64,000 nucleotides of DNA from Clytia hemisphaerica. Lineage: Eukaryota > Cnidaria > Hydrozoa > Leptothecata > Clytiidae. Below are positions 1 through 64,000 of the stretch, in pieces. The notes below the pieces were generated by a model that saw only the letters and a list, made by a program, of their open reading frames with translations, did no database searches and was not told the origin of the DNA. The stretch covers positions 1-64,000 of the forward strand of contig CACVBU010000737.1 in assembly GCA_902728285.1 (NCBI GenBank). Reading direction: 5' to 3'. The first letter of the stretch is position 1. Every line of letters starts with the position of its first letter. The position numbers and the translations under genes are program-made.

Positions 1-269
1 CCATCTTTGATTCCGTTCGGAGCAAATAAAGCCACGGCCGCAGTAGAATCGATATTCTTTACAGCACGCAGCCTAAGACGACCCGAGCAAATCGATTAAA
101 TTTTATGCAAATGCCCCCGATTGAATCGCACCAAAAGAGCAACCATGGCACGGACAGGAGTGAGAACAGAAAAACAGAACACGGCAAGGACTGCGGACAG
201 ACAGGACAGGACAGGACAGACACACGGAAAGTTCCTCTTGAAAGGCCCCTTCGCTAGCGCTGGGCCAAA
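1..269. other. Left-edge sequence, no gene recognised
   Basis: No coding signal is convincing here. The short open frames on both strands around 96-306 overlap each other and match nothing I know. A GACAG-type simple repeat lies at about 198-225. From about 270 the sequence becomes homologous to 14455-14755, so the first duplicated unit begins near here or a unit-specific insertion ends here. Confidence 0.5.
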
Positions 270-577
270 AAACATGTACAATTTTTACTCGAAAGGTTTT
301 CAGTAATTAACAAAAAGTAAAACAAAAGTTCATATATTTTTTTCTCCAGTACAATTTCAGCTAAGAAAATAGACTCTTAATTTAATTCAGAATTCCAGTT
401 ATCAAAGACGACGAGAGTTTTTGATTACATTTTTGATATTTATAAATAATGTTTGAATATAAAGATAACGTTTAAATTGAAATTGAAATAAAATTTAGTA
501 AAAAAAATAGATTTTTGATGACAAGAAAAAAACATTTACATTAATTTTGTAAGTGAAAAAATATTTTTATAAATTCT
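270..577. repeat. Unit 1 copy of the 3'-flank block of the nuclease-helicase gene
   Basis: This stretch, with the 'TTTTCAGTAATTAA' and 'CGACGAGAGTTTTTGAT' motifs, is repeated with small changes at 14455-14755. More diverged versions sit at about 40860-41080 and 57600-57810. It is part of the segmental duplication and is non-coding. It is interrupted at 578 by a 2.1-kb insertion and resumes at 2713. Confidence 0.7.
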
Positions 578-608
578 TGCGTAAGTCATTTTTCTAGCGG
601 AAACACCC

Positions 609-679
609 TAAAAAAGCCGGGATTTGACCTCTCTCTGTTACTAAAAATAGAAACACAGAGGCCAAAAACCGGCTTTTTT
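609..679. repeat. Short hairpin-forming sequence
   Basis: TAAAAAAGCCGG at the left pairs with CCGGCTTTTTT at the right, and internal CCTCT...AGAGG adds a second paired segment, so the ~70 bases can fold into an interrupted hairpin. It lies just inside the left end of the 2.1-kb element and may be part of its terminal structure. Confidence 0.45.
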
Positions 680-1803
680 GGTAGTCTGAATCGCAGACCT
701 CTACAAAACCACAGGTAGTATAGGTCTGCTTAATGATCTACCAACCGCTTTCCGGTTCGCAAAGGAAATCTTGGCGAGTAATTTGATTGACATGATGTGC
801 GCGCAAAAACGATCGTTTCGAACGTTTTCAATGGAATGTTTACATTTGAAATTCGAATCCCAGACCAGAAAAACAAAACAGAAAAAAGATGAAAAACAAT
901 CTGATGCGCGCATTATGTACAGTCTGTAGATTTATTTTTGACTTTTGCTTTTATAAGATATCTGGTCTGTAAATTTATCAAAACTTTTCCATCAGCTCTT
1001 CGGTCGAAGCTCAAAAAATACAAATATGAACACAAAAAGTGAAAGAAAACAACCAGAAACACTCCAATCTCTTCAAAGAATTGGAGCTAAGTACCTGAAA
1101 AGATACAAAGGCCACACAGTATTAAAAAGTGAAATGCCAAAGCTGAAGAAAAGTTCTTTGTTTGTTTTAACATTTAAAGCTTGTTTAAGGAACAACAACA
1201 CTCCCTTTTGTAAAATGTTTATTTCTGACATAAGGAAGTAATGTCAGAAATATATGAATTTATTTACGCTTTCGGAAAAATATCGTATTCGGTTAATTTG
1301 CGTTCCGTAAATTAAATCTTTTCGGACTGGCGCGTGGTATTCAAAAGGGTTAACAGATTACATTTATTCACAAGTCGATCGAAACTCTCTCTAACTAGTA
1401 GCTTCTCTAATTAGCAACCCTCTGAGTTCATGATTTCTATCCAGAATTTTAGCACAAATTTAATCTCAAAATAATTATGTGGAATTTTTGTGAAAAGATG
1501 TTTATTTACGTACATATTGATTGTGTCTATACATGCCTGGGTGCATTTTACATATGCCAGGGTGCATCGATTTTCAGATATATTCTATTGAATATACATG
1601 TGATTGAAGGATGTGGGTATCCTTTACCTTCTCTCGAATTTTTCAGTCTTTCAAACAGCTCAGTTTTCAGAGACAGTCTGGGCACCCAATTTTGACCACC
1701 GGGGTTTGAAAGTTTTTGTCCGGGGGATATCGGATTTTCGAGTTTTGGTTAGATAAAAGATAGATAAAAATTTGCGTCAGGATCGGATAAATCCTTTTCT
1801 CGT

Positions 1804-1804
<1 letters not shown>

Positions 1805-1842
<38 letters not shown>
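1805..1842. repeat. Poly-T tract (38 T)
   Basis: An uninterrupted run of T inside the 2.1-kb element. It could be the reverse of a retroposon poly-A tail, but I see no matching retroposon body or target duplication. Confidence 0.8.
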
Positions 1843-2712
1843 CAGCAGAGGTAAAGTAATAAGACGGAGTCGAAGTAGTTTTTGATTATTTTATTTAGTT
1901 TAAGGAAAGGTTTTTCTTTAATTGTTGTACCTAGAAAATAATTGTATTATTTTAGAGAGAGCCAGCCTTTCGGTTCGACCCATTACTATCATAATAAAAT
2001 GTGGAACCTGTCTCGCGTTATACACATTGTGTCTCTTGTTTTTTACTCCCTTTTATTCCTTTAAGGCCTTATCAGTCTTTTATTTTGGAGAATAAGGAAA
2101 TAAATAAAGTTATTTTCGTTTCGAAGATAAGAAAATAATCAATATTACCCCCAAAATGTACTGTATATACATAACTAGAATACCTTTCTACATATCTGTA
2201 GAACTGACAAAACAATTATCTGGAGCCAAAGTGATCAACGAATCCAGTGTGGTAAAAAATTATACACTCATGCAAGTCCAAATTAAAGCATCAAAATGTA
2301 GTTTTATGAAGCAAAATTTTGTTGGTGCACACAGAAGATACATCAGGGCACTTAAATTCAATAAATCTAATTTCTCATCTTTTACAAAATCTCCACATTA
2401 AACAAGAAAGGAGGAAGAAAAACAAGCAAACTTCCTTCCGCCTACTTTTTTTTCAAAATCCAAATATATTTTCCAATCTATGATTTGGTGCCTGACAGAA
2501 AATTTAAACATTACGTGATGTTATATTTGTAGACACTCGCCAGCTAAAAATGTCTTTAGCCGTATATCGGCTAAAGGCGGCAAATCTGTGGACAAAGGAA
2601 ATATAGCTTATTAAGCATCCTCTATAAGGAGCACGAATCCGTTAGTGGATGCCAGCAGCCTACTTTTTTGGGTGCTTCCGTTAAGAAATATGACGTCATC
2701 TTGACTTACGCA

Positions 2713-2914
2713 TATCAAAAATAGTTTCTAAAAATTAAACAAAAAATGTAAGATATGTTAATAGTGTACATTTTTTATAAAAACGTTAAAAGATTTTGAA
2801 GCCTCTTAGATGTTCTTAAATTTTTAGGGTTAAAACTTTGAAATGATTTTCCATCCATTTTGTTTACAAATTGCATAAAAGTTGCAGATTTTAGAGCTTG
2901 AGTAAGCCAGTAAG
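2713..2914. repeat. Unit 1 3'-flank block (continued)
   Basis: Homologous to 14757-14952, 41050-41270 and 57800-58000, including the 'GAAATGATTTTCCATCCA' motif. It is the region downstream of the minus-strand nuclease-helicase gene in each unit. No gene is seen. Confidence 0.7.
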
Positions 2915-3553
2915 CTTACCCCGGGGGGGGGGGCACTCGATCTGAAAACGACCATACGTTCGGCCCAAAATTTGGCTTCTAAAATCGGACCCTTAAGGCC
3001 GGTCTCCACTTGAGCGCGCTGCGATCGCTCTTCTTCGAGCAAAGCTTCCACGCTATTGGTCAAAAGAAAAATGAAGCAACTCCATTGGTGCGATATGACG
3101 TAACGATCGCGCGATTGAAAAAAAAGTTGAAATACATTCAACTTTTTTTCCAAGCGCGCGCTGCGTTTTTATGACGTAATCTTTTCTCCAAGCAAAAATG
3201 ATTGAAGCCAAAGTTGCGATCGCAGCGCGCGCAAGTGGAGACCGGCCTTTACAGTGCAGTGAATTTCCATGAAAAATCATACCCTTACAGTGCACTTTTT
3301 CAAAATTAAGGGCAAAAATTTTTGCAATTTTCCAAGAAAATGTGGAATATTTCCTGCAAAATTGACCAATTTTGTGCCAATTTTACCAAAAAATTGGCCT
3401 TTTATCACAATTTCCTATCCTTACAGTGGAATTAAGTGCAGTTTTGTAATTTCCTACCCTTACAGTGCACTAGCTGAACTATGAAAAACCTACCCTTAAG
3501 GGCCGAGCGTCTGGTAGGTCATTTACCTTGAGTGCCCCCCCCCCCCCCCCGGG
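2915..3553. mobile_element. hAT-like MITE with C/G-run termini
   Basis: The insertion is flanked by CCAGTAAG at 2907-2914 and again at 3554-3561, an 8-bp duplication. Unit 2 has a single CCAATAAG at the same place (14945 region). Both ends carry a C-then-G homopolymer run leading into GCACTC (left) or its complement GAGTGC (right). Internal CCTTACAGTGCA motifs recur at about 3248, 3284, 3418 and 3459. An 8-bp TSD is typical of hAT elements. No transposase is present. A second TIR element is nested inside. Confidence 0.65.
2997..3247. mobile_element. 251-bp MITE nested in the hAT-like element
   Basis: The ends are perfect or near-perfect inverted repeats of about 30 bp: GGCCGGTCTCCACTTG on the left, CAAGTGGAGACCGGCC on the right, followed inward by GCGC/CGATCGC-rich sequence. 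The flanks TTAA (left) and TTTA (right) may be a degenerate TTAA target duplication. Non-coding. Confidence 0.7.
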
Positions 3554-3785
3554 CCAGTAAGAAAAACGATGTTGCTTAAAAAAATACACAATTCGTGACT
3601 CCATTTCGTTATCAAAGAAAATATTTGTTCCCATAAAATGATAAAATGTAACGAAAACTAAAATGATTATCTCGAAAACTCTATGTGCTAACTAATTTCA
3701 ATGATTATGATTAATCATTTAAGTCTTAGTCTTTTAAGTTTAATCATCGGAAGAATCGTCACTACTGGTTTCATCTTAAGAGAAT

Positions 3786-6777
3786 TCATCTTTGTTCAAC
3801 AATCTTGAGATTCGTCGTACATCTCATGATGAAATTACATGGATGACGATCAACAGAACCAATTATTCCTTCCTTGATGATGAGGATGATGTTACTCCAC
3901 TCAAAACCGGAAATTAAATTATAGCCATCAATCAATAAAATGTTTCCGTCTACAAGATATTGATATGGACTTTCACCTTCATTGAAATCGTTTTTATCTT
4001 TTCCATTTCAATTTCATCGTTTTCAATGTTTGAAAATGATCATCCTCCTCGAATACAAAATTAGATATCACTAGCACTCCTTCTTTCGTGACCTTTCTCA
4101 TTTCTTTGATGGCATCTTCAAACGAGCTGAAAGGGTAGGGTTGCTTTCCATTAGGGTGATTCGGTGGTGGAAGTACTAAACCCTCTTTATATGGCGAATT
4201 GTCTCTTTCTTCATAGCTTAATGCCTCTCTAACGATACTTTCACAGTTTCTTAAATTCACGTCAAGTCCGAATTTCATGAAATCGTCATACACCGAAAAA
4301 TCTTGATCACCTGATAAAAGATCCTGATGACCAAATCCGTCTGATGCAATCCAAATCACATCAACGTGTTGTTTGACTTTCATTATCACTTCTTTCCATT
4401 GATTATCGGTAATATCACACTCATCGATAAATAACGCTTTGATGTTTCCCGTTCGAATCCTTTTCGTCAGCTTTTCAGTTTCCTCTTTATTCTTTTCATC
4501 GATATCGGTAATGCCGAACTGTTTGTAAGAAAAGAAAGATATTATTTTAAGTAAATCTGTTCATTTGCATGCAAAGGATCCTAAAAGTCTCTTACGGAAA
4601 ATGCACGATAAAATTTTAATTGAACTATCGTTTCTGACTTTTCTTCAATAATACCAGTAAGCTTAAAATATTTACAGTATTAATAGTAGATCAGTTCAAT
4701 ATTAGTTTTATAAAGTTGTTTCATTTTTCAAATTCAAAATGGTCACTCAGTCTCTCATACATAAAAAGCCTAATTTTTGGCACACTTGGGAATTAGAAGT
4801 TTTTTTTTGCCGAATAGAAAAAAATGCAATAAACAAACCATGAATCTGCGTTGACATCAGTCTTAAAACGATCTCAATTTTCTTTTACTTTTACTGCTCT
4901 TTTCAGTTATTCTACGATATCGTTTGTAATCAATAAAACAATATATTTTAACATATTTTGCAGGCGATCATTCAACCAAAGCCGTTTTTATTCAGTTAAA
5001 ATTAGAAAATGATTCAATTTAGATTCAAAATGCAACTTACGTAGTGCAGGATGTATCCATAGACGTCGACTCCATGTTCTTTTCCCAATTCGTCTTTCAA
5101 TCTCCATTCAAGAAGGGTTTCTAAATGAAAACTCTTCTGAATGACATACATAACACGTCCTTTGTACTTCTTCATTCCACTCAATTGTTTTGCTTTCTCC
5201 TGAAGGATGAAAGACTTTCCGCATCCGTAAGGGGCATAAAAGAGGATCTTATTGAATTCAGAAGTGTCTTTCTTCATGATGGGAAGTTGACGCTGACTGT
5301 AAAAGAGTATGTTGTCAGTAGTGCAGACGGTATCGATGGCTTGCGAGATATACTCCACCCAGTTCGATGTCGTAATGGGTGCTGTTTTTGAAGCATGAAT
5401 TGCAAACACAACGATTCTCAGGAGGTCTTTAACTTGATTTACTGCTGGGATGAAAGGTATTCCAGAGGGAACGGACGGATATTTTGCCAACAAGGTGGAT
5501 AACCAACATTTCAAATCTGTTTCTTGGTCAATGTAATGTTGATTGTTGAAGAAAAGGTCATCCCTTTCAACACATATGACTGGATGATACGTCCAGCCAT
5601 GTCCCAACTGATCACTCAATCTCTCCTCTATCAACTTATGGTATTTATCCAACTGGTCAAAAGCTTTTATAGTCAGTGTCCGTTTGATTTCAACGCCTAT
5701 GATTAATTTCTTGGTCCACGAGAAAAGAAGGACGTCAATCTCCTGATGCATTTTCTTTTGGACATTGGTGAGAAAATTGATGGAACTGAGAATCACAGTA
5801 TCTTGAAGAACAGGGTCGTCTTTGAGGGAATAGAGTTTGCGAAAGAATGAGTGTTCTCCTTTTTCACCAAGCTCCGATAGAACTAATCCGAAAAGCCATT
5901 TTATTGTGGGATGGGATGGTGGGTTTTGTTTGACCAAGTTTTCGACTTCTTCTTTAACGTCTTTTAACGTCTGGAACTAAAAGATTTTTTATAATTCAAT
6001 TTGTAAATTGAAATATTCAATTTAATACAGGTCTCCATGTGCTTGTATTAAAGAATTTTTACAGTTTTGAGACTAAAATTGATAAGTTACCTTTTTGAGA
6101 GTTTGTTCCAGTTTTGATCCTGGTGATTTTGAAGCCAATTCCTGAATACATGCTTGGATGAATGTGTTGTTGTCCTCTGTTGTTGATGGTAAGTTCAGAT
6201 CGTTTGTACTTGGTTGACGAGAGCAGCATAACATTCTGAAAGAACTTTGGATCGGTTGATTGCCAATCTCTTCCATCAAAAGATACATGATTTTGACATT
6301 CAAGATCCAATTATAGAATTCTCTTGCGTTGATCTCATTACCGCTAGAGTTGTTTAATTGGAGATCATAGAAAGCTTGAAGTTCTCCCGTAAACCAATAG
6401 TCCTTCTTCAAATTATCCAAACATTTCTTGAGAGTGTTTATGTCAACATCGAAATCAAGGAGATGTGAGGTTGAATCCTTCTTCGCGTATTGGTGTGATT
6501 GAAAAACTGGGGGAATATATATAGGGTCGTGGCGATTGGTGTCGAATAGTGCTGAATCAGCATACTCTCTTAAGAGAAGCTGATCAGCGGCAAGAATAGG
6601 GTCGTTAAATAACTGACCATTCCCGAGGTTGAACTTTCGGTTTTGTTTGTCGATGGTGGATTGTGCATTTGTCAATATTTGATGATATAATGACGTTTGC
6701 GGGGTGCATTTTGATGGATCGATAATCTTCGATTTCAATGCAGCGATTTTCTGTTGAAAATTCAATTGTGATGCCAT
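3786..6777 (-). pseudogene. NERD-like nuclease / SF1-helicase-like gene, copy 1 (decayed)
   Basis: Three exons read right to left: 6091-6777, 5041-5970 and 4518 down to about 3786, with GT-AG introns at the same places as in the intact copies. Exon 2 is fully open (310 codons) and keeps the nuclease residues ([20 protein letters not shown]) and the Walker A APYGCGKS. Exon 3 keeps ALFIDEC, then loses 11 bp near 3996 just after LKWKR, which shifts the frame into an immediate stop. The downstream frame ([15 protein letters not shown] onward) stays recognisable but has a further frameshift and a nonsense change before the acidic tail. Exon 1 is rearranged: about 18 residues after DNLKKD are missing and about 17 extra residues including CCSRQPS are present. 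Intron 1 is only 120 bp. Called a pseudogene because the C-terminal helicase motifs cannot be read in one frame. Confidence 0.8.
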
Positions 6778-8786
6778 TTTGAATCTGAATAAAAGTTTTA
6801 CTTGAATTAAAAGTCAAAAAATTGCTCAAAACTTGTAGAAACACACATAAACATCAATGTTTATCAAGTAAAAAAGCATTTAATTTTCCGCCCTTGTATT
6901 ACTCAGTGTCATTTGCTTCCAATCAGGGGGTAACAAACAATAAAATAGATCAAAATCGTGATCTTAGATGGAGAGTTATTTTACTTTATAAAGAATTTGT
7001 TGTGAATAAAAGTTCTCTATCTGCATGTTGTCAACATGTTTTGTCTAAAGTATACGAAAAAAGAAATTGATCTTATAAACCCCCTGCCATAGATTCTTTT
7101 TATAAACATAAATAACTCTCTCGAGGTATCTAAGGCACCCTTTGACTTAGAAATATTTGTTTAGGGGGTACATAATGACTAGCAAGATAATATCATACAG
7201 TAAGACGGAGATTTTATTTGCCTTATTAAGAGCTTGTTGTAGATAAGGGTTCTCAAACTATACGTTGTTCACATTGTATTTTGTCAAAATGTATGGCTAA
7301 AGACAATTAAAATGATTATATAAACCCCCTATCTTAGTTTCCTTTTACCAACGTTAATACCAGCTTACTCAAAGTTACCAATGCACCATTTGACTCTGAA
7401 TTATTGGTTCCTCCTCAGGGGTAGAGTATTATTTTGAGGACTAGAATTTATGATAAAGATGGAGATTTTATTTTCCTTATTAAGAATTTGTTGTGGATAA
7501 AAGTTCTCTAGCCGCCTGCTTTCAACAATTATATAACCCCCCTATCATAGTATCTTTCGGTAAACTTTGTATGAATATCTATTCAACTTTAATCTTATAA
7601 TTATTTGTTCCTTATTAAGAGAGTAAACTATAATTAGAGGGCTTAGGAGGCTTAGAACATTCCCAAGGAGGGTGATTTCATTTTCCTTATTAAGACATTG
7701 TTGTGGCTAAAAGTTCTCCTACTCCTGCATGTCTCCAACAGTATGTTTTTTCTAAAATGTAAGACTAAACCTTTTGAAAAGGATAATCTAAATCTGATAA
7801 ATATACTTAATAGACCAAAGGTATTGAAAAGGCTTATCTTGACCTCCTAATTCTTTTTATCGAATCCAATACCTTTTATTAAAAGCTTTCTAAAGGTATC
7901 TAGGTGTTTTATTAGCCTATTAATTATCGCTAAGCCCACACATTACTTGCTTTTTTATAAGAATGGTGTTTTTTTTCATTTCATGATAGATATTCTTAAA
8001 TTTTTGGGAAAAATCATCCTATGATGATTACAGTATTCTTAAGTTAGGACCCTAATTCAAACTAGATTTAACATTTAATTCATACGTCTAAAGCGTAAAA
8101 TGGCCTGTTTGTGAAAGTAGCGAGCCTTACTTCGGTGTAATTTACAATTTATCTATTGAAAATGCTCTAAAAATGGCATTCTTAGCTTCAGTTACCTGAT
8201 TGCCCATGATAGTTGTAATCTTCTTAGCATCTTCTTAATTTTTTGTCAAATTTCATCATGTATATAAAGTATAATTCTTATTAAAAAAAGCGTATAATTC
8301 TTATATGGAGGGATTTTTAATATTATTCCCAGGCACTCTACTTATTCGGTTTTACTTTAAGTGGGAAGTGTAAACAATTTACAAGGGGAACTATGTAAGA
8401 ACATAACGCTTCGTTGGAAAAAATATTAAGAACAAGCTAGAAAAAAATTTTCAGCTCTGCGCAGACTCTAAAATAAACACCCAATTTCTTAGGACATTGC
8501 ACAAATGTACTCAACAAATGATAAAAGTAAATGTATCAAGACTATTTTTAAAAAATATCTTATGTCTTCAAAAGTTTTGGATGTTCTTTTGAAAAAAACG
8601 TGTGTATATTATGTATTATATTATGAGGCATCATTTATAGAATTTAATTAGATTAATTAGACTCTAATTCTTTTTAAATACATAACCGAATTAACAAACT
8701 TCTGCAATAATCTTTCTCTCAAGCATGTTTGATCGTAAATAAACCAGTTTTTTGTTGTGATTGCATAGAAATGTTTCCGTGTCCCC
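6778..8786. repeat. 5' flank of copy 1: degenerate ~250-bp tandem repeats
   Basis: Upstream of the start codon the motifs 'TTGTGGATAAAAGTTCTCT', 'ATAAACCCCCTATCTTAG' and 'AAGGTATCTAAGGCACC' recur in the same order about every 200-250 bp (about 6990, 7230, 7480, 7690), so this region is an old tandem duplication. The block is conserved 5' of all four copies. A CAGATTC acceptor-like site sits just before the ATG, so a 5' UTR intron is possible but unproven. No other gene is seen. Confidence 0.65.
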
Positions 8787-10497
8787 GTGACCATACATCC
8801 CTATATAAGTGACCATGCACCCCTGTATAAGTGACCATACACCCCTGTACAAGTGACCATACATTCCTGTATAAGTGACCATACAGCCCTGGTATAAGTG
8901 ACCATACACCCATGTATAAGTGACAATACATCCCTGTATAAATGACGATACATCGCTGTATAAAAGACAATACATCCCTGTGTAAGTGACCATACACCTC
9001 TATAGAAGTGACCATACACTCCTGTATAAGTGATCATACACCCTGTATAAGTGACCATACATTCCTGGTATAAGTGAACATACACCCCTGTTTAAGTAAC
9101 CATACACCCCTGTATAAGTGACCATACATCGCTGTATAAGTGACCATACACCTCTGTACAAGTAACCATACATCCCTGTGTAAGTGACCACACATCTCTG
9201 TATTAGTGACCATACACCCCTGGTATAAGTGACCACACAGCTCTGTATAAGTGACCATACACCCCTTTGTAAGTGACCATACATTCCTGTATAAGTGACC
9301 ATACACCCCTGTATAAGTGGTCATACATCCCTATATAAGTAACCATACATCCCTGTATAATTGATCATAAACCCCTGTATAAGTGACCATACACCCCTGT
9401 ATAAGTGACCATACATCCCTGTATAAGTGACCATACATCCCTGTATAAGTGACCATACATCCCTGTATAAGTGACCATACATCCCTGGTATAAATGACAA
9501 TACATCCCTGTATAAGTGACCATACACCCCTGTATAAGTGACCATACATCCCTGTATAAGTTATCATACATCCCTATATAAGTAACCATACATCTCTGTA
9601 TAAGTAACCATACATCCCTGTATAAGTGACCATACATCCCTGTATAAGGGACCATACATCCCTGTATAATTGATCATAAACCCCTGTATAAGTGACCATA
9701 CACCCCTGTATAAGTGACCATACATCCCTGTATAAGTGACCATACATCCCTGTATAAGTGACCATACATCCCTGGTATAAATGACAATACATCCCTGTAT
9801 AAGTGACCATACACCCCTGTATAAATGACCATGCACCCCTGTATAAGTGACCATACATTCCTGTATAAGTGACCATGCACCCCTGGTATAAGTGATCAAA
9901 CACCCCTGTTTAGGTAACCATACACCCCTGTATAAGTGACCATACATCGCTGTATAAGTGACCATACACCTCTGTATAAGTGACCACACACCTCTGTATT
10001 AGTGACCATACACCCCTGGTATAATTGACCACACAGCTCTGTATAAGTGACCATACACCCCTGTGTAAGTGACCATACATTCCTGTGTAAGTGACCATAC
10101 ATTCCTGTATAAGTGACCATACACCCCTGTATAAGTGGTCATACATCCCTATATAAGTAACCATACATCCCTGTATAATTGATCATAAACCCCTGTATAA
10201 GTGACCATACACCCCTGTATAAGTGACCATGACCATTACCATCCATCCCTGTATAAGTGACCATACACCCCTGTATAAGTGACCATACATCCCTGTATAA
10301 GTTATCATACATCCCTATATAAGTAACCATACATCCCTGTATAAGTATCCATACATCCCTGTATAAGTGACCATACATCCCTGTATAAGGGACCATACAT
10401 CCCTGTATAAGGGACCATACATCCCTGTATAAGTGACCATACATCCCTGTATAAGTGACCATGCACCCCTGTATAAGCCACCATACATCCCCTGTAA
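8787..10497. repeat. 22-bp minisatellite, unit 1
   Basis: About 1.7 kb of tandem repeats with a 22-bp period. The core is CCATACA(C/T)CCCTGTATAA followed by GTGA; some units are 23 bp (CCTGGTATAA). Longer blocks repeat: TAATTGATCATAAACCCC recurs at about 9358, 9667 and 10176, and variant runs near 9129 recur near 9948, so the array grew by duplication of multi-unit blocks. All three minus-strand frames are open because the monomer contains no minus-strand stop triplet; 22 is not a multiple of 3. Not called coding. Confidence 0.95.
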
Positions 10498-11105
10498 ATC
10501 TTATCACAAATAGAATCCAGCCCGTGAGAGTAGAGGTACTATCGCTAAATTGTTGTCAGGCATGTGTTAAGAAGGGTCCCTTTTGTAAACCCTTGAAAGT
10601 CTTTCAAATGGGTACAGAGAAGTATATATTAGGAATCGGTTCTCTGAAAGGGTCCCGAAATTACGAAACATAAAAAACCGACTCCATCAAAGGGTCATAA
10701 ACTCTGGTAATTTTGAGCCAAAAATTTGAAAAATAGTCTTTCAAAGGGTCACATAAATGTCAAAATTCACTCCCTCAAAGACTCGAATTTATTGTTTGGA
10801 TATACCCGTCAATTTTTAAACCTAGTACCCCTCCTGAAAAGAGCTCTCTAATTGCCATATCTTATCTGTCTTTTTTAAGTCTTTTTTTAGCATTTTAATT
10901 GTTGCTATATCCTTGATAATGTATTTGACATGTTTTGCTATCTTTTCAACAATGATGTATTAAGGGATTATATTTTTAGTGAAATTTGTCTGGAACGTTT
11001 GAAATACGTTTGTTTAATGTTAGTTAAATGTCTGGTAAAATTCGGTTCACCGCCAAAAGTACATTTTCACAAAGGGCTTGCTAAGAAATCGCCGATCTAG
11101 AATCT
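10498..11105. repeat. Conserved spacer after the minisatellite, unit 1
   Basis: This block has repeated 'AAAGGGTC' motifs and ends with 'CTAAGAAATCGC(C/T)GATCTAGAATCTAG'-type sequence. It recurs at about 21960-23290 (interrupted by a MITE) and 51620-52210. It marks the same position in each duplicated unit. No gene recognised; the short frame at 10455-10673 is not preserved between copies. Confidence 0.75.
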
Positions 11106-11248
11106 AGAGCTGGCCAAAGTAAATTTTTCATTCGCCAGAAAATTGAAAACAAAGAAAAATGCATAAATGCAATAAAACATAAAAATGCATAAAAACAAAC
11201 TTCTGGACTTGACTATTTGAAGCTATTTTGCTAATGCTGAAACTATAC

Positions 11249-11331
11249 TCCCACACCTCGGTACGAACCACCAAATGCAAGCAACCTTGGTTTCCTAACC
11301 CGACGCCTTACCACTTGCACTATCGTCGCAC
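11249..11331 (-). repeat. tRNA-derived SINE head (minus strand)
   Basis: Read on the minus strand, TAGTGCAAGTGG (11311-11322) fits the pol III A box consensus TRGYNNARNNGG exactly. GGTTCGTACC (11260-11269) resembles a B box about 41 bases downstream. The surrounding sequence has tRNA-like character (GGTAAGGCGTCGGG) but the arms do not pair well enough for a working tRNA, so a SINE head or tRNA-derived relic is more likely. It lies where unit 1 has lost the two upstream ETHE1 exons seen in units 2 and 3. Confidence 0.5.
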
Positions 11332-11964
11332 AGCAAAATCACGCAATTCATAACATATTATACCGAACTGGCAAAAGACGGGGGTAATGTTATTATAATA
11401 TGGGTAAAAGTACCCCTTTTTTAAACCTGACTGAAATTCGAGCCGTTACTAGCAACCCTGCGGGGCCCAAGGCGCCGAGTATGCACCCGGCACAGTGACA
11501 AGCCGTTACTAGCAACCCTGACCCTAACTAACTGACAATAATCGAATCCTGACCCCCAGAAAATTACCACGGACTAGAGAGAACGAAAAAAATTGAAGGG
11601 GCGGAATTGTTGATTGAAACTAGTTTTCACCGTTCGTTCTTTCGTTTGTTCGTTATGAGCTTTTTTCGAGATTTGCTCCTTAGCTCTTTATGATTTGATG
11701 CAAAATGAAAATGCCCAAAATGTGACGGAGCCAAAACCATTTTTTGGCTCATTAATTGAATCTTTATTGATAAAAATCACTATTTATAAGCATGCATCTA
11801 TGTTCGATTTTTTGATGAGATAGATATTCTTTTCCTTCCAATCCCATCCCATAGTACCACCCAATGGGCACGGTGTACAATCAGTGATGAAAATAAACGA
11901 CAAATTTTAGTAAATGGTAACTATTTGTGTTCTGAATGATTATTTTAACGGTCATGCTCACATA
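11332..11964. other. Unit 1 spacer with a direct repeat
   Basis: AGCCGTTACTAGCAACCCTG occurs at 11442-11461 and again at 11502-11521. From about 11630 the sequence matches 24830 onward and 54190 onward, which lies in the last ETHE1 intron in the other units, so the unit 1 deletion or replacement ends near here. No gene seen. Confidence 0.6.
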
Positions 11965-12205
11965 CAGGGTGTCCCTAATAAAAGTATCGAGTTTGAACAT
12001 GCGATTGAGTAAAAAAGTTTGTGTGTGTTATCGCTAAAATATAAGAACGTTCTCCATCAAATAGGCTCATTACAAAAGGTAGTTACAACGTATAAATTAA
12101 TCAATAAAAAGAGGGAGAGCTTAAAATACAATTTTGTGAATACACACTTAAAACTTTCTACTCAATCGCATGTTCAAATTCGATACTTTTATTAGGGACA
12201 CCCTG
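11965..12205. mobile_element. 241-bp Tc1/mariner-type MITE, TA target duplication
   Basis: Ends are long inverted repeats beginning CAGGGTGTCCCTAATAAAAG. It is flanked by TA on both sides, and unit 3 (about 54570) has the empty site ACATAGATCTTAA, so the insertion followed TA duplication. It is specific to unit 1 and lies in the equivalent of the last ETHE1 intron. No coding capacity. Confidence 0.85.
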
Positions 12206-12341
12206 TAGATCTTAATTATATAAGTGTTAAATGCATAGCCAAGTAGGGCAATAAAGATAATCGCTTGTTGATCTTTTGATCAATCTACGGTTGTTGTTTT
12301 ATATCGTTAATAGTTATATTCTTCAAATTTCTTTTTTCTAG

Positions 12342-12415
12342 ATGAAGCTGTTCCTTGGAATATGAAATGCGGATCAAGTCAGTTAGGTCAATTACGTATG
12401 GATGGTGGTGAATAA
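12342..12415 (+). pseudogene. ETHE1: ETHE1 last-exon fragment, unit 1
   Basis: A TTTTTCTAG acceptor is followed by 74 bases encoding (D)EAVPWNMKCGSSQLGQLR and a short tail to a TAA. This matches the C-terminus of ETHE1, the mitochondrial persulfide dioxygenase of the metallo-beta-lactamase fold, whose C-terminus typically has a (D)xAVPxNMxCG motif. The two preceding exons found in units 2 and 3 are absent here, so this is an isolated gene fragment carried by the duplication. Confidence 0.8.
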
Positions 12416-13250
12416 ATTATGCAAAGAATCAATTATGCCGAATTGAATAATTATCAATGATTGCATCGATTCGAGAAGTCAGTAGCGTTTCTCATGGGTG
12501 TAGGAAAATTCGTGTGGGAGAGCAGATTTTTATGACAAAGTAATTATCTATTCATAACATGTTAACTTCGTAACAAAACTTTTCCCTCCTAGAGAAATTG
12601 CCCAACACCCTTGAGAATGCTACTGGGAACTCCCTTTTTTAGAAGGCCCAATAAACGGGTAGCGTTTGCCTGAAAAATTATTTTGTTTTTAATGCAAAGA
12701 GTAAAATGAATCTTGATCATCTAAATTTGAGTCTTTTTCAACAAGAAACTTTAATTATTACACCCCTGTGTCACAAACCCACTGCGACCCCAAACTCACT
12801 GCCGTCGCCGGTGGGAAAATACCCTGGAATTTCAGCCCCACTGGGAAAATGACTTTGATTTCATTCCCATTCGAGATTCAATCTTTGAGACTGAGGCTGT
12901 TGTATACTTTTATTCCCCTTTTGAGAATTAGCCCTTGATTTGCTAAAGATTATTTTATTTTTTTGGCATTTTTGAGCCTTCTTTTTGTGTATGCATGCTT
13001 ATGATAATTATGTCACATTGTGCAAACACCCAAAATATTTGTTCATTGATGATGCTAGTTAATTTGTAACGTACAAACATTTTTTATAATACATTTCATT
13101 TATAAGAACGCACTAAATATAAGAAATTGATAGGAACCACAATGAATAAGAATATGCTAAAAATGTTTAGATCCTAACCTAGGAATACCCTTTCTGAAAA
13201 ATGTTAAGAATATCTGTGAGAAAATGGAAACATCATTTTTATAAAAAAGC
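12416..13250. repeat. Spacer 3' of the ETHE1 fragment, unit 1
   Basis: Homologous to 25380-27280 but shortened. It contains the left part of the ACACCCCTGTGTCA MITE (from about 12761), so that insertion predates the duplication; its right part and several hundred flanking bases are deleted. The final ~110 bases are an inverted copy of a motif found near 7960 (see findings). No gene seen. Confidence 0.65.
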
Positions 13251-14440
13251 GTGTTTGAGATGTAGAAAGGCTGTGGCTCAATATTATTTACGGGGATGCT
13301 TGTTCCCGGTGTCAAATTTTATTTTCTGTTGAATCACGTAATTTTATTGTTTTGATTCAATATATTGAAGCTTCATTCTTTAATTTAGTTTAAAATGGTA
13401 CTGTAGGTTTTTGGAAGTTTCTTAACTTCCAGAAAGAGAAGATTTAGCAAAAGGGTTTATTGTTCGTGACCAGGTTTCCGAAACCTGACGAAAGAAGTGA
13501 GCATTATTGAAATTAAAGTCTGATTGATCTGACGCCACTAGAAACATTTTTCGGACTTACTTTTCTTTTATACTGGAAACATTGTTAATCGAATAGAAAC
13601 ATTTGAAAACTGAAACACGCAAAATTTTTCAATTTGAAGGGAACGACGCATGGTATATTTATTAAATGCTGATCTAGCATTGGCACAAACATCCATACGG
13701 AGGAGTATTTAGGAGTGCTGGATCATAACAAAAACCAAAAGTGACTTTATTCCAAAAAATATATTCAAAAAAGTGAATATAATTTACTATAATGTTCAAC
13801 AACAACAACACAAAAAGACTTACATAAAACTGAAAGAAAGAAAGAATGTCTTTTTCTTTTGAATGAAATCGAGTGTTTCTATTTTTAAATGAAGACATTC
13901 TATTGTGAATATATTCGAAAACTTCTTTGCAATCTTCTTGTTAACATTTTGTCTTCATTCACTTTCGTTTACTGTTGAAAACATAACAAAGTTTTAGCTA
14001 TACTCTTAAACCGCTTATAACTGTTGGTTAAGCCAATCAGCTTTCGGGCTGACATCAGCATGTATTTCAGAGTATACCATGGAAGTGCCACCAAATCCGA
14101 CCCCTACTATAAGTATAGCGCTATTGCCTTTAATGAAAAAAGTTGCTAGTGGCAGCCCCATCATCTCAAAGGACGATAAAAAACTTAAAGAAATCGGTTT
14201 TTGAAACAAAAAATGTTTCAAAATATCATCAAAGAGTTTTTGCCTAGTTGTAGCTTCGTGACGGTGACAAAAAATCGTTTTCTTGAAATCTCAGTGAAAT
14301 AACAGTGGACTACAGTACAGAAAAATACAATTTTTTGTTTAGGTTTTTGTAAATGTGAGCAAATTCAGTTTAACTCTCTGTTCCTTAACTTTTCTTTATT
14401 TTTTCGGAACATTTTCAGCCTCGAGCTCATTATAAACTTA
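13251..14440. other. Unit 1 segment with no recognised content
   Basis: About 1.2 kb without clear homology to the other units and without a convincing gene. Open frames at 13674-13898 and 14015-14221 (minus) are short and compositionally unremarkable. It may be a unit-specific insertion or ancestral sequence lost from other units. Confidence 0.4.
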
Positions 14441-15127
14441 TATATTAAAAAAAGGCGTACAATTTTTATTTGAAAGGCTTTCAGTAATTAAATTAACAAA
14501 AGTAAAACAAAAGCTAATATATTTTCTTCTCCAGTAAAATTTCACCCAACGAAATAGACCCTTGATTTAATTCAGAAATTCAGTTATCAAAGACGACGAG
14601 AGTTTTTGATGACATTTTTGTTGTTTATAAATAATGTTGGAATATAAAGATAAACGTTCAAATTGAAAGTTGAAATAAAATTTAGTAAAACAAATAGTTT
14701 TTTGATGACAAGAAAAAACATTTACATTAATTTTGTAAGTGAAAAAATATTTTTACAAATAGTTTCTAAAAATTAAAAAAAAGCGTAAGATATGTTAATA
14801 GTCTACATTTTTTTATAAAAACGTTAAAAGATTTTGAAGCCTCTTAGATGCTCTTAAACTTTTAGGGTTAAAACTTTGAAATGATTTTCCATCCATTTTG
14901 TTTACATATATGCATAAAAGTTGCAGATTTAAGAGCTTGAGTAAGCCAATAAGAAAAACGATGTTGCTTAAAAAAATACACAATTGGTGACTCCATTTCG
15001 GTATCAAAGAAAATATTTGTTTCTTTAAAATGATAAAATGTAACAAAAACTGAAATAATTATCTCGAAAATTCTATGTACTAAGTTCAAAGATTATGATT
15101 AATTATTTAAGTCTTAGTCTTTTAAGT
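14441..15127. repeat. 3' flank of nuclease-helicase copy 2
   Basis: Continuous copy of the block that is interrupted by transposons in unit 1 (270-3720). It therefore supplies the empty sites for the 2.1-kb element and for the hAT-like MITE. No gene seen. Confidence 0.75.
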
Positions 15128-18100
15128 TTAATCATCAGAAGAATCGTCACTATCGGTTTCATCTAAAGAATCGCCACTATCGGTTTCATCTGAAGATACT
15201 TCACTATCGAAAATTCTTCTTTCATCAACAATCATGAGATTCGTCGTGCATCTCATGATGTAATTACATATATGGCCATCAAAATCACCCGGGTATGCTC
15301 CCTTGATGATGATGATGTTATTCCATTCAAAACCGGAAATTAAATCATAGCCCTTAATCAATAAAATGTTTCCGTCTACGAGAAATTGATATGGACTTTC
15401 ACCTTCATTGAAATCGTTTTTGTATATGCCATACCTTTTCCATTTCAATTGCAACTTGTTCAATGTTTGAAGATCATCATCATCCTCGTATGGAATATCA
15501 TATATCACTAGCACTCCATCGTTCGCGATCTTTCTCATTTCTGTGATGCCGTTTTCAAATGAGTCGGAATGGTAGGGTTGTTTTCCATTAGGGTGATTCG
15601 GTGGTGGAAGTACTATCCCTTCTTTATAGAGCGAAGTTTTTCTTTCTTCAAATGCCTCTCTAACGATACTTTCACAGTTTCTTAAATTTACGTCAAGTTC
15701 ATATTTCATGAAATCGTCATACATCGAAAGATCTTCATTACCTTTTAAAAGATCCCGATGACCGTACCCGTTTGATGCAATCCAAATCACATCAACGTGT
15801 TCTTTGACTTTCATTATCATATCTTTCATTGGATTATTGGGAATATAACACTCATCGATGAATAACGCTTTGATGTTTCCCGTTCGAATCCTTTTCGTCA
15901 GCTTTTCAGTTTCCTCTTTATTCTTTTCATCGATATCGGTAATGCCGAACTGTTTGTAAGAAAAGAAATATATTATTTTAAGTAAATCTGTTCATTTGCA
16001 TGCAAAGGATCCTAAAAGTCTCTTACGGAAAAATGCACGATAAAATTTTAATTGAACTATCGTTTCTGACTTTTCTTCAATAATACCGGTAAGCTTAAAA
16101 CATTTACAGTATTAATAGTATATCAGTGCAATATTAGTTTTATAAAGTTGTTTCATGTTTTAAATTCAAAATGGTCACTCAGTCTCTCATACATAAAAAG
16201 CCTAATTTTTGGCACACTTGGGGATTAGAAAGTTTTTTTCCGAATAGAAAAAATGCAATAAACAAACCATGAATCTGCGTTGACAACAGTCTTAAAACGA
16301 TCTCAATTTTCTTTTACTTTTACTGCTCTTTTCAGTTATTCTACGATATCATTTATAATCGATAAAACAATGTATTGTAACATAGTTTGGAGTCAATCGA
16401 TCAATCAAAGCCGTTTTTTTAGTTAAAATTAGAAAAAGATTCAAAATTAGATTCAAAATGCAACTCACATAGTATTCTCTGTATCCATAAACCTCAACTC
16501 CATGTTCTTTTCCCAATTTGTCTTTCAAACTCCACTCGAGAAGGGTTACTCTGCTATCATCATCCCTCTCAATGACATACATAACACGTCCTTTGTATTG
16601 CGCCATTTCACTCAATTGTTTCGCTTTCTCCTGAAGGATGAATGACTTGCCGCATCCGTAAGGGGCATAAAAGAGGATCTTATTGAATTCAGAAGTGTCT
16701 GTCTTCATGATGGGAAGTTGACGCTGACTGTAAAAGAGTATGTTGTCAGTAGTGCAGACGGTATCGATGGCTTGCGAGATATACTCGACCCAGTTTGACG
16801 TTGTAATGGGTGCTGTTTTTGAAGCGTGAATGGCAAACACAATTATTCTTAGGAGGTCTTTAACTTGATTTACTGCTGGGATGAAAGGTATTCCAGACGG
16901 AACGGTCGGATATTTTGCCAACGCGGTGGATAACCAACATTTCAAATCTGTTTCTTGGTCAATGTAATGTTGATTGTTGAAGAAAAGGTAGTCCTTCTCA
17001 ACAAAAATGGCTGGATGGTACGTCCAGCCTTGTCCCAATTGATCACTCAATCTCTCTTCTATCAATTTATGGTATTTATCCAACTGGTCAAAAGCTTTTA
17101 TATTTAGTGTCCGTTTGATTTCAATGCCTATGATTAATTTCCTGGTCCACGAGAAAATAAGGACGTCAATCTCCTGATGCATTTTCTTTTGGACATTGGT
17201 GAGAAAGTTGATGGAACTGAGAATCACAGTATCTTGAAGAACAGGATCGTCTTTGAGGGAATAGATTTTTTCAAAAAATGAGTGTTCACCTTTTTCACCG
17301 ACCTCCGATAGAACTAATCCGAAAAGCCATTTTATTGTTGGATGGGATGGTGGGTTTTGTTTGACCAAGTTTTCGACTTCTTTTTTAACGTCTTTTAACT
17401 TCTGGAAATGAAATTAGGGATTAAAAAAAACTTTACTCTTTGAAAGCGATGGATTCCATCGAGGTGTACAAACGAATTCTTTCTTTTACTGAACTATATC
17501 AACCTGGAATAAACTGTCAAAAATTGTCGCTGAGGCAAAACCAGTCAAAGTATTCAAAGAGACAAAAAGATTCGACACAAGACAATTGACAATAATAATC
17601 ACGATCAGCTTCAGGTCCTCTTTCACCTAGAACTTTTTTACCTTAGGATTTTTATAAATTTCGAGAAACAAATTGTTGATAAGTTACCTTATTTTTAAGA
17701 GTTTGTTCCAGTTTTGATCCTGGTGATTTTAAAGCCAATTCCTGAATACATGCTTGGATGAATGTGTCTTTGTCCTCAGTTGTTGATGGTAGAGTTATAT
17801 TGACTGTTTCCAACTCTTTGACCATTAGATACTTTATCTTTACATTGAGAATCCAATTACTGAATTCTTTTCCATTGATTTCCCTGTTAGTGTTGTTTTC
17901 TTGCAATTCAGAGAAAGCTTGAAGTCCCTTTGTTAACCAATGGAGATAATGGAAATATTGAAGCTCACGTGTGAACCAATGGGCTGGCGAATCCTTCTTC
18001 AAATTATCCAAACATTTCTTAAGAGTGTTTATGTCAACATCGTAGTCAAGGAGGTGTACGGTTGAATCCTTCTTCGCGTATTGGTGTGATTGGAAAACCG

Positions 18101-18368
18101 GGGGAATAAATACAGGATCATGGCGGTTGGTGTTGAATAATGCTGAATCAGCATACTCTCTTAAGAGAAGCTGATCAGCGGCAAGAATAGGGTCGTTAAA
18201 TAACTGACCATTCCCGAGGTTGAACTTTCGGTTTTGTTTGTCGATGGTGGATTGTGCATTTATCAATATTTGATGATATAATGACGTTCGCGGGGTGCAT
18301 TTTGATGGATCGATAATCTGCGATTTCAGTGCAGCGACTTTCTGTTGAAAATTCAATTGTGATGCCAT
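15128..18368 (-). CDS. NERD-like nuclease / SF1-helicase-like protein, copy 2 (intact)
   Basis: Three exons, right to left: 17688-18368, 16469-17401 and 15128-15949, all phase-0 GT-AG, giving about 811 aa. Residues 1-227 (exon 1) are an unrecognised, mostly helical region. Exon 2 holds a NERD-like PD-(D/E)XK core: conserved Glu in GEKGEHSFF (about 266), Asp in QEIDVL (about 306), and E-x-K in IEIKR (about 321/323). It ends with the Walker A APYGCGKS (Lys about 479). Exon 3 holds Walker B ALFIDEC (Asp-Glu about 570/571), IWIASNG (motif III position), [10 protein letters not shown] (like SF1 motif IV), ISGFEW (motif V) and [10 protein letters not shown] (motif VI). A run of Ser/Asp/Glu ends the protein. 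The expected activity is DNA or RNA cleavage coupled to an ATP-driven motor. Family role in animals is unknown to me. No signal peptide or membrane segment, so probably intracellular. Confidence 0.85.
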
Positions 18369-20090
18369 TTAGAATAAGAATAAAAGTTTTTCTCGAATTA
18401 AAAGTCAAAAAATTACTCAAACCTTGTAGAAACACACATAAACATCAATGTTTATCAAGTAAAAAAGCATTTACTTTTCCGCCCTTGTATTACTCAGTGT
18501 CATTTGCTTCCATTCAGGGGGTAACAAACAATAAAATAGATCAAAATCGTGATCTTAGATGGAGAGTTTTTTTACTTTATAAAGACTTTGTGTGGATAAA
18601 AGTTCTCTACCTGCATGTTGTCAACTTGTTTTGTCTAAAATATACGAAAAAAGATATTGATCTTATAAACCCCCTGCCATAGATTCTTTTTATAAACATA
18701 AATAACTCTCTCGAGGTATCTAAGGCATCCTTTGAATATTTGTTTCTTATTTAGGGGGGTACATTATGACTAGGAGGATAAGACCATTCACTAAGACGTA
18801 GATTTTATTTGCCTTATTAAGACTTTGCTGTTGATAAAAGTTCTCCAACTGCATGTTTTCAATAGCATATTTTGTCAAAATGAATTACTAAAAACAATTA
18901 AAATGATTATATAAACCCCCTATCTGAGTTTCTTTATTACAAACGTTAATACTATAGCCGCATGTTTTCAACAATTATATAATCCCCTATCATAGTATCT
19001 TTTGGTAAGCTTCAATACTATTGTATGAATATCTATTCAACTTTAATCTTATAGTTATTTGTTCCTCGCTAAGATGATAAACTATAATTAGAGGGATTAG
19101 GAGGCTTAGAACATTCCCCAAGGAGGGACATTTCATTTTCCTTATTAAGAATTTGTTGTGGCTGAAAGTTGTCTCCAACAGTATGTTTTTTTTGTAAATG
19201 TAAGACCAAAGGTATTGAAAAGGATAATCTAAATCTGATAAATATACAATACCTTTTATTAGGAGCTTTCTAAAGGTATCTAGGGTGTCTTCTTAGACTG
19301 TTAATTATCGCTAAGCCCACAAATTACTTGCTTTTTTATAAGAATGGTGTTTTTTTTCATTTCATGATAGATGTTCTTAACTTTTTGGGGAAAAAAATCA
19401 TCCTAGAATATTCCTACAGTATTTTTAAGTTAGGACCCTAATTCAAACTAGATTTAACATTTAATTCATACGTCTAAAGCGTAAAATGGCCTGTTTGTGA
19501 AAGTAGCGAGCTTTACTTCGGTGTAATTTACAATTTATCTATTGAAAATGCACTAAAATGGTATTTTTAGCTTCAGTTACCTAATTGCCCATGATAGTGA
19601 TAGTCTTAGCATTTTCTTAATTTTTTGTCAAATTTCATCATGTATATAAAGTATAATTCTTATTAAAAAAGGCGTGTAATTGTTTGATGAAAACTGTTAT
19701 ATGGAGGGATTTTTAATATTATTCACAGGCACTTTACTTATAAGTGGGAAGTGTAAACAATTTACAGGGGGAACTATGTAAGAACATAAGGCTTCGTTGG
19801 AAAAAATATTAAGAACAAGCTAAAACAAAAATTTAAGCTCTGCTCAAACTCAAAAGTTTTGGATTTTCTTTTGAAAAAAACGTGTGTATAATATATTATG
19901 TATTAGATAAGGCATCGTTTATAGAATTTAATTAGACTAATTAGACTCTAATTCTTTTTAAATACATAACCGAATTGACAAAGTTCTACAATAATCTTCA
20001 TCTCAAGCATGTTTGATCGTAAATAAACCAGTTTTTTGTTGTGATTACATAAAAATGTTTCCGTGTCCCCTTAGCATTGAATTCATATTC
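18369..20090. repeat. 5' flank of copy 2
   Basis: Homologous to 6778-8786, with one or more of the ~250-bp repeats deleted. The terminal ~100 bases (AATAATCTTC...GTTTCCGTGTCCCC) lead directly into the minisatellite in units 1-3. A segment near 19330-19460 is one arm of an inverted repeat whose partner is at about 27170-27275. Confidence 0.65.
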
Positions 20091-21340
20091 AACCATACAT
20101 CCCTGTATAAGTGACCATACACCCCTGTATAAATGACCATACATCCCTGTATAAGTGACCATACACCCCTGCATAAGTGATCATACATTCCTGTATAAAT
20201 AACTATACACCCCTGTATAAGTGACCATACACCCCTGTATAACTGACCATACACCCCTGTATAACTGACCATACACCCCTGGTATAAGTTACCATACACC
20301 CTGTATAAGTGACCATACACCCCTGTACAAGTCACCATACACCCCTGTATAAGTGACCATACACCCCTGGTATAAGTGACCATACACCCCTGTACAAGTG
20401 ACCATACACCCCTGTATAAATGACCATACATCCCTGTATAAATGACCATACACCCCTGTATAAGTGACCATACACCCCTGTATAAGTGACCATACACCCC
20501 TGTATAAGTGACCATACACCCCTGGTATAAGTGACCATACACCCTGTATAAGTGACCATACACCCCTGTACAAGTCACCATACACCCCTGTATAAGTGAC
20601 CATACATCTCTGTTTAAGTGACCATACATTCCTGTATAAATAACTATACACCCCTGTATAAGTGACCATACACCCCTGTATAACTGACCATACACCCCTG
20701 TATAAGTGACCATACACCCCTGGTATAAGTTACCACACACCCTGTATAAGTGACCATACACCCCTGTACAAGTCACCATACACCCCTGTATAAGTGACCA
20801 TACACCCCTGGTATAAGTGACCATACACCCCTGTACAAGTGACCATACACCCCTGTATAAATGACCATACATCCCTGTATAAATGACCATACACCCCTGT
20901 ATAAGTGATCATACATCCATGTATAAGTCACCATACACCCCTGTACAAGTCACCATACACCCCTGTATAAGTGACCATACACCCCTGGTATAAGTGACCA
21001 TACACCCCTGTACAAGTGACCATACACCCCTGTATAAGTGAACATACACACCTGTATAAGTGACCATACGTCCCTGTACAAGTAATCATATATCCCTGTA
21101 TAAGTGATCATACATTCATGTATAAGTTACCATACATCCCGGTTTAAGTGATCATCCATCCCTGTTTAAGTGACCATACATCCCTGTGTAAGTGGCCATA
21201 CATCCCTCTATAAATGAACATACATCCTTGTATAATTGATAATACACCCCTGTATAAGTAACCATACATCCCTGTATAAGTGTTCATACACCCCTATATA
21301 AGTGATCATGCACCCCTTTTTAAACTACCATTCATCGTAG
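20091..21340. repeat. 22-bp minisatellite, unit 2
   Basis: Same 22-bp monomer family as unit 1, about 1.25 kb. Higher-order structure is visible: the variant CCTGTATAAATAACTATAC occurs at about 20190 and 20630, and the run CACCCTGTATAAGTGACC followed by CTGTACAAGTCACC recurs at about 20296, 20541 and 20737. Variants become more degenerate after 21060. Minus-strand frames are open for up to 281 codons because of monomer composition. Confidence 0.95.
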
Positions 21341-22035
21341 TTTAAATGGCTAGTGAATAATTGATGAAACATCCCTGTATATATAACCCAAGGAACCTTT
21401 AAGAAAAATTAACTAAATCATAACCCCTATTTAAGAGTTCAGTAGCTTCTTAAACATATTTTAGAAACACAGTGAACTTGTTTTTTAATTTGGAATAGAG
21501 CAGTTTTTTGAAAAGAAATATCTACTGCACATTAGATTAGAAATTGATTTCCGATGGGATATGAACCTTAAAAATTAGGACTGTTAACTTTTGAATCTAG
21601 AATAAGGACGAGAATTTGAATTATTTTTGACTAAATGTACATCAAGGTTTTCTCCCGCCAGGGGTTTTTAGCGGGTCACTGCATATTTATCATTATTGAC
21701 CCAAAAAAATAATATGAAATCGAATTTGATCTTGGAATAGATTTATTCAATCCATTGCAATCCTATTTTCCAAATTTAAGTCATCATTGCCATTCAACTA
21801 AAAGTATGACTTACATTCAGAATTCTCTTTCATGAGATTGACATTTTAACTCTCTCTATGTATTGTTTGGCGATCTAAAATTTCTTTATTTTCTTTATTA
21901 CGGCTTTCCTTTCACATCGGACAAACACTCGCTAGGCGACAACGTTTTCAAATATTTCTCAATCTTATCAAAAATAGAATCGAGCCTCAGGGAGGGGGAG
22001 GTACTATGGCTAAATTGTTATCAGATATGTGTAAA
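21341..22035. repeat. Conserved spacer, unit 2 (left part)
   Basis: Homologous to 51090-51650 in unit 3 (for example 'GGAACCTTTAAGAAAAATTA'), and absent from unit 1, where the minisatellite runs directly into the next block. No gene seen. Confidence 0.6.
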
Positions 22036-22752
22036 CATAGTATAAGAAAGCCGCGGCTGGAATATGTACCGCATTGTCTTTTCAGTTAATTGCTGTTCCA
22101 TCTCTGTCTCCGAGCTTTATAAGAACATCAAGATTGTCAGTTTATTATTGGTAAATAGTTTTTGAAATTTTTCTCTTATTTTCCTTCACAAGAAGATTTT
22201 TTATTTCTAGATATCTTTGAATCTGTACCCAATGAAACACTTTAACTGATTTTGGACATATTTTAGAGGTATTTTGTGGAAACGATACTTTTTCGCCAAA
22301 ATTAAAATTATAAGAACTATATTTAAGATGACAACTTTCCTGTCAGTTTGAATGATAAATTTTGAAGACGCTGGCTTGAAATTTTCACAGAGTTATCTTG
22401 ATGTACTATTTCATTGATTTCTAGAAAGATTTCACTGAAATATTGTGAAGGCATTTCGAGGCACCTTATTAATTTTTGAGTTCTTTCAGCCCAGCCATTT
22501 TGTGCTTGTTTAAATTTCTTATTGTTGATCTTTCCTGCACAATGATATTATAATGCAAGTGTATTATCAAGGGCATATAATTAATGTCTAAAACGCACTG
22601 CGAAGTAAGTATTAACGACAAACTAATAAAGTTTACCATTAAAGATGCTACACTACATATTTCTTGATCAACAAATAGTCATCAAATACGACAGAGATAG
22701 AACAGTAGAAATTCAGATGTTATCATTCCAGCCGCGGCTTTCTTATACTATG
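22036..22752. mobile_element. 717-bp TIR element with 7-bp target duplication
   Basis: Ends are inverted repeats beginning CATAGTATAAGAAAGCCGCG. The flanks are GTGTAAA at 22029-22035 and 22753-22759; unit 1 has the uninterrupted site near 10565. Internal sequence GACAGAGATAGAACA near the right end also occurs in the 745-bp element at 50110-50854, so these two are one family. No transposase frame, so non-autonomous. Confidence 0.85.
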
Positions 22753-23844
22753 GTGTAAAGAAGGGTCCCTTTTGTAAACCCTTAGAAGTCTCTCAAATGG
22801 GTACAGAGGAGGATATATTAGGAATCGACTCTCTGAAAGGGTCCCGAAATTACGAAATTACTCCATCAAAGGGTCATAAACTTTGGTAATTCTGAGCCAA
22901 ATTTTTGAAAAATAGTCTTTCAAAGGGTCACATAAATGTCAAAATTCACTCTCTCAAAGACTCGAATTTGTTGTTTGGATATACCCGTCAATTTATAAAC
23001 CTAGTACCCCTCCTAAAAAGAGCTCTCTAATTGCCGTATCTAATCCGTCTTTTTATTAAGTCTCTTTTTAACCATTTTAATTGTTGCTATATCCTTGATA
23101 ATCTATTTGACATGTTTTGCTATCTTTTCAACAATGATGTATTAAGGGATTATATTTTTAGTGAAATTCGTCTGCAACGTTTGAAATACGTTTGTTTAAT
23201 GTTAGTTAAATGTCTGGGAAAATTCGCTTCACCGCCAGAAGTACATTTTCCCAAAGGGCTTGCTAAGAAATCGCTGATCTAGAATCTAGAGCTGGAAAAA
23301 GTTAATTTTTTATTCGCCATCAATTTGAAAACAAAGAAAAATGCATAAATGCAATGAAAACAAAAGCCTGAGGGGCTACAAATGAATCTAATAAACCTTT
23401 CACCGAAGAAAAATCTTTTAGCTATCAAACATTAAAAGTTATGACAAAAATTTATTAAGAAAATCGTTTATCAAACGTTACTTTTTTTTGCCCTTTCTGT
23501 CCGACCCACCGACAAGACGTCGGTGCGAAACTTTTTTTTTCAAAAAAGTGAAAAACTTCAGGACTCAAAGAGTTAAGAATAAAATTAAGTTATACTTCTA
23601 TCTTTTAATTCCTGAAAAGTATGATTTGAATTCAGTGATTTCCACCTGAATCTGTACAGGCTGCACGTTGCCTTCGCATCAACGCCAAATTGAAAAAAGA
23701 TTTAATATCCCTAGATAAGAGAAATTGAACCAATCAAAAAAAAAAGAAAAACCTCCTCTGTAACCTCAGTCTCCTAGATGGCTGTATATGCCTAAAATCG
23801 TCGAGGCGATCCAACCAAGAAGCAACAGCCTTTCCCAGATGGTT
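22753..23844. repeat. Conserved spacer, unit 2 (right part)
   Basis: Homologous to 10570-11105 and 51670-52600. Includes 'TCCGACCCACCGACAAGACG' (23510 and 52420). No gene seen; the 83-codon frame at 23031-23282 is not kept in the other units. Confidence 0.6.
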
Positions 23845-24191
23845 ATACCTTAAGGGAACTTTTTTTATTGAAAACTAATTTTGACGAGCGGCAAGAATCC
23901 TGAAAATTTTTAATTTGGGCGAGAACTTATTTTGGTGATTGATGAATTTTTTTTATTTTGGCGGGCTGTGGCGGGAACTAATTTTGGCGAATGACAGCCG
24001 AAGTCTGTTCTCTCTTGCCTTATTTGAAGCTTTTCTTGTGAAATCAAAAAGTTATTTAGACAAATACCAAAAGATTTAGTTTTGGGCGTGAACTTCTTTT
24101 GGCGAGAGGGCAAAATAATTAATTTTGGCGGGGGCTAATTTTAGCAAATTTTGTCTAAATTTGCCGAATTCGCCAAAAGTACCTTAAGGTA
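23845..24191. mobile_element. TTTGGCGAA-rich MITE with ACCTTAAGG ends, unit 2
   Basis: Ends read ATACCTTAAGG on the left and CCTTAAGGTAT on the right. The interior is a string of variants of 'AATTTTGGCGGGAACTAA' and its complement. The same insertion is present in unit 3 at 53112-53432, so it predates that duplication. A relative lies at 35216-35787. Confidence 0.65.
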
Positions 24192-24238
24192 TATGCCTTA
24201 ATTTATCGATAGTTATTTAAGATATGTTCTTCATTCAG

Positions 24239-25379
24239 GTGATCCAGAAATGCTTTACGAATCAGTTCACTCAAAAATTTTCTTGCTGCCGGAAGATTTT
24301 CATTTATATCCAGCTCACGATTATAAAGGTATGACATGTTTTTTGAGAAAAAAAGCAAAAATGTTTGAGTGTTTAAGTATAAAACATTCTGTAGTAAACC
24401 AATAGAGCACTAATCATTTTTTCTTGAATTCGACAAATTTCTTTCGTTTTTGAACGAAGCTCATTGTAGGGCTTTTACCAACTCTAAAGAAAAACAAATA
24501 TGATGTAATCTTTCTTTGTTGACCAATGAGAACTTGTTATTTCGCATCAGGACATCACGTGACCACTGTTGCCGAAGAAAAATCTTTGAATCCTCGATTA
24601 ACCAAAACGAAAGAAGAATTTGTTCAACTTATGAAAAACCTTGGTCTCGCCTACCCGAAAAATATAGGTATGAAAAAATGTTGAAACCTTCTGAATGAGA
24701 ATTGTTCAAAACAAATTTTGCTTCTGATATGTCTAACCCATTTGTTAGATAAGGGAGTTAATTTAAACTAAAAAATGCTTTTTTGGACCTACCCTAATGG
24801 AGGTCCTTTAATTTAACCAATGTCTGTTCGTTCTTCTGTTTTTTATGAGCTCTTCCCTCGAGATTCGTTCATTAGTTTTTTCTGATTTGATGCAAAATGG
24901 AATTGCCCAAAATGTGACGGAGCCAAAAACATTTTCTCGTCTCATTAATTGAATCTTTATTCATAAAAATCACTATTTTTAAGCATTCATCTATGTTCTT
25001 AGCCAAATTACTCAATTTTTTGATGAGATAGATATTCTTTTCCTTCCAATCCCATCCCATAGTACCGCCCAATGGGCACGGGGGACAATCAGTGATGAAA
25101 ATAAACGACGAATTTTAGTAAATGGTAACTATTTGTGTTCCGAATGATTGTTTTAATGGTCACTCTCACATACATCTTAATTATATATGTGTTAAATGGA
25201 TAATCAGGTAGGTCCATAAAAGTATCACTTGTCGATCTTTTGATCAATCTACGGTTGTTGTATTATATCGTTAACAATTATATTCTTCAAATTTCTTTTT
25301 TCTAGATGAAGCTGTTCCTTGGAATATGAAATGCGGACCAAGTCAGTTAGGTCAATTACGTATGGATGGTGGTGAATAA
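24239..25379 (+). pseudogene. ETHE1: ETHE1 3' gene fragment (last three exons), unit 2
   Basis: Three plus-strand exons: 24239-24328 ([14 protein letters not shown], then YPAHDYK), 24551-24667 ([20 protein letters not shown], then [10 protein letters not shown]) and 25306-25379 (DEAVPWNMKCG to a TAA). Acceptor/donor pairs are good and phases match (1, 1). The LYxSVHxxIF, YPAHDYxG and NPRLT motifs are diagnostic of ETHE1, the sulfur dioxygenase that oxidises glutathione persulfide in mitochondria. The PAHDY histidine/aspartate belongs to the metal site, but the HxHxDH metal motif lies in upstream exons that are not present: upstream is a MITE, spacer and minisatellite. I therefore call it a duplicated 3' fragment, not a working gene. 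The exons remain open, which suggests recent duplication or gene conversion. Confidence 0.85.
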
Positions 25380-27446
25380 ATTATGCAAAGAATTAGTTAT
25401 GCCGAATTGAATAATTATCAATGATTGCATGGATTCGAGAAGTCAGTAGCGTTTCTCATGGGTGTAGGAAAATTAGTGTGGGAGAGCAGATTTTTATGAC
25501 AAAGTAATTATCTATTCATAACATGTTAACTTCATAACAAAACCTTTCCCTCCTAGAGAAATTGTCCAACACCCCTGAGAATGCTACTGGGAACTCCCTT
25601 CTTAGAAGGGCCATTAAACGGGTAGCGTTTGCCTGAAAAATTATTTTGTTTTTAATGCAAAGAGTAAAATGAATTTTGATCATCTAAATTTGAGTCTTTT
25701 TCAACAAGAAACTTTAATTATTACACCCCTGTGTCACAAACCCACTGCGACCCCAGACTCACTGCCGTCGCCGGTGGGAAAATAACCTGGAATTTCATCC
25801 CCACTGGAAAAATGACTTTGATTTCATTCCCATTCGAGTTTCAATCTTTAAAAAATACACTCCAAATCCATCCATACGGAATTTTTAACCTTGGAACAAT
25901 AGCATTTCTATTCCCATCAGGATTTCAATAGGAATTTTTATTCCCACTACTGAGAAAAAAGTTCCAGTGGGGCCTTGAGACAGGAGTGTATTATTGGAAA
26001 AAAAGTTTTTCGGTTCATTCAAAATATGATGAGGCTCTTTCAATCTCGTCATTGAGCACTATGTTGAATATTAAATCAGTTATACAATAAATTTCTGGAC
26101 AGATTCTGATTACTTCGCGCATGACACGTATTTACTGTGAAGGCCATCATTAAAAGAGAATCTGCTCAGGCTCACTGACCATTTTACTAATCTATTAAAT
26201 CCAGATTTTGAATGAACATTAAATGAGCTTTTACGCGTGTTAATTGGATTGGATAAAGCAAAAAAAGACTTAGTTATTTAGTTACTTATTGAAGCTGAAA
26301 AAGGAGAGTGAAGTAAAATGTAATTTATTTCAAAAGTAGTGACAGTTCCTTGATTATTTTCAAATGATTTCATTCAAAATTTAGTTGGCTGAACACCCAG
26401 ATCAGATAATCACATTCACTACATCTCTCTAAATGACAAAACGCGTGATGTGGGCAGGATTTATGATCTCTTATGAGATTAGAGAGAGACACATCTTTTT
26501 GTTAGAAACTTTTTTTGAGACTGAGGCTGTTTTTATGTTTTCAGCACTTTGAGCGTCAAAGTTTTCTTGCTCTGTTATTAATTTCAAAGTGAACTCTTTC
26601 AGGGCTTTTTTATCGTTATTCATATTTTGAGAATTAGCCCTTGATTTGCTAAAGATTGTTTTAATTAATTGGATTTTTTTAGCCTTCTTTTCTCATAAGA
26701 CTGTTCTTATAAAAGTAAAAGAGTGTATGCATGTTTATGATGATAATAATACATTGTGCGAAACACACAAAATATTTGTTCATTTGGGACTAGCTGGAAA
26801 TTTTACAAACTCTTACTTGATTTGGTTGGTCGTTAAGATGTAATAAAAGAATCTTGTTACTTTTTCTAAAGAACGCGTCCTCTCTATCACTTTACAGTAA
26901 ATGACCAATTAGTGAAATATCTTGTAAAAACTCCGAGGATTCTCGTTCATTTATGATGCTAGCGATTTTGTAACCTACACGTGTTTTTTATAATACATTT
27001 TTTATAAGAACGTACTAAATATAAAAATATGATAAAAACTGGCCCTTTCTGAAAAAAGTTAAGTATATCCGTGAGAAAATGGAAACACCATTCTTATAAA
27101 AAAATGTGTGTACCATTCACAAAAAAATGTAGCAACGTCCCTTGGTAAAATGAAATGGAGTTAGGTTGAATTTGAATTCTAACCTAAAAATAACGTAATA
27201 ATATTTTAGGATGATCTTCTCCCAAAAGTTAAGAATATCCGTGAGGAAATGGAAAACACCATTCTTATAAAAGGCGTTTTTGAGATGTGGAAAGGCTGTG
27301 AACCAATAGTATTTACGGTGATGCTTAGACCATAGCCAGTGGATTGCTAAAGTTTCAAAATAAAGAAAAAATTCAAAATGCCGCAACAAGCATTGACCAT
27401 TGACTTTAGTCAATTTGAGGGTGCTGATTTGGAGATTAAATGTTAC
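25380..27446. repeat. Spacer 3' of the ETHE1 fragment, unit 2
   Basis: Homologous to 54790-56790 in unit 3 and, with deletions, to 12416-13250. Contains a MITE (25723-25989) and the inverted-repeat arm near 27045-27280. Ends at the insertion point of the 12.7-kb nested block. The minus frame at 27117-27533 is not supported by the paralogous unit. Confidence 0.6.
25723..25989. mobile_element. 267-bp MITE, 6-bp target duplication (ACACCCCTGT family)
   Basis: Left end ACACCCCTGTGTCA pairs with the right end TGAGACAGGAGTGT. It is flanked by ATTATT on both sides (6-bp TSD). The left half survives in unit 1 (12761 on) and the right half in unit 3 (about 55480-55660), so it inserted before the units duplicated. 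A second family member with its own TSD is at 56936-57199. Confidence 0.8.
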
Positions 27447-28205
27447 TCTTGTCTCCCGAATAGACGTCCCCCCGCTAATTGTTAAGAGAAAAAAATCCCC
27501 CCCCCCCGCTCTTATTAAATTCGAATAATTCAATATTTTAAAATTTTCCTTTTTGTTAGTATTGGTTCTTATTTTACGTGTTCATTTGTGAAAGTATCTT
27601 TTTTGTTGTTGAAATTGATATCAGTAAAAAAAATTATGTCTTCAATTACCCCCTACCTCTTATTTCATCCTCTCCGCTTATTATAACTTAGAAAATTTTC
27701 CTATCCCCCCACTGCAAAAAATCATTTCTTAAAGAAAGTCACACATCTTATAGCAAGAAAGTTAAACTCCTAATAAGGAATTAAGTCTTAATACAAGAAA
27801 ACGCCATTTCAATGTTTTTCATTTTCTTAGAATTTTCAAAAGTCGAAATACTGAATTCTTCGCTCAAGAAAAATAATCTTACTGTAAAGATTTTGTTAAG
27901 AAAATTACAATATTAATTTTCTTAAATTTTCTTTTCTTGGAAATTGACGAAAAGATAGTACCAAAATGCTATGAGAAGATTATAGGTTTGTTGAGTGTAA
28001 AATTTTAATTTTCAAAAAAGCACGTGGTGCGAGAAGACGTGTCTTCAAAAACTTAAAAGATAAGTATTTTTCTTTCATTGTTACTTTATCGTTTACTTAT
28101 TGCTTTTTTGCCTGTAAAGCTATAACATACCACAGTTATAAGCTGATACATGTAAAGCAAATCTTTAAGCAAATTTTATTGAAGGAAATGGAAAGGAATA
28201 AGTAA

Positions 28206-29572
28206 GACAGCGTATTCAGGAAAATTCATGGATGTGGTCTACTCTCAAGTACTTTAAACGGTGCTGTTTGTAGTACCAGCCATAACGATTTTCGCTTAGC
28301 TGTATGAAGGTAAAAATGGGAAAGAATGAGTCAGCGTATTCAGGAAAATTCATGGATGTTGGTCTACTCTCAAGTACTTTAACCAGTGCTGTTTGTGTAG
28401 TACCGGCCATAACGATTTTCGCGTAGCTGTATGAAGGTAAAAATGGGAAAGAATGAGACAGCGTATTCAGGAAAATTCATGGATGTGGTCTACTCTCAAG
28501 TACTTTAAACGGTGCTGTTTTTAGTACCAGCCATAACGATTTTCGCTTAGCTGTATGAAGGTAAAAATGGGAAAGAATGAGTCAGCGTATTCAGGAAAAT
28601 TCATGGATGTGGTCTACTCTCAAGTACTTTAACCAGTGCTGTTTGTAGTACCAGCCATAACGATTTTCGCTTAGCTGTATGAAGGTAAAAATGGGAAAGA
28701 ATGAGACAGCGTATTCAGGAAAATTCATGGATGTGGTCTACTCTCAAGTACTTTAACCAGTGCTGTTTGTAGTACCGGCCATAACGATTTTCGCGTAGCT
28801 GTATGAAGGTAAAAATGGGAAAGAATGAGACAGCGTATTCAGGAAAATTCATGGATGTGGTCTACACTCAAGTACTTTAAACGGTGCTGTTTTTAGTACC
28901 AGCCATAACGATTTTCGCTTAGCTGTATGAAGGTAAAAATGGGAAAGAATGAGTCAGCGTATTCAGGAAAATTCATGGATGTGGTCTACTCTCAAGTACT
29001 TTAACCAGTGCTGTTTGTAGTACCAGCCATAACGATTTTCGCTTAGCTGTTTGAAGGTAAAAATGGGAAAGAACGAGTCAGCGTATTCAGGAAAATTCAT
29101 GGATGTGGTCTACTCTCAAGTACTTTAACCAGTGCTGTTTGTAGTACCAGCCATAACGATTTTCGCTTAGCTGTATGAAGGTAAAAATGGGAAAGAATGA
29201 GTCAGCGTATTCAGGAAAATTCTTGGATGTGGTCTACTCTCAAGTACTTTAACCAGTGCTGTTTGTAGTACCAGCCATAACGATTTTCGCTTAGCTGTAT
29301 GAAGGTAAAAATGGGAAAGAATGAGACAGCGTATTCAGGAAAATTCATGGATGTGGTCTACTCTCAAGTACTTTAAACGGTGCTGTTTTTAGTACCAGCC
29401 ATAACGATTTTCGCTTAGCTGTATGAAGGTAAAAATGGGAAAGAACGAGTCAGTGGTATTTAGTAAAATTCATGGATGTGGTCTACTTTCAAGTGCTTTA
29501 ACCAGTGCTGTTATTAGTACCAGCCAAAAATATTTTATAAGCTCAGCTGTATGATAGTGTGAAAAGTGAGTG
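28206..29572. repeat. Tandem array of ~124-bp units (about 11 copies)
   Basis: The motif CAGCGTATTCAGGAAAATTC starts copies at about 28209, 28333, 28460, 28584 and then every ~124 bases to about 29450; the last copy is diverged. Alternating variants (ACGGTGC/CCAGTGC; GTACCAG/GTACCGG) show expansion by two- to three-copy blocks. It lies between the left end of the CACTG element and the HECT element. No open reading frame spans it. Confidence 0.95.
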
Positions 29573-29802
29573 ACTATCCATGAAAATCTATTTATGTTGT
29601 GTATAAAATTCCAGGTCTTCCAGCTACTTTATCTGGTGCTCTAACAATTTATAAAAATATTTCTTATAGAGTAATATTTTCCTTTTTCTTATAAATAGTA
29701 GCGTATTCTATTACCGATAATTTATGTGAACTTTTTCTTGATTTAAGAAAATTAAAGAAGATATTTTCTCATCACAAGAAAATATTTATTTATAAAGTTA
29801 AG

Positions 29803-30027
29803 TACGGTGGCTTGTTAGGGCCATGTACAAAATATATTAGTTAGCTAATTAAATGGGCTCAAAACGCAATATTTTAATGACTTAGCGTACTAACTCGACT
29901 TAGCGTACTAACTCGACTTAGCGTACTAACTCGACTTAGCGTGCTAACTCCACTTAGCGTACTAACTCCACTTAGCGTACTAACTCCACTTAGCGTGCTA
30001 ACTCGACTTAGCGTGCTAACTCGACTT
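29803..30027. repeat. Left terminal inverted repeat with 18-bp subrepeats
   Basis: After about 75 bp of unique TIR, TTAGCGTACTAACTCGAC is repeated about eight times (29879-30027), with G/A and C/G variants. Each monomer contains TTAG-CGTA-CTAA, a near-palindrome, suggesting a dimer-binding site for a transposase or other protein (inference). Confidence 0.9.
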
Positions 30028-30167
30028 GATTATGAGGGTCTTCAGATAATGTGTATGTAAAATAGAGGTCACCAAATGACGTATATATATCACAAGTCTG
30101 ATTTATTCAGGTGTTATTCTGGTTATCAGGTTATTGGTTATATACAAGGAAAGCAAGCACATATATA

Positions 30168-30237
30168 ATGGATGTCGACATAGATTCGTCATCTGGTGAA
30201 GATTCTGGGCTTGAGGAAAATCTAATTCTTACAGACA
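30168..30237 (+). other. Possible orphan first exon at the left end of the HECT element
   Basis: An ATG just inside the left TIR opens a 23-codon acidic frame (MDVDIDSSSGEDSGLEEN...) that runs into a strong donor, CAG|TAAGTAAG or CA|GTAAGTAAG. It is preceded by a TATA-rich stretch. It mirrors the position of the HECT gene's first exon at the other end. I see no plus-strand downstream exons before the HECT gene's 3' end at 31945, so if it was the start of a second (for instance transposase) gene, the rest has been lost. Confidence 0.35.
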
Positions 30238-31944
30238 GTAAGTAAGCAATATATATTTTATCATTATTGTGATGGAATCCAGTCTTAAAAATGGCAAAAA
30301 TGGCCCTTAGGCTCAGGCAATTTCTATATATAAAATAATCAAACAAGTTTGAAATGAAATCAATCAAATCAATTATACATTGTGATTGAATTTGATTGAG
30401 TCAAAAAACTCAGATTGAATTTAAAGACCTTTCCGATAATGCGGCAGAACGCGGCAGACATCTTTATTTTAATGCAATGCAATTAGGTTTAACTCGCAGA
30501 GTATACACAGGAAAAAGTCATTAGTTCAGTATAATTTACATTTGGCGGGAATTTGATTTGGCTGATGGCGGCAAAAATTAAATTTAGCTGGAACTTAATT
30601 TGGCAGATTTTTTTACTCAGTATCGGCCACATAAATTTGGAAGCCAAAGTAATCGTTTCAAAAGAATCAAAATTGCAAGTGTTTCCATCTCCAGATAGCG
30701 TAGTTTTGATACTGACCTTTTTTCAATCAGATTAGTATTAAGCATGCCTAGGATTGAAGTCAGAAATTTCTAGAGGAAGGCTTAACCTTTAGAATCCGCA
30801 ATTATAAAAAACTGGGCCTAATCCAAATCAAGTCAAGTTTTCTGACTATGTAAAAATTCCTTAAAACATAACTTAAAGATCTAGATTTAAATACTTCTAA
30901 AATAAACATCTCATAAAATTTGTAAATATATTATATAAATAACATCCAGAAATATATCAAGATATTTATCTTTTAAAATAAATAAAACTATATGGAAAAC
31001 AATAAATCTCTCTGAAAACATCCCTTCTCCAGACCAGAACTTTTGTAGAATGAAATTATCAAGAATAACAGAACTAATAAAATCTAACAAAAAGAAACAT
31101 ACGCAACCAATTAACAAAATTTGTGTCAAAACCACTTCATATAAGACTGCTCATCTTGAAATTGACAAGAAAAAGAACATGTAATCTCAATATACGTGAA
31201 AAATTCAAAGAAATTCAGGAATTGTTATAAATTTATTCTTTTTTCATTTCAAAGTCAAACAGTTTTCTAGCCAGTGGAAAAATTGGGGCAGTCTAAGAAG
31301 GGTGAAAAATATATCAAAATACATACACTTTTAAAAAAGAAAAACAACTACGATATTTTTCAAACATAAAATATCTGGAAAAAATAAAAAACAAGTCTTC
31401 CCTTACTTTGTTCAACATCGGAAGGTTCAAATAAAAATTCGTTCTAAAGAGTATAAAAATAAATAACAACAATGAGCTTCATTACATCTAGGCATTTATG
31501 TTTTCTGTGGATGTTGTTTTTTAATCTTTCATAAACAAAAGAGAAAGAAATACCCAAAAACACAGACATTTTGAACTTATTTTTAAAACTGTTTGCACAA
31601 TTAATCAATTATGAGGTAAAATCAAAATGCAAAAAAAGGTTTAAAAAATTTTTGTCAAATAACAAGCTTGTCCAAAGTGACCTATGAAATTAGGAACCTG
31701 GACAAAAATCAGATTAAAATATTTTGAAAGCCTGATGTTTAAACGTTGCTGATCCTTTCTTTTGTGGTTTGGTTGCACAGCATTAACTTGGAAACTTGGA
31801 AAAACACTCAAAAATATGAACAGGTGACATGTTAAAAATGGTTACCTTTCAAAAAATAATTTAAAAAATAAACAAAAGACGCTATGACCAACAAAATGTG
31901 AATGTAAAGTTAAGCCCTGAAAGGCGTGGAAAATCTGTCAAATG
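30238..31944. other. Non-coding interior between left TIR and HECT gene
   Basis: AT-rich, no gene recognised. Some TTTGGCGG-type motifs related to the ACCTTAAGG MITE family occur near 30545-30610. Contains, on the minus strand, the 3' flank of the HECT gene. Confidence 0.5.
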
Positions 31945-34900
31945 TTACTCGAAATAGTCACCCATTTTGTATTCTGGTTGGTACAAATGACGAATAACAT
32001 TGTTTTGAAATGCTAAATAGGTCGAAAAGTTTTTAGGTATATAAATCTTTTTGAAACATGTGAATGATGTTGGCCTTGACACGAATTCGCTCATGGATTT
32101 GCATGACACTGTCATTTTAGCACCCGGCAAAAGGTAAGATGAAGATGTGGTAAACTGCAATAATTTTATCAACAGTGGTTGGTCTGCCTCATCTATGAGC
32201 CTTTTAAAGTACTCAAAGGCTCTTTCTTCTGCATCATCCTTTGGATCAGGAAACGAAATGGCTTGCATCACAGTGTTTGGGGTAGGTAAAGCATTGCCAT
32301 ACATGGCTTCAATACAATTCTCTGGTAGGTCAGAAAAAAAATTTTTGAAACCTTTCACAATGTGTAACATTGCAAAGGCTGGTTTGTTGATAACATGCAT
32401 CTTAGCAGACTTCAAAATAAGTTCTTCAATGTTTTCTACTGTTGGTAGTCTTCGGATACCATAAACAGAAAGTGACTCGATGGCAGCAGCTTTATCAAAG
32501 AAAGCTCCACTGTATGCATTGGACAGAAAGGTTGCGTCTTTTTTGGAAACACTCAATAAGAAGGATTCCATTAATAGCTGATTCTTTACAGGTTTGCCAA
32601 GTGCATGAGTGAGTGAAGCTCTAGCAATTTGAAATGGAAATACCCCAAAATTCAAAAAGAAATGAAAAATTATCGACCCAATATGTTCATAATCATCTTC
32701 TGTTACATCAGCCATCATAACTGGAAGATATTGTTCTCTCCCATCAAAGTTTTTAAGCAATAGCTCATTGATGAAGATATCAAATGCTTCACGACCTACA
32801 CCGTCCCCCTTAGCATCCTCACCATCAAAAGAAACCTCAAATCTATAGTCGAAGACTTCTTTATCACTAAAGAAGTTCACGATATCTTCGAACACGAAGT
32901 TCCTTCTAACAATAAGTTTCCTAGGAATGGGAACAAGGTGATCAGCTAGCATTTCACGTCTCACTTCGATCTTCTTAATACTAGATGTCCATGAGGTCAA
33001 CTCATGCTCAGCAACTTCTTCATTGGTTTCAATCATACGAAGTAGCGTCCCTTTACAAATATCAATTGATTCTGCTTTTGGAAGCGGTGAATTCAACTGC
33101 ATAGGTAAACTAAGATAAAAGTTAACATAGTCTAAAGAGCCTATCCAATCATAAACATGTCTTAATTGACAATTTAAAGGAAATTTTCGTTGAATTTTCC
33201 CAAGTACAATGTGCATCACAGAAACCATAATGAAATCTTCTGAGTCTTCTGGTTCGAGTAGAAGATTTTGTTGCAGAGCTTCTCTTTCTTTTTCTTTCTT
33301 TCGCAATGATTCGATTGAGGTTCTGAGAGACTCTGTTTCACTCTGCATTTTCTCCTTGATTGCATTCTAAAATGAAAAAAGGCAAAAGTTTACTATCAAT
33401 AAGATTTGAGATTTGTCTCATGAATAACTATAGTGGATGGGCCAACTGGGGGACAGGGTAATTGGCAGACACATGTCTTTAAACATCGAGAAAAATAAAA
33501 ATACAAACATTAGAGAAAAATCCATCTGACTTATAATCCAACTTTTATTCTGTCATGGGGCCGTTCAAAAAGTACGTTCGTCCATTTTCACCTATTTTAG
33601 ACCCCCTCCCCCCTCTGTTCGTCGGCGTTTGTTTCAAAGTACCCCCCCTCAGTAAGTTCGTTTTTAATCTTAGATTTCTGATCCCCCTCCAATTTGAAGG
33701 TTTAATTTTACACTTATTAAAATGATAATGAATTTTGAGTTTATAAAATTGTCTTGAAGATAATTGTTGGAAAATTAAACAATATGACTTCAAAGAGTTT
33801 TTTGTTACATTTGATAATAGATAAGAGAACGCCCATTATAACAATTATGGTCTAGTCAGCTCTGTGATTTATATAAAAAATGCAATCAGTAAAGAAAAGA
33901 AAGAATTGTTTACGATAAAATTAAGATTGAAGCTAGACCCCCTCACCTCTTCAAAAGCGTACATACACTTGACGAACTTGACCCCCCTCCCCCTGTTCGT
34001 TTTTGTTTGCTTTCTGGCTGACCCCCTCCCCCCTCAGCAACGAACGTACTTCTTGAATGGCCCCATCTGTGCAAAGATTGCCTTTATTTTAACAACCTGT
34101 CAAACTACGCTTGTGGGTGAAAAGATGTCAATTTACGTCCAAAGTAGTTTCAGAAAAAATGTAAAGAAGGAGCTTGATTGAAAATTGTACTCTTGGATAC
34201 CAAATACACAGGGGGTGTGGAAAAAAATTCATTTTTAAGGTAGGTAAGACAACAGGTGAGAAAATGAATGTCAAATATTAAAAAAAGGCATTTTGACACT
34301 GCTTATCCTTAGAGCAGAACAACTTTTTTTTTACAGTTTTGGAAAACTTACCATTTCTTTCAGTTGGTCCTGCTTCAGACTATCAAGATATTCCAAGTCT
34401 TGTTGCAATCGAATTTCTGATGACCCTCCAGGAATTGATGCTGGTGGCTGTTGCGGTTGTGACGATGATGGACAATTAAGATTGTTTAACAATGATGGAG
34501 GGTGTGGGTGGTGTTGCTTCTTTCAGTTGTGTTTTTTGAATCCTTTGATCTTTTGGCTTTTTCTTTGGAATTTCGAAATCAGATCCTGATGAGTCACTGT
34601 CATCAACTTTATTCTTTCTATTATTGTGATATTTTCTGAGTATAAATTGTTGAGAAGAGAGTTTCTTTGTTTTCAGTACAAATACTGGTTTTGGCCAAGA
34701 TTTCATTTTCAAAAAATTTTCCACTGTGAATTTAACAGAATTCTCAGTGTCAATTGGATCTTTAATTTCGTTTAGTTGTTGGTCGGCAACAGACCATTCG
34801 AAATAGTCGAGATGCTCATCTTTGGAATTAACTCCCCCGGGGAAGAAAAAGTTTTTCAATTTTGTAGTTATCTCTTGGAGATCTTCACTGAGTGGGATGG

Positions 34901-37900
34901 ATTTACTATGTACACCACCACCTGTCTCACTACGAACCATGCAGTATCTATCCTTCTTAGGATCGTAGTTGTACCATTTGAAGGAGGATGGGGCAGATTT
35001 ATGCTTGACATTTTTTGAAGATCGATCTCTTCGGACATTTTTCACCAAATTGGTGAGAATCTCTTTTCTGTCATGTTCATTTTGCTTTTGACAAAACTTC
35101 CTATGCAATAAATAATAATCTCCCAACGGCAAATACATGTTTAAGAAATCTTCTTTTGTAAAGTGGTGAATGTTGTCAAGCGTGACCTAAGAGAAAACAA
35201 AAAGATAAAAAACAATTACCTTAAGTAGATTAATTTTGGCGTGGACAGGCGTGGATTAAATTTGGCGAATTTGGCGAATTTTGCAAAAATTTGCCAAATC
35301 AAATCCTCGCCAAAATTTTAAAAATCGGTCATTCACCAAATTAAACCCAAGCTAAATCTATCAAAATCTCCCATTCGCCAAATTAAATCCACGCAAACAT
35401 TTTTTTTAAAAACAACGTTTTTTTGAGACTTTATTTACCCGATCTCGTGTTGTGTATATAAATTTTATCTAAACTAATTTTACTTCCATTTAGCAGGATC
35501 TTACGTATGTAAGTACATTTTAGTAACCTATTTTTACCTTTATTTAGCCATCTTATGTTATGTATATACATTTTTTTCTGTTCTGATACTATAACACATT
35601 ATAACGCATGAATAAAAAAAATGTTTTTGTGCCTTTCGCCAAATTTAACCAAATCTCACATTAGCCAAATTAAATCCCGCAAAATTTTACAAAATTCATC
35701 ATTCGCCAAATTAAATCCTCACCAAAAATCGCATTTTGCCCAATTGCCAAAGTAAATCCACGCCAAAATTAATCCACTTATTAAGGTACAGATCTTGTGC
35801 GCTTATTGTCAATAACAATTTCTCAGCAAATCTTTCACTTTGCAACCACAGGTTATATTTTTAAAAATCTATGCAATACTAGGTGTCTTTTTGTCAAAAG
35901 TGGACAGAAATATTGGACATCACACTATTGTGTGGAAAAATCAAATATAACAAAGAAACCTCAGAAATAGGAATTCCTAAAATCCACAAATAAAATTAAT
36001 CTACCTTGGCACACTTGAATTTCTCGATCACAACTTCCCCCACTTTTGCTTCTTCAAGAAATTGAATGATCTAAAATATATAAAAACGCAAACATTTTTC
36101 AGGTTTACGAGCTTCAGTTTGAGAAATTGAAGCCAACTATTAAGTTGAATTATTCAGCCCCAACACTAAGTGATGAGATTTTAGCTCCCCTAAAGTGCAT
36201 AGGTCCCCCCCAACAAGGGGTACGTACTTCCAGCCCCCTCCTTTTTTGGTAAAATTTAGGCTGTAACCCCCCCGACCAAAAGGGGTGCTGACGCTAGCAG
36301 TTTTGTCTAACAACGGTAATTGATCGATTGATATCAATTAGCTAAGCGTGGTTTCCACCAGTGTGATAGAGCTATTGTTGCAATAAATTTTTTTGTAATT
36401 AGAAAATATGGTGATAAGATTGATTGTTTCCACCAGTGTGATATCTCCACAAAGATTTGATGTTACAGATTTGAAAACAAATTAAACAAAAGATTTTTCT
36501 CGGAATGAATAGAGAGAAATTAGCAGCTTCCTTAATTTAATTTCTACTGATATCACACAGTCCTATTGCACACTGCAATATCGTCAACGGGACAGTCTGA
36601 TAAAACATGGGCCAGCAATTCGGCCATCATTTTACCGAAACATCCAAAGTCATTCAATTAACATAGTCGCAAATCTCACAGAAAACAAGGTAGATGCTGA
36701 ATGGACCTACCTGATGATGAAAGACATTGATGGAAAAGATCCTGAAAAACGAGCGAATGAACGAACAAAAGAACAAACGAAAGAACGAGTAAACGAATGA
36801 AAGAGCGAGCGAAAGAATAGAGCAAAAATTCATGAATGAAACATGAGTAACACTCGAGAAATTGAAGAAAATCTTTTTTTGGGCACGACAATCGGCTCAC
36901 TTATGAAAGTAACCCCAATTGACGGTAGGACCTCCAGGTAGTTCCAACAAACTTGTTGTCAAGAGAGACTTAGCAGTAAGTGAAAATACAGACCAGAAAG
37001 TCAACCATCCCATGATATGACCACTCATCTCAAGTTCGAGCCGATGACAGTTAGTTCAGTCAGATCAAAAGCTATCAAACAAGTGTCTCTAAAAAAATAT
37101 AAACAAACGTTCACACGGAAAAAAAAGATAAATGATGGAGAGAAGCTACTGTGGATTCATTAAATGTAAACAAACCATATTCCAGAGGCTGTGTATTAAA
37201 ACTGCAAAGAGTCCAACAAATAACAAGACTTTTCAATTCCCTTATGACTTTGTTGACAGCGCGAGTGAGAAAATGAAAGTAAGTACAACGGAGCCTGGGG
37301 AGGAATAATTCAAATGCGCTAGGCTTTATTTACACTATCAACACCCTTTTCTTCGCCCTTTCACCACCTCACCACCCCAACGTCCCGTGCTGCCACGCCC
37401 CATTTTCATTAAAACTAATCTTGCTCCACAATCTTGTCAATTTTACAGCTCAGTGTAAACTAGCCTTTAGGAATTAGAATTTTTAATGAATTGCCGCAAT
37501 TTTGTGCTTTATTCCGTGGGGAGAGAAAAGTTGATGGAAGGATGTTTATTACTGTTTCCATATTTGAACATGCTCCTTCGTTGGTTGAAATCTTCTTATT
37601 TACATTTCCTTCATTTTTGGAAGAAGTCCCTGGTTGGGGATTTTGAAATTTGGCACACTCGTTGTACATACCTTCATCCATCATCAGTCAAAAAATAAAG
37701 ATTCCCAACCAGGGACTTCGATCGCTAGATCAATTAAAGTGATTTTACCCCCTGGATTACACTGGATTACTCGATGATTCAACAAAATAATTAATATACG
37801 CACTGTAAAAGAATTACTTATCGAGACACAAAATCCCTGATTGCATAATTTTTTAGAGACACTTGTTTGATAGCTTTTGATCTGACTGTAGTTGATGTAA

Positions 37901-39523
37901 ACCACGCTCTATTGATTTTAATGGCCCGTTCCAGTTATAGTCCGTTACCCCCCTAGTGGACGACACGCAATTTCCGAAACAAAAGCAACAAAAAAATTAC
38001 TGGAATTTCTGATACCTAATTTGAATTCTTTAGCAGAATTCTGACACAGTTAAGATAAAGGTCAACAAAATTCCGATACCAACAGCAAGATCAATTTAAA
38101 AATTTTGATACCAACGACAACACTGGCCAATAAAATGTGATTTCTGTTACTATGTTTTCCAGGCGATATCAATCGAAGATTTCGATTATCCAATTAATCG
38201 AAGTCAATCAAAGTCAATCAAAGTTAATTGAACGATTAAAATTCAATTATTGAATCTAATCGAATACTAATAGAATATTTACATTTTTTCACTGTTAATT
38301 CGATTATATTCGATTAGTTTACAGTTCGATTAAATTCGATTGTATTCCTTTAGCTTCGATTATGCTCGATAATACTTACAAATATGTAAATAGCCTGTAG
38401 AAAAGTGCCGTAGCGCGAATGAAGGCTTCAAAAATTCATCTGTCATAGTGCGAGTTATAACCTCACTATAATATAGTTATGAATATCAAGAATTGAGGAT
38501 TGAAAGTAATCTTATACTAATCGAAAAAGTGATCGAATAGTAATCGAAGGGAGTCGAAGGGGCCATCCATATCGTATGTACGCAAAAATTTTCCAAAAAT
38601 TTGATACCCCCTCCCCCTTGTATACGCAGAGAACAATAGAAATGATGTCATTCAAACAATAGATGTACGCTTTTGCTAAACCCCCTCTCCCCCTTCAGCT
38701 GCACTGCGTACATACTACCGTAAGATGTTCTAATACTGACTCCCCTGCTCTAAAATCGAATGCTAGAAAAATGATTATTTTTTTTGCGAAAAACTTGAAT
38801 TTCATGTCATAAACTGAATTATTCAAAATAAAAACAATTTTTAAATAGTTTTTGCAAGAAATTTTAATTGCAAAAAAAGTTGTCTGTTTTTTACGACAAT
38901 GTCGGAATTAGAACCTGGGGGTTGGTATTAGAGCATCTTACGGTATATGGATGGTCCCGAACGGTAATCGAAGGTGATCCATTTGTAATTGCATTGAATT
39001 TCTATTTCTTTATAACTTTGATTAATCATCGATTATATTTGATAATCGAATTTTAATCGTTCAATTATTTTCGATTAATTTCGATTAGCAGTCATATTAA
39101 CTTCTATAAAATAGCTCCTCACTCGATGAAGGCAAAAGCCTAACTGAATACCTAGTAATCTAAGGCTCTATGATTGAAAATCAATCATGTCATTATACAT
39201 TAACTACCTGGTTGGGGAAAACAATTTTCAAATTGTCAACCCTTTCAGTTCTGTTCAGTTCAGTCCCACGCACCCGCAGGGCGGGTACCCTAGTAAGTCT
39301 TTTGTGTATATCCATTATATAAATTATCCATTATATAAATTATTTCATGAAAAATAAAAAATTCCCCACAAACCAGGTAGTTAATGAGATAAAATTGATT
39401 TTTAATCACTTTAAATCTGCTGTAACCTAGCCTGGTTGTAAGAACTTTTAAAAAATAACTTAAGACAGAGTAGCAGAAGGAAAAAGTACAAGTATCTACC
39501 TCATTGTTATTGATTCCCTCCAT
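31945..39523 (-). CDS. HECT-type E3 ubiquitin ligase with SAM-like N-terminus, transposon-borne
   Basis: Four exons, right to left: 39500-39523 (MEGINNNE), 36005-36070 (IIQFLEEAKVGEVV...), 34352-35186 and 31945-33366, all with GT-AG junctions in phase 0. Predicted protein is about 780 aa. The first ~60 residues, including VTLDNIHHFTKEDFL and YLPLGDYYLL, resemble a SAM domain. A middle basic/Ser-rich linker and a coiled-coil-like segment follow (LEYLDSLKQDQLKEM into SETESLRTSIESLRKKEKE). The C-terminal ~320 residues are a HECT domain: FDGEDAKGDGVGREAF near its start, and RPTSFTCFKKIYIP near its end with the Cys that forms the ubiquitin thioester. Exon 3 has a length of 835 bp, and its frame changes near 34490-34520, so this copy carries a one-base frameshift (or an undetected small intron). 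The gene fills the element and reads inward from its right end. Confidence 0.7.
33367..34351. other. Intron of the HECT gene with a MITE
   Basis: GT-AG intron between the third and last exons, mostly occupied by the GGGGCCGTTCAA MITE described separately. No other coding sequence seen. Confidence 0.6.
33556..34065. mobile_element. 510-bp MITE (TGGGGCCGTTCAA ends) in the HECT intron
   Basis: Ends TGGGGCCGTTCAAAAAGTAC and GTACTTCTTGAATGGCCCCA are inverted repeats. Flanks TTCTGTCA (left) and TCTGTGCA (right) look like a decayed 8-bp duplication, as in hAT elements. Interior is C-run rich (ACCCCCTCCCCCC) and non-coding. Confidence 0.7.
35216..35787. mobile_element. TTTGGCGAA-rich MITE in the HECT gene intron
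   Basis: Left end TACCTTAAGTAGATTAATTT and right end AATTAATCCACTTATTAAGG are imperfect inverted repeats. Interior is repeated GGCGAATTTGGCGAA and its complement ATTCGCCAAATTAAATCC. Same family as 23845-24191 and 53112-53432. It lies in the intron between HECT exons 2 and 3. Confidence 0.7.
37057..37888. mobile_element. 832-bp TIR element, 5-bp target duplication
   Basis: Inverted repeats of about 35 bp starting CAGTCAGATCAAAAGCTATC, flanked by TAGTT on both sides (37052-37056; 37889-37893). It lies in the first HECT intron. Internal frames (37460-37684 and 37486-37698) overlap on opposite strands and look random. Confidence 0.8.
38170..39092. repeat. Foldback sequence rich in TCGATTA, with a nested MITE
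   Basis: Both ends consist of AATCGAA/TTCGATT repeats in inverted orientation (about 38170-38380 and 38990-39092). Inside, a 400-bp MITE spans about 38559-38957 with ends GGCCATCCATATCGTATG and a near-complementary TATATGGATGGTCC, flanked by GTAATCGAAGG-like sequence on both sides. In the first HECT intron; non-coding. Confidence 0.6.
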
Positions 39524-39720
39524 AGCTGATAGCTGCTGACTGGCTGGTTCCAGATGGAATGGAATCTCCTGATCTCAGCACACCATCTCAGTTCAGCGGA
39601 TTGTTTTCAAATATTATTTTGTGAAATGAGCCAATCAAACTCGGCAGTTTGAGAGTATTACGTCATGGTAAACATTTCAGTGGATGTGTTTATAACCTCG
39701 TGTATTTTCCCGCCAAAATC

Positions 39721-39959
39721 GAGTTTAGTACGCTAAGTCAAGTTAGCGCGCTAAATGGAGTTAGCACACTAAGTGGAGTTAGCACACTAAGTGGAGTTAG
39801 TACGCTAAGTGGAGTTAGTACGCTAAGTCGAGTTAGCACGCTAAGTCGAGTTAGTACGCTAAGTCGAGTTAGTACGCTAAGTCATTAAAATATTGCGTTT
39901 TGAGTCATTTAGTTAGCTAATTATATCTGTTTTGTACATGGCCCTAACAAACCACCGTA
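39721..39959. repeat. Right terminal inverted repeat with 18-bp subrepeats
   Basis: About nine copies of the same 18-bp subrepeat in inverted orientation (39721-39883), followed by about 75 bp matching the left TIR end. A 79-codon plus-strand frame here (VSTLSG repeats) is a by-product of 18 being a multiple of 3. Confidence 0.9.
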
Positions 39960-40183
39960 GTTAAGTAAAAAATAATTGACATAAGAAAAATTTTCTTAAT
40001 GGTATAAGAAAAATTATCTTAAAAGAATGTTAAGAAAATTTTTCTTACCTATCGGAATAGAAAATATTTCTCATCTTAAGTAAGTTTTTACTTAATTCGT
40101 TATTTTTTTTCTTCTAACAAGAAATGATTTTTTGCAGTGCTGCTTATTCGGACGCCCCCCCCCATCTATTCAGGAGACAGGAG

Positions 40184-41463
40184 TACCAAGCTTGATAACC
40201 CGCAGTTTTGGCGTAATTTGCGATATCTTTCGTTTTTAGGTAAGCCCTGAAAATTCATGGTTTTGTGCGGGGTCTTCAAAATCAAAAAAGACCTATACTA
40301 CATGTATTAAAGTCTCTAGACGATGTTGTCAAAAATTATTTCCCCACGATCTGCATAATTTATACAAAATAAAGCACTTTTTTACGATAAAACTCCAATA
40401 ACTTTTGATCTTGAAAAGTTGAGACTTTGATCTGATACAATTTTTTGACAAAAAATATTAACCAGGGGTTATAAGAATGATGTCTGTAAGCTTTATTACA
40501 CCGAATATTTAAACTATGCTGTATACGTCAGCAGGGAAAAAGTGACTTACTTCGACAGAGATAATTTTCTAATGATTAAACTTGTTGAGAATATTTTTAG
40601 ACTTAAAACTCAAAACGCTAAGAACATCCAAACGCTTCAAAAAATTCATATGATCTTTAATAAAAAACGTCTTTACATTTTTTCACAAGCATAAAATTTT
40701 GGAAGTGGTCAAGTAAAAATTCGACATTCCACGGGCTACTCACATTCCTTGCTCCCAAAATTGGAACAAATTTTGACAAATTTCTGAGATCTCACAAAAT
40801 AATTGGATCGTGTGAATTATAAGCATACAATAATTCATAATAAAAAAAATCAAGCATAGACTAAGGACCCTCTATTTAATTCAGAATTCTAGGTATCAAA
40901 GATGGCATTTTATTTTTAATTATTCTTGTTGTTATTCATACAGTTTACGAATGATATTTTTGATAAGATAAATGACATTAAAATAAATTTTGTAAAACAA
41001 ATAATTATATTTTTATGACAAGGGATTGACATTAATTTTGTGAGTGAAAAAAATTTACAAATAGTTACTAAAAATAAAAAAAAAGTGTAAGATCAAGTAA
41101 GATGTGTTAATAATATCTACATGTTTTTTATAAGAACGTCGAGAAATATTGAAGCCTCTTAGATGTTCTTAAATTTTTAGGGTTAAAACTTTGAAATGAT
41201 TTTCCATCCATTTTGTTTACAAATTGCATAAAAGTTGCAGATTTTAGAGCTTGAGTTAGCCAGTAAGAAAAACGATGCTGCTTAAAAAAAATACACAATT
41301 CGTGACTCCATTTTAGTTGTCAAAGAAAATATTTGTTCCCTTAAAAGTGATAAAATGTAGCAAAAACTGAAATAATTATCTCGAAAACTCTATGTACTAA
41401 CTAATTTCAACAATTATGATTAATTATTTAAATTAGTTAGTTAATTTAATTAGTCTTTTAAGT
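40184..41463. repeat. 3' flank of nuclease-helicase copy 3
   Basis: Homologous along its length to 56790-58188, apart from the MITE at 56936-57199 that is present only there. Contains 'CTCAAAACGCTAAGAACATC' and the shared block before the gene. No gene seen. Confidence 0.7.
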
Positions 41464-44400
41464 TTAATCATCGGAAGAATCGTCACTATCGGTTTCATCT
41501 GAAGAAAATTCTTCTCCGTGAACAATCATGAGATTCGTCGTACATCTCATGATCCAATTACTTGGATGGAAATCAAAAGTACCCATGTGTTCTTTCACGA
41601 TGATGATGATGATGTTATTCCATTCAAAACCGGCAATTAATCTATAGTCCTCAATCAATAAAATGTTTCCGTCTACGAGATATTGATAAGGACTTTCACC
41701 TTCATTGCAATCCTTTTTGAATGCTCCATACCTTTTCCATTTCAATTTCATCTTGTTCAATGTTTGAAGATGATCATCCTTCTTGTATGGAGAACCATAC
41801 ATCACTAGCACTCCATCGTTCGTGATCTTTCTCATTTCTTTGATGACATCTTCAAATGAGTCGGAATAGTAGGGTTTCTCTCCGTCAGGGTAGTTTTGTG
41901 GTGGAAGTACTAAACCAGCTTTATAGTGCGAACTGTCTCTTTCTTGAAAGCGTAATGCCTCTTTTACTATACTTTCACAGTTTCTTAAATTCACGTCAAG
42001 CTCATATTTAATGAAATCGTCATACACCAAAAAATCTTCACCAACTGATAAAATATCGAGATGACCCTCCCCATTTGATGCAATCCAAATTACCTCAACG
42101 TGTTGTTTGACTTTCATTATCATTTCTTTCCATTGATTATTGGTAACCCTACACTCATCGATGAATAATGCTTTGATGTGTCTTGTTCGAATCCTCTCCA
42201 TTAGCTTTTCAATTTCCTCTTTATAGATCTGTTTGATATAAAATATTATTTTGAGTAAATCTCTTCATTTGCATACAAAGGCTCATAAAAGTCTCTTACG
42301 GAAAAATACACGATAAAATTTTAATTGAACTATTGTTTCTAACTTTTCTTCAATAATACCAGTAAGCTTAAAACATTTACAGTATTAATAGTAGATCAGT
42401 TCAATATTAGTTTTATAAAGTTGTTTCATTTTTTAAATTCAAAATGGTCACTCATTCTCTCATACATAAAAAGCCTAATTTTTGGCACACTTGGGAATTA
42501 GAAATTTTTTTTGCCGAATAGAAAAAACGCAATAAACAAACCATGAATCTGCGTTGAAAACAGTCTTAAAACGATCTCGATTTTCTTTTACTTTTACTTT
42601 TTCTTATCGGTTATTCTACGATATCATTTGTAATCAATAAAACAGTATATTGTAACATAGTTTGCAGGCAATCAATATAACATAGTTTGCAGGCAATCAA
42701 TCAATCAAAACCGTTTTTATTTAGTTAAAATTAGAAAATGATTCAATTTATATTCAAAATGCAACTTACGTGTTTTCTGTATCCATAAATCTCAACTCCG
42801 TGTTCATTTCCCAATTCATCTTTCAATCTCCATTCAAGAAGGGTTTCTATATCATAACCCCTCTCAATGACATACATAACATGTCCTTTGTATTGCGCCA
42901 TTCCACTCAATTTTTTTGCTTTCTCCTGAAGGATGAAAGACTTGCCGCATCCGTAAGGGGCATAAAAGAGGATCCTATTGAATTCAGAAGTGTCTGTCTT
43001 CATGATGGGAAGTTGATGCTGACTGTAAAAGAGTATGTTGTCAGTGGTGCAGACGGTATCGATAGCTTGCGAGATATACTCGACCCAGTTTGACGTTGTG
43101 ATGGGTGCTGTTTTTGAAGCGTGAATTGCAAACACAACGATTCTTAGGAGGTCTTTAACTTGATTTACTGCTGGGATGAAAGGTATTCCAGAGGGAACGG
43201 TCGGATATTTTGCCAACACGGTGGATAACCAGCATTTCAAATCTGTTTCTTGATCAATATAATGTTGATTGTTAAAAGAAAGGTCGTCCTTTTCAACCAA
43301 AATGGCTGGATGGTACGTCCAGCCATGTCCCAATTGATCACTCAACCTCTCCTCTATCAATTTATGGTATTTATCCAACTGGTCAAAAGCTTTTATAGTC
43401 AGTGTCCGTTTGATTTCTACGCCTATGATTAATTTCTTGGTCCACGAGAAAATAAGGACGTCAATCTCCTGATGCATTTTCTTTTGGACATTGGTGAGGA
43501 AATTGATGGAACTGAGAATCACAGTATCTTGAAGAACAGGGTCGTCTTTGAGGGAATAGAGTTTTGCGAAAAACGAGTGTTCGCCTTTTTCACCGAGCTC
43601 CGATAGAACTAATCCGAAAAGCCATCTTATTGTTGGATGAGATGGTGGGTTTTGTTCGACCAAGTTTTCGACTTCTTTTTTAACATCTTTTAACGTCTGG
43701 AAATGAAAATTAGGGATTAAAAAAAAATTTCTCTTTGAAAGCGATGGATTCCGTCGAGGTGTACAAAAGAATTCTTTCTTTTCCTGAACTACCGGGTGTG
43801 TCAAAAAAAACGCCCCTATTTTACAATCTTTGACGTACATTTTTCTATTCAGTTGAACTGCTTGAATTTTTTTGTGAGTATTGTACATTTTATTTCCAAA
43901 CATTTCTAAAAGTTTGGCAGAGTTACCTCAAATGAATTTAAAGTTATGAATATTCTCGCAAGATCACTACTTTTTGTGTTGTTTACAGTAGCAATTAATT
44001 GACGTCAAAGAAGACGTCAAACCTTTACATTCTAGCTTTCCTATCAACTGTAAAAACCGTTTTAAAGTGAAATTGAAGTTTAAGCTACATGTAGAAGGGA
44101 ATATTCCTACTAAACCAAAAATTTTTGATGTCAAACTTATCTTTTTTTTAAATTAAAGGGGTTTTGGGAATCTTTTCGCAGTGTTATCGTAACATCTCAA
44201 GGTGTTCAAGGCAATGTAAAGCATTTCTTAGCAAAACAAATTTTCATCAATTCGTTTCATTTCCATTATTTAATCGATCATATTATATTATACAAGCTCT
44301 GTTCTGCTTCTTTAACATTTTGCAAAACAGTTGAACTGAAAACCTAAGTATTTTGATGTACAAAAGGTAATAACATCGGTTCATTTCTGCACCATTGACG

Positions 44401-45699
44401 ATTTGAAAGTATTTTTTTGTCGTCGCAATTGACGTTAAAAAATGGCTTGGTTGGAACTAGCTAGAATCTATCAAATATTGACCTTGGAACAAAACTTAAC
44501 CTATGAAATGAAAAAATGATGCCATTTTAATGTTTTAAAAGTAGCGAGACAAAATAAGAGCGTAAAAACGAAGCGTAGTTTAGTTCCTTGTTCCATATGG
44601 GAAAATTTAACTATGAAAATCCGTGAACAATGAAAAATTGACCTAAGTCAGCGGAATTATCATAAAGTCACTTTAAATGAACATACAAATGTATAATTTT
44701 CACCAAGGGTAAAAAATTAAATTCTAAATCTTCCCTAGAAATTTCATTTGTCTTCGTTCAATAGAAATTTGTACACCAAAAATAAAAAAATAGGCGCGTT
44801 TTTTTTGACACACCCGGTATATCAACCTAGAATAAACTGCCAAAAATTGTCGCTAAGGCAAAACCAGTCAAAGTATTCAAAGAGACAAAAAGATTCGACA
44901 CAAGACAATTGACAATAATAATCACGATCAGCTCCAGAGGTCCTCGTTCACCTAGAACTTTGTTACCTTAATAATGAATAGGTTTTTATAACTTTCGAGA
45001 AACAAATTATTGATAAGTTACCTTTTTGAGAGTTTGTTCCAGTTTTGAACCTGGTGATTTTAAAGCCAATTCCTGAATACATGCTTGGATGAATGTCTTT
45101 TTGTCCTCAGTTGTTGATGGTAGAGTCGTATTGACTGTTGCCAACTCTTTGACCATTAGATACTTGATCTTTAGATTAAGAATCCAATTGCTGAATTCTT
45201 TTCCATTGATCTCCTTGTCAGTTTTGTTTTCCTGCAATTCAGAGAAAGCTTGAAGTCCCTTTGTTAACCAATGGCGACAATGGAAGGATTGGAGCTCACG
45301 TGTGAACCAAAAGGCTGGCGAATCCTTCTTCAAATTATCCAAACATTTCTTGAGAGTGTTTATGTCAACATCGAAATCAAGGAGATGTACGGTTGAATCC
45401 TTTTTCGCGTATTGGTGTGATTGAAAAACTGGGGGAATAAATATAGGGTCGTGGCGATTGGTGTCGAATAGTGCTGAATCAGCATACTCTCTTAAGAGAA
45501 GCTGATCAGCAGCAAGAATAGGGTCGGTAAATAACTGACCATTCCCGAGGTTGAACTTTCGGTTTTGTTTGTCGATGGTGGATTTTGGATTTTTCAATAT
45601 TTGCTCATACAATGATGTTCGTGGTACGCATTTTGATGGATCGATAATCTTCGATTTCAATGCAGCGACTTTCTGTTGAAAATTCAATTGTGATCTCAT
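41464..45699 (-). CDS. NERD-like nuclease / SF1-helicase-like protein, copy 3 (intact)
   Basis: Exons, right to left: 45022-45699, 42770-43696 and 41464-42228, all phase 0, giving about 789 aa. It keeps every recognisable motif of copy 2: [15 protein letters not shown] and VEIKR for the nuclease; [31 protein letters not shown] and [10 protein letters not shown] for the helicase. Exon 3 starts [12 protein letters not shown] and lacks the ~10 residues ([10 protein letters not shown]) present in copies 1 and 2. Intron 1 is enlarged to 1.3 kb by a TA-flanked element (43792-44817); without it, it would be about 300 bp as in copies 2 and 4. The acidic tail is shorter. Splicing across the insertion is assumed, not shown. 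Confidence 0.82.
43792..44817. mobile_element. 1,026-bp Tc1/mariner-like non-autonomous element in intron 1 of copy 3
   Basis: Inverted repeats start CCGGGTGTGTCAAAAAAAAC; TA is duplicated on both sides (43790-43791 and 44818-44819). The paralogous intron in copies 2 and 4 reads TGAACTATATCAACC, the exact empty site. No transposase frame inside. Confidence 0.9.
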
Positions 45700-48021
45700 T
45701 TTGAATCTGAATAAATCTCGAATTAAAAGTCAAAAAATTGCTCAAAACTTGTAGAAACACACATAAACATCAATGTTTATCAAGTAAAAAAGCATTTAAT
45801 TTTCCGCCCTTGTATTACTCAGTGTCATTTGCTTCCATTCAGGGGGTAACAAACAATAAAACAAATCAAAATCGTGATCTTAGATGGAGAGCTCTTTTAC
45901 TTTATAAAGACTTTGTTGTGGATAAAAGTTCTCTACCTGCATGTTGTCAACTTGTTTTGTCTAAAATATGCGAAAAAAGATATTGATTATAAACCCCCTT
46001 TCTTTTTATAAACATAAATAACTAATTTTGAAGGTATCTAAGGTATCCATTGACTCCTTATTTAAGGGGGTACATTATGACTAGGAGGATAAGACCATTC
46101 ACTAAGACGGAGATTTTATTTGCCTTATTAAGAATTCGTTGTGGATAAAAGTTCTCCAACTGCATGTTTTCAATAGCATATTTTGTCAAAATGAATTACT
46201 AAAAACAATTAAAATGATTATATAAACCCCCTATCTTAGTTTCCTTTTACCAACGTTAATACCTTTCTCAAGGTATCCAAGCCACCTTTTGACACTGAAC
46301 TATCTGTTTCTCCTCGGGGGGTAAAGTATTATTTTGAGGACTAAAATTTATGTCAAAGATGGAGATTTGTTTTTCCTTATAAAGACTTTGTTGTGGATAA
46401 AAGTTCTCTAGCCGCATGTTTTCAACAGTATTATTTGGAGTATGTTTTATTTAAAACATATGACTAAAGCACTCTAATGGCAATTAAAAGGATTATATTA
46501 CCCCCTATTCTAATTTCTTTTGGTAAGCTTTAATACTATTGTATGGATATCTAAGCAACTTTAATCTTATAATTTTTCGTTCCTTATTAAGAGAGTAAAG
46601 TATAATTAGGAGGCTTAAAACATTCCCCGAGGAAGGAGATTTAATTTTTTTTATTAAGAATTTGTTGTGGCTGAAAGTTCTCCAGCTGCATACAGCCAGC
46701 AGTAAGCTTAATCTAAAATATATAAGACCAAAGGTATTGAAAAGCCTTATTTTAACCTCCTACTTCTTTTTAACAAATCCAATACCTTTTCTTAAGAACT
46801 TTCTAAGGTGTCTTCTTAGCCTGTTAATTATCGTTAAGCCCACAAATTACTTGCTTTTTTATAAGAATGGTGTTGTTTTTTTCATTTCATGATAGATATT
46901 CTTAACTTTTTGGGGAAAAAAATCATCCTAGAATATTCCTACAGTATTCTTAAGCTAGGACCCTAATTCAAACTAGATTTAACATTTAATTCATACGTCT
47001 AAAGCGTAAAATGGCCTGTTTGTGAAAGTAGCGAGCCTTACTTCGGGGTAATTTACAATTTATCTATTGAGCTTTTCCAAAAAAAAACCGTATACCCCCT
47101 GTTGAGGAGGTCCATTTCCGTTCCAAGGGGGTAAGGTTTGATATGTGGCGGAATTCCACAGGGAGATACAAAAATTTGTCAAAAATAACTGGAATTCCAT
47201 GGGGGTAGCCTTTTAAATCCTACTAAAATTCAGAATTCCAGAGGGGTTTAAGCCTGAAATTGCCTGGAATTCCAGGGGGTTGCAGCATTTCCAGCCACAA
47301 AATAATGGACCTCCTCAACAGGGGGTATACAGTTTTTTTTCTGGAAAAGCCCATTGAAAATGCTCTAAAAATGGCATTCTTTGCTTCAGTTACCTAATTG
47401 CCCATGATGGTAATATTCTTTGCATCTTCTTAATCTTTGACCAATTTTATCATAATATTCTTATAAAGTATAATTCTTATTAAAGAAAGGGTGTAATTGT
47501 TTGATGGAAATTGTTATATGGAGGGATTTTTAATATTATTCACTTTATTCACATATTTAGGCACTTTACCTATCGTGGTTTTACTTTAAGTGGGAAATGT
47601 AAACAATATACAAGGGAAATTATGTAACAACATAAGGCTTCGATCGAAAAAATATTAAGAACAAGCTAACAAATATTAAAGGCTCCACGCAAACTCTAAA
47701 ACATCCAATTTCTTAGGACACCACACAAATATACTCATCAAATGATAAAAGTAAATGTACTTTAAGACCATTTTTAAAGAATATTTTATGTCTTCAAAAG
47801 TTTTGGATGTTCTTTTGAACAAAAACGTATATATATTATGTATTAGATAAGGCATCGTTTATAGACTTTAATTAGATTCTAATTCTTTTTAAATACATAA
47901 CCGAATTAACAAAGTTCTGCAATAATCTTTCTCTCAAGCATGTTTTGATCGTAACAAAATCAGTTTGTTGTGATTGCATAGAAATGTTTCCGTGTCTCCT
48001 TAGCATAAAATTAGTATTCAA
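45700..48021. repeat. 5' flank of copy 3
   Basis: Homologous to the other 5' flanks, with ~250-bp degenerate repeats (landmarks at about 45920, 46140, 46390, 46660). Contains a MITE at 47071-47352 and the inverted-repeat arm near 46856-46990. No gene seen. Confidence 0.65.
47071..47352. mobile_element. 282-bp MITE, ATTGA target duplication
   Basis: Inverted repeats of about 48 bp at the ends, including GTATACCCCCTGTTGAGGAG on the left and CTCCTCAACAGGGGGTATAC on the right, then CTTTTCC/GGAAAAG. ATTGA flanks it on each side, and units 1 and 2 show the uninterrupted CTATTGAAAATGC. Interior has repeated TGGAATTCCA. Confidence 0.85.
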
Positions 48022-49906
48022 CCTTACAACGCTGTATAAGTGGCCACACACCCCTGTACAAGTGAGCATACATCCCTGTATAAGTGACCATACACCCCTG
48101 TATAAGTGACCATACATCCCTGCATAAGTGATCATTCACCCCTGTATAAGTGACCATACATCCCTCTAAAAGTGGTCAGACACCCCTGTATAAGTGACCA
48201 TACACCCCTGTATAATAGACCATACATCCCTTTATAAGTCACAATACACCCCTGTATAAGTGACCATACATCACTGTATAAGTCACCATACACCCCTGTA
48301 TAAGTGACCATACGCCCCTGTATAAGTGACCATACATCCCTTTATAAGTGACCATACATCCCTGCATAAGTCACCAGACATCCCTGTATAAGTGACCAGA
48401 CATCCCTGTATAAGTGACCATACACCCCTGTAAAAGTGACCATACACCCCTGTATAAGTGACCATACACCCTGTATAAGTGAACATATACACCCCTGTAT
48501 AAGTGAACATACACCCCCTGTATAAGTCACCATACATCCCTGTATAAGTGATTATACACCCCTGTATAAGGCAGCCTACACCCTGTACAAGGGACCATAC
48601 ACCCCTGTATAAGTGACCATACATTCCTGTATAAGTCACCATACACCCCTGTACAAGTAAACACCACTGTAAAGTACCTGTAAGAACTTGCCATGTACCA
48701 TACACCCCTGTAAGTCACAGTGACACCCTGTACAAGTGACCAACACGTGTACACCCTGTAGAAGTCACCATACCCCTATCAACCCCTGTAAAGTGACCAT
48801 ACCCCCCTGTATTAGTGACATACATCCCTGTATAAGTCACCATACACCCTGTACAAGTACACCCCTGTAACATACACCCCTGACCCCTGTATAAGTCACC
48901 ATACACTCTGTACAAGTGACCATACATCCCTGTACAAGTGACCATACACCCCTGTATAAGTGACCATACGCCCCTGTATAAGTGATTATACACCCCTGTA
49001 TAAGTCACCATACACCCTGTACAAGTGACCATACACCCCTGTATAAGTGACCATACATTCCTGTATAAGTCACCATACACCCCTGTACAAGTGACCATAC
49101 ATCCCTTTATAAGTGGTCATACACCCCTGTATAAATCACCTTACACCCCTGTACAAGTGACCATACACCCCTGTATAAGTGACCATACACCCCTGTATAA
49201 GTGATTATAAAACCCTGTATAGTCCACCATACACCCTGTACAAGTGGACCATACACCCCTGTATAAGTGACCATACATCCTGTTAGTACCATACCCTGTA
49301 CAAGACCACACCCCTGACCATAAGTCCCATCAACCCGTATAAGTACCATACACCCCTGTACAAGTGACCATACACCCCTGTATAAGTGACCATACACCCC
49401 TGTATAAGTGATTATACACCCCTGTATAAGTCACCATACACCCTGTGAAAGTGACCATACACCCCTGTATAAGTGACCATACATTTCTGTATAAGTCACC
49501 ATACATCCCTGTACAAGTGACCATACACCCCTGTATAAGTGACGATACACCCCTTGATAAGTCACCATACATCCCTGTACAAGTGACCATTCACCCCTGC
49601 ATAAGTCACCATACATCCCTGTACAAGTGACCATACATCCCTTTATACGTGGTCATACACCACTGTATAAGTGACCATACATCCCTGTACAAGTGACCAT
49701 ACATCCCTTTATAAGTGACCATACATCCCTTTATAAGTGGTCATACACCCCTGTATAAGTCACTATACACCCTGTACAAGTGACCATACATCCCTTTATA
49801 AGTGACCATACATCCCTTTATAAGTGACCATACATCCCTGTACAAGTGACCATACATCCCTTTATAAGTGGTCATACACCACTGTTTAAATTACCATTCA
49901 TCGTAG
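48022..49906. repeat. 22-bp minisatellite, unit 3
   Basis: Longest of the arrays, about 1.9 kb. Many monomers are truncated or have lost bases (especially 48640-48900 and 49270-49350), unlike the more regular units 1 and 2. GTACAAGT and AAGTCACC variants are frequent. Ends in CCATTCATCGTAGTTTAAA, as does unit 2. Confidence 0.95.
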
Positions 49907-51085
49907 TTTAAAAGTGAATAAGTACTAGTAATAGCATGGTTTAGAGGCTGATTTGGATTAATAACCCCTCGTTTCATTGAAAACATATCAAAATAGCCCT
50001 CATTAATCCAAAATCACCTGAGAATACCATGTTATTCCGCGTTAATTATATGGTCAAAAAAAGAATTGAAGAACACTCAATCGCTATTCTTTTCGAAACT
50101 TATAAAAACCAGGGATATGTTATAGCGGAGCTGGATGAAGGACGAGAATTCCTTAGCGGATTGCTTCTTTTTCTTTTCTATTTTAAACTGTTGATAATAG
50201 AAATTCATCTCTGTCCCCTTGAGTGTTCTGTTTTTATAAGAAAAATGAAGCAGACAAAGTATTCATGCAGTACGTTTGCACATATTTTGCTATGATGTTC
50301 CCGCTTTTCATCAAAATAATATTTGTAGAAGATACACCAAAAGCTTCCTTGTAAATGAAATCTATTTTTATCAGCGTGTGTTATGAATTTGAGAAGCTTT
50401 CATGATTTCTCTTTAAAAATTTCGGATGTAAATATTTTGACAAATATTGTTTCAATTGACTTGAATTTTTTTCCATAATCAGACATACCGACTTGCTATC
50501 TGAAAATATCAGTTAGAAGTGAGGCACCCCGCGGTGAAGCGCGGTATGTCAAATGAAAAAGTACTATTTATAATCTTAGAGAAGAAGCTTCTTATAACTT
50601 TACTAATGAAAACAATGTTTTTCATTATTTTAAATTGTCATTCACCAATGTTTTACAGACCCTGTTGATAATTAAAAGTTTTTAATCGTGAACGATAAAT
50701 GCAGCAGCAGAATCATTGGCTAAGAGGGAATCCAATTTTCACGAGTTTGTAACTAAAAAAGTTAAATTTCCTATCAAATTTTAATGTCAGGGACAGAGAT
50801 AGAACAATGCTTTTTTAAATGTGCGTTATCCAGCTCCGCTATAACATATCCCTGTAAAAACATTCGAAACTATAAAAAAAACATTCGACTGACACTCTTA
50901 TTTTGATTGGCTTAAAAATCTCGTACGATGTTTTGCTAACCAATCAAAATATCGTACGATACTTTTCTTTTAACCAATAGAAATATTTGTTTACATCAGG
51001 GCGATTACAAAAAAGCGGGGCTATTACGGATTTATCGCCCCGCTCGTCCTTTACAAATCTAAGCTAAATGTAATCAACCATATAA
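49907..51085. mobile_element. Unit 3-specific ~1.1-kb insertion containing a TIR element
   Basis: Unit 2 goes directly from the minisatellite end (TAGTTTAAATGGCTAGTG) to ATTGATGAAACATCCC; unit 3 has about 1.1 kb in between. The outer ends are not clearly inverted. Local inverted pairs are visible (TTTGGATTAAT near 49951 with ATTAATCCAAA near 50003; CGTACGAT motifs near 50925-50960). Nested inside is the 745-bp element at 50110-50854. Confidence 0.5.
50110..50854. mobile_element. 745-bp TIR element with 7-bp target duplication
   Basis: Inverted repeats begin CAGGGATATGTTATAGCGGA. Flanks are TAAAAAC at 50103-50109 and 50855-50861. Shares the internal GACAGAGATAGAACA segment, TIR style and 7-bp TSD with the element at 22036-22752. 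The frame at 50029-50295 crosses its border and is not a gene. Confidence 0.85.
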
Positions 51086-53111
51086 TTAGTGATGAAACAT
51101 CCCTGTTTATAAAGGAACCTTTAAGAAAAATTAACTAAATCATAACCCATTTTTAAGTGTTAAATGGTCTCTTAAACATATTTTAGAAACACACTGAACT
51201 CGTTTTACAACTTGGAATGGAAAAAGTTTTTGAAAAGAAAAATCTCCTGCATAATAGATTAAAAATGATTTCCCACGGATGATGAATATGGGTTCACTTT
51301 GAATAATGAGACTTTTGACTTTTGAATTTAAAAAATTTGAATTATTTTTGACTAAATGTCATTGCGCATCAAGGTTTTCTCCAGACGGGAGTTTTTAGCG
51401 GGTCACTGCATATTATCATTATTGAGTCAAAAAAAAGAAAAATGAAACTGAATTTGAACTTGGAATAGATTCATTTAATCCATTACAATTCTATTTTCCA
51501 AATTTATGTCATCATTGCCATTCAACTAAAAGTTTGACTTACATTCATCATTTCTTTAATATCTTTGTTAAAGCTTCCATTCAGATCGGGTAAAAAGCTG
51601 CTCTAATCACAACGTTTTCAAATAAGCGAGCCTCAGGGAGGGGGAGGTACTACGGCTAAATTGTTGTCAGGCATTTGCGAGTAAGGATCCCCTTTTTTAA
51701 ACCCTTGAAAGTCTCTCAAATGAGTACAGAGAAGAATATATTAGGAATCGACTCTCTGTTAGGGTCCCGAAATTACTTCATTACTCCATCAAAGGGTCAT
51801 AAACTTAATTTAATTTTGAGCCAAAAGTTTGAAGAATAGTCTTTCAAAGGGTCACATAAATGTCAAAATTCACTCTCTCAAAGACTCGAATTTGTTGTTT
51901 GGATATACCCGTCAATTTATAAACCTAGTACCCCTCCTGAAAAGTGCTCTCTAATTGCCGTATCTTATCCGTCTTTTTTAAGTCTCTTTTTTAGCATTTT
52001 AATTGTTGCTATATCCTTGATAATCTATTTGACATGTTTTGCTATCTTGTTAACAATGATGTGTTAAGGGGTTATATTTTTAGTGAAATGCGTCTGCAAC
52101 GTTTGAAATACGTTTGTTTAATGTTAGTTAGATGTCTGGTAAAATTCGCTTCACCGCCAGAAGTACATTTTCCCAAAGGGCTTGCTAAGAAATCGCTGAT
52201 CTAGAATCTAGAGCTGGCAAAAGTTAATTTTTCATTCGCCATCAAATTGAAAACAAAGAAAAGTGCATAATTGCAATGAAAACAAAAGCCTGAGGGGCTA
52301 CAAATGAATCAAATAAACCTTTCACCGAAAAATATTTTAGCTATCAATCATTAAAAGTTATAACAAAAGTTTTTTAAGAAAATCGTTTATCAAACGTTAC
52401 TTTTTGCCTTTTTCGTCCGACCCACCGACAAGACGTCGTTGCGGAACTTTTTTTCTTCAAAAAAGTGAAAAACTTCAGGACTCAAAGAGTTAATAAAAAA
52501 GAGATGAAATTAAGTTATACTTCCCTCTTTTAATTCCTGAAAAGTATGATTTGAATTCAGTGCTCTCCATATGAATTTGTACAGGATGCACGTTATTTAA
52601 TAATAACGTTGGCTGATTTCTTAGGAAAAAGGACAAAAATACTCAAAAAATGGCAAAAATAAGAACATTTTCACAACATTTTTGGGCTTAAAACTCAAAA
52701 AGTTAAAAACATTTAAAGGATTCAAAAATTTTCGACGCTCTTATAAAAAAAACGTGTAGGCCCAATCAGTAGCGTGATGGGTCGACCAAAATCCGGGCAA
52801 GACAAGCATCATATTAGGACGGATCCTAAAATGATACAAGTCATCTGGATGATAGCCGGTCGTGCACATCAGGAGTTGTGATAACAGAGGTTATAAGATT
52901 GGTAGTAGAGTGTTAAAAGGCCGAAATTATGTCGAAACAAACTGAATGTGATTTGTGTAAGATCTTGGGCTTGGATATCAAAGTTGTCGTTCCTATAATT
53001 TTAAACCATTTTGCTATGAGGGTGGAATATGAAAAATTTTGCATATGTATTTGGCTGACTAGGAAGAAGAGCCCCAAGACTGTGCAATTAAATAGTTGAA
53101 TTAAAAAATGG
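51086..53111. repeat. Conserved spacer, unit 3
   Basis: 51086-52600 is homologous to 21380-23650 of unit 2 without the 717-bp element. About 52600-53100 differs from unit 2 and includes GGTCGACCAAAATCCGGGCA; I do not recognise it. No gene seen. Confidence 0.55.
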
Positions 53112-53432
53112 TTATACGTTAAGGAAGCTTTTTTTGGCGAAAACTAATTTTGACAAGCGGTAAGAATCCTGAAAATCTTTAATTTTGGCGAGAACTTATT
53201 TTGGTGATTGATGAATTTTTTTTTTTTTTTGGCGGGAACTAATTTTGGCGAATGACAGCCGAAATCTGTTCTCTCTTGCCTTATTTGAAGCTTTTCTAGT
53301 GAAATTAAAAACTTATTTAGGGCGAAAACTTCTTTTGGCGAGAGAGCAAAATATTTAATTTTGGTGGGAACTAATTTTAGCAAATTTTGTCTAAATTTGC
53401 CGAATTCGCCAAAAGTACCTTAAGGTATATGC
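53112..53432. mobile_element. TTTGGCGAA-rich MITE, unit 3
   Basis: The same insertion as 23845-24191, at the same position upstream of the ETHE1 exons; the left end has decayed to ACGTTAAGG. Interior keeps TTTTGGCGAGAACTTATTTT. Confidence 0.65.
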
Positions 53433-53474
53433 CTTAATTTATCGATAGTTATTTAAGATATGTTCTTCATTCAG

Positions 53475-54789
53475 GTGATCCAGAAATGCTTTACGAATCA
53501 GTTCACTCAAAAGTTTTCTCGCTGCCGGAAGATTTTTATTTATATCCAGCTCACGATTACAAAGGTATGACAATTTTATACAAAAGCAAAATATTTGAGT
53601 GTTTAAGTATAAAGCATTCTGTAGTTTACCAATATAGCACTAATTATTTTTTCTTGAATTCGACAAATTTTTTTCGTCATCTTGATTGAAGCTCATTGTA
53701 GGGCTTTTACCAACTCTAAAGGAAGAATAAAAACAATTATGATATAATCTTTCTTTGTTGTCCAATAAGAACCTTTTATTTCCCATCAGGACATCACGTG
53801 ACCACAGTTGCCGAAGAAAAATCTTTGAATCCTCGATTGACCAAAACGAAAGAAGAATTTGTTCAACTCATGAAAAACCTTGGACTTGCCTACCCGAAAA
53901 AGATAGGTATGAAAAAATGTTGAACCTTCTGAATGTTCAAAACCAAATTTTGCTTCTGTCTAACCCATTTGTTTGATAAGACGTATAAGACGTTCACCCA
54001 TGGAAGGGGCTGTCTGATTGTCTTATATTACGGGAAAGAATAAATCTTTCAAGCTCACAATTTCCCAACCACTCCTCTGCATCAATCAAATCTGGACTAT
54101 AATTGAATGGGTTTTATAAACTAAAAAGTGTTTTTTTTTTACCTACTCCGGTGAAGGTCCTATAAATTATGATAAGTGATTATTTAATAAGAAGCCCCTG
54201 TCCATCCGTTTGTTCGTTCGTTCCTCTGTCCGTTCGTTATGAGCTTTTCTCGAGATTCACTTATTAGTTTTTTCTGATTTTTTGCTAAATGATGCAAAAT
54301 GGCAATGCCTAAAATGTGACGGAGCCGAAAACATTTTCTCGTCTCAATAATTGAATCTTTATTCATAAAAATCACTATTTATAAGCATGATCAATGTTCT
54401 TAGCCAAATTACTCAATTTTTTGATGAGATAGATATTCTTTTCCTTCCAATCCCCTCCCTTAAAACCACCCCCAATGGGCACGTTGGACAATCATTGATA
54501 AAAACAAACGACGAATTTTATTAAATCGTCACTATTTGTGTTCCGAATGATTATTTTAACGGTCACGCTCACATAGATCTTAATTATAAATGTGTTAAAT
54601 GAATAACCAGGTAGGTCCATAAAATTATCACTTGTCGATCTTTTGATCAATCATCAATCTACGGTTGTTGTATTATATCGTTAACAGATATAGTCTTCAA
54701 ATTTCCTTTTTCTAGATGAAGCTGTTCCTTGGAATATGAAATGCGGACCAAATCAATTAGGTCAATTACGTATGGATGGTGGTGAATAA
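53475..54789 (+). pseudogene. ETHE1: ETHE1 3' gene fragment (last three exons), unit 3
   Basis: Exons 53475-53564, 53790-53906 and 54716-54789 have the same lengths (90, 117, 74), phases and splice sites as in unit 2. Encoded motifs: [45 protein letters not shown]. As in unit 2 the metal-binding HxHxDH exons are absent, so this should be an incomplete copy unless an upstream transcript supplies them. Only conservative differences separate units 2 and 3. Confidence 0.85.
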
Positions 54790-56935
54790 ATTATGCAAAA
54801 AATTAATTATGCGAATTGAATAATTATCAATGATTGCATGGATTCGAGAACTCAGTAGCGCTTCCCAGGGGTGTAGGAAAATTCGTGTGGGAGAGCAGAT
54901 TTTTATGACAGTATTTTTTTTTAAAGTAATTATCTATTCATAACATTAATAAATAATTACTTCGTAACAAAATTTTTTCCCTTCTACAGTGAAAGGCCCC
55001 CAAAACGGAGACGGCCATTAAAATGCGGATTTTGACCTGTAGATTTATCAGAATTAGACGACTTTTGTTTATTTTGAAAGAATGATAGTCATACTTAAAA
55101 ATGAGCTTGTTTTTGATGGTTTGAGACGGATTCAAAATAACATATTTGCGTCTGAAGAAAATATTTCAAGGGGTGTTGGAAAATTCGTGTTGGAGAGCAG
55201 ATTTTTATGACAAAGTAATTTGTGAATAGATAATTACTTCGTAACAAAACTTTTCCCTCCTAGAATAATTGTCCAACATCCCTGATAATGCTACTGGGAA
55301 CTCCCTTTTTTAGAAGGCCCATTAAACGGGTAGCGTTTGCCTGAAAAATTACTTTGTTTTTAATGCAAAGAGTAAAATGATTCTTGATCATCTAAATTTA
55401 AACCTTTTTTAACAAGAAAATTTTTTACCTAGCTTTTTAACAAGAAACTTTTGGAAAATTTTGCAAACATTTCAGCCCCATTGGGAAAATGAATTTGATT
55501 TCATCCCCATTCGAAATTTAATATTTAAAAATTGCACTCCAAAACTCCCTACTGGATGTTTAACGTTGGAACAATAGAATTTCTATCCCCATCGGGATTT
55601 CAATGGGAATTCTTATCCCCATTTTTTGAGGACAAAAGTTCCAGTGAGACAGGAGTGTATTATTGGAAAAGAAGTTTTTAGGTTTATTCAAAATATGACG
55701 AGGCTCTTTCAATCTCGTCATTGAGCACTATGTTAAATATTAAATCAGTTTTATAATAAATTTCTGAACAGATTCTGATTACTTCGCGCATGACACGTAT
55801 TTATTGTGAAGGCCATGGCTCATTAAGAGAATCTGCTCAGGTTCACTGACCATTTTACTAATCTATTATATCCAGATTTCGAATGAATATTAAATGAGCT
55901 TTTACGCGTGTTTATTGGATTGGATAAAGCAAAAAAGGTAAATTTAGTTGGCTGAACACCAAGATCAGATAATAACATTCACAACATCTCTTTAAAAGAC
56001 AAAAGTTTGCGCAGAATTGATGATCTCTTATGAGATTAGAGACATACTATTTTTTTGTAAGAACAATTAAACCTCTTTTGAGACTGAGGCTGTTGTATAC
56101 TTTTATTCCCCTTTTGAGAATTCAGCCCTTGATTTGCTAAAGATTGTTTTATTTTTTTGGCATTTTTGAGCCTTCTTTTTCTCATAAGACTGTTTTTATA
56201 AAAGAAAAAGAGTGTATGAATGTTTATGATGATAAAGGACACATTGTGCCAAACACCCAAAATATTTGTTCATTTATAATGCTAGTTAATTTGTAACGTA
56301 CACGTGTTTTTATAATACATCTTTTTATAAGAACGTACTAAAGAAATTAATATTCTTGATAAAAACTGGTATCAATGATTAAAATTGCCCTTTCTGAAAA
56401 AATTTAAGAATATCCGTGAGGAAATGGAAACACCATTCTTCTAGAAAAATGTGCGTAGCATTCACAAAAAAATGTAGCTACGTTCCTTGGTAAAATGAAA
56501 TGGAGTTAGGTTGAATTAGGATCCTAACCTAAGAATACCGTAATAATATTTTAGGATGATCTTCTCCAAAAAGTTAAGAATATCCGTGAGGAAATGAAAA
56601 ACACTTTCTTATAAAAGGCGTTTTTGAGATGTGGAAAAGTTGTGAATCAATAGTATTTACGGTGATGCTTAGACTATAGCCAGTGGATTGCTAAAGTTTC
56701 AAAATAAAGAAAAATAATTCAAAATGCCGGTGAACCAGCTTTGACTATTGATTTTAGTCAATTTGAGGGTGCTGATTTGGAATTTGAATGTTACCAAGAG
56801 CTTGATAACCCGCAGTTTTGGCGTAATTTGCGATATTTTGAGTTTTTAGTCAAAACTGTAAGCCCTGAAAATTCATGATTTTGCGGGCTCTTCATGCTGT
56901 ATGAGATGCCTATACATTTGTTTGAACGTCAGCAG
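54790..56935. repeat. Spacer 3' of the ETHE1 fragment, unit 3
   Basis: Homologous to 25380-27446. It has a local duplication: the segment TGTAGGAAAATTCGTGTGGG... (54873-54955) recurs at about 55162-55240, separated by sequence absent from unit 2 (about 54990-55155). Inverted-repeat arm copies lie near 56390-56450 and 56505-56620. No gene seen. Confidence 0.6.
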
Positions 56936-57199
56936 ACACCCCTGTGTCACAGACCCGGTGGACCCCCCACCCCGGTGTAAAAATAGGCAAAAAATCGGCC
57001 AAAAATCGTCCCCGGTGGAAAAAATATCCTACAACTTCAACCCCACTGTCAAATTGCTCTAAAAAATGCACTCCAAAACCATCCCCACTAGAATTTTCGA
57101 GCTGGAAACAATAGATTTTCTATCCCCATTGGCATTTTGATAGAAATTTTCATACTCACTGAGGGAAAAAGTTCTACTGGGGCACTGAGACAGGGGTGT
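56936..57199. mobile_element. 264-bp MITE, 6-bp target duplication (ACACCCCTGT family)
   Basis: Ends ACACCCCTGTGTCACAGACC and TGAGACAGGGGTGT are inverted repeats, flanked by CAGCAG on both sides. Same family as 25723-25989. Copy 3's flank (about 40270-40540) lacks it. Confidence 0.85.
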
Positions 57200-58188
57200 C
57201 AGCAGGAAAAAAGTGTGGAAGGGCATTTCGTTTACAATCAATTGTTCTATTTTCTTTATTGACAAAATGACTTACTTCGAAAGAGATAATTTTCTAATGA
57301 TTAAACTTGTTGAGAATATTTTTAGACTTAAAACTCAAAACGCTAAGAACATCCAAACGCTTCAAAAATTTATATGATCTTTAACGTCTTTACATTTTTT
57401 CACAAGCATAACTCAGCTCGTCAGCATATTATGAAAGTTTTGGAAGTGGTCAAGTAAAAATTCGACATTCCACGGGCTACTCACATTCCATGCTCCCAAA
57501 ATTGGAACAAATTTTGACAAATTTCTGAGATCTCACAAAATAATTGGATCGTCGTGTGAATTATAAGCATACAATAATTCATAATAAAAAAAATCAAGCA
57601 TAGACTAAGGACCCTCTATTTAATTCAGAATTCTAGGTATCAAAGATGGCATTTTTATTTTTAATTATTCTTGTTGTTATTCATACGGTTTACGAATGAT
57701 ATTTTTGATAAGATAAATGACATTAAAATAAATTTTGTAAAAAAAATAATTATTTTTTTATGACAAGAGATTGACATTAATTTTGTGAGTGAAAAAAAAT
57801 TTACAAATAGTTACTAAAAATAAAAAAAAAAGTGTAAGATGTGTTAATAATATCTACATGTTTTTTATAAGAACGTCGAGAAATATTGAAGCCTCTTAGA
57901 TGTTCTTAAATTTTTAGGGTTATAACCTTGAAATCATTTTCCATTCATTATCCTGAAAGGTTACATAAAAGTTGCACATTTTAGAGCTTGAGCAAGCCAA
58001 TAAGAAAAACGATGTTGCTTAAAAAAATACACAATTCGTGACTCCATTTTAGTTGTCAAAGAAAATATTTGTTACCTTAAAATGATAAAATGTAACAAAA
58101 ACTGAAAAGATTATCTCGAAAATTCTATGTACTAACTAATTTCAAAAATTATATTTAATTATACTGTAGTAGTCTTAATCTTTTAAAT
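57200..58188. repeat. 3' flank of nuclease-helicase copy 4
   Basis: Homologous to 40540-41463. Non-coding; contains the ATGTTCTTATAAAAAACG-type motif family found at several places in each unit. Confidence 0.7.
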
Positions 58189-61100
58189 TTAATCATCGGA
58201 AGAATCTTCAGTATTGGTTTCATCAGAAGAAATGTCACTATCGGTTTCATCTGAAGAAAATTTTTCTCCGTCAACAATCATGACAATCATGAGATTCGTG
58301 GTGCATCTCATGATGGAATTACATGGATGGTCATCAATAATTCCTGTTTCTCCTTTAAAGATGATGAGGATGATGTTACTCCACTCGAAGCCGGAAATAA
58401 GTTCATTGTCAATCAATAAAATGTTTCCGTCTACGAGAAATTGATATGGACTTTCACCTTCATTGAAATCGTTTTTATCTTCTCCATACCTTTTCCATTT
58501 CAATTTCATCTTGTCCAATGTTTGAAGATCATCCTTCTCGTATGGAATATCAGATATCACTAGCACTCCATCGTTCGTGATCTTTCTCATTTCTGTGATG
58601 GCATCTTCAAATGATTTGGAATGGTACGGTTGCTTTCCATTAGGGTGATTCGGTGGTGGAAATACTAAACCTTCTATATAGTACAAAGTTGTTTTTTCTT
58701 CAAAGCTTAATGCCTCTTTTACTATACTTTGACAGTTTCTTAAATTCACGTCAAGTTCATATTTTATGAAATCGTCATACAGCGAAAGATCTTCATCACC
58801 TGATAAAATACGCTGATGACCCAATCCGTTTGATGCAATCCAAATCACCTCAACGTGTTGTTTGACTTTCATTATAATTTCTTTCCATTGATTATAGGTA
58901 ACCTCACACTCATCGATGAATAATGCGTTGATGTGTCTTGTTTGAATCCTCTCCATTAGCTTTTCCATTTGCTCTTTTATTTTCTCTTCATCGAGCTGTT
59001 CGAAAGAAAATATTATTTCAAGTAAATCTCTTCATTTGCATACAAAGGATCATAAAAATCTATTACGGAAAAATGCACGATAAAATTTTAATTGAACTAT
59101 TGTTTCTAACTTTTCTTCAATAATACCGGTAAGCTTAAAACATTTACAGTATTAAGTGTAGATCAGTGCAATATTAGTTTCATTTTTTTAATTCAAAATG
59201 TTTACGTAGTCAGTCTCTCATACAAAAACAGCAAAAGTTTTCTCACTCTAGCAGATTTGAGCGTTTTTTTCGAATGAAAATGACACAATAAGCAAATCAT
59301 AAATCGGTGTTTATAACTTATAGGTTGTAGTCCTTAAACTGTCTCAATTTTCTTTTACTTTTACTTTTTCTTATCAGTTATTCTACGATATCGTTTGTAA
59401 TCAATAAAACAATATATTTTAACATAATTTGCAGGCGATCATTCAATCAAAGCCGTTTTTGTTCAATTAAAATTAGAAAATGATTCAACTTAGATTCAAA
59501 ATGCAACTTACATGGAAGACTCTGTATCCATAAACGTCGACTCCATGTTCTTTTCCCAATTCGTTTTTCAATCTCCACTCAAGAAGGGTTTCTAGATCAT
59601 CACTCCTCTCAATGCCATACATAACACGTCCTTTGTACTTCTTTATTCCACTCAATTGTTTTGCTTTTTCTTGAAGGATGAACGATTTGCCGCATCCGTA
59701 AGGCGCATAAAAGAGGATCTTATTGAATTCAGAAGTGTCTGTCTTCATGATGGGAAGTTGACGCTGACTGTAAAAGAGTATGTTGTCAGTGGTGCAGACG
59801 GTATCGATGGCTTGTGAGATATACTCCACCCAGTTCGACGTCGTAATGGGTGCTGTTTTTGAAGCATGAATTGCAAACACAACGATTCTCAGGAGGTCTT
59901 TAACTTGATTTACTGCTGGGATGAAAGGTATTCCAGAGGGAACGGACGGGTATTTTGCAAGCAAGGGGGATAACCAACATTTCAAATCTGTTTCTTGGTC
60001 AATGTAATGTTGATTGTTAAAAGAAAGGTCGTCCTTTTCAACCAGAATGACTGGATGGTACATCCAGCTTTGTCCCAATTGATCACTCAACCTCTCTTCT
60101 ATCAATTTATGGTATCTATTCAACTGGTCAAAAGCTTTTATAGTTAGTGTCCGTTTGATTTCAACGCCTATGATTAGTTTCTTGGTCCATGAGAAAAGAA
60201 GGACGTCAATCTCCTGATGCATTTTCTTTTGGACATTAGTGAGGAAATTGATGGAACTGAGAATCACAGTATCTTGAAGAACAGGGTCGTCTTTGAGGGA
60301 ATAGAGTTTTTCGAAAAACAAGTGTTCGCCTTTTTCACCCAAATCCGATAGAACTAATCCGAAAAGCCGTTTTATTGTTGGATGAGATGGTGGGTTTTGT
60401 TTGACCAAGTTTTCGACTTCTTTTTTAACATCTTTTAACGTCTGGAAATGAAATTAGGGATTAAAGAAAACTTCACTCTTTGAAAGTGATGGATTCCGTC
60501 CAGGTGTACAAACGAATTCTTTCTTTTACTGAACTATATCAACCTGGAATAAACTGTCAAAAATTGTCGCTGAGGCAAAACCAGTCAAAGTATTCAAAGA
60601 GACAAAAAGATTCGACACAAGACAATCGACAATAATAATCAAGGTCAGCTTTAGAGGCCCTCGTTCACCTAGAACTTTTTTTTACCTTGGGATTTTTATA
60701 AATTTCGAGAAACAAATTGTTACCTTTTTAAGATTTTGTTCCAGTTTTGATCCTGGTGATTTTGAAGCCAATTCTTGAATACATGCTTGGATGAATGTGT
60801 TTTTGTCCTCAGTTGTTGATGGTAGAGTTATATTGACTGTTTCCAACTCTTTGACCATTAGATACTTGATCTTTACATTAAGAATCCAATTGCTGAATTC
60901 TTTTCCATTGATTTCCTTGTCAGTGTTGTTTTCCTGCAATTCAGAGAAAGCTTGAAGTCCCTTTGTTAACCAATGGCGACAATGGAAGGATTGAAGCTCA
61001 CGTGTGAACCAATGGGCTGGCGAATCCTTCTTCAAATTATCCAAACATTTCTTGAGAGTGTTTATGTCAACAACGTAATCGAGGAGATGTACGGTTGAAT

Positions 61101-61401
61101 CCTTCTTCGTGTATTGGTGTGATTGAAAAACTGGGGGAATAAATATAGGATCGTGGCGATTGGTGTCGAATAATGCTGAATCAGCATACTCTCTTAAGAG
61201 AAGCTGATCAGCGGCAAGAATAGGGTCGTTAAATAACTGACCATTTCCGAGGTTGAACTTTCGGTTTTGTTTGTCGATGGTGGATTGTGCATTTGTCAAT
61301 ATTTGATGATATAATGACGTTCGCGGGGTGCATTTTGATGGATCGATAATCTTCGATTTCAATGCAGCGACTTTCTGTTGAAAATTCAATTGGGATTCCA
61401 T
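58189..61401 (-). CDS. NERD-like nuclease / SF1-helicase-like protein, copy 4 (small frameshift)
   Basis: Exons, right to left: 60724-61401, 59512-60441, and 58189 to about 58994. Nuclease and helicase motifs are all present ([61 protein letters not shown]), with the longest Ser/Asp/Glu tail of the four. Using the acceptor that matches the other copies (at 58995), exon 3 starts LDEE and then meets a stop, because there are two extra bases relative to copy 1 near 58975-58985. An in-frame alternative acceptor (AAAGAG before CAAATGGAAAAG, about 58971) would restore the reading frame with loss of about seven residues. So this copy may be functional or a young pseudogene. Confidence 0.75.
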
Positions 61402-63590
61402 TTTGAATCTGAATAAAAGTTTTACTCGAATTAAAAGTCAAAAAATTGCTCAAAACTTGTAGAAACACACATAAACATCAATGTTTATCAAGTAAAAAAG
61501 CATTTACTTTTCCGCCCTTGTATTACTCAGTGTCATTTGCTTCCATTCAGGGGGTAACAAACAATAAAACAGATCAAAATCGTGATCTTAGATGGAGAGT
61601 TCTTTTACTTTATAATGACTTTGTTGTGGATAAAAGTTCTCTACCTGCATGTTGTCAACTTGTTTTGTTTAAAATAAGCAAAAAAAGATATTGATTATAA
61701 ACCCCCTTTCTTTTTATAAACATAAATAACTAACTTTCTCAAGGTATCTAAGGCATCCTTTGACTCAGAAATATTTGTTTCTTATTTAAGGGGTACATTA
61801 TGACTAGGCGGTTAAGACCATTCGATAAGACGGAGATTTTATTTGCCTTATTAAGAGCTTGTTGTGGATAATAGTTCTCTAGTTGCATGTTTTAAATTGC
61901 ATATTTTGTGAAAATGTATGGCTAAAGACAATTACAATGATTATATAAACCCCCTATCTTATTTTCCTTTTACCAACGTTAATACCAGCTTACTCAAAGT
62001 ATCCAAGGCACCTTTTGACTCTGAATTATCTGTTTCTCCTCGGAGGTAAAGTATTATTTTGAGGACTAGAATTTATGTCAAAGATGGAGATTTTATTTTC
62101 CTCATTAAGACATTGTTGTGGATAAAAGTTCTCTAGCCGCATGTTTTCAACAATTATATAACCCCCTATTATAGTATCTTTCGGTAAACTTTAATACTAC
62201 TGTATTGTATGGATAACTATTCAACTTTAATCTTATAATGCCCTATAATCATTTGTTCCTTATTAAGAGAGTAAAGTATGATTAGGAGGCTTAGAACATT
62301 CCCCAAGGAGGGACATTTCATTTTCCTTATTAAGAATTTGTTGTGGCTGAAAGTTCTCCTACTGCATGTCTCCAACAGTATGTTTTGTCTAAAATGTAAG
62401 ACCAAGGCTATTGAAATGGATAATCTAAATCTGATAAATATACAATACCTTTTATCAAGAGCTATTTCTAAAGGTATCTAACGTGTCTAATTATCGCTAA
62501 GCCCACACATTAATGAATTGATGGAAAAGCTATTAAATGAAGAGATTATCATTTTTTATTTTCCCATCACAGACACTTTAAACTTTGCGAACGTGTCTCG
62601 CCTCTAAGTAGGAAGAACAAAATGTAAAAGGAAAAACTATATAAGAACGTAAGGCTTCGATATGGCCAAAATATTAATAACAGGATAAGAACATTCCAAG
62701 GTTTCACAGACTCTATAACACCAAATTTCTTTGGAAATCAGACAAAAGTAATTCACGGATAAATGAAATAAGAGCATTTCAAGACCATTTTTAAAGAACA
62801 CCCAAAGGCTTCAAAAATTTAGGATGTTCTTTTGAAAAAAACGTGTATATATTAGATGTGCTGTAATTATCTCTTTAAATGGATTGTAATTGCTAAAATA
62901 GTCTTAGACAGTAGTTTTTTTTTAATAAATACATAACCGAATTAACAAAGTTGAAAAATAAAAGTAGCTCTAAAGCACAGAGGAAACTGAAGAAAGTTCT
63001 CATGCGATTAAAAACAAAAAATATTTTTTTGGAAACACATTAAAATTTGTTTCGGTAACGCATCTATTGCCTAACATGAAACGCAATTTGTCTTGTTTTA
63101 AAAGTTTTATTAATAGTTTTATTAATAAATTTCCTTTTCCTCTCAATCATGTTATGAGGAGGTCTATCTGACAAATTCTGCATTACTTAAAATAGACAAA
63201 AAGAACGACAAATTTGATTAAAAACGACAAAAAACCGAAAATTTCAAATCTCATATTTGGCCGTCCACAACCCCGATCGGATTGACTGTACCAACCCTAC
63301 GGATTTAACTACATGTGGTTTAAAAAAATGACAAATTACGCATACGTGTTATTAATGCAGGAATTGCAAGACGAACCTACTGTATGGTTATAACAAAAGC
63401 AGCTTTTTGTTGTAATTGCATGAAAAATATTTTCGTTGCCCTTAGCATAAAGCTTATATGTATTCAACATCTTCGACAGTGGTTTACTTTATTTTGACTT
63501 ATTTTCCTCTTTAAATTCTCCAATGGTGTTTGTGCCGTTGTCTTATCTTTTATATGAGTAATGCAGTTGAGAAACAGATCTGTATATTTA
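61402..63590. repeat. 5' flank of copy 4
   Basis: Homologous to the other 5' flanks up to about 62510, then more diverged; 62510-63450 only partly matches (ACATAACCGAATTAACAAAG near 62930). Landmark repeats of the ~250-bp series at about 61620, 61860, 62115 and 62340. No gene seen. Confidence 0.6.
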
Positions 63591-64000
63591 ACCATACACC
63601 TCTGTATAAGTAACCATACATCCCGGTATAGATGATAATACACCCCTGTATAAGTGATCATACACCCCTGTATAAATGATCGTACATCCCTGTATAAGTG
63701 ACCATACATCCCTGTATAAGTGACCATACACACCCTGTATAAGTGACTATATATCCCTTTATAAATAACCGTACATCCCTGTACAAGTGACCATACATCT
63801 CTGTATAAGTGACCATACACTCCTGTTTAAGTGATCATACCCCGTTTAAGTGACTATATATCCCTTTATAAATAACCGTACATCCCTGTATAAGTGACCA
63901 TACATCTCTGTATAAATGACCATACATCCCTGTATAAGTGACTATATATCCCTTTATAAATAACCGTACATCCCTGTATAAGTGACTATACATCTCTGTA
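63591..64000. repeat. 22-bp minisatellite, unit 4 (runs off the window)
   Basis: Same monomer family. The block AAGTGACTATATATCCCTTT followed by ATAAATAACCGTACATCCC recurs at about 63740, 63850 and 63938, a ~100-bp higher-order repeat. Continues past the right edge, so its length is unknown. Confidence 0.9.

Follow-up and report, generated by a model that had tools for sequence, protein, structure and literature searches.

What kind of enzyme is encoded by a three-exon gene that occurs four times on the minus strand of one 64-kb piece of the Clytia hemisphaerica genome (the whole stretch of DNA analysed, hereafter the window), and what does the animal use it for? A number of immune proteins in animals probably have their origin in antiphage proteins of bacteria, and some bacterial nuclease-helicases help to destroy invading virus DNA. 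The explanation that we favor, and that we hold to be rather more probable than its competitors taken together, is that the gene belongs to a hydrozoan family of single-chain nucleic-acid degraders, in which a new N-terminal domain (~227 aa) would be followed by a NERD-like nuclease (~200 aa) and, after it, a compact motor of the SF1A type.

Four copies of a three-exon gene

The four copies were read directly from the sequence, and they lie where the sequence-only reading had placed its same-strand quartet of three-exon genes. Copy 2, whose product is 811 aa long, is the clearest: its GT/AG exon junctions can be read directly, bearing out the description of an intron-bearing animal gene, and bacterial contamination is ruled out by these introns together with the presence of family loci on 84 contigs. 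Copies 3 (41464..45699, minus strand) and 4 (58189..61401, minus strand) also give three-exon, stop-free gene models; copy 1 (3780..6777, minus strand) is present as well, but its exon 3 is broken by an in-frame stop after KWKR near position 3994, with motifs V-VI in a different frame, so that the count of four stands while one copy is a probable pseudogene, or else an assembly error. Self-BLAST of the window shows copy 2 to sit in a duplication block (14557..27446), in which coding and non-coding segments, interrupted by gaps, are ~70-95% identical to the surroundings of the other copies; retroposition of the window copies is ruled out by the introns and non-coding flanks common to them. A HECT gene neighbors the family copies and gave the sole Pfam match above cut-off in the eight window frames scanned. 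The family protein itself is given no name by Pfam (same eight frames) or NCBIfam.

In copy 2, exon 1 (17688..18368, minus strand; sequence reading and gene model) encodes residues 1-227. An alignment of this region (20 rows) found nothing in the PDB at E ≤ 10 and only scattered weak Pfam matches (best 8.6e-4, in one of the 20), and its profile aligns to that of prokaryotic NERD-UvrD proteins with Prob 0.2; the region thus resists assignment, as had been noted from the sequence, and we take it to be probably a domain of a new type, which forms part of the favored explanation.

Homology to prokaryotic NERD-UvrD proteins

Exon 2 of copy 2 (16469..17401, minus strand; residues 228-538) encodes the NERD-like PD-(D/E)XK nuclease, a linker and motor motif I, and the exon-2 alignment matches the prokaryotic NERD-UvrD profile in hhalign with E 2.9e-10. 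Exon 3 (15128..15949, minus strand) encodes SF1 motifs II (DE), III-like (WIAS), IV (NLRN), V (GFEW) and VI (MRCTTN) and an acidic tail; its profile, which lacks Walker A, matches the same prokaryotic profile with E 9.1e-6. When the two are joined, hhalign aligns family and prokaryotes with Prob 98.2 and E 4.9e-14 over 456 columns that begin at GExxE and end at motif V. The family side of this comparison consists of 32 gene models from residue 228 on, the other 11 of 43 being left out for stops (copy 1, L036, L041) or shortness (L011, L013, L021, L023, L031, L035, L038, L047); the prokaryotic side consists of ten plasmid-borne bacterial and archaeal NERD-UvrD proteins, with L050 and L061 excluded. 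Taken by part, the nuclease alone gives E 5e-4 and the motor alone 6e-14. Controls with reversed and column-shuffled profiles were negative: E 0.53 for the reversed family, E 0.32 for the reversed bacterial profile, and Prob 0.4 for the best of 40 column shuffles. This profile-profile match, with its negative controls, shows homology to prokaryotic NERD-UvrD proteins across the nuclease and, as far as motif V, the motor, in agreement with the fusion of a NERD-like nuclease to an SF1 (UvrD-like) motor proposed from the sequence. The match stops short of motif VI, which we count against the favored explanation; motif VI was assigned by eye.

The bridge to the prokaryotes is an Arcobacter protein, first met in a tblastn search of plasmids and phages in which all matches had E of 1 or more, its own included; it matches the PADLOC model C3a187 'NERD+UvrD' with 1.3e-22. 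Scans of viral and prokaryotic contigs with the exon-2 profile returned no confirmed match, nor did those with the Arcobacter protein. Searched against the PDB, the prokaryotic NERD-UvrD profile reaches PcrA (8.9e-32), SLFN11 (2.8e-12) and GajB (3.2e-10), which suggests a motor of the UvrD/Schlafen/GajB kind.

Direct library searches with the animal proteins are less specific, and for the most part they speak against the favored explanation. The Pfam NERD model (PF08378) missed its cut-off, with three of 22 members reaching E ≤ 1 (best 0.011) and a genome search at that threshold finding nothing, and no Pfam helicase family matched exon 3 in 22 members. Single-member P-loop matches in Pfam went to DnaA (14/22, best 3.4e-5) and nSTAND_NTPase5 (10/22 counted at E ≤ 1, best 3.9e-5) ahead of UvrD. 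In the PDB, the exon-2 alignment found helicase loaders and DnaA (best 0.0012), phmmer with exon 2 found weak P-loop matches, and a profile of stitched motors, for which nine of 12 motor segments were used, found only AAA+ or chance matches (best 0.0077). The exon 3 profile had GajB as its top PDB match (E 0.02, motifs II-IV), with the V-VI stretch in register at a non-significant 2.3 bits. AlphaFold models from window-only, four-row alignments reached pLDDT 39.8 and 41.4, too low to be informative, which also counts against the favored explanation.

Conserved catalytic residues

The nuclease core of copy 2 (17114..17299, minus strand) contains GEKGEH (E263), QEID (D306) and EIK (E321, K323), the PD-(D/E)XK signature of GE, D and E-x-K in order, and these pair with GE, EID and EVK of the bacterial NERD proteins. 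Across 43 gene models the columns are near-invariant: E263 in 40/43, E304 in 43/43, D306 in 43/43, E321 in 42/43 and K323 in 43/43. The SF1A signature is likewise present, with Walker A (APYGCGKS, 16643..16666, minus strand; read in the sequence, and paired in hhalign) conserved at K479 in 41/42, the DE box (D570 and E571) in 36/36, motif IV N-x-R-N (N626 and R628) in 36/36, motif V G-F-E (G744 and F745) in 37/37 and the motif VI Arg (R771) in 35/37; n varies between columns because the alignment includes close paralogues as well as gene models that are incomplete or broken. At motif III, some diverged members (L019, L022, L024, L025, L027, L028) carry a Q after WIA, WVA or WIV, and the position reads G-Y-G-H in copy 2. 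The motifs quoted in the sequence-only reading are therefore real and not chance, and the near-invariance of the nuclease residues indicates that catalysis seems to be needed.

Family expansion and selection

Genome-wide, the family comprises ~119 loci on 84 contigs of the 417-Mb assembly, sharing 35-100% identity with the query, a count made by merging pieces less than 4.2 kb apart that may leave out distant members and take in fragments. The mitochondrial code and gene order point to a hydrozoan as the probable host. The family is thus multicopy far beyond the four genes of the window, but its description as tandem-amplified holds only in part: at a 60-kb cut, 38 of the 119 loci fall into 14 clusters and 81 are single. 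Among the 43 loci compared, mean identity is at most 94.2% wherever two of them align over more than 800 bases, so haplotig doubles are not evident among those loci.

Selection differs along the protein. In the window clade, omega is 0.32 for the N-terminal domain, 0.24 for the nuclease and 0.78 for exon 3; in a second clade the nuclease has 0.30, and across both clades the N-terminal domain lies at 0.25-0.32 and exon 3 overall at 0.73-0.78. The nuclease is under purifying selection, and the dN/dS near 1 in all copies that the sequence-only reading had named as part of a refutation is not seen. Within exon 3 the motif blocks are constrained (0.31-0.34 in both clades, 0.34 in the window clade), and the stretches between motor motifs evolve fast (omega ~1.0-1.3): 1.30 in the window clade (p 0.017) and 1.04 in the second (p 0.37). 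Residues 601-615 reach 5.5 in the window clade (p 2.4e-4) and 0.92 in the second, in which residues 751-765 reach 5.2 (p 0.006). The lower second-clade values between motifs and at 601-615 count against the favored explanation; the block borders were also drawn after the alignment had been inspected, so relaxed constraint may account for the fast change between motifs.

Such relaxation after duplication is part of an explanation that we regard as unlikely, though the best placed of the alternatives, namely that these nuclease-helicases are specific to the lineage, serve DNA repair or germline genome maintenance (RecBCD/AddAB/Dna2-like) and were amplified by drift or dosage. In its favor, two repair helicases, PcrA and UvrD, are the best matches of known structure for the bridging bacterial profile, and the exon 3 omega is below 1 overall and, in the second clade, ~1.04 between motifs. 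It fits less well with ~119 loci at 35-100% identity to the query, which would be many for repair genes, and with motif blocks that stay constrained while the adjoining stretches change. We give little credence to a nucleic-acid sensor or STAND-like switch that would bind foreign nucleic acid and signal through its N-terminal domain instead of destroying the target: that domain is conserved and missing from the prokaryotic relatives compared, and nSTAND_NTPase5 is among the single-member P-loop matches, but the nuclease residues are near-invariant and the exon 3 profile, which lacks the P-loop, matches motors of the UvrD type. A replication or transposition gene spread along with a mobile element, which the many single loci would allow, is similarly improbable, since homology in the window extends into non-coding flanks as duplication blocks, two loci on different contigs (L039 and L041) have 5370 of 7001 bases in common, introns are retained, and the Pfam scan of eight window frames gave no transposase-like match.

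Proposed role

Under the favored explanation of a nuclease-motor degrader, the family probably acts on foreign nucleic acid and, large and fast-changing as it is, may have a role in DNA defence. Driven by ATP, the motor would load on, or move along, nucleic acid that is foreign or aberrant, such as viral replication intermediates or transposon DNA, and would feed it to the nuclease for degradation, much as proposed for bacterial Nhi; the N-terminal domain could recruit or regulate the enzyme, and an arms race would lie behind the variable stretches of the motor and the large number of paralogues. More tentatively, and with the balance somewhat against it, a prokaryotic-type NERD-SF1 nuclease-helicase may have diversified into a cell-autonomous nucleic-acid immune repertoire of more than 100 members, combining constant nuclease and ATPase motifs with diversifying recognition stretches on the motor and a new N-terminal control domain. 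The matches listed from open-licence PMC text (titles and abstract beginnings) include no report of such an animal family. A NERD-SF1 nuclease-helicase family in an animal, with ~119 loci and catalytic residues retained in the 43 models examined, would be an added effector class among animal immune proteins of probable antiphage descent, and a hydrozoan would offer a test of whether antiphage-type nuclease-helicases act on animal viruses or transposons.

Comparison with known defence systems

Vertebrate group III Schlafens (SLFN11, SLFN5) are, like the family, animal proteins with a nuclease and an SF1 helicase in one chain, and SLFN11 is reached through the bridging bacterial profile; their nuclease, however, has the Schlafen core fold, different from that of the family. 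As for the comparison with Schlafen suggested in the sequence-only reading, a genome search with the group 3 helicase model PF09848 at E ≤ 0.01 came back empty, and the window exons have no Pfam match to the Schlafen core. Gabija shares with the family a UvrD-like motor, GajB, but its nuclease is a separate OLD/TOPRIM protein, unlike the fused PD-(D/E)XK domain here.

Nhi (nuclease-helicase immunity, Staphylococcus epidermidis) and AbiO, with PADLOC models of ~470 positions, are prokaryotic and antiphage. Among 22 exon-2 members searched at E ≤ 1, Nhi was matched by 9 (best 4.2e-5), AbiO by 9 (2.6e-5) and RTasNERD-Hel by 2 (7.4e-8), and of 10 members listed individually 7 had one of the Nhi and AbiO models at E ≤ 0.1, the matched positions fitting the nuclease and P-loop; the scores are weak, and none of four full or near-full family proteins matched PADLOC at E ≤ 0.1. 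An excerpt of PMC10952713 gives NERD (PF08378) for both the Nhi-like and the type I Mokosh systems, and one of PMC10732053 describes degradation of invader DNA by Nhi and its activation by phage SSB.

The prokaryotic NERD-UvrD proteins are ~16% identical to the animal family in the hhalign alignment, are single open frames in the ten compared, and lack an equivalent of the N-terminal domain seen in the animal; what they share with it is the order of a nuclease and then an SF1 motor in one chain, in which the catalytic triad and motifs I, II, IV and V pair.

Homology to prokaryotic NERD-UvrD proteins

A relationship between the Clytia family and prokaryotic NERD-UvrD proteins is evident from profile-profile comparison. 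Aligned by hhalign with 10 prokaryotic proteins from plasmid records, among them an Arcobacter protein that Pfam assigns to NERD (3.8e-13) and SLFN-g3_helicase (7.8e-10), 32 family models (residue 228 onward) gave Prob 98.2 and E 4.9e-14 over 456 columns; the alignment pairs GE, EID, E-x-K, Walker A, DE, N-x-RN and G-(F/L)-E, and stops short of motif VI. Reversing the family or the bacterial profile gave E 0.53 and 0.32, respectively, and the best of 40 column shuffles reached Prob 0.4. The nuclease alone matched at E 5e-4 and the motor alone at 6e-14; neither the crossed nuclease/motor pairs nor the family N-terminal domain against the bacterial profile gave a match. A repeat with separate alignments returned the motor at 5.5e-13, exon 2 at 2.9e-10 and exon 3 without Walker A at 9.1e-6. 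In the PDB, the bacterial profile matches PcrA/UvrD (8.9e-32), SLFN11 (2.8e-12) and GajB (3.2e-10). As judged by these profiles, the family nuclease and motor are shown to be homologous to prokaryotic NERD-UvrD proteins, in line with the sequence-only reading of a NERD-like nuclease joined to an SF1-like motor. Claims about fold rest on the profiles because structure prediction from four window rows gave low pLDDT in both runs (39.8 and 41.4).

Single-sequence searches returned weaker matches. Pfam, NCBIfam and PDB phmmer left the window exons unnamed. Members were grouped in three family alignments (N-terminal part, A5, 20 rows; exon 2, A2, 22 rows; exon 3, A1, 22 rows). Exon 2 members weakly matched the PD-(D/E)XK families HSDR_N_2 (10/22), DUF4268 (7/22), HSDR_N (3/22) and NERD (3/22) in Pfam, and single members weakly matched DnaA (14/22) and nSTAND_NTPase5 (10/22) through the P-loop; none of the 22 exon 3 members matched a Pfam helicase family. 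With PADLOC, exon 2 members matched Nhi (9/22), AbiO (9/22) and RTasNERD-Hel (2/22, best 7.4e-8), and 7 of 10 members scanned singly matched Nhi or AbiO at E<=0.1. The Nhi/AbiO matches mostly cover the nuclease (profile positions ~40-145 of 470) and once the P-loop (192-226), and those to RTasNERD-Hel span the P-loop (183-253 of 519). Counting against these single-member matches, none of four full or near-full proteins (copy 2 and loci L019, L009 and L010) had a PADLOC match at E<=0.1. The top PDB match of the exon 3 profile is Gabija GajB (E 0.02, spanning motifs II-IV); P-loop-containing family profiles match helicase loaders and DnaA instead.

Gene copies and family size

The same gene is present four times in the window, always on the minus strand. 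Copy 2, as read in the sequence, comprises exon 1 (17688-18368), exon 2 (16469-17401) and exon 3 (15128-15949), with GT...AG introns and a product of 811 residues. The models of copies 3 and 4 are stop-free. In copy 1, an in-frame stop interrupts exon 3 (~3994) and motifs V-VI are in a different frame; this copy is a pseudogene or an assembly error. A 27-bp repeat (15132-15209, 58193-58259) encodes the acidic Ser/Asp/Glu/Thr C-terminal tail of copies 2 and 4; that of copy 3 is shorter.

The duplication blocks enclose the copies together with non-coding flanks. They include a 22-bp minisatellite (unit about GTGACCATACAYCCCTGTATAA; 8787-10496, 20092-21317, 48021-49897, 63580-64000), which is located upstream of all four copies, at distances of 1.7-2.3 kb, and may promote unequal exchange; it had no exact match at the 61 family loci searched, whose flanks are short. 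Segments 31945-33366 and 34476-35186 (minus strand), between copies 2 and 3, hold an open frame for a HECT-like ubiquitin ligase (Pfam HECT 1.1e-6), possibly preceded by a further exon. The window also holds a tandem array of a 124-bp unit (28208-29526; 10.6 copies, 95% matches).

A mitochondrial contig of the assembly, located with the COX1 model, carries nad4-cob-cox1 on a single strand (nad4 and cob assigned by eye) and uses TGA for tryptophan; this gene order matches Hydroidolina, so that the host is probably a hydrozoan cnidarian. We searched the assembly (417 Mb, 951 contigs; the window lies within C512, 69,825 bases) with two nuclease exons, which gave 115 and 132 matches, 117 of the latter stop-free. 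Merging pieces <4.2 kb apart left 119 family loci across 84 contigs. When neighbours no more than 60 kb apart are grouped, 38 loci form 14 clusters and the other 81 stand alone. Intron positions vary: at many loci intron 1 is missing and exons 1 and 2 share one frame, L019 carries nuclease and motor in a single 645-codon frame with no intron inside the motor, and L028 and L042 have additional breaks. Because intron number and place differ within the family, intron gain or loss is suggested. At L022 (3647-5089) the last open frame, of 481 codons, extends well past the motor.

Conservation and selection

The expected catalytic residues are close to invariant over 43 gene models. Tree-based omega for the N-terminal part, nuclease, motor part A and exon 3 was 0.32, 0.24, 0.50 and 0.78 in the 12-member window clade and 0.25, 0.30, 0.33 and 0.73 in a second clade of six members; pairwise medians ran in the same direction (0.30, 0.22, 0.43, 0.66 and 0.22, 0.30, 0.23, 0.47). 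The nuclease is thus under constraint. Within exon 3, with motif blocks delimited after the alignment had been inspected and statistics that ignore gene conversion, omega was 0.34 (window clade) and 0.31 (second clade) in the blocks, and 1.30 (p 0.017) and 1.04 (p 0.37) between them. In a scan of 154 overlapping segments, the strongest signal came from residues 601-615, directly after the motif III-like WIAS, with an omega of 5.5 (p 2.4e-4, or roughly 0.04 with Bonferroni correction). This peak is absent from the second clade (0.92), in which a high omega is seen instead at residues 751-765 (5.2, p 0.006). Because of the post hoc blocks and the gene conversion left outside the statistics, diversifying selection on the stretches between motifs is suggested, not proved; relaxed constraint may instead account for their fast change.

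Probable mechanism and comparison with known systems

An ATP-driven SF1 motor probably feeds nucleic acid to the fused nuclease, as proposed for Nhi, for which activation by phage SSB followed by phage DNA degradation is described (PMC10732053). The many copies and variable motor stretches would be compatible with an arms race against viruses or transposons. In cnidarians and brachiopods, where lineage-specific expansions are seen, fusions of immune adaptor domains with RNases and helicases are described (PMC8195603), in a paper whose main text does not contain the word NERD. Among the literature matches listed, titles and abstract openings report no animal, intron-bearing NERD-SF1 family with a 227-residue N-terminal domain. 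NERD-SF1 fusions are already known as a prokaryotic kind; the family here differs from them in being animal and intron-bearing, in its ~119 loci, and in carrying an additional, unassigned N-terminal domain of 227 residues.
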